This document shows, piece by piece, positions 1 through 64,000 of a stretch of DNA of 64,000 nt. The stretch lies in contig RWJK01001113.1 of assembly GCA_004335835.1 (NCBI GenBank), forward strand, positions 56,886-120,885. Direction: 5' to 3'. Under the pieces are notes generated by a model, which saw nothing but the letters and a program-made list of their open reading frames with translations, made no database searches and was not told where the DNA came from. The DNA comes from Scenedesmus sp. ARA3 (Eukaryota > Chlorophyta > Chlorophyceae > Sphaeropleales > Scenedesmaceae). The position numbers were made by a program, and so were the translations under genes. Positions within the stretch are counted from its first letter, which is position 1. Each line of letters starts with the position of its first letter.

Positions 1-108
1 CTCCCTTTCGCAGACATCTTGGGCCTCATCTCACCTCCAGAGGTGTCTACATCTAGATAACCTGCAAGTGCTGGTGCTCTCCGGCCTAGGTCTGACTGGC
101 AACTTTCT
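1..108 (+). repeat. Partial exon echo of the LRR exon
   Basis: A diverged direct copy of about 246-323, from the cgctgacata/gacatc stretch through the 'ggtctgactggcaact' core. It lies in the preceding intron and carries an in-frame stop, so it is not translatable as LRR. Confidence 0.75.
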
Positions 109-2571
109 GTGCACATGCAGGTCCCAACACCCCTCCGCGCTTCTGCCGCGTATGGGCCGGTATCTCCTGCGATGCAAGCTACCGCGTCAGCGGCCTCAAT
201 CTCACCGCCTTGGGCCTAGACGGCCAGTTATCATCACTCACTTTCGCTGACATAACGGGCCTCATCTCACCTCTAGACAACCTGCAAGTGCTAGTGCTCT
301 CCGGCCTCGGTCTGACTGGCAACCTAAGTGACGCCACTGGAACAGGCCTCGATGCGTTTCCCAAGCTGCAGCACTTGGACATCAGCAAGAGCTCAGCAAT
401 AGTGGGGCAGCTGCCAGATCGCTGGGCCGGGCTGATTGATTTGAGGGTGCTGCAAGTGTCGGGCAGCGGCATCGGCGGCACGTTGCCTGGCAGCTTTGCG
501 TCACTGCAGCAGCTGCGGGAGCTGCACGCGGCCGATTGCAAAGGGCTGACAGGATCACTGCCAGTGGAGTTCGGGTGAGTGCAATGATGCAGCAGGCCTG
601 GTGCAGGCTGTCAAAGATTTGGAGATTCGCACCTGCCACACAGACATGTGCTGGAGGTTTGCCCAGGGCTGACAGGGATGCTGCCAGTGGAGTTCGGGTG
701 AGTTAGGGTTTAGGGTTGAAGCAGAGGGCGTTGCCTGGCAGCTTTGCTTCACTGCAGCAGCTGCGGGAGCTGCGGGCGGCGGCTTGCCCAGGGCTGACAG
801 GGACGCTGCCAGTCGAGTTCGGGTGAGTTAGGGTTTAGGGTTTAGGCAGAGGGCGTTGCCTGGCAGCTTTGCTTCGCTGCAGCAGCTGCGGGAGCTAAGG
901 GCGGCTGATTGCAGAGGGCTGACAGGGACGCTGCCAGTGGAGTACGGGTGAGTTGTGGGTGCAATGGTACGCGTTAGGCTGCAGCATGTAGCTGTAGGTG
1001 GGTCCAGGTAGGGGGTGTGGAGCCCAGGGGCGCCGCCCTGGCCGCACACACCCTCTCTCCAGCCTTAACTTACCCAGGCGCTGCAGAGCGGCCTGGGTGG
1101 CCACTCACTCACTCACTGGTAGGTGATAGGAGTCAGCTGACAGGGACGCTGCCAGTAGTACGGGTGAGCTGCTGAGAGAGACTTTGCAGGTTGCATGTTG
1201 TGAGCGCAGGCGCACGCGTAAGGCTGCAGCTTGTTGTCAATGTAGCTGTAGGCGGGTGATTGGTGTGGGCTGACAGGGACGCAGCCAGTCGAATTCGGGT
1301 GAGTGCAATGGCAGATACTTTGCAGGTTACTTGTTGTTGTGAGCGCAGGCGTACGCGTACGGCTGCAGCATGTATAGTGGTAGCTGTAGGCGGGTGATTG
1401 GTGTGGGCTGACAGGGACGCTGCCAGTGGAGCACGGGTGAGCTGCTGACAGCTGTCAGAGACTTTGCAGGTTACATGTGTGAGCGCAGGCGTACGCGTAA
1501 GGCTGCAGCATGTAGCTGTAGGCGGGTGATTGGTGTCGGCTGACAGGGCCCTTGACAGTCAAGTTCAGGTGGGTGCAATGATGCCGCAGGCCTAATTACA
1601 GGCCATCAAAGGTTAAAGGTTTGTACCTGCCACATTCGCATGTGCTGCTTAAACGTGTGGTGATGGAGGTGCAGGGCACTGCGCCTGCAACTCTTGTCTC
1701 TGCTGCAGTTGGCAGTGCACGGTGGCTGTGTTGCCGTTGCATGCAGATCGCAATCGGGCAGCCGGCAACATGCAGCGGAGTTGAACGTATTGTGCAACAA
1801 GTAGAACCGCGGCGCATATGTGGGTCAAAGCACGGGTGTACTGTGCCAAAACACACGCATCTGCTGCCATCGCTGCATGCGCATGGCCTGTTTGCAGGAT
1901 GCTCACAAACCTGGAAGTGCTAGAAATCACAGGCAGCGGCATCACCGGCACCCTGCCTCCAGAGTATGCCGACCCGACGGCCGTGAAAGCAGTCCGCGCA
2001 CGCAGCATTGCTGCTGCTGCAAAGGCTGCCGTCGCTCAGAGAGAGGCACAACAGGCACTCGATGACTCAGCGGTGATGATCGGGGCCGTGCAACCAGTTG
2101 CAGCAGCAGCAGCAGCAGCAGCAGACACTGGCAAGATGCATTCCAAGCTCAGCCGCAGAAGCAGTGTCAGCATGCTACTAGGAAGCATCCGCACAGCACA
2201 CACCCCGACTCGCCAGCATCGGCAGGCAGCAGCACAGCGAGCAGTGGCAGCACTGAGCAGCAGTCCTGCTGATGCACTGGGCCTGACAAAGTTGCAGAGG
2301 CTGCTGCTGAGCGGCAACGCGTTGCAGGGCCAGCTGCCTGCCAGTTATGCCAAACTGAAGCAACTCCAGGGGCGCTGTGCAGCCAGCCAGTTCCGACCTC
2401 ATCAATTGAAGTTTGTATGACATACAACACCCGATGCGTCATGTTGTGAGAACTCACGAGTGCGCTTGGCATTTTGAAGTTGGAACTAATGTACAGTGAC
2501 TCAAGTGTTGCTTTGCACATGTGCACGTCTTGGTGTGTGCATGCAGACCAGCAAACTCAGCCAGCAGTGCT

Positions 2572-2617
<46 letters not shown>

Positions 2618-3492
2618 GCCGCTGGTGCTGCTGCTGCTGCTGCTGCTGCCGCTGTCACTGCTGCAGGTTATCGATGTTTCCGACAACATGCTGACAGGCT
2701 CACTGCCCACTTTTTACGCCACACTGACGCGCTTGACAGTCCTGCGGCTCGGCCGCAACCGGCTTCAAGGCCAGCTGCCTGGCCCCTGTGTCAGCTTGAG
2801 GCAGCTGGCAGTGCTTGATGTCAGCAGCAACCAACTCACAGATGATACGTGAACTGAACTTGATCCGTTTGCTGTGCATGCTTTGAAACTCTGCAAACTC
2901 CATGTTAACAGGTGCATGCAGCATGCAGTGCAAGCCACACAGTGACTTCTGCAGCGCCTCAATTGCAGCTGCACTGCACCGCAGCTGCGTAGTATACTGA
3001 GTCAAGATGGGATGTTACTGCTGGTGCAGCTGGATCTGCTGCCATGCACTATGCGTCCATGAACGCCGTGCATAGACATGGGGCTCCAGCAGAGCTGCAA
3101 ACGTCTATTTCACAGATGTGCATGTGCAATGCGCGACGAGAACAATCCCGAATGCACAAGTCATCATGCTAGAAGAGTTGACCCTGCAGCTGCTTACAAC
3201 GTGTATCATCTGAATGGCAACCCCAATGCTTTTGTTGCATTTTGTTCCAAGTTATGTGGCTCACTTCTCAGGCACTGTATTCCTGCTGTGGGCATTTTTT
3301 GCAGGCTCGGTACCGGTCAACTGGGATTTCCTGGCAAGACCAGACTTCAAGCTGCAGTGCCTGCTGCTGCAGGGCAATGTCAACGAGCTCATCAGCGCTG
3401 AAACGAAGGCGGATTTTGAGGCCAATTCACGGAAGAGGATGCCGCCGTTGGGCCTTGCTATCAATGATGCTGGTGACCCTCTCTGCGTGTGA
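1..3492 (+). CDS. Extracellular-type leucine-rich-repeat protein, 5' end outside the window
   Basis: Coding exons can be joined at 121-574, 1898-2369, 2667-2841 and 3305-3492 (stop TGA at 3490). The first exon encodes a plant-type LRR N-terminal cap (CRVWAGISCD) followed by repeats of the L..L.L..N.LtG.lP kind, such as LTGSLPVEF, ITGTLPPEYA and NMLTGSLP. The second exon holds a ~110-residue Ala/Ser-rich insert between two LRR stretches. Such LRRs normally sit outside the cell, in receptor-like or cell-wall proteins, but no signal peptide or membrane segment is in the window. The phase-correct ends of the second and third exons are not followed by GT (they read gggcgc and atgata). The gene is therefore either decaying, wrongly sequenced there, or spliced unusually. 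The LRR family call is firm; a specific role cannot be given. Confidence 0.7.
660..1572 (+). repeat. Array of seven echoes of an LRR exon 3' end
   Basis: Seven diverged copies of the exon end 'ctgacagggacgctgccagt', most followed by a gtgag-like donor, lie near 669, 790, 918, 1137, 1270, 1408 and 1540. The first copies include about 90 bp of the exon. The later ones have been amplified together with intron sequence into units of about 130 bp. All are direct repeats within the single intron 575-1897. Confidence 0.85.
2574..2660 (+). repeat. (CTG)n tract before an LRR exon acceptor
   Basis: Near-pure CTG triplets interrupted by a few CCG/GTG units run into the acceptor ctgcag. Here they serve as the pyrimidine-rich 3' part of an intron, a use seen repeatedly in this window. 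Confidence 0.8.
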
Positions 3493-3589
3493 CCCCTCGA
3501 TGGGTTGCAATGATAGTTTCAGATCACAAGCAGCACACCAGGTCGTGCAACAAAGGTGTTCAGAACAGCCGTGCAAGTATCAAAGTTGT

Positions 3590-3727
3590 TGGAAGTTTTG
3601 CATTGCCACTTTTGAATACTACTGGGAAGTTATGCATTGCCACTTTTGAATACTACTGGGAAGTTTTGCATTGCCACTTCTGAATAGTACTGGGAAGTTT
3701 TGCATTGCCACTTCCCAATTCTACTGG
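3590..3727 (+). repeat. 34-bp tandem repeat, four units
   Basis: Four head-to-tail units with core 'gcattgccact' and ending ctact, diverging by a few bases each. It lies about 100 bp after the LRR stop, so probably in its 3' UTR or terminator region. Confidence 0.85.
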
Positions 3728-4753
3728 GTGAGCTACAGCGTGGAGAAGGTTGTCAGTGAAGGCAGCAGTCTGCCGCCCATACATTGCGCAAATTTGCATT
3801 TTTCATGCTAGACTGTCCATCTTTACATCTTGCACCGCATGCGTATGCTGCAGCTGCCAGATCAAAGAACGTCGGTTTAGTCATAATGATGATGGTTAGA
3901 TGACGTCCCTTGCGCACAGCACTTTCTCATGCCGCAGCTTGCTTGGCGGCCAGCCAGCCGCTGCACACCGCAACAACCACCAGCCTTTGACATGTGTTGC
4001 CTGTGGGTCTCATCCAGAACAGGTGTATTGAAAACAAGCTCACTTCCTGAAATGCTGCGTATGATGCCGTCTGGCTGATGTACAGTCTCTTTCATTCTCC
4101 CTTTGAGCGTCTCGTCGGCTCCTGATAGGGGTTCCCACTCCTTGGTTGAGTGGAGCATGTAATGTATTGTGTCCTATTGAAACAATGTGGGGTTATGATC
4201 ATGCAGTTGTAACTGTACGACAGCTGCTGGTGCAGAATTTAAAGAGTTAAAGTCAGTTTGACACTGTGTTGCATTGGTAAACAAACCACAACAACCATAA
4301 TGGACAACTGAGGAGGATCCTCCTGTCCGGACAGGCTCTTACATAGGCCACGTATACGTGACAGAGGAGCCATTGAGGAGCCCTGCAAAATCCCCACACT
4401 GTGGGTTGTAAAGGGTGAGTTTGCATTTTACAACATGTAAGCAGGACCTGTGGTTGCGGCACAACACTGAGCACTGCAAGCCTAAGCTGCCGGAGCCAAA
4501 TGAGCCACCAACGGCTGCCGCGCCCACAGCCTCTGCATCCACGCCGCCATCTCATCTTTCCCTCGTACATAGTCTCTGTGACAGTTGCAATCCCCGCACA
4601 ATACACACAGCATTAAGCACTTCAAGCCTGAGCTGCGGGAGGTGCCTGAACTGCCTACATCCTCTGCACCCACGCTGCCAGTTCCGCCTGTGCACGCCTC
4701 CTGCTGCCGCTGCCGCTGCTGCGCCGTATGAGCCCCACATGACACCAAGCATC
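3728..4753. other. Intergenic region between two convergent genes
   Basis: No coding region with recognisable homology or splice-compatible exons is seen. Several TGTAA/TTACA pentamers occur (for example TTACA at 4428-4432, which is TGTAA on the minus strand), fitting 3' ends of the flanking convergent genes. Confidence 0.5.
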
Positions 4754-7076
4754 TCAAGCGTGAGCTGCCTGAGCTGCTGGTGCTGCCTGAGCTGCGGGAC
4801 CCGCCTGAGCTGCCTGCTGCTGCTGCTGCTGCTGTTCCTGTTGTGCCTGGATCATCTGCCTCCGCGCCGCGCGGGCCGCAAGCTCAGCAACCGCCGCCTG
4901 ACGCATCTCCTCAACCATTCGCCGCCGCTCCGCCAGCAGCGCAGTGCGCTCCCTGCCCTCGTCCTCCCGCCCCTGCAACCGCTTCAGCAGCTTGTTGCCC
5001 AGCTGCACCGCCTTCCTGCACTCCGCCTTCTTGCCATTCTCACCCCCCACAGACGGGGCGCCCCGCTCACTGGCCAGCGCTGCCTCCACTGCTGGCTGGA
5101 TGTTGGGGATTGCTTGCAGCAGCGCCAAATTTGCTGCGTGCTGCTTGGTGAGCTTGAGCAGCGCGCGCACCGCCTCCATGCGCGCCAGCCTGCAGGAGTC
5201 CTGCAGCAGTGTGGCCAGGCCTGCCAGCACACCCTGCAGCAGCAGCATGACAAGCAGGCAGATTCACTAGTGAGGCAAGAGCTTGGACGCACGGCCTGCC
5301 ATGCTGCCTAAGCACCATTTTCAGCCTGCAGGAGTCCTGCAGCAGCGCGGCCAAGCCTGCCAGCACGCCCTGCAGCAGCAGCATCATGTGTCAGTGACAC
5401 ACAGGCATGTTACATTGGCATGTCAAAGCACGACATGCGCGCCAGCTTGCAGGAGTCCTGCAGCAACGCTGCCAGGCACTCACATGCAGGTCACATGCTG
5501 GTAGTCTGCATTGCATAGGCATGCGAACGCACCTATGAGACCATGCACAAGATGCTGGCAGTTACGCCTGGTGTCACACTCATCTGATCCTTGCTGGCAG
5601 TACATCGTAAGACCACAGCAGCTGCACCTGTGCGGCCCCAAGCCTTGTCTGGTGCTCAGTGAGGTTGCCCAGGCATGTGGCTGCTGCGCGGCGCATGGCC
5701 ACCTCCTCATGGTACAGCAGCACCGTGATGTGCGGCAATGCGTTGGGGGCCTCTACAATGCCAGCCTGCAGGATCAGCAACAGCAGCAGTATGTATGAAA
5801 ATCTTTTTTCTAGCGGGGCCAGTGCCTGGCTGGAAGGCTTGCAGGAGTACTGTTCAAGCAGGACAAGCACCTCCAAGCTACAGCTTGCTGGCTGGCTGCT
5901 GCAAGCGTTGTGTTGCGTTCCACACGTGCTTGCATACAATTGTATGCATTTGCCTCACCTGCTGCTCCTTCTGCATGACGCCTGAGCGCACCGCCAGCAC
6001 CTGCAGCGCCTGCAGCCGGCGCGCCTCATAGCTGCCATCAGCAGCCCCAGGCCCCAGCAGGGCCAGCAGCTCAGCTGTCTTCATTTGCTTGTCGATCTTA
6101 GGCTGCTTTGAAGCTGGCGGGGTGGGCTTGGCGTAGCAGCCTGCACGTCCCAGCATGCTGCGGGCTGCTGCTCTGGGCGCTGGCATGTGTGGAGGGGGGT
6201 GCGGGGGGCCTGCAAGTACAGTATGGACATGCATTTGAGTGCAGAGTTTCCTGCAAGCACCGCATGTAGAGGGATCTGGGTGCAGCGGTCCTGCAAGCAC
6301 GCAAGTACAGGGTTTGGGTGCGGGGCTGTTGCAAGCACGGCACGCACAGGGCTTTGGTTTCTTCTGCATGTCTTTTGCCGGGGTGCACGTTGCTGGGACT
6401 TGGTGCAGCAGGCAGCTGGTGTGGCGTCCTGCGGCGCACTGCGCTGGCAGCTGCATCCAACCAACCCAATTGCATGGCACATATAGAGCTATGTGCACGT
6501 TTCCTGCAAGCATTTGCAACACAGCTTGCCGGCTGTCACCTGCTTTGGTGGATGATTCTGCGCGGTTGCTGTTGGTGCGCTGCCGCTTGGCTGCTGGGTC
6601 AACCAGGCGCAGCTCCTCTGTGAGGGAGTCAACCATGCTGCGCAGTGAGGCCAGCAGCTCAACATCCCTGTAGCCCTCAGCAGCGCCCCTGCAGGAACCG
6701 TGAGCAAGGTGCATGCAAACAGTGGGCAAATCAAAAGCAGCAGAAAGGTTTGTATCCCAGTGGTACTGCTGCTGCCTTGTTGATGTCAGCATGCTCTGCC
6801 GTGGCATCGCAGCAGTACTACAGTAGCAGTATTTCAGCAGCAGGCATGCGATACTGTTTCAGTGTTTCATGTATCAGCAGTCTTATCCATGGCAAGCCAC
6901 GAACAGCTGCTGCCTCAATTGGACTGCTGATACACCTGGCAGAAGACAGCAGCTACAGCTCTTCTGCTGGTCCACCCTAACGACGCAGCAGCACATTCGC
7001 ACCTATTGAGCTCCGCCTCTAAGTTATCCCTCGCGTTTTGTGAACTGCATCGGAGCTCGTGTGCGTTCATCAACAT
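4754..7076 (-). CDS. Armadillo-like repeat / coiled-coil protein, 340 aa
   Basis: Five exons join in phase: 7076-7003, 6688-6540, 6140-5959, 5765-5628 and 5233-4754. The N-terminal ~75 residues look helical and include a basic patch KRQR that could be a nuclear signal. The middle (about residues 137-235) carries ARM/HEAT-like helices: the AMRRAAATCLGNLTEH stretch is a typical ARM helix 2-3, and GVLAGLATLLQDSCRLARME follows. The C-terminus (about residues 240-340) is an Arg/Glu/Ala-rich coiled coil ending in poly-Q and a QAAPA-type repeat. ARM proteins are protein-binding scaffolds; no partner can be named. ATG at 7076 has a second in-frame ATG at 7070. The alternative, that these exons are the tail of the upstream BTB gene, is disfavoured because that gene has its own stop at 8089. 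Confidence 0.65.
5325..5475 (-). repeat. Two 5' echoes of the last ARM exon
   Basis: Two diverged copies of the acceptor-proximal part of the exon starting at 5233 (core 'caggagtcctgcagca' on the plus strand), at about 5325-5385 and 5440-5475, inside the intron just upstream of that exon. Confidence 0.75.
6190..6360. repeat. Degenerate minisatellite in an ARM-gene intron
   Basis: Imperfect units of roughly 35-45 bp share the core 'cctgcaagcac' followed by 'gggtgcggg' or 'gggtgcagcgg'. They lie entirely within the intron 6539-6141. Confidence 0.55.
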
Positions 7077-8088
7077 TGCTGCAGACGCTTTTGGCGGGAC
7101 GACTGCAGAAGCTAGCAAGCGGTCTCCGTTTCAGCTAATTCACGCGGTCTTCTGCTCAATAAAAACTTCTTGCCAAATTGGTTTACAGAATGTCTGTTGA
7201 GCACCTGCTCGAAGACGAGCCGTTTGGACAGGTGGCACATAAACCCGCCCTCGATCAGCAGATGCCAGGCATTGCCTATGTCGCGTCTTGTGTGAGACCG
7301 CGGAAGAATCAACATCCTTTGGGCATTACATGGCATGCACAGCGCAGCCTGTAGGGACATACAGCAGAAGCCACAGGATGTTAGGCTGGCTTGTACAGGT
7401 GGTACAACAGCCAGTTGGCGGGTGCCCTTAACACACACTGTGCAAGGTGGCACCCACATGAACCAAGCATTTGATAACTACACAACGCTGCTCGGCACCA
7501 CTGTACAGGCCGAACCAACATTGCACATGCAAAGGACACAAGGGCATGCAGGCGTACAGCAAGTGGTGTGCGGTCATCGCCGGCACCTGAACAACAGAGC
7601 TGCATGCATGAGCCTCCTGTCCAAACATTTCATCTTGAACATCATCTGCCACCTGACATGCACTGCACGACTGCATATGAAAGTACACTCACTATGCCCA
7701 GCGCCACAGCAGCAATCGGAGGATGCCTCCAGAGCAGTCAGTGCAGGTATACAGTCCGGCACCCTGAATGCTGTTCCAGACCAGCACTTGAGCCACACAC
7801 AACAGTGCCAGGATGCAGCCACCCCAGCCGTTGCTACTCGCACTGGTCGATGCTGCAGCGCAGGTGGATCTTGCCGTCATAGAAAAACTGCCGCAGCGCC
7901 TGCTCGCTGTCCCAGTCTGTGATCCTCAGGAAGTTCCTGAAGCCCCAGCCCGCAGTGCCGCACACAAAGCCGCTCTCCATGCCGATCCCAAGTCACCACA
8001 GGTGGATATTGCCACAGCTTCGCGCTGACCAATGCTGCAGGGCAGGCACAGCTGTGCTGCTGCGCAGGCGGGTCTTGATGCAGCACGC
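7077..8088. other. Spacer between BTB and ARM genes
   Basis: Downstream of the BTB stop and upstream of the ARM start, both on the minus strand. Apart from the echo at 7834-7979 no coding sequence is supported. The ARM promoter should lie at its low-coordinate end; no clear TATA element was identified. Confidence 0.4.
7834..7979 (-). repeat. Downstream echo of the BTB terminal exon, with its own stop
   Basis: A copy of the last ~145 bp of the BTB coding region (MESGFVCGTAGWGF... to CSIDQCE), 110 bp beyond the true stop. It reads QFFYDGKIHLRCSIDQCE and then TAG where the gene has RFFYDGK... and TGA. The frame is intact, so a read-through or alternative terminal exon cannot be excluded, but no acceptor precedes it. 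Confidence 0.8.
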
Positions 8089-11000
8089 TCACTCGCACTG
8101 GTCAATGCTGCAGCGCAGGTGAATCTTGCCGTCATAGAAGAACCGCCGCAGAGCCTGCTCACTGTCCCAGTCTGTGATCCTCAGGAAGTTCCTGAAGCCC
8201 CAGCCCGCAGTGCCGCACACAAAGCCGCTCTCCATGCGGTTCACAAAAGAGAAGTCCCCGGACACCACCTCGCGCGCTGCCAGCTGGCCTCGGAAGTAGA
8301 GCACGTCGGGCAGGTGCGTGGCGCTGCCGATCTGCAGGAGCAATGCAAAGCAACGCAAGACAGTAGATGTCAGCAGGCAGAGGCAGTGATAAGGATCGGC
8401 ACGCTGGCCTCGGAGGTAGAGCACGTCCGGCAGGTGCGTGGCGCTGCCGATCTGCAGTAGATGTTGCAGCAAAAGGAAGCCAAGAATGGGACAAGGTGGT
8501 CAGCAGGTTAGCAGATTGAAAAATGGGGGAAGACTACCAAGAACAGACCAGGCAGAAGTGCGACGACAAATCAGCGCGCTGCACAGCAAAATGTTGAAGG
8601 TTATGTGTCCAACTTGTGAGCGTGCTGTGGCCAGCCCCTCGACACTCCTAAACTCCTGCAAGATGATTGCGATTGTGCAGCTGCCTGCAGCTGCAGGAGA
8701 CTTGTTTTCGGCATCATCTGGCCTGGGCCCTCCCGGCAGTCGTACAACCATCAAGCGCATGTCATCCTTGCTGCGCACTCACCGCAATGCGTGCCGTGGT
8801 GCCCACAAAGACATCGATGCTGGAGGCTGACGCAGCAGCAGCTGCGCTGTTGGCCTGCGGCTTTGCCGGAGGCTCCAGCACCTGCAGCGGCAGCAGCAGC
8901 AGTGCATTGAATTAAATCTTGTGAAGCACAAACACAAACACAAACCACTGAAGAGATAAGGGCTATATCAACAAGGAATTGCAGGCCCCTGCTGAGTCCA
9001 CCTCAGACGGCAGTATAATAAGGGGTGTGAACAGCACAGCGGGCACCTGCGAAGCCGTGCATGCACATGCCGCAAGCGCTGGAAATCTAGTACAGGACAA
9101 TACACCAGCAACAGCAGCAGCAGCAGCAGCAGCATCAGCACCAGCGCACCTGCAGCACCAGCTGCCACTGGAAGCCGTTGAAGTAGTGCGGCTCCGAGTA
9201 GCGGTCCACTGTCACCTTGCTGGCCCTGCAAAAGCAACAAAGACACAAGCAGCGGCAGCAAGCATATTCATAGCAAGCGAATGAGCTGTGGTGAGGTATT
9301 GCGGCTGAGAGTAGCGGTTCATAGTCACTTTGCCAGCCCTGCACCGCACAAGCATCATCAACAACATGCCCCACCTGACTGCGCGATCATGGCCTTGACA
9401 GCAGCCGGCTCCGGCACCCACTCGACGGCAACCACCCCCATCAACACCATATCATTGAAACATAAAATTTGTGCGCCCGTACCTGAACTGTGCAATCATG
9501 GCCTTGACAGCAGCCAGCTCAGCACCCACTCAAACTGCAGCCTGTCTGTAAGCAACTACCTTCAACCAAACAACCTCAAACCAGATGTACTTGTCTTTAC
9601 CTGAACTGCGCGATCATGGCCTTCACTGCAGCCAGCTCCAGATCCCACTCAAACTGCTGCCTGTATGTGAACCCACCCCCAATACAAACATACCAAAACA
9701 TATCAAAATGTATGATTCCTACCTGAACTGTGCAATCATGGCCTTCACTGCAGCCAGCTCCAGCACCCACTCAAACTGCAGCCGGGTGACAGCGCTGCGC
9801 GCACGCGGCGCAGCATACAGCACCTGCAACGCAGGCAGCAGCAGCCGCGGCAGCAGCAGGAGGTCAACACGCTTGCAGGACAGCGCTGGTCAGCACGTGC
9901 GCAGGATGCACCCCATCTGCAAGCTTGCAGGACAAGCGAATCCATGATGTCGCATGCTTGGAGGAGCACCGCAGATATTCAAGATTATGTTGCTAGCTGC
10001 AGGGCTAAACACAGCAGCATACAATGACACCTTCTGCACGGCTCGCACCTTCATCCATAGCAAGCGTCTGGACATGCTGTGCCTGCTGTGCAGGCAACAG
10101 TGCTACTGCTGGCTGCCTTTAATCTTCTACATCCTAAGCAGCATCATAGTAATACTCTTGTACTGCCCGCACCTTCATGCGCGGGAATCGGCTGGGCATG
10201 CTGTGCATGCTGTGCATGCTATGCATGCTATGCAGGCCACAGTGCTACTGCTGGCTGCCAACTACTCTGAACCCACAGCAGCATGACATAGCAGCTCTGC
10301 ACAGCCCACACCTTCATCCGTAAGAAGGGCTGGGCATGCTGTGCGTGCTGTGTATGCAAGAATGTGAGTGCTAGATGCCGAATTTTAACTACACCAGCAC
10401 GAACCGCACCTTCATGCGCGGGAAGCGGCTGGGCATGCTGTGCAGGCCACAGTGCTACTGTTGGCTGCCATGTAAACTTATTCCAAAGCAGCATAATAAT
10501 AATACTCTTGTACTGCCCACACCTTCATGCGCGGGAAGCGGCTGGGCATGCTGTGCAGCTTGTTGCGCGTGGCCTCGTTGGCGGCGGCGTAGCGCGCTGC
10601 GGCAGCAGCAGCAGCAGCAGCAGCAGACCAGAGCAGGCAGGCAGCGCCAAAGTTGTCATGTGTTGCCTTAACACAGGCTGGCCACTGCTGCATGGCTAGC
10701 AGTGAATGCCAGTCCGGTTGCTGACAGCGTGGCGTGCAAGCGCTTACATATCAAGACAAGACGTTGTCTAGTTGATATTCAAGCCAATCAGCTGCTGCCC
10801 ACCTGCTGCCATCAGCGCCTCTGCTGTTGCAACATTGGCCATGACTGGCAGTCGCTTCACCTCTGAACTCCGCAAAGTGTCAAAGCCCAGCACAGTCACA
10901 GAGAAGCAGCTCTCTATACGCGCACCTGCAGCCATCAGCGCCTCTGTTGTTGCCACATTGGCCATGACCGGCAGCCGCTTCAGTACACTCCCAAGGAAGG

Positions 11001-11471
11001 CAGGCGACAGGTGCTGCAGCCGCACCTGCAACGCACAGGCAAATTAAGCACAAAATACATTGATCCAGCGTTGCTGGGGTTGCGGCTGAGACAGCGAATT
11101 TTAACTGTTCTCACAGTTGACAGCATCATTAATGAGACTGCTGATGTCACGTTGTGATGCCTGCAGGAACGTACACAGGGAGAGTCCAGGCAGGCATTGC
11201 TATTACAGCAGCAGCTGAATCTCCACGTATACACCACAGGGTGCCTTCCAATGCTGCTTTATATCATATGCGCCAGCTGCTGCTGCTGCTTCCTGCCACA
11301 CGCCACAACACATGGGCAAGTAAAGGGTGCCATTCTTATACCAAGCAGCTGTGTGCATGTCAACTCACCAGCTCCGCAAGCTCCTTATGCGCCAGCTGCT
11401 GCTGCTGCAGCTGCTGCGCCGCATTGGCTGCGGCACCCCAGCCCTGCTGCACCTGCAGCTGCTGCTGCTGC

Positions 11472-11502
<31 letters not shown>

Positions 11503-14500
11503 GCTGGTGCTGCTGCGCCGCCTCGCCGCCCCCACCCAAAGCGGCGCTGCTCCCAACGTTGCCAGGGACACCTGCGGCATTGCTGCTGCAGCTGGTGCTG
11601 CTGCGGGCGTGTGCTTCCAGCCAGCCTGCTAGTGCAACCAGCACAGTGTTCTCGCTGACCACTGCCAGCTGATCACTAGCCAGTAGCTTCTTGACAGCCC
11701 TGCAAGCAGCAGCATGTGAAGTATGGCATTGGTTTAGAGTGTTTGATTACACAGCAGCACTGTGTTCTCGCTGACCACTGCCAGCTGATCGCTTGCAAGC
11801 AGCTTCTTTACCGCCCTGCAAGAAGCAGCAGCAGCAAGAGAGCAAGGTTTGTTTACTGAAGTTTTGGTCAGGAGGTTGAACAGCAGCGCGCCTAGACGCC
11901 AGCTAACCACACAGTCCTCTACTTGAAAGCAAAAGCAACAAGCTCACTTGATGAACAGGGCTAAGAACTGCTGCCAGCGGCTGCTGTCCTGCTAGGCCGC
12001 GTCCAAGTTGCCATATAAGTTACATGAGTTGTTACTAACACTCTTCAAATCATAATGTGATGCTCACTTGATGGGCAGGCCCAGGGAACTGCTGCCAGCG
12101 GGCGCTGTCTTGCCAGGCTGCCTCCAGGTTCTCAGTTATGTTACATACAAATGGTATTACACTTTTCAAATCTCAAAGTAACACTCACTTGATGGGCAGG
12201 CCCAGGAACTGCTGCCAGCGGGCGCTGTCCTGCCATGCTGCCTCCAGGTCACCAAACACATCAAGCAGCTTGGCCCAGGCCTTGCTGGACACGCCTGCAT
12301 GACACATTAGACAACATGGCAGCCAGGTTGTCATATGATCACTTGTGAACATTACGTTGTGAAAGAAATACATCCAGCAGCTTGGCCCAGGCCTTGCTGG
12401 ACACGCCTGCTAAACAGGTGACACAGCAGGCAGCTTCTTTGATACAGCCTTGCTGTGTGTAGTAAAAAGACTACGGCAGATGCAGCCGCCAACTGCTGCA
12501 GCACTACCTCAAGTCTGTGCCTGTTGTCGGCTGCTGCTGCTGCTGCTGCTGCTGTACAAAAGCAGGCAGGCTGTGCTGGCCTGCAAATAGCTGCACCCCT
12601 GCAGGAACCCGGCCCCTACACTACACGGCAGGCACTGCCACCGCCTGCTGCAGCACCCCAGGCAGCCTGTACCTGCATTACAGTTATGCTGCTGCCGCTG
12701 CTGCCGCTGCCGCTGCTGCTGCTGCTGCTGCTGCTGCCTCTGCACATCATACCTGCGAACGGCTGCGCTTCTTGCAGGAACCCTGGCCACTCAAAGATGG
12801 CGCACACCGTCTCCAGGGAGAGCTCCTCCATTGGGGTGTCAGCAAACCTGCCGCAGTCAAACAGTCAAACATACAACTTTCAGCAGTCAACCCACAAGTG
12901 CTTGTAACGAAAGAGATAGAGGGAGAGCTCATCCGTGGGGGTTTCAGCAAACCTGCAGCAGTCGCTTGCACACATGCAGCAGTCAGTGTCACATATGCCT
13001 ATGGCAAAAGAGATGCCCAGGTGCATGTGTGGGTGCACAATAGAGCCCAGCGCCAGCTCCTCAAACGGGGTGCAAGGAGCCAGAACACAAACATAAGTCT
13101 GACAATCTGCGCCATCTTTGCATTCATTACACCTGATATGCCCGGCCGATCATCCAGCCAAAAGCAAGCAAGCAAGCAAGCAAGCAAGGCAGTTTGATCT
13201 CTGTCCGTCCCTGCTGGCGCACCTGCGCGCGCATGCTGCTGGGCAGTTTTTGACCTGGAACCTGTCGCTGAGCCGCATCAGGCGCAGCATGTCATCGTGG
13301 CCCAGCGCCGGCAGCTCCCCAGTGTACCTGCAGGCACAAAAACAGGCAGTGGTTACTGTTTTGTGTGGTGCAGCCGCATCAGGCGCAGCATGTCATCGTG
13401 GCCCAGCGCCGGCAGCTCTCCGGTATACCTGCAGGCACAAAAACAGGCAGTGGTTACTGTTTTGTGTGGTGCAGGCGCATCAGGCGCAGCATGTCGTCAA
13501 GGCCCAGCGCCGGCAGCTCCCCAGTGTACCTGCAACACACACATCAGACACTGGTTGCTGTTTTGGTGTACAGATGTGACTCAATCATGGTGCAATCGTA
13601 GTTCAGGCGCATCAGGCGCAGCATGTCATCATGGCCCAGTGCCGGCAGCTCCCCGGTGTACCTGCGGCAGCATCGCAGATGGCGGTTACGTTTGTTACTT
13701 GACTTAATACTATGTTCACTACATTGGCGTGTCGTCATGGCCCAGCTGGGGCAGCTCCCCAGTGTCCCTGCGGCGGCGTAGCAGTTGGTGGTTACGTTTG
13801 CTACACGACTGAAAGCCCTGTTCACTGCACTAGCATGTTGTCATGGCCAAGCTGGGGCAGCTCCCCCCCGTACCTGCGGCACAAACATGATATCAAAGAG
13901 GTGTCGACACAAGGCACACGTAACTACATGTACAACTCAGCAATAGCAACACAGCAATCTGTGCTGATGATCACAACAAAGACAACAGCGGCAGGATACA
14001 AGCTGCTCATACCAACTCCACCGGCGCTTCAGCCGCGTACGGCGCCGCTCATCCCCTTGCCAACTGTCTGGATCAACATCTTGCATGAATTGTACAATGA
14101 CCGTTAATGACGTTACTTTTGTGTTAATTGCACTCACATGAACTCCACCAGCGCCTCAGCCACATGCGCCTCATCTTCTCCCACCAGCATCGTCAGCCTC
14201 CTTTCATCCCCTTGCCAGCTCTGAATCAGCGTCTTGAAATACTCGCTCAATGCAGCAAGCACAGCACCGTGCACTGGCAGCTCTGCATGCACCCGCAGTG
14301 CAGCAGGCGCACTGTGGCCCTGCGCAACCGCAGCAGCAGCAGCAGCAGGCTCGCAGCTGGGCTGCGGCTGCTGCTGCGCCTGCTGCTCGGGCTCGGCTGA
14401 ATCTGCAGCGGCAGCAGCAGCAGCAGCAGCTGCGGCAGCTGCGGCAGTGCTGCTGCTGCCGATGCGGCCGGATTGCAGCATGGATGGTGGCAGCTGCTGG

Positions 14501-14544
14501 CATGGGCTAGCGCTGCTGCCCTGCCGCTGCGCATCATGCTGCAC

Positions 14545-14586
<42 letters not shown>

Positions 14587-14857
14587 AGCAGCGCCGCCCT
14601 GTTGTGTGCCGAACGCTGCTGCTACTGCCGCCGCTGCAGGGTCTGCACTCCTGCCAGTGTCAGTGCCTGCTTCGGCCTCTGGCTCTGCAGATGCGGTGTT
14701 GCCTCGCCATGCTCGGTGCTTGCCTGCTGCTGCTGCTGCTGCTGCACTTGGGCTGCAGGGACTCCCTGCTGCTGCTGCTCTGCTAGAAGAGCGCCTGGCA
14801 GGCTTTGAGCCCTGCTGCTTGTGCCCTGCGTCACCAATGCTAGTGTCTGTGCAGTGG

Positions 14858-14889
<32 letters not shown>

Positions 14890-15411
14890 AGCGTCATCTT
14901 CCTCTACATCTGTTTCAGACTTTATGTGCACCGCTGCTGCTGCTGCTGCCGCTGAGCCTCGCTGCCGTTTGGAGCTGCGTGTCGTGCGCTGTGCTGCCGC
15001 AGCAGCTGCTGCTGCTGCTGCTGTTGCAGTGTCGGTTGCCTGCTGCTGCTGGTGGTTGCGTTTTCTGCGCCCTGCAGCTTGCTTGCTGGTGCCTGCAGGT
15101 GCTGCTGCTGCTGCCGAAGCTGCTGCAATGGCTTGCTGCTGCTCAGCTGCTGCATGGCTGATTGGCGGTGATGCTGGTGCTAAGTTCTGCTGTTGTTGCT
15201 GCTGCTGTTGGAGCTGTTGCCTGACTGCTGCTGGTGCTGATGCTTGCTGCTGCTGATGCTGCTGAGGCACTAGATCCTGCTGCGCGTGCTCCTGCTCCTC
15301 TGGCTGACTGCAGATGACCAGGATGTAATCAGACAGGTGGTCTTGTCTCCACAAGAACTTGAAATTGATAGGCTCCGCCATGCAAGGCAGAACCGGGTTG
15401 AGCTGGGCCAT
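8089..15411 (-). CDS. BTB-BACK-MATH-like domain protein, 867 aa
   Basis: Eleven exons join without a phase error: 15411-14138, 13327-13223, 12847-12753, 12294-12189, 11699-11369, 11025-10926, 10596-10523, 9823-9723, 9225-9150, 8881-8783 and 8331-8089. Residues ~12-36 (FLWRQDHLSDYILVI) and ~370-460 (LPVHGAVLAALSEYF through MYTGELPALGHDDMLRLMRL) are the two halves of a BTB/POZ fold. The ~330 residues between them are Ala/Gln-rich. BACK-like helices follow (ENTVLVALAGWLEAH, then HLSPAFLGSVLKRLPVM). The C-terminus (SEPHYFNGFQWQLVLQ; GWGFRNFLRI; DGKIHLRCSI) resembles a MATH/TRAF sandwich. BTB-MATH proteins are typically Cullin-3 substrate adaptors; that role is family knowledge, not shown here. 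ATG at 15411 is the first in frame. Confidence 0.8.
8395..8453 (-). repeat. 5' echo of BTB exon 11
   Basis: Copy of the first ~55 bp of the terminal exon with its ctgcag acceptor (IGSATHLPDVLYLRGQ), 120 bp upstream of the real exon. It is nearly identical, with one residue changed (L for F). Confidence 0.85.
9290..9342 (-). repeat. 5' echo of BTB exon 9
   Basis: Diverged copy of the acceptor and first ~45 bp of the exon starting at 9225 (GKVTMNRYSQPQY against SKVTVDRYSEPHY). Confidence 0.8.
9375..9660 (-). repeat. Three 3' echoes of BTB exon 8
   Basis: Copies of the exon end coding ELAAVKAMIAQF plus its donor, at about 9601-9655, 9481-9535 and 9378-9425. Each lies downstream of the true exon (9823-9723), and the most distant is the most truncated. 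Confidence 0.85.
10055..10440 (-). repeat. Echoes of BTB exon 7 3' end
   Basis: At least four short copies of the exon end (coding MPSRFPRMK) and donor, near 10410-10440, 10312-10345, 10165-10205 and 10050-10085. They are separated by copies of intron sequence containing 'gtgctactgctggctgcc' and 'actcttgtactgcc'. Confidence 0.75.
10798..10862 (-). repeat. 3' echo of BTB exon 6
   Basis: Copy of the exon end VKRLPVMANVATAEALMAA with its donor, downstream of the true exon 11025-10926. Confidence 0.85.
11760..11818 (-). repeat. 5' echo of BTB exon 5
   Basis: Copy of the acceptor and first ~58 bp of exon 5 (AVKKLLASDQLAVVSENTV), immediately upstream of the true exon at 11699. Confidence 0.85.
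11947..12130 (-). repeat. Two 3' echoes of BTB exon 4
   Basis: Copies of the exon end (tryptophan-rich RWQQFLGLPIK region) and donor at about 12063-12128 and 11947-12005, downstream of exon 12294-12189. Confidence 0.85.
12372..12413 (-). repeat. 5' echo of BTB exon 4
   Basis: Copy of the acceptor and first ~40 bp of exon 4 (GVSSKAWAKLLDVF), upstream of the true exon. Exon 4 therefore has echoes on both sides, each of the predicted polarity. Confidence 0.85.
12920..13075 (-). repeat. 5' echoes of BTB exon 3
   Basis: One clear copy at about 12920-12957 (FAETPTDELSL against FADTPMEELSL) preceded by ctgcag, and a more diverged one near 13045-13075 (TPFEELALGS), upstream of exon 12847-12753. Confidence 0.7.
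13378..13875 (-). repeat. Five 5' echoes of BTB exon 2
   Basis: Five truncated copies of the exon beginning YTGELPALGHDDMLRLMRL, each with its own acceptor, lie near 13378-13432, 13477-13531, 13607-13662, 13727-13771 and 13834-13875. They stack between exon 1 and the real exon 2 (13327-13223). None has the exon's 3' part or donor; the one farthest from exon 2 is the most diverged (YGGELPQLGHDNML). Confidence 0.9.
14280..15300 (-). repeat. CAG/CTG triplet-rich coding insert in BTB exon 1
   Basis: Runs of up to 15 GCA/GCG Ala codons and 5-6 CAG Gln codons, separated by Ser/Thr/Asp-rich spacers. The region encodes the low-complexity insert between the two halves of the BTB domain. Confidence 0.85.
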
Positions 15412-16313
15412 TGCTGCAACTGCGCGCCTACCGCGACCACGGACTCAACCAAAGCGTGTTTACAGTGTTATGTTGTGAGATTAACCGCCCTGATCATTGA
15501 AAAAGGCTGTGCCGTGGCGTTGGAGATTAAGTCGCGACAGAATATGGGCTCAACTGCAGCAATGCAGGCGTTGAAAACGATGTAAACTTGTGACAACCGC
15601 GACCTGTGAGTAAGTTACGTGAATGGCAAAACGCCACGCTGCTGCAAGTTGTCTGAGCTGTGCTGCCTTGTCACTCGTCGCTGCCCCGTGCACAGACGAG
15701 CAGGCACACAAGGTATTAACGCGGGCTGAAACGTCAGCAACACGGAACGGGAGTGTAAAAGCTTCAGCATGAGGGCGGGGTCCAGCCACAATACACAACC
15801 CCGCTGCTACACTTGTAACGCGCCCATCTGTCTTCCCAATGGGAAGACAGCCATCAACCCCGCCATTTCGACGTCGTGTACAGGTGTCCACACTTGGAGA
15901 AGTCAAATTCACCTCCTAGAGTGCTAGAGTGCTTGACTAGAGTGCTTGCTGCAACTCTGTACACAGAAATGCAGGCAGCATGCAAGCAAACCAGGAGCTA
16001 CACAGCCGTGCCTGGCAGCCACACTCAACTGCAGCACAGCGTCAAAGCTGGTTTGCATGCATCACAGTACACAACACGGTGTGCAACTGTGCCGCGCTGT
16101 GCGTCTGGCCCGGCTGCCCGTGACAGTCACACCAGACAACACACTATAACAGCCTGAGGTTTGACCTGAAGTTCATTTGCAACACGTCATTTGGGATGAT
16201 GCTTTGATCACCATCACCTGGAGTACCGCCAGATCGACGTTATAATACTTAAACTCCGGCATCCTTGCTATATGGAGATGCACCTCTTCATCGCGCAAGC
16301 ATTGATCATGGGA
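15412..16313. other. BTB promoter region and SGNH 3' flank
   Basis: No supported coding sequence. The part next to 15412 must carry the BTB promoter and 5' UTR. A ~10-bp inverted pair (tcttcccaat / gggaagaca) sits near 15830-15850. Nothing else was recognised. Confidence 0.4.
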
Positions 16314-17489
16314 TCACCCATATGCAAGCTTATACTCTTCGCCCTGCATCGCGTTCAGCAGCACCACATCCGTATGGTCCCCGCCAATGTAGTCACCAAT
16401 CCTGCGAGTCACCATCACCCCAGACACCTTGAAGTAGCTGCCGCGGCCGCCGCTGCTGCTGCCGCTGCTGCTGCTGCTGCCGCCGCCACCGCTGCTGCTG
16501 CCGGCGGACAGCACCGTCACGCGCACCGTGCAGGCTCCCGCCTGCTGCGTGTACACCTTGGCCATGTAACTCTGCGTGGTCTTGTACCTGCAAAATTGAC
16601 AAATAAGGCAACAACAGTACATTGTATGTTTGTAACAACACACGTGGATGTTTTTGCAGCAGGTTCTTAAGGAGGGGTGCACTGTGTTTGCCAGGCAGCA
16701 TGTGACCGCATGCCAGGCCACAGCGCATGCTAGCACAGTGCATGCAAGCACTGCTGCAACCCAAGCATGTAGCCGGCTGCTTGTACACCTTGGCCATGTA
16801 GCTCTGCCTGGTCTTGTACCTGTGAAAGTGACGTACAGGTCAACAACAGTACATTGCATGTTTGTTGGCGGTTTGTAGGCCATGGTGTGTTTATAGGCCA
16901 CAGCGCATGCAAGCACTTCCGCGACCCAACCATGCACCTGGTCAGTGTGAGTGAGTGAGCTACGTGTGGTGTGTTCACACGTAACACCCGCGTAAGTTAA
17001 GGAAGGGGACGTGTGTGGCGATGAGGATACCTCATGCGCCTCCACGCCTCCTACCATCCCTACCATACCCGAGGGTCCGGCAGGGTACCCGTGGGGCCAT
17101 CCCTGGTCAGTGACTATAAGGAGGGTGGCTCCGCATGAGCCAAGCCAACTCCACATTGAGTGGGGCTGCACTATCCCTGCCAGCTGTGCATTCACACCCA
17201 CTCTGCTGCTCTCTGTTTGACACCAAAACATAGCCCTACCCTACCTCACCTCTCTCTCACCACCCACCTGTGGTAGCCTTCCACTGTTTCGTTGTTACAT
17301 CTGCAGCCGCCGTGACACGTCAGCAGCGCCCTTCCGCCTCGCCTCCAGGTCTTGGTGTACCCCACCCACACAAGCATATCTGCATCTTGGAAGCCAACAT
17401 ATGACTCCTGAAGCCGCCCCCTCTCCTGCTCCTCTGCTTGCGCCTGCTGTGCTTCCCACCACGCCTCGTCACGCACTTCTGCTTGTTGC

Positions 17490-17528
<39 letters not shown>

Positions 17529-19597
17529 AGATCTTGTGAGAGCAAGTGCCTGCCAGGCTCAGCTGCTGCCTTTGCAGCCTCCAAGCGCACAGCACTTGCT
17601 GCGATGCCACTGCCAGCATCAGCAGCAGCAGCAGCACCATGCCTAGCATCTGCAGTGGTACCATGTGCCGCTGCCATTTCCGCAGCATCTTCTGACACCA
17701 AACCTGCACGCGTGTCAACAGTTATGTCCAACGTTGCGCCGGCGCTGCTGGTGCTGTAGCCCCACTTGGGCTTCTCTGCAGTGCCGTCATTCTGCCAGGT
17801 CCAATGTTGGGATGCATTGACAACTGATCTGAATTCTGGCCCAATGAGGCAGGCCAGGTTGCGGCCTTCAAAGTTACCGGGGAACATTGGGGCTGGTACC
17901 TGTATCCACAGTGCATGGGCACAGCAGTCAATGTTGTGAGGCATTCACAACTGATGTGAAGTCTGAGCCAATGAGGCAGGCCAGGTTGCGGCCTTCGAAA
18001 TTGCGAGGGAACATTGGGGTTGGTACCTGCAGGCACAATAAGGCAGTGCGCGTTCAGCACCCGCTATTTGCGCGAGCTGCTGCTCATGCGGGCGTCTTTG
18101 TGGTAGCCAGGTACATTGGCAGCTGCAAACATGTCGCGAGAACAGCGAGGCTACGCTGCTGCTGCTGCCACTGCTGCTGCTGCCGCTGCTGCTGCCCACC
18201 TGCATCAGCCGCTGGCTCCACTCATCCTGCAGGTCGATTGGTGCCAGCGCCATATCTTGGAACACTTGCTGCACCATGGTCACTGCAGCCAGGCACGCAG
18301 ACAGGCAAGCAGGCAGCCCGGCAAGCGTGCAGATTCAGCTTGCAAGCATAATTTCAACTCCGTTCGACACTCATGGCTGACACTGCACTCGTGCAGCTAT
18401 GTATGTATGCCTGTTGACGTCTTGGCCTGTTCAAGAGCTGCTTTTGCTGGCAGTAGATGCATTGCACAGAAGCCATTAGCAAATGATGGCTGTGCGGCCT
18501 TTTCTCAGTTTTCAAGTTTTAAAATCTCATCAGCAGACACTCAAAGGCTGGTTTCTGCAGAAGCCCGGCATACCATATTCAGACCATTAGGTGAGCCGTC
18601 TCATACAATGTCACAACAGGACTTGTCAATGTAATAATCGTAGCACTAAACACAAAAAAACAACCGCACCTGCCACATCTGCCATGTATCTGTGCCCCAG
18701 CTGCGAAGGGTGCCGCTGCATCGCCTGCTCAACATCAGGGTATATCTCTGCCGTGCTGAACCCTGGCGCCCCTGCTAAAACCTCGTGGTACATGGCGTTT
18801 CGAACTGACAGCTGCGGCAGCTGGTAGTGCTGCGCCAGCACCCCATAGTGGTCCTGCAAGTGCCAATGAAGAGATACAATGATCAGCACAGCATTCCCAG
18901 ACAGCAATGAAACACCGGTTGCTTTGAATTGGCTGATGCGGCAGCGGGTAGTGCTGTGCCAGCACGCCATAGTGGTCCTGCAAGTGCCAATGAAGAGATA
19001 CAATGATCAGCACAACAATCTGACTTGGGATGTCTCGGCAAGACAGCACTGAAACAAGGGCTGCTTAAAATCAGCAGCTGCGGCAGCTGGTAGCGCTGCG
19101 CCAGCACTCCATAGTGGTCCTGCAAGCAAAGTGCTAGACTCCATAGTGGTCCTGCAAGCAAAGTTGGGCTTGGGTCAATAACACAGCACAGTACACTCCA
19201 AGCACATTTCTAGCACACTTGGGATGCAGCAGATACCGTTGGCCGTGAGGGTGTTTGGCGGTCTGTCTTGGGAAGCTTGTTCACTCTTGCACACTCAGCA
19301 AAGTGCAGTACTGTGCAGCTGCGCAGCTCCACTGACCAGTGGCAGTTCCGTGCACTGTAAATGCCCTGAGCCAGCGCCTGCATCAAAACAACACCAAGCC
19401 TCCAGGCTGTTGGCGGAACTGTGTACAGCAACTCAGCTCACCTCTACTGTCCAGTAGAACAGGCCTCTTGCCCCATATATGCCTTGGGCTAGAGCCTGCA
19501 TCAGCACCACTGCAGGCTTGTGCGGCAGCTGCAGCAGCTTGCGAATCAACCGCTCAAAGGCTTGGGCATGTTGCGTGTTGACAGAGGTGTCCTGGAC

Positions 19598-19642
<45 letters not shown>

Positions 19643-22376
19643 GTGGTTGGTGTGGTGGGTCACGCTGTGGCATGGGAAAGGTGTTGTCCGTTGAGGTTCT
19701 GCCGAACGTCGCGGGTGGCTGCAGATTGCAGCGGCATCAAGAACAGCACCAGTCATCAAGCTTTATGTTGTTGCAATATCCATTTGCAGCTGCAACGCTT
19801 AGCAGAGCTGGCAACACACATGCACAGTTTGTTCTGCTGCTACACCAGCTACTGCTTGGCATGCAACATGCGCGGCGCTTCCGTCAGACTCACTGTGTAA
19901 CCGTCGTTAATTGCGTACTCCAGGAATATCAAGTCAACGTCACGGTCAACAAACTTGTCCTGCAAGCAGCAAAAGCGCATTGTTGGCGGGAAACAGGCTG
20001 AGTTGCAGCGTGGGTTTCAAATGGTATCTGGCGCTTGTGCTGCTTGGCAGCAACAGCAGGACTATACTGCTTCACAATGGCATTGCAGCATCCAGCTACA
20101 TACTGCTTTCCAACAGCAGCAGCGCCAGCAGCATGGCTGCAACATCAGCAGCCAGCGTACAGCGACAGCATTCGGCTCAGAGCTCCTGCCCGTTTTGTGC
20201 TGCACATTGACACTGCATTCGTGGAAACAGCTCAATCGCTCCGGCACACTTCAAGGCACACCGGCCCTTAATCCCATCGAAACCTGTCTCAGCTAGTTCA
20301 TAAACTTCGAAATGATGCAGTCATGGCTTGAAATTATTTGCTGGTGCTGGAGGCTTTACAAATGTAGTGCTGCTGACTGCTTTCGCCACACTTTCCAGCA
20401 CCACTTCTGACCTCAGTGGTGGCTGGCACGCGGCCATTGGGCTGCAGCATTGTCTATGTTGAGACGCAGGTACTAATTAGCAGGTAAAGCTGCCCACTCT
20501 CACCAGGCACATTGACACATATTCTGCAGTGGTGGCCGGCACATAGCCGTTGCGCTGCGTGACTGTTGCAGCTGAGCCATAGACAGTCAACACAAAATAG
20601 CTGCTTGAGCTGCCCACACTCACCAGGCACATTGACACATATTTCCCAGTGGTAGCTGGCACGCCGCCGTTGCGCTGCAGCATCGTTCATGCTGAATCGC
20701 AGGTAATTATAGCGGGTAAAGCTGTCCACACTCACCAGGCACATAGAGACATACTCTGCAGTGGTAGCTGGCACGCAGCCGTTGCGCTGCGTGACTGTTG
20801 CAGCTGGGAAGGCGCGCTGCAGCCAGCTGGCGAACAGCGCAAACCAATCGTTCACACCACGCTGCATGTAGAAGCCCCTGCAGTACCAATGCACAGGCGG
20901 CAGCAGCAGAGCACTCATCATGGTTGCACCGGAGCCAGCTGGTGAACAGTGCACACCAGTCGTTCGGCCGCGCTGCATGTAGGAGCCCCTGTGTTGTACA
21001 GCCAACCAAAGAGCAGCAGCAGCAGCAGCAGCAGGGGCCAATCAGGCAACGGCGCAGCCAGCTGGTGAACAACGCAAACCAATCGTTCACTGCACGCTGC
21101 ATGTAGAAGCCCCTGCAGTGACAATGCACAGGCAGCAGCAGCAGCACAGCAGGAGGACTTTGATGTGGTTGTGCCGCAGCCAGCTGGTGAACAGCGCAAA
21201 CCGGTCGCTCACTTCGCACTGCGTTTAGAAGCCCCTGCGGTGACAATGCACAGCCGTGCACAAAGCAGCAGTAGCAGAAGGGTGTGCGCAGCGCATGGGG
21301 TACAGTGGAACGCTGCAGTGCTCGTGTCGACAACACAACATCAAAGTGGCTGGAGCACCAGCATACAGCTGCTCAAAGGCAGGAGAGCATGTATGCTGCT
21401 ATATGTGTGAGAATGCGGGTCGCAAATGCCAGTGCGCAAGCAGAACATTCAAATGTACGCTGGTGCTGTCAGTGCATTTGCTGCTTGTGTCGCTGCTGCT
21501 GCCCTTGAATGCGCTGCAAATCTGCCGCCGCCGCTGCTATCGTGCTGCTGCTGCCGTCATGCTCTCACCAGCTGATGGATCCACCGATGACGCCGACTGA
21601 CACATTCTTGCCAGCCTGCAGGTCTGCAATCACCCTGCGCAACCGCAGCGCAGCGCCAACATTCACCAAGGCCCTGCACAACACCGGCAGCAGCAGCAGC
21701 AGCATCTGATGAAGCGCAGCAGGATACTCCTCTTGGCAGCTCAGCAGTACAAGAAACTGCTGTGCACATGCCCCAGCAAGCTAATGCATCTCAAGGTTCA
21801 GCCGCAGCATTCGTGTGTCCTGCCTGGTAACACAGTAAGCAGCATGCACGAGTACATCCAGCGCTGTCTGCCTTGTGTCAAGGGTGCTGCGCAGCACAAC
21901 CGCGAATAATGCAGTGCTGCATGTTAGGACTGTTAGCCTAGCTATACATACCACTCGCTGCTGTTGCTGCCGCTGCTGCTGGCAGTGGTGCAGCAACCCA
22001 TACCAAACTAGTTAGTGAGGTCAGGAAAGCATGACAGCACAGCCGCTTCTGGTGCTCCTTTTTGACGTTTCACAACTGGTAGCTGCACAGAGGTCAGCTA
22101 CCTGCGCCGCCTTCCCTGGCTGTGTTGGTGCCAGTGCAGCTGCTAGGCTACAGCAGCTGCTTCATATGTTGTACTACTTGCCGGTGCAGGTTTGATCAGG
22201 TCTACAGCTGCAGCGATAGCCTACCTTTGCCTCCTGCCTATGCTCAGGCTGTGCTGGTATGAGCCCTGCACTTGCTGGTATGCGCCAGCTGCTGCAAGCA
22301 TGGCGCTGGCTCGTGCTGGATCTGATGGGTTGAAGCCCCAGGCAGCAACTGCATCAGAAGCTGCTGCTGCTTCTGC

Positions 22377-22415
<39 letters not shown>

Positions 22416-22715
22416 TGCTGCTGGTTTATCTGGTGTTGCTGCTGGTGGTGGCACATCCTCTTTGGCTGCTGGTGACACAGCAATTGATGTTGTGCTGAGT
22501 TGTTGCTGCTGCTGTTGCGCCTGCTCCTGCTGATTGCCATGCACCTGCACGTTTACTGTGTCTGCACGCGGTGATGCAGCTGAAGCGTGCTGTGCTGCGG
22601 CTGTTGCCTGTTCTTTGGTGGCAGAAGCAGCAGCAAGCACTGCAACTGGCTGAAGCAGCAGCAGGCCTTGCAGCCATATTGCAAGCAAAGCCCGCTCTGT
22701 TTGTTTACAGCTCAT
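16314..22715 (-). CDS. Secreted SGNH/GDSL-like hydrolase, 708 aa
   Basis: Nine exons join in phase: 22715-22225, 21673-21569, 20877-20736, 19959-19894, 19591-19442, 18853-18670, 18282-18200, 17899-17268 and 16587-16314. The ATG gives a signal peptide (hydrophobic LLAIWLQGLLLLQPVAVLAA, ~residues 10-30), then an Ala/Gln-rich linker to ~160. SGNH block I is VGVIGGSIS (Ser ~196). The block with DLIFLEYAINDGYT (Asn ~264) and the HPSQLGHRYMAD block (His ~366) follow. After ~residue 408 comes a C-terminal module (PMFPGNFEGRNLACL; GYTKTWRRGGRALLTCHGGC) interrupted by poly-Q. The family hydrolyses esters on lipids or polysaccharides; the substrate is unknown. The usual Asp three residues before the His is not present. 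An upstream in-frame TTG at 22724 was not chosen. Confidence 0.75.
16785..16832 (-). repeat. 5' echo of SGNH exon 9
   Basis: Copy of the acceptor plus YKTRQSYMAKVYKQ, where the real exon has YKTTQSYMAKVYTQ, about 240 bp upstream of exon 16587-16314. Confidence 0.85.
17942..18030 (-). repeat. 5' echo of SGNH exon 8
   Basis: Copy of the first ~87 bp of exon 8 (coding PMFPGNFEGRNLACLIG in the real exon; here PNVPSQFRRPQ in shifted frame), including the acceptor at about 18028. Confidence 0.85.
18900..19162 (-). repeat. Three 5' echoes of SGNH exon 6
   Basis: Copies of the exon start DHYGVLAQHYQLPQL with acceptor at about 18979-18910, 19122-19065 and 19158-19140. The real exon begins at 18853, and copies shorten with distance. 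Confidence 0.85.
19330..19400 (-). repeat. 3' echo of SGNH exon 5
   Basis: Copy of the exon end (VVLMQALAQGIYSARN... W.VE), downstream of exon 19591-19442. Its donor is lost (ctgcgc in place of gtgagc). Confidence 0.8.
20405..20692 (-). repeat. Three 3' echoes of SGNH exon 3
   Basis: Copies of RNG.VPATT.EYVSMCL with donor gtgagt at about 20628-20690 and 20508-20570, and a shorter decayed one near 20405-20440, downstream of exon 20877-20736. Confidence 0.85.
20930..21237 (-). repeat. Three 5' echoes of SGNH exon 3
   Basis: Copies of the exon start GFYMQRGVNDWFALFASWL with acceptor at about 20930-20995, 21050-21117 and 21175-21237, upstream of the same exon. With the three 3' echoes the exon is flanked symmetrically by fragments of itself. 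Confidence 0.85.
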
Positions 22716-24307
22716 CAGCTTCAACTCGTCATACTCGAACCATATTCAATTCTGCCATGCACGCACAGATGCACGGATGAACGGATTCAGAGTGGACGCT
22801 TGTCGCATGCTGCGATGTGTATGATTGAGCGCCAGGACACAGAAGACAAGAACTTTCATTCTAGATAGCATGTGTATATTTGGCCGAAAGTGCATGCAAA
22901 CTGACAGCTGTTGCCTCAGGCAGTGCGGACCGCACCGGGTCGGTGAAACCACCGTTGGTTGACCCTCAGGGCCTGAGATGCGAGCGTGTTCAAAGTTGTA
23001 TGCTTGTTCGCCTGCCGGTAACGCAGTAGATTCGTTTACGTTTGCTAAATTTATGCAGGGTCGAACCATAATGGTCGCACGATGTCACCAGCTGTCACTG
23101 CCTCTGCCAGCCTGACTGCCAGTGCATTGTTTGGTGTCTGCATTGTAGTCCAATGACACGTTGAGAGAGAATAGAATTCTTATCAACTAAACAAATGTGA
23201 CCTACATTACTCGGCACCATCGAGGTATAGGCATATCTTGAACTATGTGCAGCACAGCAAAGGAGACTCCTGCAAAGCAGTGCAGCACCTCTCATGCCAG
23301 TCACAGCAGCCGAACATTAAGCCAGATCGCCGAGACCTTGCATTCTAAAGAGTTACAACGTGCACGCAGGCAAACAATTCAACCACAATCAGCATAATGT
23401 GTATCAAAACAGTGAGAAGGGCCCCCGAATCCATCATGGCTACTCAACATGACATGCAAGCATTGCTCGGAAATGAAGGACTGTACTCATCATAGACTGT
23501 TGGTACATATTGAAGTACACTGCATTATGCAGGTGGGCCAGCACCAGGGGGGGAGCAGCCACTGATGCACTGCATTTCTGGCAGAACCAGCACACCACAC
23601 ACTGTACTTCATCATACACTATTGGTACATAGTACATTACATAGCAATATGCAGGTGGGACAGCACTAGGGGGGAGCATACACTGCAATCCTGGCAGAAC
23701 CAGCACACCACACATTTGGCATATGCATGTACAGTGTGGACTAGCCCCGGGATGCATGCTGCACATGACGAAGCGCTAACCACACCGCGCCGTCACGCCT
23801 TCTCCAGAAACAACCCCGCCGTAAACCACGCTCACACTGCCTTTTCACACTACAGTGCAGCAGCACATTGCAAGACACACAGCAGCATAATGCAAAGCAT
23901 GCAGCAGCACACTGCAAAACCATACAGCAGCACAATGCAAAGCATACCGCAGCGCAATGCACAAAATGCAGCAGCGCAATGCAAGACACGCAGCAGCACA
24001 ATGGAAGACATGCAGCAGCACAATGGAAGACATGCAGCAGCACATTGCAAGACACACAGCAGCATAATGCAAAGCATGCAGCAGCTGTCACAGCACCACA
24101 AACGGCCCAACAAAACAAACGCGCCTCACTCAAAGTCAAGAGTGCAGCCACCCAAGCGCGGAAGTTGGCAAAAAGGCCGATGGGGGCCGACCTTCAAACC
24201 CTGAGGTCGCAAGCTCGCTCCTGGGCATCCATGCACTGCAGCCCCAGGGCAGCGCCATGTGGGACACACAGCAGCACAGCAACACCACAATCAAGACATA
24301 TCATGCC
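22716..24307. other. SGNH promoter region and 3' flank of the first F-box/LRR gene
   Basis: No supported coding sequence. It contains a satellite-like array (23850-24090) and the left copy of a segmental duplication. Confidence 0.45.
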
Positions 24308-24400
24308 TCACTCATAGCTTAGAGTGCAGCCACCCACGCGCACCCTCTTCAGCGCACCGCACCCCTTCAGAATCAAGCTCTTCACCTGGCACTGTGACAG
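23200..24400. repeat. Left copy of a segmental duplication
   Basis: Collinear with 26810-27600. Shared blocks include 'ttgaactatgtgcagcaca', 'gcaaagcagtgcagcacctct', the aggggggagca block, the 'atgcatgtacagtgtggact' block, and the 3' end of the LRR coding region. It marks the tandem duplication that produced the two adjacent F-box/LRR genes. Confidence 0.8.
23850..24090. repeat. About 21-bp tandem array, roughly 11 units
   Basis: Degenerate units built on 'cagcagcacaatgcaa' with variants gacacg, agcatg and accata. A similar but much shorter remnant is seen in the paired duplication near 27380-27450. Confidence 0.75.
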
Positions 24401-26274
24401 GTCTGGCAGCTGCCGCAGGCTGCTGCAGCCACTGCAGTTGACGAGTGTGAGGCTGGCAGGCAGCTGCTCTGGCAGCTGCTCCAGTGCTGTGCAATTCCAG
24501 AGCCACAGGTTCACGAGCTTGGGTGGCAACTGCGCTGGCAGCCGCTGCAGTGCGCTGCATCCGCTGCAGTCCAGGTCGATGAGGCCAGCAGGCAGCTGCT
24601 CTGGCAGCTGCTGCAGCTGCTTGCAGCCGACTAAGCTCAGCGAAGTGCAGCTTGGCAGCTCTGGCAGCTGCCGGATGGGTGTCTTGCCGCACCGCAACTC
24701 CTGAAGGCTTGGGAATACGCTGAATGAGCTGAACAACTCGCTGATCGCTGTTCCTTGGATAGACAACCTTTGCAATCCCTCTGCAGGCAGCCTGGGTAGC
24801 CTGTCGACTCGAGTGAGGCCGCCTGCCCACAGCTTCTTAAGGCTGCCTGGCATGTCTGGCAGCTCCTGCAGCAGTGGGCAGTCTTGGCATACTAGCTCGA
24901 TCATGCCCGTGTGCGCCAGCTGCGGCAGCTGCTCCAAGCTGTGGCATGCGTAGCATCTCAGGTGAGTCATCGACGCTGGCAGCTCTGGCAGCTGCAAGGC
25001 AGAGAGGCAGCGTGCAGCAGTCAGTCGCGTGCTGATTGCTGGGAACACGCTGGCTGATTGGGTCAGGCTGGCAGCAGGAAACACACCTGCCATCATTGCT
25101 GAATGCGCATGCGTGACTTCCTACGGGAGTGACAACAGTGCCAGTGATGCAGAGCTGCCAGACTGCAAGTGTGACAGCTGCTGTGTGTAGCCGAATTGTC
25201 TGGCTGTATCTTGCCAGGTGTGACTGCACAGTACCAGAAGCCATGCCCGCCAACACTGTTACTGGATCACAGTAAACTTCAGCAGGGTTCAGGCGCTGCT
25301 GTGCACCACTGTCAGCGCTTCACATGCTGCAGCATACTCGATGTTAGGATCTTGGCACGAGCAGCACCCAGCAGCTGAGCTCACCGCTGTCAGCGCTGTG
25401 CATCCTGCAGTGTCCAGGCGCTTCAGGCCTTCAGGCAGCGCGGGGAGCTGCAGCAGGCTGTTGCAGCTCACAGCCAGCTCAACCAAGCTGGGCGGCAGCT
25501 GCGGAAGGCTCTCCAGTTTAGGGCAACTTGCACAGCACAGCTGCTGCAGTGTGAGTGGCAGCGCTGGCAGTGACCGCAGCTTGCTGCAGTGTGCCACGTC
25601 CAGCTGCTGCAGCTGTGGCGGCAGGGGCGGCAGCTCTGTGATGTTGTCGCTGCTGATTTTGAGGCAGGTCAAGTCCCTGACAAGTGGCGGCAGAAAGGAC
25701 GATGGTGTACCCCATCAAAAGCAGCAGCCACAAAAGGTAGTCAGGACCTGAACGCAGGGCAAAACTGGCGACGGCAAAAACACGCAAACATCGAATGGCG
25801 GATGGCAGCTCCTACACAATGCCAGTGGTAGTGGCACTAGCCATGCAAGCCGTCTTACAATACGCTGAGCAGCAGCAAATGCAGGAAGCTGGCTGATTGA
25901 GTTTGCTCACTGTAACAAGATCTTCGAGATACGCTAGCCATTACAGTGGCTTGCTCAGGCTGCAGCGCCTGCTGCTTGCTGCTGCTGCTGCTGCTGCTTG
26001 CTGCGTGTGCCCACCTGCCAGCCTCCATCACTTGCTGCAGCATCCACCGTGGCAAAACAACACTGATTCTGAGATTCAGCTTCCGCATGGAGCCGATGTT
26101 CTTGTGCAGCCAGGAGAGAGCAGATACCGACTCGTTCAGGTGGAAGTTGATGCTGTGGTCCCGCCAGGACACCCTCATGTCTCGCAGCTCACGGCAAGTG
26201 CGTTGCAGCCTGCACATGTCTTCTGGCGTCAGGCGGGGGAAGCACAGCTGCAGGACCTCACGAAGCTTGTCCAT
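24308..26274 (-). CDS. F-box-like / short-LRR protein, paralogue A, 411 aa
   Basis: Three exons join in phase: 26274-26015, 25676-25385 and 24991-24308. The N-terminus (MDKLREVLQLCFPRLTPEDM, then CRLQRTCRELRDM) has the helical Leu/Pro/Cys pattern of an F-box, followed by a linker with SALSWLHKNIGSM. From ~residue 95 to the end run about 14 LRRs of 19-23 residues with consensus LPxLPxxLxxLxCxxCxxLxxLP. If it is an F-box protein it would recruit substrates to an SCF ubiquitin ligase; that is inference from fold pattern only. It has the same intron positions and phases as paralogue B. Confidence 0.7.
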
Positions 26275-27486
26275 GCTGTGCTTGGGAGGTCGCAAACGAC
26301 TGCAAAATCCGATGCGAGGGGGTGTTTCCAGTACAATGAGCAGCAATGTAGCAAAAAGCATAACACGTGTCGTAGATATCAGCAGTCGTTGCACACGACG
26401 GTTGTAGTTATGGGTCTTTGGACCGTCGGACCGCCTGCTTTGGACCGTCGAACCGCCTGCTTGGACCTCGGCAGGTTTGGTAATCGACTCTTTGATCTGG
26501 TGTACGCATAGTTTGTGACAACAGAGCACGGCTTCAGCGGCTATGGCTGCGTAGAGCAGCGGTGGTGGTGGCAGCAGTACCACTACTAGTGGTGACCTCA
26601 GGTCAGGCTGCTGCCAGCTGGTACCTGCTGCCAGCTGGTGTGGGTCGCAACGATGTGTGCCTGATTTCTGGCTGCATGGTGATACACTTGCTTTTGGCAA
26701 CAGGCCCGAGTGCAAGTTTGCGAGCAAGGGCCATTGCTGCATTGTGGCCGCTGTACAGCTGCAGCGGTCAAGGCAGTCACTGCCTGCTGCACGGTGCGGA
26801 AGAATGTGACCTACATAACATGGTGCCGAAGTATAGACATATATTGAACTATGTGCAGCACAGGAGACTCTCCCCTGCAGCAAAGCAGTGCAGCACCTCT
26901 GTTGCCAGTCACATTTCTGGAAGTTACTAGAGTCACTTGGCACAGCAGCAGAACATCAGGCCAGATCGCCGTGGCATGCAAGCATTGCTCGCAGTTGAAG
27001 GACTGTAGATCATCATAATATGAGTCTGGGACTGTTGGTGCATAGTACAACACCCTGCAATATGCAGGTGGGCCAGCTCTAGGGGGGAGCATGCACTGCA
27101 CTCTGGTGTACATGCAGCACCAGCACACCACACACTTAGCACATGCATGTACAGTGTGGACTAGCCCCCGGATGCATGCTGCACAGGACAGAGCAGCAAC
27201 CACACCGCCCCGTCACAACTTGGTCAAAAACAACCCCGCCCCCAAACCACGCTCACACTGCCTTTTCAATCTGCACTTCATATCCTGAACTTTCCCACTG
27301 CAAGGCGTGTGCCAGCATCCACATCGCCACATCCATTGCCAAATCCAACACAGTCCCCACCCATTCAGTCAAAATGTGCTGCCACAGCCACCGTACACTG
27401 CAGCAGCAGCGCAGCAAAGTGCAAGACCATCTGCATAACATGCAGCAGCTTTCACAACCCCACATCCAGCCCTGGCCAAACACGCC
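26275..27486. other. Spacer between tandem F-box/LRR paralogues
   Basis: Carries the promoter of paralogue A and the right copy of the segmental duplication. Near 26415-26460 a ~24-bp motif 'tttggaccgtcg.accgcctgc' is repeated. No coding sequence is supported. Confidence 0.45.
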
Positions 27487-27600
27487 TCACACAAACTCAA
27501 ACAGGGTGCGGCCACCCACGCGCACCTCCTTCAGTGCACTGCACCCCTCTAGCGACACGCGCTGCACTTGGCACTGTGACAGGTCTGGCAGCTGCCACAG
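26810..27600. repeat. Right copy of the segmental duplication
   Basis: Partner of 23200-24400, in the same orientation relative to the downstream-facing end of the LRR gene on the minus strand. Confidence 0.8.
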
Positions 27601-29326
27601 GCTGCTGCAGCCCTCACACCTTAACAGACACAGAGTAGGCGGCAGCTCTGGCAGTTGATCCAGGGCTGTGCAGTTGCTGACATTCAACCACTCGAGCTTT
27701 GGCGGCAACTGCGCCGGCAGCTGCTGCAGGCTTCTGCATCCCCTGCAGTCCAGCTTGGTGAGGCTGGCAGGCAGCTGCGCTGGCAGCTGCTGCAGGCCGC
27801 TGCACCCACTGCAGTCCAGGCCGATGAGACCAGCAGCCAGCTGCTCTGGCAGCTGCTGCAGCTGCTCGCAGCCGCTCAAGCTCAGGATTGTGCAGCTTGG
27901 CATTGCTGGTAGCCGCTGGAGCTGTGGGCTGCCACACTGCAACTCTTCAAGCAATAGCATAGAGCTAGGCAGCTGGCTGACTGCTGTATCGTAGACATGC
28001 AGCAGCGTCAAGCGCTCTGCAGGCATCCGAGGTAGCCTGGTGACTTTCTCAAGGTCGGCTATCCACAGCTTCTCAAGGCTGTCTGGCATGTCAGGCAGCT
28101 CCTCCAGCAGGAAGCAGTGGTTGCAGGCGAGCTCAATCATGCGTGTGTGTGCCACCTGCGGCAGCTTCTCCAAGCTGCTGCACTCATAGCAATCCAAGTG
28201 AGTCAGCGAGGCTGGCAGCTCTGGCAGCTGCAAGGCAGAGTGCGGCAGAATGTTCAACAGACAAACGGGGCGGAGTGCAGCAGTCAGTCAAGTGCTGGTT
28301 GATGGGGCTGAAGGAGGCCAGGCTGAGGACACAACACAGCTGCAATGCTGGACCAATGCAGGCTTGACTTCGCTTGAGCGCAACAACCATGAGCGATTTA
28401 GTGCTGCAACATGGTTGAATACCGTAACACTTGAGCAGGGATCAGCAGCTGCGCTCACCGCTGCCAGCTCTTGGGACACTGCAGTGTTCAGGCGCTGGAG
28501 GCCCTCAGGCAGTGCCGGCAGCTGCCGCAAGCTGTCGCAGCAACTCGCATCCAGCTCAACCAAGCTCGGCGGCAGCTGTGGAAGGCTGTCAAGCAGATCA
28601 CAGCCGCTGCAATTGAGCACTGAGACAGCAGTGGTGCTCAAGCTGCCAGGCAGCGCCCCCAGGTCCTGGCAGTTTTTGCAGTTCAGCTGCTGCAGTGTGG
28701 GTGGTAGCGCTGGCAGTTCACGCAGCTTGCTGCAGCCTGCAACATCCAGCTGCTGCAGCTGTGGTGGAAAAGGCGGCAGCTCTTGGATGTGCTTGCTCTT
28801 GATGCATACGCAGGTTAGTTTCCTGCAAGGATAACAGATGCGATGGTGCGACAATGTGCTTCAGCACGAGCCGCGGCTCTTGTAGGTGACTTAGACACTA
28901 TGATTTGCAACCAGCAGGGCAGGGTGCTGAAAAGTACGTGAAGAAAAACTCTTTCCCGTGCAGTCGCTTGCTCAGGTTGCAGCGCCTGCTGACGGCATGG
29001 CGGCTTCTGCTGTTGCTCAGCAGCAGAAGTTCTGCCGCTCATGCTGCTGCTCACCTGCCACCCTTCAAGACATCCTGCAGCATCCTCCCCGGCAAACCAA
29101 GGCTTATGCTAAGGCGTAACTTCTGCATGGACCATATGTTCTTATGCAGCCAGGCGATGGCAGAGACCGTCCCGTCCAGCTCGAAGTCGATGCTGGGGTC
29201 TTGCCAGGACAAGCTCAAGACCAGGTCCCGCAGCTCGGAGCATTTGCATGTGCACGTTATCATGCACAGTTCATTTGGCGTCAGCCATGGGAGGCAGAGC
29301 GGCAGAATGTGCAGAAACTTGTCCAT
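27487..29326 (-). CDS. F-box-like / short-LRR protein, paralogue B, 458 aa
   Basis: Three exons in phase: 29326-29055, 28822-28459 and 28227-27487, with splice sites homologous to paralogue A. The N-terminal F-box-like segment reads MDKFLHILPLCLPWLTPNEL, then IAWLHKNIWSM. LRRs follow the same LPxLPxxLxxLxCxxC pattern, with two or three more repeats than A. Clear units are LPPTLQQLNCKNC, LPPSLVELDASCC, LPASLTKLDCRGC and LPPKLEWLNVSNC. No membrane segment or catalytic domain is visible. The function is unknown beyond likely protein recognition. Confidence 0.7.
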
Positions 29327-29401
29327 GCTGTGCTCGGAAGGGTTGCAAGAGTCCCATGAAATGATGCTGTGCTCGGAAGGGTTGCAAGAGTCCCATGAAA
29401 T
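29323..29401 (-). repeat. 39-bp tandem duplication at the start of paralogue B
   Basis: The unit 'gctgtgctcggaagggttgc' plus 'aagagtcccatgaaatgat' occurs twice head to tail, directly upstream of the initiator ATG, i.e. in the 5' UTR or core promoter. Confidence 0.9.
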
Positions 29402-30444
29402 GATTCTTTTTCGTTCAGGTAATAAACTTAGTCATTAGAACAATGTGAACCAATGCCAGCTATGACGATGTTGCGGTTTGAATCATGGCACTACCTAGGG
29501 TTGTTTTGTCACTTCAGCCCCCGGCGTGTAGCATAGCCGTAAGGCAGTTGAGCACGGCTGTTTTGCCTTTTGAATTCGCTCAGATACAACTCCTGAACTG
29601 TCCCACCGATGATCTTAACTCCTTCCTGGTGTGCATGTTGGTTCGTGCCCTTCCAAGGCACCAGCTGAAGTGACTTCACCAGTGGTGCTGCTGCATTGCA
29701 GCACTGCTGAANNNNNNNNNNNNNNNNNNNNNNNNNNNNNNNNNNNNNNNNNNNNNNNNNNNNNNNNNNNNNNNNNNNNNNNNNNNNNNNNNNNNNNNNN
29801 NNNNNNNNNNNNNNNNNNNNNNNNNNNNNNNNNNNNNNNNNNNNNNNNNNNNNNNNNNNNNNNNNNNNNNNNNNNNNCTACTCCTAATGGGGACGAACAA
29901 TCACCTCACACACATCTATATGAGACCACTGCCGTTGTAGTTGGTAATGTCTTCATATTGCAGAATGCTTGTGTGGAGTAGTTCAAGCAGTACTGCTTAC
30001 TGCTTGCCGTACGACACTCAAACGTGCACAGTACATGGCACATGATGGCGTTGCATGGATGATCAAATGCAAAGTGATTAGCATACATTCTTGACCAGAG
30101 GGTGGGAGGTCGCGCATCGGCCGTATTGCGACAGCATCAGCTACGGGAGTTAAAGCACAGCACACGTCGCGATCACTGCTGCGGGCACGGGCACCCCCTC
30201 ATACAGGTATCAGATTGATGCTGGAGACACGATCTTTCATGTTCCGTGCGCCATATCAGCAGAACCTGCTTCGTCACTGTCCGCACCGCTGCTCCAGTCA
30301 TTTGCCCAATCACTGTGTCAGTTCAGGCCGAAGGGTTCACGGCGTACTCGGCATACGGTGGGGCGGTATCAAACCCCTTGTACCTGGCTGGCCTGCTCAG
30401 TAGCATTAATTCAAATTTCGCACGATGTCCTGAAACAGCTAGAG
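29402..30444. other. Divergent promoter region with an assembly gap
   Basis: Lies between the start of paralogue B (minus) and the SHOC1-like gene (plus), so it must hold both promoters. Sequence 30200-30444 may contain an additional 5' exon of the plus-strand gene, but no in-phase join could be established. Confidence 0.4.
29712..29877. other. Assembly gap (166 N)
   Basis: Run of N; content unknown. Confidence 1.
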
Positions 30445-33400
30445 ATGACGGTCCCATGTTTGCCGTCTTACGGGGGGTATTGCAACGTTTGGTTGCTCGC
30501 AGTCAAGCGGCAGCAAGCACTGGCGAAGGCGTGCCAGCTTGCAGTGCCACAGCTAGCTGATCTGTCACATCCCTCTCCATCTCCACCAGCAGATGCAGAT
30601 GAACAGCATGGGGAACCAACAGCTGCGCTGCTTCCGGTGTTGTCAAACGCCACAAGTGCAGCAGCAGAAGCAGGAAAGCTTGAGCTTGTCAGAGCGGCAG
30701 CTGCACCACCAGGCAGCACATGCAATAGCAGCAGTGCAGGCAGCAGCGCCTGGGCTGACACACTGGAATTCGCACAGCAATATGGTGGCAGCTGTGAGCC
30801 ACTACCAGTGCTTATGTCCAGCATGCCACGCAGCAAAACAGAGAAGGCTGCCACCAAGCAGGCGATGGCAGTGGTCAAGGCCAGGATAGAGCCAGCAGCA
30901 TTCGACCTGGCACGCCCCAACACCAAGCAAAGCAGCAAGCTGCAGAGCAGCGGTCAACACAGGCCTCCTGCAGCTGAAACTGGTGCCTCAGCTGCTGCAA
31001 ACAGCTTGCAGGACAGCTCTGGAGGTACAGCTGCAGCACTGCCAGCCAGTACAATGGTCAGGTCTCGCAGTTCTGGCTGTCCTGCAAGCACAGCTGCAGC
31101 AACAATTACAGCAGCAGCAGCTCCACTCTTGCAGGAAGTCACAAAGCTGCACCTGCTGTCCTTCAGCAATGAGGGAGAGAGCCTGCAGCGGCATCTGCGG
31201 GCAGGTGCTGCTGCTGAGCTTGAGGTGCCACTGCTGCTGCCAGACACTGCATCAGCAGAGTTTGCAGGAGCGGCAGCAGCAGGCACGGACACAGAGGCAG
31301 GCATGGATGCAGAAGCTGATGGCAGCAGTGCTGGTGGCGAATCTGTGCGGCCTGCGCAACTGGTGTTACCTACCATACTAACAAAGGTAACACTGGAAGG
31401 TGGTTCCTGCAAGCTGCACAGCATGTGCTGCTTACTGCCCGCCAAGCTTGCAGAAACAGCGTGCACAAAATTCGTTTGCATGCACATCATTGGTTGTTCC
31501 ATCATCTGCTCATCTCGCATGCAGTGCTGCAGCAGCCCTGATGCAGCCAGCTTGGCCAGCATCATGCAAGGCACCCACCCAGCAGCCGGCCTAGGGATTT
31601 AGATGGCATGCAAATCACACAGCTGCACACGCATCTCTCTGCTGCCTGCAGCGCTGCCCCATCATGCTGCCGCTGGGTGGGCTGCAGCATGCGCTGCATG
31701 CCTTTCGCATGCATCTCACATATCTGCAGCTCTTTCACATGCAATTTACACAGCTGCTGTTGATGTCTCTGCTGCCTGCAGTGTTGCCCCATGATGCTGC
31801 CGCTGGGTGGGCTGCAGCACATGCTGCAGCAGGTGCAGGAGGAGGAGCCACCACCAGGCGCCTGCGAAGCTCTCTACACCAGGGTGAGCAGCAAGCAGCT
31901 GCCAGTGGTCGCACTGTAGTGTGGGTTCAGCATCGTGTAGCACGCACTTGCTGTGGGTGTCAGCAGTACATGCTGCTTCCCTAGCGCTGGTAGGCAGGAG
32001 TTTCCTGCAAATAAACCAGGTGACATACACCACTTGTGGCTAGGGATGCATCTGCGTCGCAGCAGACAGGTATGCACTGCCTTTCTTGCATGCCAGGAGG
32101 AGATTGCTGCTGGGCCTGAGCAGCTCCTGCTGTTCCTGCAAGGCGTTGCCGCACCTGCGCTACAATGCTGTCACCTATAGCAGGTCATGTGCTTTGATTT
32201 TCTTGTGTTGCAGGTGCAGCCTTTGACACCACGCAAGACAAGTACATCTGCAGCAGCAACAGCAGCTGCTACTTCACCCAGCACCAGCACAGCAGACCAC
32301 GAGGCAGCAGCAGGAGATACTCAAGGCCACTGCAGGACGCATGCAGCTGGGCCACCCAGTATACACAGTCTCCTGCAAGCCTGGGCGCAGCAACATGCAT
32401 GTCAGGCAGCTTCCTGCAAGCTGCCTGGCGGGCTAGCAGCCCAAGCAGCAGCAGCCGCGGCAGTGGATCCTGCGGCTATGTCACCAGCCAGGTATACAGG
32501 ACCAGGTGCTGCTTTCGCCAATGCAGCAGCCAGTGAGACCAGCTCACCTAAGATAAGCAGCGTCCAGGCTGTTCTGCCAGCAGCAGGGGCGACAGTCAGA
32601 GAACACGCGCCAAGCAGCCAGCCAGCGACAGGGCCAGCTGCTGCTGCACCAGCAACGCCGGCAGCAGTGGCAGCAGCAGCGGCTTGCAGGGCAAGCACCA
32701 GTGGCAGCGATATGGCCGTGGAGTTGTGGGGCGAGCCGCAGCAGCCGCAGCTTACGCTGCTGCTGGATGAGGGTGTGCTGCCACCAGTTGATTACCACAC
32801 ACTGCAGCAGCAGCAGCAGCAGCAGGGGTCGGCTGCTGTTTGTCTAGCAGCCAGCTCAAGCAGTGAGCTGGCTCACACAGCCATAGCAGCTGCAAGTGGT
32901 GATGCTGCTGTAACCGAGTCAGGGCTTGAACCAGAGGACGCCTGTGGGCCCCTGCTTGCGGGTTTCAGGCAGCTGCAGGAACGTGCAGCAGCAGAAGCAG
33001 CTGGATACCATGAGGCTGCAGCAGCAGCAGTGCATGCTCCAATGCCATCACCACCGGTAGCAGCGGCAGCGGCATCAGTTGGTGATCAGCGACAACCAAA
33101 CGGTGTCAAAGGCTTTGCTGGCAGCGTCAGCGCAGTTGCAAAGGGCGGCATGGCTTGGGAGGATTATGTTGCACTCGACTGGCTGCCTCCTGGTGCGGAC
33201 ACCAGCAGAGCGCCACAGCAGAAGCATTTGCAGCAGGGACAGCACAACCAGCCGCTGCTGTTGCCTGCTGCAATAGCAGCTGACCTGGTGCCGCTGCCAG
33301 GTGACCTGGCAAGTGCAGCCGCCGATGCTGCTCGCAGGAGTGCCAGGCAGCTGGCAGCAAACAGCGCTGCTGCACCCTGCAGCCTAGCAGCGCTTGTGAC

Positions 33401-36400
33401 AGCTGCGGTGGCATCAGCTGCAGCCGGCTCACCGCAGCGCAGCAAGCGGCAACCAGCAGCCGAGAGGCGTGTCGCAGCCAGCCACGCTGATGCAGGTGCC
33501 TGTGCTGCTGCTCAGCAACTGCAGCGACAGGGGATGGTGGCACAGGTTGTAACAGTGCAGGCTGCGGCTACAGCAGTGCCGGGTGAAGCCCCCGGCTTGC
33601 AGGACAAGCAGCAGCATGCTCAGCCAGATAGACAGCAGCCGGCCCTGCCCCAGACTGTCAGTGGTGAAGCTGTAGCCAGCAAGGCAGCTGCTGCATTGGC
33701 TCTGCCAGTGCCCCCTGACACAGTACAATCGCAAGATTCCTTGGAAACAGTGGCAGCTACAGCACCAGCGGCGGTGCAGCAGACAGCTGAGCAGCAGAGC
33801 TCACCCCAGGAAACTTCACAGCAGCAGCTGCTGCAGCTGCAGCTGTCGCCTGGTGAGTTCATGCTTGAGGTGCCAGTGTGTGTGCCAGACTGCTCAGGTT
33901 TGAGCCTGACAGATCAGCTGCTGGCAGATGGCCTGAAGCTGGCAGCAGCAGTGAGCAAGCTGCCAGCGCAGGAGCCAGCAGCGGCAGCAGCAGCAGCAGG
34001 CGAGAGAGCAGGCTCGCAGGGTGCTGGTGGGAAGCAGCAAGGTGAATGGCTGTGGGATGCCAGCTGGGGTGATGTGCAGCGAAAGCACAGGGATCAGCTG
34101 CTGCAGCAGCAAGCAGCTGGGTCACATTCAAGCACTGCTGCTGCTGGCCCTTGGTGGTGCAGCCAGGCTGCGCTGTCCATGCTGTCAGGTGCTGCATTGA
34201 CAGTTGGCGAGGCTGCACCCAACACAGCGGCACAACAGGCTCAGGCAGCAGCAGCAGTGGGTAATTTGGGCAGCAGCGGCGACGGCAGCAGCATAGGTAG
34301 CTTGATGCTTGAGGCCTTGCTGGCTGCTGACATGCAGCTGGATGGCGGGGACCTGCTGCTGCCAGTGCCGCTGCTGCCAGATGACATGGCTGCAGCTGCC
34401 TTTAGCAGCAGCAGCAGTGACGGCAGCAGCAGCAGCTTCTTCAGGCAGTACCTGCAGGGCTGCGGCTACAAGAGGCAGCCGACAGGCCACCTGGAGCTGT
34501 ACTTTGACTGGTCAGCGCTGCAGCCGCTGCTGCAGGAGGACAGGTGTAGCAGGCTCGGCGGGCGAGCAGGCGTTGTTGCAAGCAAGGCAGGCAGGACAGC
34601 AGCGATTGGGGACTGCAGCAGCACTGCCATAGAGCAGCCTGCAAAGCGCAGTAAGAATGACGCAACAGGTGTTGAAGGAGCCGAGATGCATCAAGGTGCT
34701 GGGGGAGAAGTGACAGATGGCTGTGTGGCAGGTGGTGCCAAACATACTGGCGGCAGCAGCAGCAGCAGCAGTGGCATCACTGCCTATGATGCTGTAGCAT
34801 GGCTTGCAGCTTGCAGGAAGCTGCCAGGGCTGCAGCAGCTGCACCTGGAGCTGATGCAGCAGCAGCAGCAGCAGGAGGAGTTGCACATTCTGCAGCAGAG
34901 CCAGCCCGCAGCAGCAGCTCCTGCTGCAGTGGGCGGCAGCAGTGCACGCAAGCAGCAGTTGCAGCTCAGCTGCTTCCAGTCTGTGCTGCAGGAGGCGCTG
35001 CAGGTGCAGATTATGACTGCAGCAGGGACATCAGGGGGCAACAGCAGCAGCAGCACCAGCACAGTGGTGAGCTGCTGGGGCGAAGGCTGCCCTGTTTCTG
35101 GAAAAAGCGAAGAAGTGCCACCAGCAGTTGCAGCAGCGGCGGAGGCAGCGGCAACAGCAGCAGCTTCCGACAGGGCACATGGAAAAGCTCAGTCAGGCAG
35201 AGGCTTGCAGCAGCTGGCAGCATCAGGTGCAGGAGCAGCAGCATCAGGGCATGGCAGTGCTGCCCTTGCTGCTGCCAGTGGCGGCGCCAAGCAGCAGCGG
35301 CAGCAGCAGCCTGAGCAGTCTGATCTAGACTTCTTCCTGCAGCTGCAGAGTGGAGCAGCAGCAGCGGGCAGTAAGCCAGGCAAGCGGCGATTCACTGCCA
35401 CTCAGCTGCAGTACAAGCCGGCTAGTGTCAAGGCAGCTGCTGCTGCTGCTGACGGCAGAGACGGGCCGGAGGCTGCTGGCATCAAGCGGCAAAAGACAGC
35501 AGATGCTGCTGCTGGTGCTGCTGCTGCGGCAGAAAGTGCCAAGCTGCAGCTTGGCCCGCACAACGAGCAGCAGCAGCATGACGCTGCAGATCTAGCACTC
35601 ACTGGAGCACAGCACGACTCAGCATTGGACAAGCAGCAGCACCAGCAGCAGCTGCTGCGTCACCACACGCCCAAGCATCAGGTATTGCAAGTGGAGTTGT
35701 CAGGCACCCCGCTGCTGCAGCTGCTGCTGGCGCTGCAAGCCAACCGCCAGGCTCTATTGTGTGGTCTGACTCATCTGCAGAGTCCTCCTGGCAAACAGCT
35801 AACAAGCAGCAAGCTATGGGAAGATGCAGCAGCCCAGGCTGCTGTCGACAGCGTGCATGCTGCAGCAGCAGCAGGGCCGCTGACAGTGCAGCAGAAGCAG
35901 GCAGCACAGCACCTAGTGGGACTGCTGCTGCTGGCACAGGCTTCGGGGTGCCTGCTGCACTATGGTGTGCGTATGGCACATCTGTTTCTGAAGCATGGCC
36001 TGCAGAAGCTGCCATCCGTGTCAAAGCTCTGCAGTGAGGCAGCAGCAGCACTGGCAGCAGCACACGAAGCTCTGGAGAAGGGAGGTGCTGGCAGCAGCAG
36101 CAGTGGCAGTGGGGAAGGGGACCACCCGAAGCTGGCTTGCCTGAAGGCGCTGCTGACAAAGCTCAAGGCAGCTAAACCAGTGAGTCGCTGCTGCTGCTGC
36201 TGCTGGTGCTGGCGCTGCAGCCGTTACCCTGTAGGGCTGTCAGGCAGTGGTGATGCTAATACAATCGACTATCCAAGCCACGAGAGTAGCTGCTGCTGCT
36301 GCTGCTGCTGCTTGATCTTGCAGTGTTGTGCCTGATAATGTCGACTCTTAGCATGTCTTTCCTACAGGGCATCATGAATGCTGCTGCTGCTGCTACCACC

Positions 36401-39081
36401 ACTTTTGTACTGCAGGGCTGCAAGGTGCTGCTGGTGTGTGAGGCCAGGGCCTTCTTCAGCCTGTACCAGACACTGTCATACATCATTTGTTTTGCAGATC
36501 ATTCACGCTGCCTGCTGCTGCTGCTGCCTCATGCTGCAGGGCTGCAAGGTGCTGCTGGTGAGTGAGGCCAGGGCGTTCTTCAGCCTCTACCAGACACTGT
36601 CAGCAGCAGGCATGCCAGCTGCGCAGCTGGACCGCAAGCTGCTCAGCCAGGCAGCAGCAACACCAAAAGCAGCAGCAGCAGCAGCTGCTGGCGGCAGATC
36701 CAGCACATATGTAGGAGGTGTTGCGGCATCAGCAGCAGCAGCAGCAGCAGCTTGGGAGGCGGCTGTGCAGGCAGCACTGGCCAATGCTAGCTGTGTGTTA
36801 GTGACACATGAGCAGCTGCTGAGCCCGTGGCTGCCTTGCCACAAGTTTGATGCTTTGGTGGAGTACATTGCTGCTGACAAAGTAAAAGGGATGCAGCCTG
36901 CAGGCAGCAGCAGCAGCAGCGCCAGCAGCGAGGATAGTGCTCATCTGAACAATGGTGGTGCTGCAGGCTGCAGCAGCAGCAGCGAGAAATTGGCACATGT
37001 GATTGAAGCAGAAGCAGCAGGTGACGGCGATGGTGGCAGCTGCAGCAGGAGAGAGAAGCTAGCCAAGCAGTTTGCTGGCTGGCATTATGCGCTCGCTGTG
37101 ACTGAACCTGACTTGCAGGCAGCGGCAGCAGCAGCTAGCAGGCCGGCTGTTCCTGCTGCAGCACTTGCGCAGGCCCCTGAGGCACCACTACCAGCAATAG
37201 CAGCAGCAGCAGCAGCAGCGGTGCATGCTCCGCCAGCTTCCTCACACCAACCAGACCTGCCAGCAGCAGCAGCCGCCAGAGCCGATTTGGCGGCGGCAGC
37301 AGCAGCACAGCCCGCCAAAAGCACCCCAGACCTGCCTCTGCTGCTCAACTGCAGCCCTGGCAGTGTGCTGCGCCAGCGGCGGTCTCTGTATGAGTCGCTG
37401 CTGCAGCTGGAAGGCCAGGGCTACTGCCTTGTGGAGCGCAACCTGCTGGCAGCAGCAGCAGCAACAGCGGGGACCAACAGCAGCAGGGGCGGCAGCAGCA
37501 GCAGTGTGGTGGATGTGGTGCTGTCACCAGCAGCGTGCCTGTGTGTATGGCACCCAGGGAAGCTGCCTCAGGTGGGTGCTTGCGCATATGTACAGCGTAT
37601 GTTGGCAAGCACTACTACACCAGTAGCTACTTTGGCTGCAACGCATCTTGTGCCCCTGTGCCAGTGCTTATGTGTGGCCTGCCCTGGTTATACATACCAG
37701 ACAGCCTACATCTCATACTCTACTGCTTACATCTGAGCACCTTTGCCCCATGTATCTCCATGCGCACATGCAGGACCCTTCAGCAGTGCCGCAGCTCCTG
37801 GCCACAGCCTGCTGTCCCTGTCAATGGCCTGCCAGCACCTGCACTTCATTCAGGAGTTACCAGATAAGCCGAGATGCACACTTACCAACCCTCTCTGTCC
37901 CTCTGATGTCTGCATACATGCAGGATCCCTCAGCAGCGCTGCAGCTCCTGGCCACAGCCCTACTGTCTCTGTCAATGTCCTACCAGCGGCTGTACTTCAT
38001 TCTGGAGTTACCAGAGCAGCAGCTGGCAGCAGTGCTGCAGGGCAGTGCCCAGCTGCAGGGCCTGGCAGCAGCAGCAGGCGTAAAGCTGACGCTGCTTTGC
38101 AGCTACACTGCAGCAAACACACAGGTGAGGGTGCGGAATGCAGTTGATATCTGCTTAGTAGGTGTTGTGGTAGGGTGTGTGTTGGTGCCCAGGTGCAGGG
38201 CCTGGCAGCAGCAGCAGCAGCAGCAGGAGTGAAGCTGACACTGCTGTTCAGCTACACTGCAGCTAACACGCAGGCGAGTGCACGCAGAGAATGTAGGTGG
38301 TGGGTGTGGTTGATTGCCGTGGTGGGTGGTTGATGCTGCTGTGCAGCTACACCGCAGCTAACACGCAGGTGAGAGACAGGGATGTGACAGAACTCCTTGG
38401 CAGGTGATTGGGTGGGAGCTGGGATGTTCAGTGGACGACTGTGTGGCGGACGCTGCTGTGCAGCTAATCAGCTGCAGCAAACTCACAGGTGAGCGCCCAC
38501 AGAACGTGACAGCATGTGCAGTGGGCTGCAGAGGGACAACACACAGTCACACAGCAGCTCCTTGCAGCCCAACCATGTGCTTTGTGGTTGCTGCCGCTGA
38601 CCCTGCTGCTGTCATCTTACTGCTGCATTGCAGGACATGGCTGTAGCAGTCTGCAAGTCAGCAGCCAGCAGCTTCTGGAGCACGCTGAAGCCGCCAGACC
38701 TCTCAGACATACCATCACCTTCAGAGGCTTTCCTTGGCTCGTTTGTATCCCTAAACCCCATGAGCTCTGCACTGCTGGCATCGCACTCCCAGGGCCAGCC
38801 TCTGCGGGTGCTGATCGATAGGCTGGCAGCAGCACAGCCGCAGGACCCGCTGCTGTCTCTTGGTGTGCCGGCACACAGCATGCAGCTGCTGGCAGCACAG
38901 CTGAAGGCTGTGCATCTGCGGCTGGAGCCGAGTCCCAAGCGGCAGGTGGCAGGCAGCAGGCAAGGGGAGCGACAGCACCACCAGCAGCAACAGCAGCAGC
39001 AACTGTACCAGCAGCAGCAGTTGCAGAATGACCAGCAGCACTACCAGCAGCAGCAGGCAACAGACAGAGCTGGGCCGCTGT

Positions 39082-39120
<39 letters not shown>

Positions 39121-39640
39121 TGTGGCAGCAGGAACAGCTGCAGCACCAGCAGCAGTGTGGGTACTCGGATGAGCAGGCCTGGCAGCAGCACCTACTGGCA
39201 CAGCAGCAGCAGCAGCAGCTGCTGGCCGAACAGCAGCAGCAGCAGCAGCAGTTGCTGGCTGAGCAACAAGCATTGCTGGCAGATGATGATGACGACCTGA
39301 CGCTGTCTAGAAAGCAACAGAGGCAGTTGCAGCAGCAGCAGCAGAGGCATGGTCAGCAGCAGCACTCTGCTGCCACCATGCACCACCAGCACATGCAGCA
39401 GCAGCAGCAGAAGCATAGTGCAGCGGCGGGGTATAGGCCCGACATTATGCTGGGAAATGATGAGTTTGACGATGCTGCTGCTGCTATGACTGTCCAGCAG
39501 CAGCAGCAGCAGCGCCTGGAGCACACAAGCGCAAGGCAGCAGAAGCGTGGCTTGCTGCAGCAGCACCAGCAGCAGCAGCAGCAAGGCTGGGGCGAGGATG
39601 ATGACCTGCTGGAGCAGCAGCAGCTGTGGGCTGGCCAACC

Positions 39641-39685
<45 letters not shown>

Positions 39686-39700
39686 TGGTGACCTGTCCAT

Positions 39701-39736
<36 letters not shown>

Positions 39737-39800
39737 GGGTGGCATTGATCCGTCAGGGGTGCTGGATGCTTTCCTGAGTCATAGAGGCAGTGCTGTTGTA

Positions 39801-39845
<45 letters not shown>

Positions 39846-40994
39846 CGTGCTGCTGGCATGGGTGGAAAGCGAGGCAGGCATGCAGCAGCAGGAGCTGCTG
39901 CAGCTGCAGCTGCAGCTGCTGGTGGCTGGGGTTCAGCGCAACGCCGAAACCCTGCCAGCAGGGCTAGCGCTTTGCATGCTCAGCAGCAGCAGCAGCAGCA
40001 GGGATGGGGCACAGGTGCAGGATACGGCAGTATTGATCGTGGCGGGCGGCGGCTTGCTGCTGCTGCTGCTGGGCCGGCTGATTTTGATGATTTGTATACT
40101 GACGGGCTGGGAGGTGGGGCATTACCTTTTGAGGCAGACTATGCAGCAGCAAACCTGCTGCCACGCCAGCAGCAGCAGCAGCAGGCGCGTAGGCCAGCAA
40201 GAGGTGCTGCAGGGATGCAGGGCTTTGATGACTATGCTGATGATGGTGATGCATTTGATGGAGGGATGCTCCGTGATGGTGATGAGTTTGATGTTCATGA
40301 GCAGCAAGAAGCAGCAGCAGGGATGTTTGCAGCACCAGGGCACACCAGCAGGCGTGGGTCGGCTGCAGCACTGTTTGGTGCAGCAGCTGGCGGCAATGCT
40401 GCAAGCTTCAACCAGCAGCAAGCTAGACGGCAGCAGTGCAACGCCACCAGCAGCAGTAGCCACAGGACCCGAGCGGGTGCTGCAGACATGTTTGGAGTCA
40501 GCAGCAGCGGCAGGAAGCCCATCAGAGCAGCTCTGGGGGGTGGTGACGACCAGGGTTCAGGCATGGGCTTAAGCCCTAGCTTGGGCTATCCAGGCCAGGG
40601 TTTTGTGGGTGTTGAAGGTGGTAGACCGCCAGGGCCTGGCGCTGCAGATGAGTTTGGGTTTGACGGCTTTGGTGAGGACCTGGCGGCACCTACTGCTGCT
40701 GCTGCTGCTGCTGCTGGCAGCAGTGCATTGCGCATGCAGCATGCAGGCCGTGCTGCTGCTGCTGCCCGCTCAGCAGCTGGCGCGTTTGGTGCTGCTGCGC
40801 CTCAGCATGCTGCTGCCGCTGTCCCTGCCGCTCGCACCAGCAGCAGCAGCAGCCTGTTGGTGGGTGCCTTCATGCCTCACCGCAACCCCAGCAAGCAGCT
40901 GCGCCACCAGAAGCCGGCTGCTGGGGGTACTGCTGCTGGCCGCGCAGCTGGCAGGGCCAAAGGCAAGCAGCAGGCGCGCCTGTACTGGGGCTGA
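30445..40994 (+). CDS. SHOC1: SHOC1/ZIP2-like meiotic crossover protein (XPF-like), giant Ala/Gln-rich form
   Basis: Exons 30445-31386, 31782-31883, 32214-36179, 36540-37571, 37924-38124 and 38634-40994 all break in phase 0. A further small exon near 32097 is possible. The protein is about 2,870 aa, much of it poly-Ala/Gln/Ser. Recognisable parts match the C-terminal half of plant SHOC1: KVLLVSEARAFFSLYQTL; NASCVLVTHEQLLSPWLPC; RQRRSLYESLLQLEGQGYC and VDVVLSPAACLCVWH; an LSMSYQRLYFILE strand; LCSYTAANTQ. A helix-hairpin-helix-like end follows (SEAFLGSFVSLNPMSSALL). SHOC1/Zip2 is a catalytically inactive XPF relative that works with PTD/Spo16 on meiotic recombination intermediates in the class I crossover pathway. 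The last ~650 residues are poly-Q/poly-A with no homology seen. The start (ATG 30445) is tentative. The assignment is from memory of family motifs. Confidence 0.65.
31653..31702 (+). repeat. 5' echo of SHOC1 exon 2
   Basis: Copy of the acceptor and 'catgctgccgctgggtgggc' start of the exon at 31782, about 130 bp upstream. Confidence 0.85.
36413..36480 (+). repeat. 5' echo of SHOC1 exon 4
   Basis: Copy of the acceptor and GCKVLLVCEARAFFSLYQTLS (real exon: ...VSEARAFF...), immediately upstream of the exon at 36540. A triplet-rich intron tail is copied too. Confidence 0.9.
37774..37866 (+). repeat. 5' echo of SHOC1 exon 5
   Basis: A ~93-bp copy of the exon start with acceptor (DPSAVPQLLATA..., then a frameshift by loss of bases), upstream of the real exon at 37924. 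Confidence 0.9.
38190..38493 (+). repeat. Three 3' echoes of SHOC1 exon 5
   Basis: Copies of the exon end (AAGVKLTLLFSYTAANTQ, then shorter SYTAANTQ and decayed forms) with donors near 38275, 38370 and 38491. They shorten and decay with distance from the real exon (37924-38124). Confidence 0.9.
38990..40020 (+). repeat. CAG and CTG/GCT triplet arrays in the terminal SHOC1 exon
   Basis: Multiple (CAG)8-13 poly-Gln runs alternate with (GCT)n poly-Ala runs, for example about 39643-39680 followed by 39703-39737, and 39798-39845. The reading frame stays open throughout. Confidence 0.9.
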
Positions 40995-41049
40995 ATCTGT
41001 ACAGATCTGTCCAGTGCTGTGTGGGGTGCAGTGCATTGCCCCTGAACAC

Positions 41050-41107
41050 CGGCAGCTTGGGCTGCTGCAGCCGGCAGGGCAGGCAAAGGCAAGCAGCAGG
41101 CGCGGCA
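41050..41107 (+). repeat. Echo of the SHOC1 coding 3' end in the 3' UTR
   Basis: Copy of the segment coding GRAKGKQQAR (core 'aaaggcaagcagcaggcgcg'), about 70 bp after the stop. Confidence 0.7.
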
Positions 41108-41279
41108 CTGTTTCTGAAGTGCTTCGTTGCATTTAGGGTGGTGGCAGAGCTGTGGACGCGTGATTGCGTGGTCACTATTGTGACAACATCACTCTAAGTG
41201 ATTTGTGCTGGTCACCAACGTATTTGACTTGGTCACTGTTGAACAGTCACCAACGGTTTTGAGGCTTTGCAATGGAGCA

Positions 41280-41294
41280 TGTAATGTAATGTAA
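41280..41294 (+). terminator. Tandem TGTAA poly(A) signals of the SHOC1-like gene
   Basis: Three head-to-tail TGTAA pentamers about 285 nt after the stop. TGTAA is the usual chlorophyte polyadenylation signal. Confidence 0.55.
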
Positions 41295-41357
41295 TGTAAT
41301 GCAATGTTACACTTAGTGCTTGGCAGTGCCGGAAAATCAGGGACTGCTGAGGACCCA

Positions 41358-41519
41358 TACAGTCGTGACAGGGATTGCTGGCAACGCCCAAAGTTAACAA
41401 AGTGCTCAAAAGTCTGATGATCATCATGACGATCATGCCAAGGGAATCTGATGTTCTCATCAGACTTTTGAGCACTTTGTTAACTTTGGGCGTTGCCAGC
41501 AATCCCTGTCACGACTGTA
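41358..41519. repeat. Perfect 63-bp inverted repeat with 36-bp loop
   Basis: Arms 41358-41420 and 41457-41519 are exact reverse complements, from TACAGTCGTGACAGG... inward to ...AGTCTGATGA. Any transcript would form a long hairpin. No coding capacity. Confidence 0.95.
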
Positions 41520-42011
41520 CAGCACATGATGTGCAGTTGAAGCTCCCACTGCACATCACATGTGCAGCTGCTTTGGCAGCAGCTCCACCTGGGAGCAAAG
41601 GAAGCATAAAACCAATCATGACATGTGGCAGCAACGCCACTCAAGGCAACTGGGATTTGACGGACTTGCGCCCATCCAACGAAGGAAAAAGACTGGGTAC
41701 AATAAACCAACCCTCATGAGCGGTATATCGGCTCGCTGGCTGGTGCCGCGGCAGGTCCAGTCCTGTGTATTATTGTATTGTAAAAGCAGGCGCCAGCACA
41801 GATGCTGGAGCCGCCAGCTGGGATGTCGAGCTGGTGCCATGCCAACACTCAGTTATTGTCACTGACAACCAGGTACCAGGGTACCATACAACTTCAACAA
41901 CCCCGGCGAGCTCTGCAATCACTTCACAACGTAATGTACAACATAACCCTGACAATGCAGATGCATCATGCACTAGTAGTTTCAAAGCAACCGTCAACAC
42001 AATGCTCAAAT

Positions 42012-42184
42012 GACCAGCTGCGAGTGCTCCACCAGCAGCTGCGCCATGCTGCTGCGCCTGTCGCGGCGCTGAGTCATGCAGCAACCTTGAGCACAAATCA
42101 AAGTATCATACTTATACTATAAGTGGTTGCTTAGATAACCAGCTGCGAGTGCTCCACCAGCGGCTGCACCACGCTGCTGGAACT
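42012..42184 (-). repeat. Two 3'-end echoes of the ankyrin gene
   Basis: Copies of the last ~45 coding bases (MAQPLVEHSQLVI region) at about 42139-42182 and 42012-42056, downstream of the true stop at 42239. Confidence 0.9.
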
Positions 42185-42203
42185 AAGCATACAAGCATTT
42201 GGC

Positions 42204-42208
42204 TTACA
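42204..42208 (-). terminator. TGTAA poly(A) signal of the ankyrin gene
   Basis: TTACA on the plus strand, 31 nt past the stop on the coding strand. If used, the transcript would end before the two 3' echoes. Confidence 0.5.
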
Positions 42209-42238
42209 TATCATTGTAAAAACACACTCAGCTAATGC

Positions 42239-43003
42239 TTAAATGACCAGCTGCGAGTGCTCCACCAGCGGCTGCGCCATGCTGCTGCTCTGGAACTGCC
42301 GCCGCCGGCTGATGCGCCCTGCGCGCCGCTTCTGCTCCGCTGCCAGGTAAAACCACGTCTTCAGGTTGAAGTGGATCAGCGCAATGTCTGCGGGGCCAAA
42401 CACGTCTCCCGATTCTGGAACAGCGCACTTGACTGACACATCAGCGCCTGCTGCTATGAGGAGCTCGCATGCCTCTTTGTGGCCGGCTTGTGCTGCGAGG
42501 TAGAGGGGTGTCACGCCGCATACGGTGTGCTGCGACTGGTTGGGGAGGTCGATGCGGCTGTTGACGTCTTCGCCGTCGGCGATTGCGCTGCGCAGGGTTT
42601 GGATGTCACCTGGGAAGCAAGGGCGGTGTACATCAAGGATGGACAGCAGTAGCAGGGCAGGAGAGTGTCAGGGAGCAACAAGGGGAGGCGCATGGGCCAT
42701 GTCAGCAAGTGCAAGAGTTGCCTGCTGCTGGAAGAGGAAAATTGATGGAGCTAGTTTGATTTGTTTGTTTGCAGCATGAAGGAGGACTGCTCGGCCTTTG
42801 CTGCTCAGAGTGCGTGGCTGTCAGTGGCGGGGTGGCATCCCGCGCAAAAGCTGGTCCGTCCACCACCTGCTGATCGACCAAGAGGCTATCGCAAACTCTT
42901 AATAGACGCACAAAAAATTAATATTTGCTCTTTGAAGCCTGCCAGCGCTGCTCCTGCTGGGTGGAGCCCCACATCCCCTCTGCTCACCTTCATAGGCAGC
43001 CAT
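42239..43003 (-). CDS. Small ankyrin-repeat protein, 128 aa
   Basis: Two exons, 43003-42988 (16 nt, MAAYE plus one base) and 42609-42239, join in phase to give MAAYEGDIQTLRSAIADGED. One full ankyrin repeat is clear: GVTPLYLAAQAGHKEACELLIAAGADV. A degenerate unit precedes it and an Arg-rich tail follows (EQKRRAGRISRRR). Ankyrin repeats bind other proteins; no partner is suggested by context. The tiny first exon was chosen because its donor (gtgagc) and the acceptor (ttcccag) are canonical and it completes a typical ankyrin start. The exact N-terminus is less sure than the repeat. Confidence 0.65.
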
Positions 43004-43516
43004 GTGGATGCAAGGCAGAGCGGAGCTGCTGAATACAATCTTGTTGCTCATTTGCTGCTGCATCCTGAGCTCCGAAGCTGCTGCGGACGGGAACCCTCTG
43101 TCGAGGCGCGGGGGCGTGCACAGGGATGGCTTTGCCTTCAAAGAATGTGTGGATTTGTGATATTTGAAACCAGATGTGTGTTTAGAGTGTGTGGATTGTG
43201 ATATGCGTGAGACAGGCCTGGGAGCAGTGGGGCTTGCAGGAGAAAGCACAGGAGGGCGTGTGGTGGACGCACGAAAAGGGAGGCATGGGAAAGGAAGAAG
43301 GCGAAAAGGGAATGGCTGGTGTGAGCATTCGAGGCAGCATTCCAGCTCATATAGCTACACCTTACCGGCCCGAGCGGCTGCAGCATGTCATTTTCCGGTG
43401 AACCCGGCACCAGCTGCTCGATGCCCCCTGGAGCTGCCTCGTGCAGCTACTTCTGCCTCCACCTCCTTCCGAATCATAAAGTGTGACGTGTTTGGGGCGG
43501 GGGCACGGGTATATCA

Positions 43517-43584
43517 AGCCGAAACCCATGTCTGCACAGTCATTGGATGCCAGCTGGCAACTGTGCAGACATGGGTTTTGGCTT
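43517..43584. repeat. 25-bp inverted repeat with 18-bp loop
   Basis: Arms share 'aaacccatgtctgcacagt' and differ by one base over 25 positions. It could be a terminator-like or small-RNA-like hairpin, or a remnant of a mobile element. Confidence 0.8.
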
Positions 43585-45126
43585 TTATGGCTGCAGCCTG
43601 GCCAGTGCCCCGTTCTCTCTACAGGAGGCTCATTAACAAAAGCTGAAGAGACCGCAAACTGCAATAGCACAATGCAGCATCATGCGTACACACAACGCCA
43701 GAAGGTAGGCAGGGCAAATCTTGAGTTACACATACATGTTTCAGCAATGCTTGAAGGTGCGCAGCTGTGCATGACCAGCGTACTTCGGTATCCTGGCTTT
43801 CTTCATCATGTTACTCATCAAGCCATAGCATCATCGCCATCCTGGCTTTGTATAGAATTCGTCATTTTACAAGTTGACCTGTACATGTATGCCGGCAATA
43901 CCAACCAGCATCCTTGAGCCGCACGTAACAAACAAAACGAATGTAGTGTGATGCCACCCTGAGCTGCCAGGCCAGCACCAACCGTCTGTAGGGCGCAGCC
44001 AGTATCAAGAGACCAGCGCAGCTGTGCTGAGCAGCTACAGCATTCCAGGACCTCCACGTGACCTACTCACTACTCTGCATGCACACTGCGGCTTCAGACA
44101 GCAGCAGTACATACCCATCAAGCTGCACACCGCCCGCCAGACTGCAATTCCTCCTGCCACGCCCCCAGCACGACAGCGGTTGCAGGGGCCACTGCAAGCT
44201 ACACACTAGTCTGCAAACAATGCAGCACGCAGCATCCAAGCCAACCCTAACAGGCCGTAACTATGCAATGTCAGCCACTGTCACAAGACCACGACAGGTC
44301 GCTCAATGCTGTACACAACAGCCCAACACGCACATGCCAAGAGTCGCAAGTCTCAAGCATATACAACGAGAGGCAGCGGGCGTTAACAGTGCATCTGGTG
44401 CAAACCACTGCCAGCAGATTGCAGCAGCAAGCCACAACATGTGCAAGCCAGCTGCATCAAGCAAACCACCAGCACACAACACAGGTATGTGTCGACATTA
44501 CGCTGCAAGCATCCCCTGACTTGCATCATCAAATGCTGCACAGCTCGACAGCAACAGCAACGCACGGGACTGCAGAGATAGCTGCTGCTGCTGCTGCTGG
44601 TGGTGCTGCTGTTACTGACAGTTGTGTCACAGCAGCTGCTGTTATAGGAGTCAGCGGCATCAAAAGTCTTGAACCGGCCAAGAGCAGTGTGGCACAGCAA
44701 GCGAAGGCGCGGCTTTGATGCTGCAGCACTCTGCCATGCCACCTGCCCTCCCCTTTCGCAGCCAAACCACAAGCCAAAAACCAACTTGCCAGCCTACACA
44801 GCATGCTACCAGCGCATACATGCTTGTTGCAGCCATTGCACGTCCTGCAGCTGCTGCAGCGCGTTCGCACAGATGCTGCTGCTGGCAGTGCTCATGCAAG
44901 CACCAGCTTGCTGCTGCTGCTGCTGCGGTAGCTGGTGGCTGGGCTGCCACTGAAGGTTGCCTACTGCTGCTGTGCAAGATAGATATGGCCCTCCCAGAAG
45001 TACTCGAGAGTGCCACTGCAGTTTTGTTGACTGCACAGCTGGCATGCTGATAACATGCACTTCCGCTGGCTGCCCCACTGCTGCTGCTGCTCCTGGAGTG
45101 CTGTATCCTTGCCCAGGTCAAGCTAG

Positions 45127-45131
45127 TTACA
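45127..45131 (-). terminator. TGTAA poly(A) signal of VTC1
   Basis: TTACA on the plus strand, about 60 nt after the VTC1 stop on the coding strand. Confidence 0.5.
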
Positions 45132-45189
45132 AACCTCCACCATAACATCAATGTAACAACAAAATAACACAGTTCAAGCGCCCGCCAGC

Positions 45190-45912
45190 TCAGCTGTCGC
45201 TGTGTAGGCGCATGACGGCCCCTGAGAATACCACCATGAGGGATGCCACGAGCGTAACAGCCAGCACTGCAGGCAGCACCTTGCTGTCATATGGCCCGTC
45301 CAGCTTCAGCCTGCAGGACAAAGAAAAAAGGCGGGAAACATAGTGATGTGTCAAATGGATTGCATGTGGAAGCACTGCAGGCAGCACCTGGCTGTCATAT
45401 GGCCCATCCAGTTTCAGCCTGCAGGATGAAATTGAATTTGCACAGGCAGGAAAGGGCGGCAAAAGTGGCGGAGAGCAGGCAGGCGTGGCGGCGTCAGTAG
45501 TCAGCTCAGCAGCACCTTGCTGTCATTTTGCCCGTCCAGCTCAAGCCAGCAGGGAAATTAAAAAGAGACACAGCAGCAGGAGTGCAGTGTGAGCACGTTG
45601 GCCCTGTGTTTCCCGGTTATGCGCTTTGAGCACGCCTAGCACAAAATTGGAAACGAGGGTTTGTCTGGAACCACTCAAATCAGCACCTGCTGCACCCTGC
45701 TGCACCTGCACATAGTTCAAGCACCTTACGCCACAGCTGCCTCATGCACTGCCACTCACGTGAGCATGTTGGCGCGGTTGTTGAAGTTGTATCCGCCCCA
45801 CACCGCGATCATGATGCTGGTGGCAAGCATGAACATGGACAGCACGCGCACGTACAGCGCTGACGAGGTGTAGTCGTCACCCCAGCTGTGGTGCGCGTGG
45901 CCAGCCACACCT

Positions 45913-45951
<39 letters not shown>

Positions 45952-47137
45952 ATGCAGTTGGTGGCAGGTGGTTGAGTTGACGGAGTGTAGTAGTCACGGG
46001 AGGAGCGATGCGCGCGGCCAGCCACACCTGCAGCCGCAGCCGCAGTCGCCGCAGCAGCAGCAACAAGGCTGTTGCACGGATGCAGTACGCTGCGGTTGTG
46101 CAGTTCTGGTAGCATGAAGCATTCTGGCATCCAGTTCCTGACGCTACAGCGGTAATGCAGCAGGTGCAGCAGATACAGCAGGCGCAAACGTGTTTGTGGG
46201 TGCGACGCACGCTGCAGCACTGCCCCAAAAGCAGCACCGGGCTTCCACAGGGCTGATGGGGCACCACAGGGCTAGCTGGCACAGCCGGCTCACCTGAAAG
46301 TGCTGCTGATATGCTGCCGATGGTGACTGACACATTCATCCAGTGAAGGAATGTCCTGCAAGCAACAACCACACGACGGCAGCAGCAGCAGCAGCAGGGT
46401 GCAGCCAGGTTGGTTCTCCGCATCCTTGCTGTGTGACTAGCCGCAAGACCCAGCCCCCTCGCACACATCAGCTGCAGTGCAGACCACATGCCATGAGACA
46501 CTGATGGGCATAAAGTTTGTGACAATATCCTCGATGCAGCAGTGACCACAACTTGCCGCGCACCTTTCATTGGCTGAGAGCATCCACGGGAGCAGGATGA
46601 TGCAGAGGTGCACAGCAGCGGCAGCAGCAGCAGCAGCAGCAGCAGCAAGAGTATATGAGTTTCAGCGACAGCAGTACTGTGCTGTCTTGTTGTTGTGGCA
46701 TGCAACATAAGCTGGTTGATGCAGCAGACATAAGCTGGTTGATGCAGCAGAGATGCAGCAGCAGTAAACCCGTTCCCAGCAGTGTGCAATCAATTGACAT
46801 GGGTGCTGTGAAATCAAACAGACAATGCTCGTGCGTCACTTATTTTAACACAGAGCAATGCAGTACCAAGCGCAGTTCAGCATGTGGCAGCTGGTCACTT
46901 GCTATGCATCTGCGTCTGCTGCTGCTCCTGCTGCTGCTGTTTACTGCCCGCACAGCAACCCGTCAAGGACAGTTGTTCTGCTCAACACAAACATGCTGGA
47001 TGCAGCTAGGCATGAAACTAGGTGCTTCGCGACTGGCATGCAATATGCAGTCGCTGTGTGCTGCGCACAGCTGACAGCAAGTGCTGCTCACCAAAGTAGG
47101 CCTTTGCCTCAGTCCTGCGAATGGTTTCTGCAGGCAT
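45190..47137 (-). CDS. VTC1: VTC1, small membrane subunit of the polyphosphate polymerase complex, 129 aa
   Basis: Five exons join in phase: 47137-47092, 46573-46564 (a 10-nt microexon), 46355-46294, 45910-45760 and 45310-45190. The product begins MPAETIRRTEAKAYF, continues ANERTFLHWMNVSVTIGSIS (transmembrane helix 1), then VRVLSMFMLATSIMIAVWGGYNF (helix 2, basic end NNRANM) and KVLPAVLAVTLVASLMVVFSG (helix 3). Length and three-helix layout match yeast Vtc1 (129 aa) and the VTC1/DUF202 family. VTC1 forms the membrane channel part of the VTC complex in vacuole or acidocalcisome membranes, through which polyphosphate made by VTC4 is moved. It stands head to head with VTC4. The call is secure. 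Confidence 0.9.
45370..45556 (-). repeat. Two 5' echoes of VTC1 exon 5
   Basis: Copies of the exon start LKLDGPYDSQVLPAVL (with acceptor, at about 45370-45423) and a more diverged one at about 45508-45556, upstream of the exon at 45310. Confidence 0.85.
45970..46031 (-). repeat. 5' echo of VTC1 exon 4
   Basis: Copy of the exon start (VAGRAHRSSRDYYT against VAGHAHHSWGDDYT) with ctgcag acceptor, about 120 bp upstream of the real exon at 45910. Confidence 0.9.
46564..46573 (-). other. VTC1: 10-nt microexon of VTC1
   Basis: The ten bases CCAATGAAAG lie between ctctcag and gtgcgc. They join the phase-1 end of exon 1 (…TTT G) to exon 3 (G ACA TTC…) and supply exactly the residues A-N-E-R of the invariant YFANERTFL motif. 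Without it the family motif and the frame are both lost. Confidence 0.85.
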
Positions 47138-48034
47138 GGCTGCCGATCACCTTGCTGCACGAAAAGCCCTGGAATGCTAGATGCCCTCGCCTAGTCGGAC
47201 ACACACTTCGAAATCACGCTGCTGGCACCTGCTTGCCCTACGTGCGTGGGCTGATCAGCAGCAACGGCTCATCTGAAACATCAAATCAGCTTTGGCACCC
47301 TGAACGGATATTACCTGGGGTTAGCCACGGGTGGCCGCAGCAGCGGCCATAAGATGCTGATGCGATACCTGTTATGTCTAGGGTTATGTCGCGATGCGCA
47401 GTCGACTGCGGACTGCTTGGGGACGCTCAGGAACCGGGAATGCCGTGGTTTGAACGCTTGATGCGTTTTTGAGTGCTTGAACGGCATTGTTCCAGTACTT
47501 GCGGGTGCCTCGTAACTTCACGCCCGCTCTGCGGCGTGATCTGGAGCCCGGCGCCTTTGATTCTGTGGCAAGTTGCTGATCTTACAGCCGTGGTGCAATA
47601 TCAGGTGGGTGTTTGCAGCATGTGGCGTGTAGCGAATATGCAGTGTCCGAGCCTGCTGCGGGTGTGCCAGGCTCGTGCTTGCTCTGCGAGTGAGCGGGAT
47701 TCGCTACTAAAAGTATGAAACATAGCATCAAAAGCACTAGATTCCAGTCAAACTGGTGTTCTGCAGGGCAATAGTCATGCGCATGTCACTAGGTCCTACT
47801 GCTGTTGCTGTTGTTCCTGCTGCCTGTGCTGCTGTTGCAACTGCTGCCTCCTGCCCGCTGATCTCCGCTGCTGCAGACACAGCAGTATCTCACCGATCAG
47901 CACCACAGCAGCAGCAGCAGCAGCAGCACGTACCAGCAGCTGACAGATAGCACGCAGCAGGTGCTCCAGCAGCAGCAGGCGCTTCCACAGCAGGCGTTTC
48001 GAGACATCCCGAGTAGCTATCAGAACTATCTACA
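47138..48034. promoter_or_regulatory. Shared bidirectional promoter region of VTC1 and VTC4
   Basis: The 897 bp between the two initiator ATGs contains no supported coding sequence. It includes a triplet-rich stretch (about 47790-47930) close to VTC4. Untranslated leaders of both genes must lie here; transcription starts cannot be placed. Confidence 0.6.
47634..47641. promoter_or_regulatory. P1BS-like phosphate-starvation element
   Basis: GAATATGC fits the palindromic consensus GNATATNC bound by PHR1/PSR1-type MYB factors. It lies about midway between VTC1 and VTC4. One match is expected by chance about once in 4 kb, so this is only suggestive. Confidence 0.3.
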
Positions 48035-50337
48035 ATGAAGTTCGGCAAGTATCTTGAGAAGCAGGCCAAGGAGGACTGGCGCTCCTTCTACCTTGACTAC
48101 AAGGGGCTCAAAGACCTCATCAAGGAGTCCGCAAAGGAGGCAGAGACACAAGGGCCCGCTGCATTCAGCCCGCGCACAACCAGCCTGAGCATTGTGCGCG
48201 CAGCAAAGACAGCGGATGCGGCCGAGGAGCGCTTCTTCCAGAAGCTGGAGGCAGAGGTAGGTGCAGCATGTGCAGCTTGAGGGTTTGAGGTTTTTGCGTG
48301 GGGTGGCAGTTTGGGGTTACGCGAGTCAAAGGCAGCGGATGCGGCTGAGGAGAGGTTCTTCCAGAAGCTGCAGGCAGAGGTGGGTTGGGGTCGTGCTGTG
48401 CTTAGGTATGCTTTGTGATGCTTTTAAGCCGAGGTACAAGGGCATTCGCTGCACAAGAGCAAGTCTAGCAAACGCTGGACGCAGAGGTTTGTGGAATTTC
48501 TTTGACTAACGCGCACAGGCGTGTATTCACCCCGCGCACCACCAGCCTGAGCATTGTCCGCGCAGCAAAGATAGCCGGTGGCAGGTGGATGTTTCCTTTT
48601 TCCAGATTCCAAAGCTGGTGGCACGGCGGTATACCACAAACCTGATTGAAAGCCGGAGCTCAGTGTTGCATGCAAGTTGTTTTGGATCCGCAGAAGTGCT
48701 GGAAGTGATGGTGACCGACACTTGCCGCACAAGTTGCACCCAGCTGCTGCTCGTCATGCTGCGCATGCTGGTTGTGCATGTCCGCAGCTTGCGCTGGTGC
48801 TGTTACTGCTGCGCTGCTGGTTCTGCTGCTACCGCTGCTGCTACTGCTGCTGGTGCTGCAGTTGGAGAAAGCCACAAGGTTTTTGCAGCGAGTGGTGGCT
48901 GAGCTGGGCCAGTGCCTGGCCCACCTGCCACCAGCAAGCAACACCCCTGCTGCTGCTGCTGTTTTTTTATTGCAACGCAGGTTGAGAAGGTTGGCAAGTT
49001 CACGCAGCGTGTCGTTGCGGAGCCGTAACCAGCCAGTAACTCGTAAAACCTCTGCTGCTGCTGCTGCTGTTTGTAATTCACCACAGGTTGAGAAGGTGGG
49101 CAAGTTCACGCAGCGCGTGGTGGCAGAGCTGCGCCAGCGCCTGGCCAACCTGCAGCCTAAGGCTGACAAGGCGGCAGCAGCAGCGGGCGCCACAGATGAG
49201 AAGGAGCGGCTCATGGAGGTGCGGGTGCTCCGGGGTTTAAGCATTCGCTTTGTCATATTCACATGCCTCAACGCCTCATGTGGTGCACTCAGTCTTGAAA
49301 GTGGTGCAAGGGTGTGGGAGCAGCAGCCAGCAACAGCGGCATGTGTGATGATGCTGCAAACGTGGTATATGCAGCTGCCCCGTGACTGTGTGTGTGACGC
49401 ACTGTTACTGTCAAATGCACTACGTGTACTGCTGAACCTGCTGCAACTGCCCATCTGCCGTCTTTGAACTACTACCCGAAACCCTTCGTCTTACTGCTGC
49501 AGGAGGCCAAGCTGATTGGTGAGGACTACCTGCAGCTGGAGAAGTACGCCAACCTCAACTACATGGTGAGCGGGATTTGTCATTTTGTCATGTAACATGT
49601 TATGTGACATGTGACATGTGCATACCGTCACATGCATGGCGATTACCTCAATCAGGCAGCATTACAATGCATGCATGTTGCACTACCCAACTACTGCACT
49701 AGCTGCCTTGCTTAGACTGTTCCAACACTGAACCCCGCTGTAACACTGTTACATACAAAACCCTAAACCCTGCAGGGTGTGCACAAGATCCTCAAGAAGC
49801 ACGACAAGCTGCTGCCGCACAGCCCCTGCCGCCAGTTCTACATCGCACACCTGCACCAGCAGCCATGGGTGCAGGGCACCTACAGTGATGTGCTGGTGCA
49901 CCTGAGCAACTGCTACAGCCAGCTGAGGGGTGACCAGGCAGGGCAGAAGAACGAGGACGCATCACAGGTGGGGTTCAGCAGGTTTTAAGGCAGAGGGTTT
50001 AGGGTTTGGGGGGTGTGCCGGTCGGGGCACCTACAGTGATGTGCTAGTGCACCGAAGCAACTGCTACAGCCAGCTGCGCGGCGACCAGGCAGGGCAGAAG
50101 GACGAGGACGCGTCACAGGTGGGGTTCAGCAGGGTTTGGGGTTTGCGGTTTTGGCGCCGAGTGCCGTGGAACTTGCAGCATGTCCTGCTCATGCCTCGGC
50201 TGTGTTGTGCACATGGCGTCCTGCTCTTGCTGCTGGACTGGATTGCTCTGGTCATGCCTGTCAACCTGCTACTTGCTACTTGCTACCTGAAGCACCGCGT
50301 GCTGGAGCAAACTGCCCAAACATCAAACAAATGCGTA

Positions 50338-50369
<32 letters not shown>

Positions 50370-51086
50370 AACCCTATTGCTGCTGCAGGGTTTTGTGCGC
50401 TCCACCACCAAGTACTGGGTGCGTGCCGAGGATGTCAGTAACGTGAAGTACCACGTGCTGCAGCAGCTGCCCGTGTTCCAGTTTGACAAGCACGACTTTT
50501 CGGGAGATGCGCAGCTGATCAACAGCGTGTACTTTGACAACGAAAATCTGGAGCTGTACCACGGCAGGCTGGACAAGAAGCCCAACGCGATCGCACTGCG
50601 CATCAGGTGGGTTTTAGGGGTTTAGCCGGCTAAGGGTTTTGAGGTTGAAGGTTTCAAGGGCGTTGAGCAGATCAACAGCGTGTACTTTGACAACGAGAAC
50701 CTGGAGCTGTACCACGGCAGGCTGGACAAGAAGCCCAACGCGATTGCGCTGCGCATCAGGTGGGTTTTAGGGGTTTAGCCGGCTAAGGGTTTTGAGGTTG
50801 GAAGGTTTCAAGGGCGTTGAGCAGATCAACAGCGTGTTAGTTTGACAACGAGAACCTGGAGCTGTAAAACGGCAGGCTGGACAAAAAACCAAATGTGATT
50901 GCGCTGCGCATCAGGTGCGGGGTTGCTGCAGTACTGAAGGATGTTTGTGATGGTGGATTGAAGATGGTCTGGGGTGGAGAATGATGCTGTGTGGTCACTG
51001 GGTTTCGCACTGTGGGGACGCTAAGGAACAGCCGCTTTGGTTTGCCGCCTGCGTTCTTCACCTGCTGATTGCTGAGCTCACTAGTG

Positions 51087-51132
<46 letters not shown>

Positions 51133-54100
51133 TGGTACGGCCCTGGTGAGCCGAAGAAGGTCTTCATTGAGCGCAAGACGCACAGGGAGAGCTGGAAGGT
51201 GAGGGTTTGAAAGAGTTAGCAATGGCTGCGGCAGGGTTTGGGGTTCATGCACTTGACACCCTCTATCACGCATGGCACGATGTGTTCTGCAGCAGTCAGC
51301 TTGCGCATGCATCCGCCACTACTGGCCAGCAACAGCTACTGCAAGCTAGTGCAGCATGTTGTCCATGGAACCCTATGCACCTTTTGTGCTTTTTTTTGAC
51401 ATCACTGAAATTCGTGCTCTCATGAACCCCTGCTGCATCGCGAGGAGAGTGTGAAGGAGTGCTTCACCCTTGAGGAGGACAACGTGGTGTCTCCCAAAGT
51501 GTACACAAAAGCTCGTAAAACTTTTGCCACTGACAGCTAATGCCTGCGCTGCTGAACCCTGCGCTGCATAACCTCAAACCCTGCAGGGTGAGGAGAGTGT
51601 GAAAGAGCGCTTCACGCTGGATGAGGACAAGGTGGTGCCCTTCCTGGAGATGGAGTACGGCCTGGAGCAGGTGCGGGGTTTTGGCAGTGACAGCAAGGGT
51701 TTAGCCATCATCAGGTTGGCGGTAGGGTTCAAAACTGTGGGTTCCTCTATTGCCGCCAGCTGGAGTGTGGACTGTTGATGCCTCCCGCGGAGTGCTGGCG
51801 CTGCTGCTGTTGGATCTGCAGTATTGAGCGCAGTGTAATTTGCTGAGCTGTCGCTGAATCCAGTGCTGCTGCCGCTGCTGCTGCTGCCGCAGGCTGTGGC
51901 CGACCTGCGTGCTGCGGGCAAGTCTGAGAAGGAGATTGAGAACTTCTCCACGCTGTTCACGGAAGTGCGGCAGCAGATCGACTCCAAGCAGCTGCGGCCC
52001 TTCATCCGCACGCAGTACATGCGCACCGCATTCCAGGTGAGGGGTTTGACTGGGCTTAGGGTTGAGAGCAGCTAGGGTTCAAAGATTCGAAGTTTAGGGC
52101 TGGGATGTTCAGTGCACCGCATTCCAGGTGAGGGGTCGGGGTTGAGGAGCCAATGTGGTTTGATACTTGAGCAACCTAAGGCATCGATGTGGAGTGGGCA
52201 GAAGCTGCAGCAGCAGAAAAGTACATGCGCACCGCCTTCCAGGTGAGGGTGACAGGGCTTAGGGTTGAGAGCAGCGAGGGTTCAGAGATACGAAGTTCAG
52301 GGCTGGGATGTTCATTCTAAAGTTGCTTGTGTGAGTGCGGAGCCATGTTGAGGGAGTACTCTTGGCATACTTGTGTGTCTTGTCAGCATTATATCCTACC
52401 CTTAGAACATGAAAGACGTCAATTGCAAAGCTGTGTTGTCACTGCTGAACCCTTTCAACCCCTGCTGCTGCTGCAGATCCCCTTTGACTCCACGGTGCGC
52501 ATCTCCATGGACACCAACCTGTGCATGATCAAGGAGAACCCGGATGAGGGGCCCAGCTGCACACTGGCGGGCCGCTGGTACAGGTGCGGCTGTTACTTTT
52601 TCTGTCATTACTGTCATTTGTGTGCAGGCATTAGATGCCGGGCGTGCTGTGGTTCAAATGGTTCACACCAACGCCCGCTGTGGCCTGAGGCGCAAGTGGG
52701 TGGTGTTAGCACTCACTTCACTTGGTGCCGCTGCCAATGCTGCACTCCCAAAAGATGCATTGAAACTTGCTAAAACCCTGCTTTAAACCCTGCCCAAAAC
52801 CCCTGCAGGGACCCGAGCCTGCCCATCAACCGCAACGAGATCACTCGCTTCCCCCACGCGGTGCTGGAGGTGAAGCTGTCACTGGGCCAGGGCCAGGAGA
52901 GCCCCGCATGGGTGCAGGTGGGTGCAGGGTTTAGGGTTTAGTGCAGCATTCCTCTAGGGTTCAGGATTGAAGGCAGCAGTTACTTGGGGTGTAAGGCAGC
53001 CTCAGGTGGGGTGGCGCTGGAGGTGAAGCTGTCACTGGGCCAGGCCCAGGAGAGCCCCGCCTGGGTGCAGGTGGGTGCAGGGCTACAGTTACTTGAGGGT
53101 TCTGAGGCAGCCTCGGGTGCAGCTAGTCGGTTGACGCACTGCGCATCTGCAGCAGCAGCTTGCAGGCATCAGACAGCAGGGACTGCAGCTACTGCAGTGG
53201 GGATGATCTGATGAAGGCATCTCTGAGATGGATGTGCTTGCATCAGCTGGCTGTGTTGTTTGCTTCGACTAAAATGTGATATTTAACGTGTGTTATTTTG
53301 TCATGTAACGCAGGAGCTGCTGGAGTCTGGCTACCTCACCGAGGTGCACAAGTTCTCCAAGTTCATCCACGGCAGCTGCACGCTCACCCCTGAGCTGGTG
53401 CAGGTGGGGTTTAACATAGCTGGCGGCTGCAGGGTTTTGGGCGCTGCATCAGCAGTTGCTGTGTGGGCCAGCATCTTGAGACTGCACTGTGCTAGCAAAT
53501 ACTTGATTAAATTTTGTCAAGATGGTCTGTCATAATCAGAGTTGAGTATCAGGCTGGCATCTGTCTTCTACGTCAGCTGTTGCATCCGTCCCTCAAGACT
53601 TGCATACGCAACATGTTACTATGTTACTTTTCGTTGCATTCCGCAGGCTGTGCCCTACTGGGTTGATGACGAGAGCGTGCGCCCCAGCATGCTGCTGTCA
53701 GCGCCAGCAGTGCGCCCCGCAGATGCAGCAGCGGCCAGCAGCAGCGCAGCAGCAGGCAATGGGCAGCATGTGTCAGTGGAGGTGCAGGAGGAGGTGAGGC
53801 GGCGGCTGAGGGTTTAGGGTGCAGGGTTTGGGGTTTTAGGTGAATGCTGCATTTGGTGCTTGCAGTGCATTGCTGGCAGCATGTGTCGGTGGAGGTGCAG
53901 GAGGAGGTGAGGCGGTGGCTGAGGGTTCAGCATCCAGAAACTAGGGTTTACGTCGGGTTCAATTGGTGCTTGCTGCATTGCCAGAGTCACTTTGTGGGTG
54001 GCTGTGTTCTCAATACAGCAGTGCTTACGGTGCGAGCCGCAGGCTACATCTTCACAGCAATGCCATCAGCGCTGCGCCTCGGCAAAAGACTGCAGCACCA

Positions 54101-54833
54101 GCCATGGTATGCATGTTGTGATTCACAGCATACAATTCAGTCTTGGTCTGGCCTGCAGGAAATCTAAGTCGGCGTCCGACTGAGACATCCTGCAGGCAAG
54201 GTGTATACTGAATTGTATACTGGGAAGCATGACGTGCATCTTGTGGAAGCATCTGGTGTGGTGCAGCCAGCCAAGGCATCCTTTGCAAATGAAATCAGAA
54301 CAGATTGCTGCTGCATGCCTTGAAATCTGCTGCACTGCACTGTTGAAGTAATGGTTTTCACATGCAGTGCGCAGCAGATGCCATACCATCTGCCCAAGAT
54401 CTTCCGCCAACAAATTGTCGGTATTGCACACCATGCAGCTGACATCTCATGCGGCCTCAACAAGCCTTTCAAGCGCATCCTCCTCATGGCCGTCCGGGCA
54501 TACTCTTTTTAGCGTGCCCCATCAACTGCGTCGCACAACGCCACTTGACATTTTGTGTGAATCGTGTCATTTCCTGTAGCTGACGTCCCCTGTGGCTGTC
54601 GACAAGCCCCGCAAGCGCACCCCTGGCCTGGAGGACCTGAGCCACCCACTGCTGGGCGACCAGCCAACTCTGAGGCTGCTGCCAGACCCCTCAAAGGTGA
54701 TGTTTCAAGAATGTGATGTTTGCAGCAGGTTGTGGATTGATTGCTGATCCCTGGTTTGCTGCTATCTGCCGTGGACTAGTCTGCATGAGCCAGTGGAACT
54801 GCAGTTTCAATGTCTGGCATGTTGAGCGCTGGC

Positions 54834-54868
<35 letters not shown>

Positions 54869-56866
54869 GCAGATCAAGGGCTTTGCCAAGTCGCTGCGTG
54901 GTGACGGCGATGCGCCTGGCTTCTGGATGAAGCTGCTGGGGCCCAAGGGGCCGCCCCCTGTGAGGCAGCCGGTGAGCAAACACTTGTTGTGCTTCATTTT
55001 TGTATGGTTGGGCATCCCATGTTTGTTGGCATCAGAACATGCTGCGTGCTGCTATCAGGTTCAGTGATTGCATGCCTTGTCAGTGGTTGGAAGTTGCTTG
55101 ATAACAGCATGAAAGGTTCTGGGATGCAGGCGGGCTTTGTATGAAGCTGCTGGGTCAAAGGGGGCGCCCCCTGTAAGGCAGCCGGTGAATGGGTCGATGT
55201 GTTGCATGTTTGGTTGTCTGCACTGCTGCTGCATTTTGTTCTCGACGGCGTAGCTCACATGTTTGCATGTCTGAACCCTAAACTTTCATACCCAGATTGG
55301 GCCAACCCTAAACCTGGACCACATGTTTGCATGTCTACCCCCTTATCTTGAATCTTCTATTTAAACCCTGCAGGGCACCACCATGATGCGCATCGAGCCC
55401 AAGACCTTCTTCGCCAACCCTAAACCTGGGCCACATGTTTGCATGTCTAAACCCTTTTCTTGAACCTTCTATTCATACCCTGCAGGGCACCACCATGATG
55501 TGCATCAAGCCCAAGACCTTCTTTGCCAACATTGCAGCTGCACCACATGGGTGCATGCCTAAACCTAACCCCCCAATTCGTTTGTTCTAACCCTGCAGGG
55601 TACCACCATGATGCGCATCGAGCCCAAGACATTCTTTGCCAACGAGCGCACCTTCCTCAGCTGGCTGCACATGGCAGTCACACTGGGATCCATTGCAGCT
55701 GCCCTGCTGGGCTTCAGCAACACCAAGGGCCAGGTGGGTGTTATATTGTTATGTTATATTGTTACTTTTGTGTTATTCCTTAGCAGCAGCAGCAGCTGTA
55801 GCAGTGTCAGCTGGCTGCACATGGCAGTGACGCTGGGCTCCATCGCAGCGGCACCGCTGGGCTCCAGCAACACCAAGGGCCAGGTGGGTGTTATATTGTT
55901 ATGTCATGTTGGCACTTTTGTGTTAATTTGGAGCAGCGGCAGCTGTAGCAGTGTGATGAGAACTGCAATGTTGGGCCTGTGTATGATTGTTGGCAGGTTG
56001 ACAACCTGCACTTGCTTTCGCATGCATAACACAATTCCTGCTGTTCAACTAAAACCTGAATCCGCCCGTGACATTCTAAACCCTCGTGCAGACGGGCCTG
56101 TTTGTTCACCTGGTGGAGATCATCAAGCTCATCCTGCTGCCCGTGGCCATCAGCATGTGCGGCTATGCCTGCATGCTTCACCAGATACTCCGTCAAACCC
56201 CAAAACCGTATGCCTGCAAGTCCTAAACCCTGTTTCGCTTCTTGAACCCTGCAGACGGGCCTGTCTGCTCACCTGGTGGAGATCATCGCGCTGATCCTGC
56301 TGCCGGTGGCCATCAGCATGTGCGGCTACGCCATCTTCATCTTCAAGTGGCGCTCTGACATGATCGCCAAGAAGCGGGTGGGTTGTCTTTTGTAACACGT
56401 TGCAGCATGCGCCCAAACAGCATGCAATGATCTGTTTGATGCAAGCAACACTCGACGCGCACCGGTGCAGCAACGCATGCAGCAGCACCAGCCTGCAATT
56501 GCACAGCACGCGTGCCAATAACATCCGCACGACACATGTTACTCACTGCGCCTGTCTCCCCGCCGCTACTGCTGCTGCTGCTGCTGCTGTTGCTACCTGC
56601 AGCCGCAGCACTTCGACGACCGCGTGGGCCCCCTGGGCCTGTGTGCAGCCGTTGTCACTGCCCTGGTGGCCATCCTCATTGTGAGCTTCATTGACTTCAT
56701 CGATTTCCTGGAGTCCACTAAACCATCGCCAGACCCTACGCCAAGCCCTGGCCCAGGCCCTACACCCTCGCCGGCACTGCTGATGCCAAACCCCGCCGGT
56801 GGGGTTCAGCGGCTGGTGGAGCTGGCGGCAGGGCTTACCAAGCCGTCGCTGGTTCAGTCCAGCTGA
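48035..56866 (+). CDS. VTC4: VTC4, SPX-domain polyphosphate polymerase, 770 aa
   Basis: Seventeen exons join in phase: 48035-48256, 49087-49218, 49503-49565, 49776-49967, 50389-50606, 51132-51198, 51587-51670, 51893-52036, 52477-52583, 52809-52917, 53314-53403, 53647-53793, 54580-54696, 54873-54971, 55599-55733, 56255-56377 and 56603-56866. Residues 1-~165 form an SPX domain (MKFGKYLEKQ; GVHKILKKHDK), the inositol-pyrophosphate sensor. Residues ~205-520 are the tunnel-shaped polymerase core. Its conserved sites are LRIRW (Arg276), IERKTH (Lys291), LEVKL (Glu430) and KFSKF (Lys459/Lys462). A linker leads to a VTC1-like three-helix domain (RIEPKTFFANERTFLSWLHM onward, ~602-705) and a Pro-rich tail. 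The enzyme polymerises ATP gamma-phosphate into polyphosphate. Its length is close to yeast Vtc4 and no key motif is missing. Confidence 0.95.
48320..48565 (+). repeat. Two echoes of VTC4 exon 1
   Basis: At about 48323-48378 a copy of the exon end with donor (KAADAAEERFFQKLQAE). At about 48519-48572 a copy of the exon's inner part (PRTTSLSIVRAAK). Confidence 0.9.
48855..49025 (+). repeat. Two 5' echoes of VTC4 exon 2
   Basis: Copies with acceptor at about 48858-48935 (LEKATRFLQRVVAELGQCLAHL) and 48979-49022 (VEKVGKFTQRVVAE), upstream of exon 49087. Confidence 0.9.
50020..50132 (+). repeat. 3' echo of VTC4 exon 4
   Basis: A ~90-bp copy of the exon end (GTYSDVLVHRSNCYSQLRGD...) with donor and the following intron start. 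It retains an open frame. Confidence 0.9.
50665..50920 (+). repeat. Two 3' echoes of VTC4 exon 5
   Basis: Copies of INSVYFDNENLELYHGRLDKKPNAIALRIR with donor at about 50668-50762 and 50822-50914. The second carries a frameshift and a stop (ctgtaaaac). Confidence 0.92.
51435..51512 (+). repeat. 5' echo of VTC4 exon 7
   Basis: A ~60-bp copy coding EESVKECFTLEEDNVV (real exon EESVKERFTLDEDKVV), upstream of exon 51587; its acceptor AG is lost. Confidence 0.88.
52108..52250 (+). repeat. Two short 3' echoes of VTC4 exon 8
   Basis: About 20-25 bp copies of the exon end (MRTAFQ) with gtgagg donors near 52131 and 52247, downstream of the exon ending at 52036. Confidence 0.85.
53005..53085 (+). repeat. 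3' echo of VTC4 exon 10
   Basis: Copy of LEVKLSLGQAQESPAWVQ with donor, 100 bp downstream of the real exon end at 52917. It duplicates the catalytic-site strand. Confidence 0.92.
53870..53935 (+). repeat. 3' echo of VTC4 exon 12
   Basis: Copy of QHVSVEVQEE with gtgagg donor, downstream of the real exon end at 53793. Confidence 0.88.
54437..54490 (+). repeat. Diverged 5' echo of VTC4 exon 13
   Basis: 'ctgacatctcatgcggcctc' followed by aacaagcct...aagcgcatcc aligns to the start of exon 54580 (ctgacgtcccctgtggctgtc...aagcgcaccc) at roughly 75% identity by eye. Confidence 0.65.
55125..55195 (+). repeat. 3' echo of VTC4 exon 14
   Basis: Copy of the exon end (GFxMKLLGxKGxPPVRQP region) with donor, frameshifted, downstream of exon end 54971. 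Confidence 0.88.
55370..55535 (+). repeat. Two 5' echoes of VTC4 exon 15
   Basis: Copies of the acceptor plus GTTMMRIEPKTFFAN at 55375-55420 and GTTMMCIKPKTFFAN at 55487-55532, upstream of the real exon at 55599. Confidence 0.92.
55808..55885 (+). repeat. 3' echo of VTC4 exon 15
   Basis: Copy of SWLHMAVTLGSIAAAPLGSSNTKGQ with donor, downstream of exon end 55733. This exon thus has both classes of echo. Confidence 0.92.
56088..56172 (+). repeat. 5' echo of VTC4 exon 16
   Basis: Copy with acceptor of TGLFVHLVEIIKLILLPVAI (real exon TGLSAHLVEIIALILLPVAI), upstream of exon 56255. Confidence 0.92.
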
Positions 56867-56924
56867 GCGAGGTTTCAGCTGTGGTCGGCTAGGGGTTTGG
56901 GTTTTCAGCTGTAAGTTGTGCTGG

Positions 56925-56998
56925 GGTTTAGCGGCTGGTGGAGCTGGCGGCAGGTCTGACTGAGCCTGCACCCATGGCTCAGGCCAGCTGAGCTGAGC
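56925..56998 (+). repeat. Echo of the VTC4 coding 3' end beyond the stop
   Basis: Copy of the RLVELAAGLT... to QSS/QAS-stop segment, about 65 bp downstream of the real stop, with its own in-frame TGA. Confidence 0.88.
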
Positions 56999-57069
56999 TG
57001 AGTTCATCTGAATGTGGGTCGAGGGTTTAGCCTTGGATGGTCAGGCTTATCAAGGTCTTTCTTTTGAGC

Positions 57070-57074
57070 TGTAA
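57070..57074 (+). terminator. TGTAA poly(A) signal candidate for VTC4
   Basis: Located about 200 nt after the stop codon. Confidence 0.45.
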
Positions 57075-58543
57075 CTAAGACGTGGGGTGAGGTCTGAGGT
57101 TTTGGCGGCTGAAGGGCGCCTGCAGTTGTGCCTGGGGTGCGCCTGGTGCGGTGCCTCACAGCTGGTGCTTGTGGGTGTGTACATGTTGCATGTCAATCAG
57201 GGGCTATGGGTGTGGTTGTGTGTGTTAGTATGCTGTGTGCAGCCGTGCCGCCCTGCATGCTACGTTGCACCTTGCCTCTGACTTTGTGCGCTTGGTGCGT
57301 GCTTTTGCGGCGGGGCGGCAGCGGCTGCTGGTGATGTTGGCGGCGGTGCTGCTCCGCTGTTGCATGCCGTGTCGCTGCCAGGGTGCAAAGCACGCAACGT
57401 GGGGCCCATGTTGTGTCTGTGGCTGCTTCCAGCTGGCGTGCCAGGTCGTTGTGCAGTGTTGTGGAGTATTATGTTGCTTGGTGCCATTTGCTGGCGCACG
57501 TCTGCACTGATCCGCACTCCAGCTGGCAGATGTACTACTGTTAGCAACTGTGTGTGTTGTGCATCGATTCTTAGGCAGCTGCTGCTCCTGCTGTTGTGGC
57601 TGTGTGCATCGTACAGCAGTTCGTGTGCAGAACAGCTGTTGACGCAGCAGTACTGCTGCTGCGGGCTGCAGCTGAAGCAGAAGCAGGGACGGTTTCGCGC
57701 AGCAGCTGCGTTGCAGCAGCTGCATCGAAGGTGTGTCTGTGCAGCAGCTGATCTGTCTGCTCTTCTGTGCCACAGTTGCACCACCGCTGGTTGTGGCAGC
57801 CACAGTGCCGCAGCCCCCACTGCACAAATGCGAGTGTGGCATACATTGGTTCGAGTCACTACGTGCTCAACGGTGCTTTGTGTGTGATCCCACATCGTTG
57901 TGTGGGGCGCCTGGTTTGTTTTAAGGGTTGGCAAGAATGGCTCATTGACAGGTGCCCTGCCATGGCAGCTGCTGGACAACAACATAACATCGGGGAATGT
58001 CATCAGGATGAACTCTGGTGGTGCTGCTGCTCCTTGTGCTGGTATGGGTTGCAAGTTTAGTTGGCGTCTCTGTGCGGCTCAAGGGCGCCACTTGGTGTAG
58101 ACACGTAATCGTGACCTATATTGACCGAAATTGTGATACAATTATTGGGTCTATCATCTGCTGAATGCAGCCGCATTACGATGCAGAGCACCTGAAGTTG
58201 AAGCAGCCATGGTGCCTTTGGGGGGCTTTTCTAGATATGCGAGTGAGCAAAATGTTGCATGCGTCTATTGCAGAATGTATCATCTTCCCTGCAATTCTTT
58301 ATACTGATGCAGAGCAGTCCTGAAGGCATATCATCCGGATTCGACTTGATACTACCTACACGGAGGGTCCAGGGTTCGGGGCGGCACATCAAATCCTAAC
58401 CGCAGCATGTGCAAGCTGCGATTGCTTCCTACTTTTCCCCGTTCATCGACAAAGCGACTTGTCCGTCATTTCGCAAACGTTTTTTTATAATTTGCGGCGA
58501 CAACTGTTCCAACTACACAAGCTCTACAGCTGCCGAACACAGC
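57075..58543. other. Intergenic region between VTC4 and paralogue C
   Basis: GT-rich DNA without a supportable gene; the open frames lack homology and splice context. The promoter of the downstream F-box/LRR gene should be at its right end. Confidence 0.45.
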
Positions 58544-58841
58544 ATGGCCGAGCTCCTCAAGGTCCTGCTCTGCCCTGCGCTGCTCAAACTCCTGACACCG
58601 CAAGACACATGCATGTTTAGGTGCTCCTGCTCGCAGCTGCGGGACATGTGGGTGCCCTGGCGCGACCACAGCATCGATTTCCAGCTGACTGACTCGGCCT
58701 CAGCCCTCTCCTGGCTGCATCAGAACATAGGGTCCATGCAGCAGCTGAGCCTTACGATAAGCACCACCTGTCATGGGGAGCTGAGCCTTACGATAAGCAC
58801 CACCTGTCATGAGGGGCAGCAGGTGAGCAGCCAGCAGCAGC

Positions 58842-58888
<47 letters not shown>

Positions 58889-60674
58889 TTGTTGCAGCCT
58901 GAGAATGCTGCAAGCGAATCAGCAGCAAAAATACGCCTCAAGCCACTGTAGAATCTGCGCTCCTGCACTGCACTGCAATCTGTTTGCGAGTGGGCCAGCA
59001 CAGGCAGCTGAGGTGTGAAAAAGCAGTGTGAGTTGTGTCATGGAATTTCCATCAGACACTAGCGCAGCACCAGGAGCTCAACAATCCCAATTGTTGTGTC
59101 TGCGCTGACCACACAAGCATTTGCCCCAAGCACTAAGTAATAACAGCGAATAGGTCAGGAGCTCTCCCTGCCGCGTCTGTCGCATCTGTCGTGCATATGG
59201 AAGCAAAACCCAATAAACGTGTCTGTCCTCCTTGCAGGAACTTGACCTGCCTGACCATCAGCGGCAAGCACATCTACATGCTGCCTCCCTTGCCACCACA
59301 GCTGCACAGCCTCCCTTGCCACCACAGCAGCTAGACCTGGAAGGCTGCCACAAACTGATCAGCCTGCCAGCCCTACCTACTACACTGCAGCAGCTGCTCT
59401 GCAGTTGCCCGAAGCTCGAGAGCCTGCCACAGCTGCCGCCGAGTCTGATGACTTTGAAGCTGAAGAAGTGCTGCGACTTGCAGCAGCTGCCAGCGCTGCC
59501 TGAAGGCCTCAAGCATCTATACCTGGAGGGCTGCGAGCGGCTGTCAGTGGTAAGCAGCAGCAACACAGTGACCAGTGCTGTTGGTATGCATGACTATGCA
59601 ATGAACCACAGCCATACCTTGTGTAGGTGGGCGCTGCATGTGAGCAGTGCAGTGTACTTCAAGATAGCCTCGGATCTGAAAAGTCGGCGATACACAGCAC
59701 TCTCGCGGTTCTGGCAGCGCTGCGTCACTGTTGGGATCGCTTTGCCGATGTTATCAGCTGCTTTCAGATCCTGCAGTCTGAAGCATTGGACGCCCTATAA
59801 CAGGCACGCATAGAACATCGCGCCAGATTATGATCAGTGTAGCTGCGACTGCCCTCCTCCACTTTCGCTCCGCCTCAACTCAACTCAACTGATATTGACA
59901 CCGCCGCACTCTGCCTTGCAGCTGCCAGAGCTGCCACCATCCCTGGCCCACCTGGAGTGCCATGCATGCAGCAACCTGCAGCAGCTCCCGCAGCTGGCGC
60001 ACAGCGGCATCACCCAGCTCGCCTGCAGCATCTGCCCCCTGCTGCAGCAGCTGCCAGACATGCCAGCCAGCCTTGTGAGCCTGTGTGCTCACAGCCTGCA
60101 TCAGCTCACCCAGCTACCCAGGCTGCCTGCAGAGACGCTTCAGGTGCTGCACCTCTTTGAAACATGCATAACAGAGCTGCCTAGCTCAATGCCGTGTCTC
60201 GAGGAGCTGCACTGCGGCCGCACACCCATCCAGCAGCTGCCAGCGCTGCCCCGTTGCCTGTCTTCCTTGCATCTGCAAGGCTTGGTGCTGCGGTCACTGG
60301 CAGTGCTGCCCAGCTGCCTGACCTTGCTGCGTTTACAGGGCTTCGAGCAGCTGCAGCAGCTGCCGGAGCAGCTGCCCCCGCAGCTGGTGAGCTTGGATGT
60401 CAGCCACTGCACGGCGCTGCAGCAGCTGCCAGAGCAGCTGCCTGCAGGGCTGAGAGGGCTGGACTGCAGTGGGTGCAGCGCGCTGCAGCAGCTGCCGGCG
60501 CAGCTGCCGCCTCAGCTAGAGACGTTGTGCGTCAGCCACTGCACAGCCCTGCAGCAGCTGCCGCTGCCGCCGCTGCCGCCCGCTCTGCAGGTGTTGGAGT
60601 GTCAGGGCTGCCGCAACACCGTGCGGCATCTCAACACTTCCACGCGTCGATTACGCAGCGCTGCGCGTGACTGA
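58544..60674 (+). CDS. F-box-like / short-LRR protein, paralogue C, 447 aa
   Basis: Exons 58544-58822, 59238-59549 and 59922-60674 join in phase, with splice sites homologous to paralogues A and B. The N-terminus MAELLKVLLCPALLKLLTPQ with CSCSQLRDMWVPWRDHSIDF and SALSWLHQNIGSM matches theirs. LRRs include LPALPTTLQQLLCSC, LPPSLMTLKLKKC, LPPSLAHLECHAC, LPPQLVSLDVSHC and LPAGLRGLDCSGC. Exon 1 ends in phase 0 rather than phase 2 and exon 2 carries a 26-bp duplication. The two changes cancel, leaving about 20 foreign residues (DLPDHQRQAHLHAA...) between F-box-like and LRR parts. Confidence 0.7.
58745..58816 (+). repeat. 36-bp tandem duplication in paralogue C exon 1
   Basis: The unit coding LSLTISTTCHGE is present twice in frame; paralogues A and B have it once. 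Confidence 0.92.
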
Positions 60675-60737
60675 AAGGGGCTAGGGCAGTGGGGCTAGGC
60701 CAACGTTGAGTGTGTAGTGTGCTGGTTGCCAGCACAG

Positions 60738-60742
60738 TGTAA
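60738..60742 (+). terminator. TGTAA poly(A) signal of paralogue C
   Basis: TGTAA 64 nt after the stop codon. Confidence 0.5.
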
Positions 60743-61181
60743 CGTTGTGTGAAGTTTGCCTGCTACCAGCTGGGCTGCATCTTATGTTACAGGCATGCAT
60801 GTATGTCAAGCAGATTTTTTAAATTTCAAGTCAAGTCGACCTGAATGCAAAAAAGATCACGTTTACGGGCTAAAACTGTGTGAAAATTCATGAGACCAAC
60901 GTGATTTTTGTATTTCCAGGCTAGCCCGGAAGGCAATTCTCGTGGACAGAGTTTTGAATCATCACGTCTAGGGCTAAAACTGTGTGGAGGTTCAATGTGA
61001 ACTGTTTGAAAGTTCAACGGACCAACGTGGCACACGATTGTGCCGCAGCCCAGAGCATCGAACGAGAGCAAAAGAGTTTCTTTCTTGTGCTTTTGAAGCT
61101 CATTCAACCTTCCCAGGGAGGTTGCAGCAGCCCTCTCAACCTTCCCAGGGAGGTTGCAGCAGCACTTTCAACATCCCTTGG

Positions 61182-61249
61182 GTTGATACGTATCAACCAG
61201 AAACCAAGTTGATACGTATCAACCAGAAACCCAGTTGATACGTATCAAT
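61182..61249. repeat. Three 16-bp palindromes at 26-bp spacing (left arm)
   Basis: GTTGATACGTATCAAC at 61182-61197 and 61208-61223, and a last-base variant at 61234-61249. The even spacing suggests cooperative binding sites for an element-encoded or host protein. Confidence 0.9.
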
Positions 61250-61271
61250 CAGAAACCCAGTACATACGCCG

Positions 61272-61348
61272 TGTATACCAGCGAACTCAGCGTAGGTCTC
61301 CCGCGGGGGGCAGCACGCGGGAGACCTACGCGGAGTTCGCTGGTATAC
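61272..61348. repeat. Hairpin insertion in the left arm
   Basis: Near-perfect inverted repeat with outer ends gtataccagcgaactc / gagttcgctggtatac and inner cgtaggtctcccgcg / cgcgggagacctacg. In the right arm the corresponding site reads simply ggtataccagcgctggtgtatat. Confidence 0.85.
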
Positions 61349-61366
61349 CGAAACGCGTATTTTCGC

Positions 61367-61376
61367 CATATATAGC
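61367..61376 (+). promoter_or_regulatory. Inward-facing TATA box, left arm
   Basis: catatatagc, about 70 bp before the start of the unique core; duplicated in the right arm facing the other way. Confidence 0.45.
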
Positions 61377-61439
61377 AGCTTCCAGCAGACACTCGAACTC
61401 AAGAGAAAACGTATTCCTCTTGCACGTGCTTTTGCCACG

Positions 61440-61639
61440 ACGAGGTTCTTGCGGCCGACGGTTTGCGTGTAGATGTTGGCGCCCACAAACCGGTGGATGG
61501 TGACGCCCTCCAGATTGTTGGACACTGCGTGTGTTGGCGCCAGCATGATTGGCCCGCCGGGGTACTGTGGCCCGGAGTAGTGCTGGCAGATCATCAGTGG
61601 CTGCATGAGGTGATCACCCAGTACAACGACACACCCCAC
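61440..61639 (-). pseudogene. Unrecognised coding fragment reading outward
   Basis: On the minus strand a frame reads YSGPQYPGGPIMLAPTHAVS, then LEGVTIHRFVGANIYTQTVG and RKNLVVAKARARG, before entering the left repeat. Its composition looks like a real protein C-terminus, with no triplet-repeat bias, but I do not recognise the family. It is cut at about 61590 where the integrase fragment begins on the other strand. Confidence 0.45.
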
Positions 61640-61977
61640 ACAAAACTCTGCGGTGCGACGCCTTCACAAGTTTACGGTGATTGGAACGCCATGTACAGAG
61701 TTTGGGAAGAAGACATCAAGTACAATAAGACTCTAGACCGGCAGATAGGCAGCATGTTCCAGCCTGATCAGTTTGTACGTCTCAAGCTTGCAAAGGGGCT
61801 ATTTGAAAAGGGGGCTACTCAAGTGTGGTCCAGCGAAGTCTATCAGGTCGTCACTGTGAGGGGATCGCGCGTAAAGCTGAAAACATACCCCGCAGGTGAG
61901 TTGGTGGCTCGTGAGGCCAAGCTGCAGCTTCAGCTGAATGAACTTCTAGAAGATCTAGATCTTCTCGAAGATCTTCG
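61589..61977 (+). pseudogene. Integrase C-terminal fragment, Maverick/Polinton type
   Basis: The frame reads HEVITQYNDTPHTKLCGATP, then QVYGDWNAMYRVWEED, then DQFVRLKLAKGLFEKGATQV and WSSEVYQVVTVRGSRVKLKT. The YN.T.H....PS.V segment and the VR....K..FEKG....WS.E.Y.V block are characteristic of the C-terminal part of Polinton integrases. The catalytic DDE core is missing, so the fragment cannot be active. The frame runs on to about 62191 into non-homologous sequence after ~61977. Confidence 0.7.
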
Positions 61978-61997
61978 AGTGAGCAAACCTCGAGGTA

Positions 61998-62458
61998 GTG
62001 CGAGCTCGCACTACCGTGCAGCCCGCTGCCATCGCAAAGGCCAACAAGCAATCCCGCCAGGACAGGCGCATGCGCAAAGAGGGCCTGCCAGAGCCACCGG
62101 TGGAGAAAGAGCGAGCAACCGTGGCCAAACACATCGTGGACATGCTGAAAGTGGGTCAGCTGGCGGTGCTGGATGTCGAGGGTGTCGATGATGGCAATGT
62201 TTTGACCTTTACAAAAGATGGCAAACAGGCTACGTGTATGCTGGCATCGTAACTCAAGTCAACAGTAAGAGACTGTACATGCAGTTGTTCGAGAGGGCGA
62301 CAGCAAGCAGCAGCGACCTCGCACAGAAAAAGCTGAAGCTGAGCGAAACTCGATACGCCATCGAACACAAGTCCAATGCAGACGCGCTGCTGTACGCCGG
62401 GGATCCCCCGCGCATCCGTTCTGACAAGACCACATCTCTGCCATGGCGGCCGTGGTAA
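61998..62458 (+). pseudogene. Frameshifted coding fragment in the element core
   Basis: Two overlapping frames look like one protein broken near 62233. The first reads MRKEGLPEPPVEKERATVAK, then VGQLAVLDVEGVDDGNVL. The second continues GYVYAGIVTQVNSKRLYMQL, then KLKLSETRYAIEHKSNADAL. It ends at the edge of the right repeat. The family was not recognised. Confidence 0.4.
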
Positions 62459-63098
62459 AGCACGTGCAAGAGGAGTACGTTTTCTCTTGAGTTCGAGTGT
62501 CTGCTGGAAGCTGCTATATATGGCGAAAATACGCGTTTCGGTATACCAGCGCTGGTGTATATATACGGCGTATGTACTGGGTTTCTGATTGATACGTATC
62601 AACTGGGTTTCTGGTTGATACGTATCAACTTGGTTTCTGGTTGATACGTATCAACCCAAGGGATGTTGAAAGTGCTGCTGCAGCCTCCCTTGGGAAGGTT
62701 GAGAGCACTAGTGCTGCTGCAACCTCCCTGGGAAGGTTGAGAGTGCTGCTGCAACCTCCCTGGGAAGGTTGAATGAGCTTCAAAAGCACAAGAAAGAAAC
62801 TCTTTAAAGAGCAAAATTTTGCTCTCGTTCGATGCTCTGGGCTGCGGCACAATCGTGTGCCACGTTGGTCCGAACTTTCAAACAGTTCACATTGAACTTC
62901 CACACAGTTTTAGCCCTAGACGTGATGATTCAAAATTCTGTCCACGAGAACTGCATTCCGGGCTAGCCTAGGAATACAAAAATCACGTTGGTCTCTTGAA
63001 TTTTCACACAGTTTTAGCCCGTAAACGTGATCTTTTTTGCATTCAGGTCGACTTGACTTGAAAATTAAAAAAAACCTGCTTGACATACATGCATGCCT
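62453..63098 (-). repeat. Right terminal inverted repeat
   Basis: Mirror of the left arm, including three palindromes (62588-62603, 62614-62629, 62640-62655) and a TATA box near 62514-62520 facing the core. It has an extra gggaaggtt block and lacks the left-arm hairpin. Confidence 0.9.
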
Positions 63099-64000
63099 TG
63101 GAATGAGGGGCAATTGAGTAGTGGGTTGTTAGTGCTACTACATTCCTTGCATTGCAATGGCTAGCCACGCCGCTGTAATGCATTGTAGGCAGGCTGGGTT
63201 GCGTAATGGCGAGGGCGGATGTGGCGGTACACTGTGGGTTCTGCTGCATACCTTGCATGGCACCTGTCCCTTTGCATTGGGTCCAGCGCTGTGGCTGCCA
63301 CAGGGTTGATATGTTGGTGTTCACAGAGAGTTTGCATATGGCATGAAAGCATGGAAGTGTCCTGAGCACGTAGGATCAAGAAGCGCGTCGATCAAGAAGC
63401 GCGTCGAAAGCATTCATGGTGTGTTCAAAGATAATGTGGCATTCGGGTTTCAAGCAGGCATGTGCGTTTGGGGCCCTTCCAGAATGCCACACATGCCAGG
63501 AAGTGAGGTGGCATCCATGGTTTGCTTGTGGGAGCAGCCCTGAGGTCCTCTCATGTGGGCTGCTGCTTTCGTTGCTGTGGCCACCCTGGAACGGTTGGCC
63601 TGGTGCATCCCGCCTTATGGAGTCCTGCAGTTTGTATTATCCATGTCACAATGCACAAGGGGATCACTGGCAGCAGCAACGTGCTATTGCTGTGCAGCTG
63701 AGTGGCGGCAACATGCCAGCGCTGTCAACCTGGTGTAGTGCGCAGATTGCAGACAGCTCGCACGTATATAGCTTTGTTGAAAGCTCGCATATATATAGCT
63801 ATATAGCTTTGCCGTGATGCAGTCTGGCAGTCTGCAAGCACGTTAGGGTGTTTAGCACTGCAGCAACTCCTTGTCGGTTACAGAGATGTGCGCTCTCATT
63901 GCTCTGGTGTTGTCCCTACCGCCAGGCTGTGTTCATTCCACAGGATAATCGATTATCTGGTGAATATCTCAAGGATAAACTGAATATCCCTCATGGCATG
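63099..64000. other. Right-hand flank, no gene supported
   Basis: Contains only short direct repeats ('gatcaagaagcgcgtcga' twice near 63373-63410; an AT-rich tatatagct repeat near 63765-63810). No coding sequence with homology is seen. Confidence 0.45.

Follow-up and report, generated by a model that had tools for sequence, protein, structure and literature searches.

Known systems of local duplication and intron gain

A single tandem duplication across an intron-exon boundary has made a new intron in the potato RdRp case (PMC4974935). Small tandem duplications also have a documented source in the fill-in and joining of staggered breaks (PMC8355091), and introners, which are dispersed elements, reportedly add to intron sequence genome-wide (PMC9860276).

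Here we describe exon echoes, truncated direct copies of exons lying next to the exon itself, in a window (the whole stretch of DNA analysed) of 64,000 nucleotides from the green alga Scenedesmus sp. ARA3. As in the potato RdRp case, the duplication crosses an intron-exon boundary, one copy is partly intronic and splice signals are inherited, and the statement in the first-pass annotation that no named process has this signature thus gives way to a published one, tandem genomic duplication across such a boundary (PMC4974935). Unlike in that case, the outer sites of the alga appear to be still in use, existing introns appear to grow, no case of a new intron having been established, and the event recurs many times within one gene. 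The echoes share with staggered-break duplications that they are local, direct and short, but those are sized by break spacing (PMC8355091), and the algal unit is about 121 bp long with only one clear junction match. Like introners (PMC9860276) they contribute intron sequence on a large scale, yet as local copies of the host gene: when 3.8 kb of the VTC gene was compared with the rest of the genome, the matches were short and confined to its low-complexity parts, and the dispersed similar copies by which introners are recognised were not seen.

Repeat census and cluster classes

Self-comparison of the window gave 101 direct self-matches, all at most 4 kb and 70 of them at most 300 bp apart, versus 14 inverted ones, of which one spanned at most 4 kb. 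At a more sensitive setting, with spacing up to 1.5 kb, 104 direct pairs stood against 0 inverted pairs and close repeat pairs covered 17.7% of the window. These counts confirm the echoes as direct local copies and led us to reject a chance origin; an origin driven by the telomere motif was also rejected, that motif being dense at 40-60 kb only. The pairs group into 48 clusters, which by eye comprise 20 acceptor-side, 14 donor-side and 3 stop-codon cases and 1 copied whole short exon, with 3 coding LRR repeats, 5 clusters without a visible exon and 2 unclear ones remaining. By this reading 38 of the 48 clusters, or 38 of the 43 classified ones, span an exon edge. Some 60 partial exon copies are present if arrays are counted, which bears out the annotated figure of more than 50, and the smallest period per cluster has a median of 121 bp with quartiles of 104 and 140 bp (108 clusters).

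Acceptor-side echoes on the minus strand are found in clusters 6 (8283..8460), 7 (9179..9343), 13 (12254..12434), 14 (12815..12963, whose exon holds a predicted start codon), 16 (16540..16934), 17 (17802..18037), 31 (45263..45564, two echoes) and, less certainly, 32 (45861..46029), and in cluster 4 (5177..5477), which has an extra copy of the inner exon part. Acceptor-side arrays on that strand form clusters 15 (13271..13888, five copies, the nearest about 101 bp apart), 18 (18799..19126) and 20 (20816..21276, four copies), and clusters 25 (31607..31828), 26 (36410..36602) and 27 (37766..38015) are acceptor-side echoes on the plus strand. On the donor side there are minus-strand arrays in clusters 9 (10010..10558), 12 (11932..12249) and 19 (20414..20806), a minus-strand echo in cluster 10 (10797..10982), a plus-strand array in the LRR gene (cluster 2, 481..1580) and plus-strand echoes in cluster 28 (38077..38493). 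Cluster 8 (9370..9783, minus) is the copied whole short exon. On the minus strand, cluster 5 (7836..8246) echoes a last exon including its stop codon, and cluster 30 (42001..42288) holds three copies of the ankyrin gene's last exon with stop codon.

The echoes had been assigned to eight unrelated genes, two of which, VTC1 and VTC4, are a single SPX-VTC-DUF202 gene with the same layout in Raphidocelis P0061. The LRR and ankyrin names find support in Pfam, whose cut-off was passed by these 2 of the 10 peptides tried and for none of the other gene names.

The VTC gene as a reference

The SPX-VTC-DUF202 gene (48035..56866, plus strand, as are all its clusters) carries 13 clusters, 33 to 45, all of which touch an exon edge; none is confined to an intron. 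Its exon chain without the echoes is 74% identical to the Volvox VTC protein over its 329 residues, with a sole alignment gap of 6 residues that lies inside an exon and zero gaps at the junctions of the eight exons used, so for this gene the protein is unchanged. Nine clusters have exons with strong support from homology, whereas for clusters 34, 41 and 45 the exon is placed by weak homology or an open frame.

Donor-side echoes occur in clusters 33 (48160..48575), 35 (49874..50137, d=151), 36 (50513..50917, two echoes, d=153 and 307), 38 (52014..52314), 39 (52860..53082, with a similar intron part carrying a large indel), 41 (54909..55188) and 43 (55657..55954, d=150, both exon and intron part retained). 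Cluster 40 (53762..53981) is donor-like, its exon not being fixed by homology. Acceptor-side echoes lie upstream of the exon in cluster 34 (48964..49129) and, as a pair, upstream of the exon at 55599 in cluster 42 (55256..55643), and further ones form clusters 37 (51433..51637, AG lost) and 44 (56087..56332). Cluster 45 (56800..56993) lies behind the gene and echoes the last coding exon at its stop-codon end, with the stop codon included. A protein of a relative, P0082, seems to read through the intron of cluster 35, with, by our count, 62 residues and no echo where the window has 421 nt.

Several arrays show what was duplicated. Exon and intron parts were copied together at similar identity in the arrays at 50513, 55301 (first two copies) and 55657; the unit of cluster 36 joins the 3' part of the exon to about 60 bp of intron, and that of cluster 42 (the 55301 array) has at its joint a 6-bp GCCAAC common to intron and exon, the only clear junction match. 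Among 19 exon-limited pairs, whose match ends near the splice site, intron flanks beat unrelated flanks in 7 (p<0.05), and no significant intron homology was found in the other 12. Exon and intron in one unit, together with the tight unit length, support the earlier proposal of repeated tandem duplication across exon edges.

Polarity and occurrence on other contigs

The fixed polarity that had been claimed, with upstream copies keeping the acceptor and 5' part of the exon and downstream copies the 3' part and donor, was obeyed by 12 of 12 VTC clusters with exons set by homology; cluster 40 was omitted because its exon is not fixed. On other contigs, seven loci were picked for their overlapping domain ranges, regardless of side; of the 18 copies there, 16 retain the edge predicted for the side on which they lie, in some cases with a decayed splice site. 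The two others are third copies, at loci L025 and L028, that lie downstream and hold only the inner exon part without an edge. Such inner-part copies are known in the window from clusters 4 and 33, where the second echo of the latter (48522-48575), downstream and without the donor, is likewise an exception to the polarity. No echo was present at an eighth locus, L031. Downstream copies do keep the 3' part as annotated, but the retained edge is not always a donor: three window echoes (clusters 5, 30 and 45) have a stop codon at that edge, as by eye do two elsewhere (C320 and C900), and because such copies exist, a splice site is not required for duplication. A further claim, that echoes shorten and diverge with distance from the exon, fits by eye 6 of 11 sets with several echoes, the other 5 showing no trend.

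The polarity needs no special process, because geometry and survival of the reading frame give it. When an acceptor is duplicated, the only possible remnant is an acceptor with the 5' part of the exon on the upstream side; when a donor or stop is duplicated, it is the 3' part on the downstream side. Splicing at the inner site would in most cases disrupt the reading frame.

The same contig holds 26 clusters (by count only) in the 42 kb upstream of the window, and a survey of 60 kb across three other contigs gave 0 clusters. The process is thus patchy, and the description of echoes as pervasive needs correcting, since density is very uneven between contigs. This unevenness counts against the explanation that we favour, which leaves it unexplained. 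So do the 12 exon-limited pairs lacking significant intron homology, the copies of inner exon parts and the 5 sets in which distance has no effect.

A model of recurrent duplication and intron growth

We think it likely that recurrent short tandem duplications at exon edges, surviving where the reading frame survives, lengthen introns in this alga; this is probably a known mutation type at unusual density, with echoes hidden by splicing. Duplications of mostly about 100-140 bp would arise again and again and be kept if the frame survives. With a unit across an acceptor, the spliceosome would stay with the acceptor beside the full exon, so that the additional copy would form the end of the intron; with one across a donor, the first donor would be used and the extra copy would become the start of the intron; and with one across a stop codon, the extra copy would end up behind the gene. 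Units wholly inside an exon would mostly be lost. Extra copies would decay, fastest in their intron part because there neither copy is constrained and indels are taken up, and old copies would therefore resemble bare truncated exons, with repeated rounds building arrays and lengthening introns. The duplication step may be break repair or slippage. Duplications from paired nicks or staggered breaks are recognised by little or no homology at their junctions and by a size that follows break spacing, and here the 6-bp match of the 55301 array is the one junction read clearly. In plants, paired nicks reportedly yield small tandem duplications (work by Schiml in 2016 is said to show this).

Intron length in the VTC gene agrees with such growth: echo-bearing introns measure 388-903 nt versus 173-281 nt for echo-free ones, and, with the small exon at 53644-53700 taken into the comparison, all 9 of the former exceed all 7 of the latter (p=0.00009). 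Echo spans hold 2,692 of 6,630 intron bp (40%), so the suggestion that this is a main route of intron growth stands for this gene but not, given the three contigs with 0 clusters, for the whole genome. Overall, the interpretation in the first-pass annotation is partly supported.

Alternative explanations

The concentration of clusters at exon edges could also point to a mutational process aimed at them, for instance through breaks at nucleosome borders or transcription-linked R-loops, which we regard as improbable. To the edge share in the window and the 13 of 13 VTC clusters we compared a simulation of uniform duplication with survival, run on gene models from unsupervised gene finding with fixed splice profiles and VTC seed exons; it expects 50-53% with present-day VTC or echo-free genes as template (40-62% when run on older gene models) and 50-65% for introns of about 300 nt or more, for which 38 of 43 is too many. 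The expected share rises to 74% at 220 nt and 84% at 180 nt, near the shortest echo-free VTC introns, and in this model the observed share would fit uniform duplication at about 180 nt, marginally at 220 nt and not at 300 nt. Since most of the excess disappears if ancestral introns were shorter, targeting is rejected as a necessity, and the stop-codon edges argue against it as well, splicing not being needed there. We find slightly less probable still a more elaborate form in which a duplication process of about 120 bp is dedicated to exon edges as its hot spots and the real exons are rewritten time after time, through recombination with diverged alleles, which would make the echoes fossils of earlier exon alleles.

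An assembly artefact, or a partly mosaic assembly, with contig ends of two diverged haplotypes or strains placed side by side and each echo being the exon edge of the other haplotype, is unlikely, if very slightly better placed than edge targeting. It would predict joins where a conserved exon meets a diverged intron, the unit length is near a short-read length, and differences between echo and exon lean synonymous. In the VTC gene 47 of 76 are synonymous versus 36-44% expected, the twelve VTC rows of this count showing homologous protein; cluster 11 (11639..11830, minus strand, an acceptor-side echo) has 7 of 7, in a count whose frames came from older codon scores and are in some cases wrong (clusters 2, 7, 20 and 25 among others). 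In cluster 36, the real exon departs at four synonymous sites from a sequence that its two echoes share, and adjacent neutral DNA has hardly changed, a pattern that also speaks against the reading we favour. The synonymous excess is at odds with freely decaying copies, and tandem duplication leaves it unexplained. Against an artefact, the 38 full-period pairs of head-to-tail direct copies range from 68 to 100% identity, with 29 of 38 at 70-84%; there are arrays of three to five graded copies; stop codons or a frameshift interrupt some of the copies (the far copy of cluster 36 has both); and no second near-identical locus exists for the VTC piece. Moreover, three N gaps are flanked on both sides; at two of these neither flank is duplicated, and the third sits within a tandem repeat. 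Echo-free contigs are similar in codon use and splice signals (older gene models). Contamination by a second alga was rejected on that same likeness. The synonymous excess could also be read as selection retaining echoes as alternative or regulatory exons, but one splice site and some of the exon are missing from most echoes, and several are damaged by stop codons, a frameshift or loss of the AG. The strongest bias (four loci, 41 synonymous differences versus 5 not) comes from loci identified through protein similarity, a criterion that favours conserved codons; we consider such selection very unlikely. RNA-mediated re-insertion of exon fragments, or reverse splicing, would suit the many matches that end near a splice site, but the lack of close inverted copies and, for the VTC gene, of dispersed ones, the intron sequence in less diverged units and the stop-codon echoes, which involve no splice site, make it scarcely credible. 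Recurrent tandem duplication is the reading that we retain.

Significance for intron evolution

Little is known about the origin of intron length, and descriptions of boundary-crossing duplications have so far been of single cases. Tetradesmus obliquus (GC 57%) has a mean intron of 462 bp versus 230-302 bp in the four other algae of the same table (PMC5966456), and one might guess at the same process there. Gene finders will mistake echoes for exons, as ours did in calling several VTC echoes exons. In a genome where 40% of one gene's intron sequence lies in echoes, the rate and unit length of duplication become measurable, and so, directly, does the choice of the spliceosome between near-identical adjacent sites.

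Repeat clusters in the window and its genome

The window has a GC content of 56% and corresponds to bases 56886-120885 of contig 791 in the 87.3-Mb assembly (1567 contigs) that we searched. The genome resembles, in GC content and long introns, that of Tetradesmus obliquus as listed in a published table (PMC5966456), which suggests an alga near Scenedesmaceae. Self-alignment of the window gave 101 direct matches, every one at most 4 kb apart, versus 14 inverted matches with only 1 in that range, and a more sensitive run on pairs within 1.5 kb found 104 direct versus 0 inverted ones, covering 17.7% of the window. The survey of 277,084 sequenced bases in 14 contig pieces (N excluded) contained 108 clusters of nearby direct repeats, including echoes, the partial direct copies of an exon that lie beside it: 48 in the window, 26 in a 42-kb upstream piece of its contig and 34 across twelve other contigs (171 kb). 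No cluster was found in four of these twelve (C200, C300, C500 and C5; 63.85 kb together); three contigs bearing many-exon genes lack clusters in 60 kb. The smallest period per cluster has a median of 121 bp (quartiles 104 and 140), and, independently of annotation, donor-like motifs occur in 19.4% of copies versus 7.8% of random segments and acceptor-like motifs in 39.8% versus 24.6%.

Assigned by eye, the 48 window clusters comprise 20 at acceptors, 14 at donors, 3 at stop codons and 1 whole exon, besides 3 coding repeats, 5 without an exon and 2 unclear cases; a unit can end at a stop codon rather than at a splice site, as in clusters 5, 30 and 45. The same assignment for eight other contigs placed 18 of 34 clusters at exon edges and 5 among coding or satellite repeats, with 11 unclassified.

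The window also holds two sets of tandem arrays, one at 61.1-61.3 kb and one at 62.6-62.8 kb (61104-62772), that read as mutual reverse complements, as in a mobile element, and are flanked on both sides by direct pairs 104-105 bp apart (60856-60994 and 62892-63031). Two neighbouring stretches (23194-26289 and 26803-29341), 72-84% alike over most matching pieces, probably represent a tandem gene duplication with LRR-like coding sequence and would allow the presence of echoes to be compared between paralogues.

The VTC gene as a homology-anchored case

The first-pass annotation listed VTC1 and VTC4 as separate genes, but both parts belong to a single SPX-VTC-DUF202 gene (48035-56866, plus strand): its DUF202 part at 55.3-56.9 kb continues the VTC part, and Raphidocelis protein P0061 has the same layout. 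Named close matches of the protein come from green algae, among them Volvox, Dunaliella and Raphidocelis. Translated together, eight exons give a stop-free chain that shares 74% identity with Volvox protein P0001 across 329 residues, and no exon junction coincides with a gap. Searching the genome with the Volvox protein recovered the VTC echoes independently, with residues 198-279, 226-279 and 247-272 matching consecutively downstream and 135-203 followed by 168-210; at two other VTC loci (contigs 720 and 426), this search gave no overlapping residue ranges.

The polarity originally described, with upstream copies keeping the acceptor and the exon's 5' part and downstream copies the 3' part and donor, holds in this gene for 12 of 12 clusters, among which clusters 34, 41 and 45 involve exons weakly supported by homology. 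Cluster 33 includes an additional copy that consists of an inner exon part and lacks the donor.

Intron lengths in the VTC gene are 388-903 nt where echoes are present (n = 9) versus 173-281 nt where they are absent (n = 7; p = 0.00009), on an exon chain whose boundaries come partly from homology and partly from a gene finder, and echo spans make up 2,692 of 6,630 intron bp. Telomere-like AGGGTT/AACCCT motifs reach 4.1 per kb at 50000-60000, with 1.4 in the preceding 10-kb piece and 0.2-0.7 in the others. TTTAGGG-like runs lie close to VTC donors and CCCTAAA-like runs close to acceptors, so that, judging by these motifs, the intron ends could pair.

Content and age of the duplicated units

Single units span both exon and intron sequence in the less diverged arrays 50513, 55301 and 55657, and at the junction of array 55301 GCCAAC is common to intron and exon. 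Among 19 exon-limited pairs, similarity of the intron flank is significant in 7 (one with a large indel); the flank is often gone. As 29 of 38 full-period matches show 70-84% identity, much of the process is old. Break repair is described as a source of small tandem duplications (PMC8355091); among the publications listed by our literature searches, none describing dense arrays of echoes in algae was seen, which does not prove their absence.

Twelve VTC echo-exon pairs differ at 47 synonymous versus 29 non-synonymous positions (62%, bootstrap 53-72%), whereas a freely decaying echo beside an exon changing only synonymously would give a synonymous share of 36-44% (P = 3e-6 to 0.0015, varying with the transition share). 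In cluster 36, both echoes have four synonymous states in common from which the real exon differs. Recombination with diverged alleles or haplotype stitching in the assembly would be candidate causes. Four loci gave 41 versus 5, though found by protein similarity in a search favouring kept codons; other sets are near balance (e.g., 6 versus 6 in the far copy of kinase locus L029).

Echoes on other contigs

For Helicase_C, all 129 of 129 candidates were scored, and the 125 matches include overlapping neighbours at five loci (C719, C693, C856, C910 and C900) and one staggered pair on C275. For Pkinase (120 of 659 scored), the matches listed include at least two loci with overlapping neighbours and at least one staggered; ABC_tran (19 of 184) gave one locus with overlapping neighbours, and Kinesin (121 of 121) at least three staggered overlaps and no clear echo among the matches listed. 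Of eight of these loci that were examined, seven carry echoes, the staggered kinase locus having none. Here, the polarity was largely borne out: 16 of 18 copies lie on the side expected and retain the edge expected there, while 2, both downstream, keep only an inner part. Given these echoes and the cluster-free contigs, the duplication process is widespread yet patchy.

At L029 (449-889), a kinase exon lies upstream of an echo that remains kinase-like in its changes (HRDLKAAN to HRDVKAGN); a second echo is broken. In contrast to the decayed echoes, a tandem array at locus L013 (6798-7019) consists of 100% identical units, with periods of 81 and 108 reported.

Origin of the polarity

With 3 coding repeats and 2 unclear cases set aside, 38 of 43 window clusters are exon-edge clusters, as are 13 of 13 in the VTC gene. 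In a simulation of uniform duplication, unit lengths followed those observed, copies decayed, the real exon was kept under constraint and clusters were detected by an identical search. Exon-edge shares of detected clusters were 50-53% on echo-free genes and the present-day VTC gene (40-62% in an earlier simulation on older gene models) and depended on intron length, with 65% at 300 nt, 74% at 220 nt and 84% at 180 nt. Under uniform duplication, the window and VTC counts have P = 0.0004 and 0.0035 with 300-nt introns, 0.02 and 0.02 with 220-nt introns, and 0.29 and 0.10 with 180-nt introns. Targeting of exon edges is possible, but not required.

Tandem copying of a segment spanning an acceptor would place the acceptor and exon 5' part upstream, and copying of one spanning a donor or stop would place the exon 3' part downstream; use of the outer site would, as a rule, be the sole way for the protein to survive. 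The polarity is no sign of a special process because this tandem-copy geometry and protein survival via the outer site yield the same sides.
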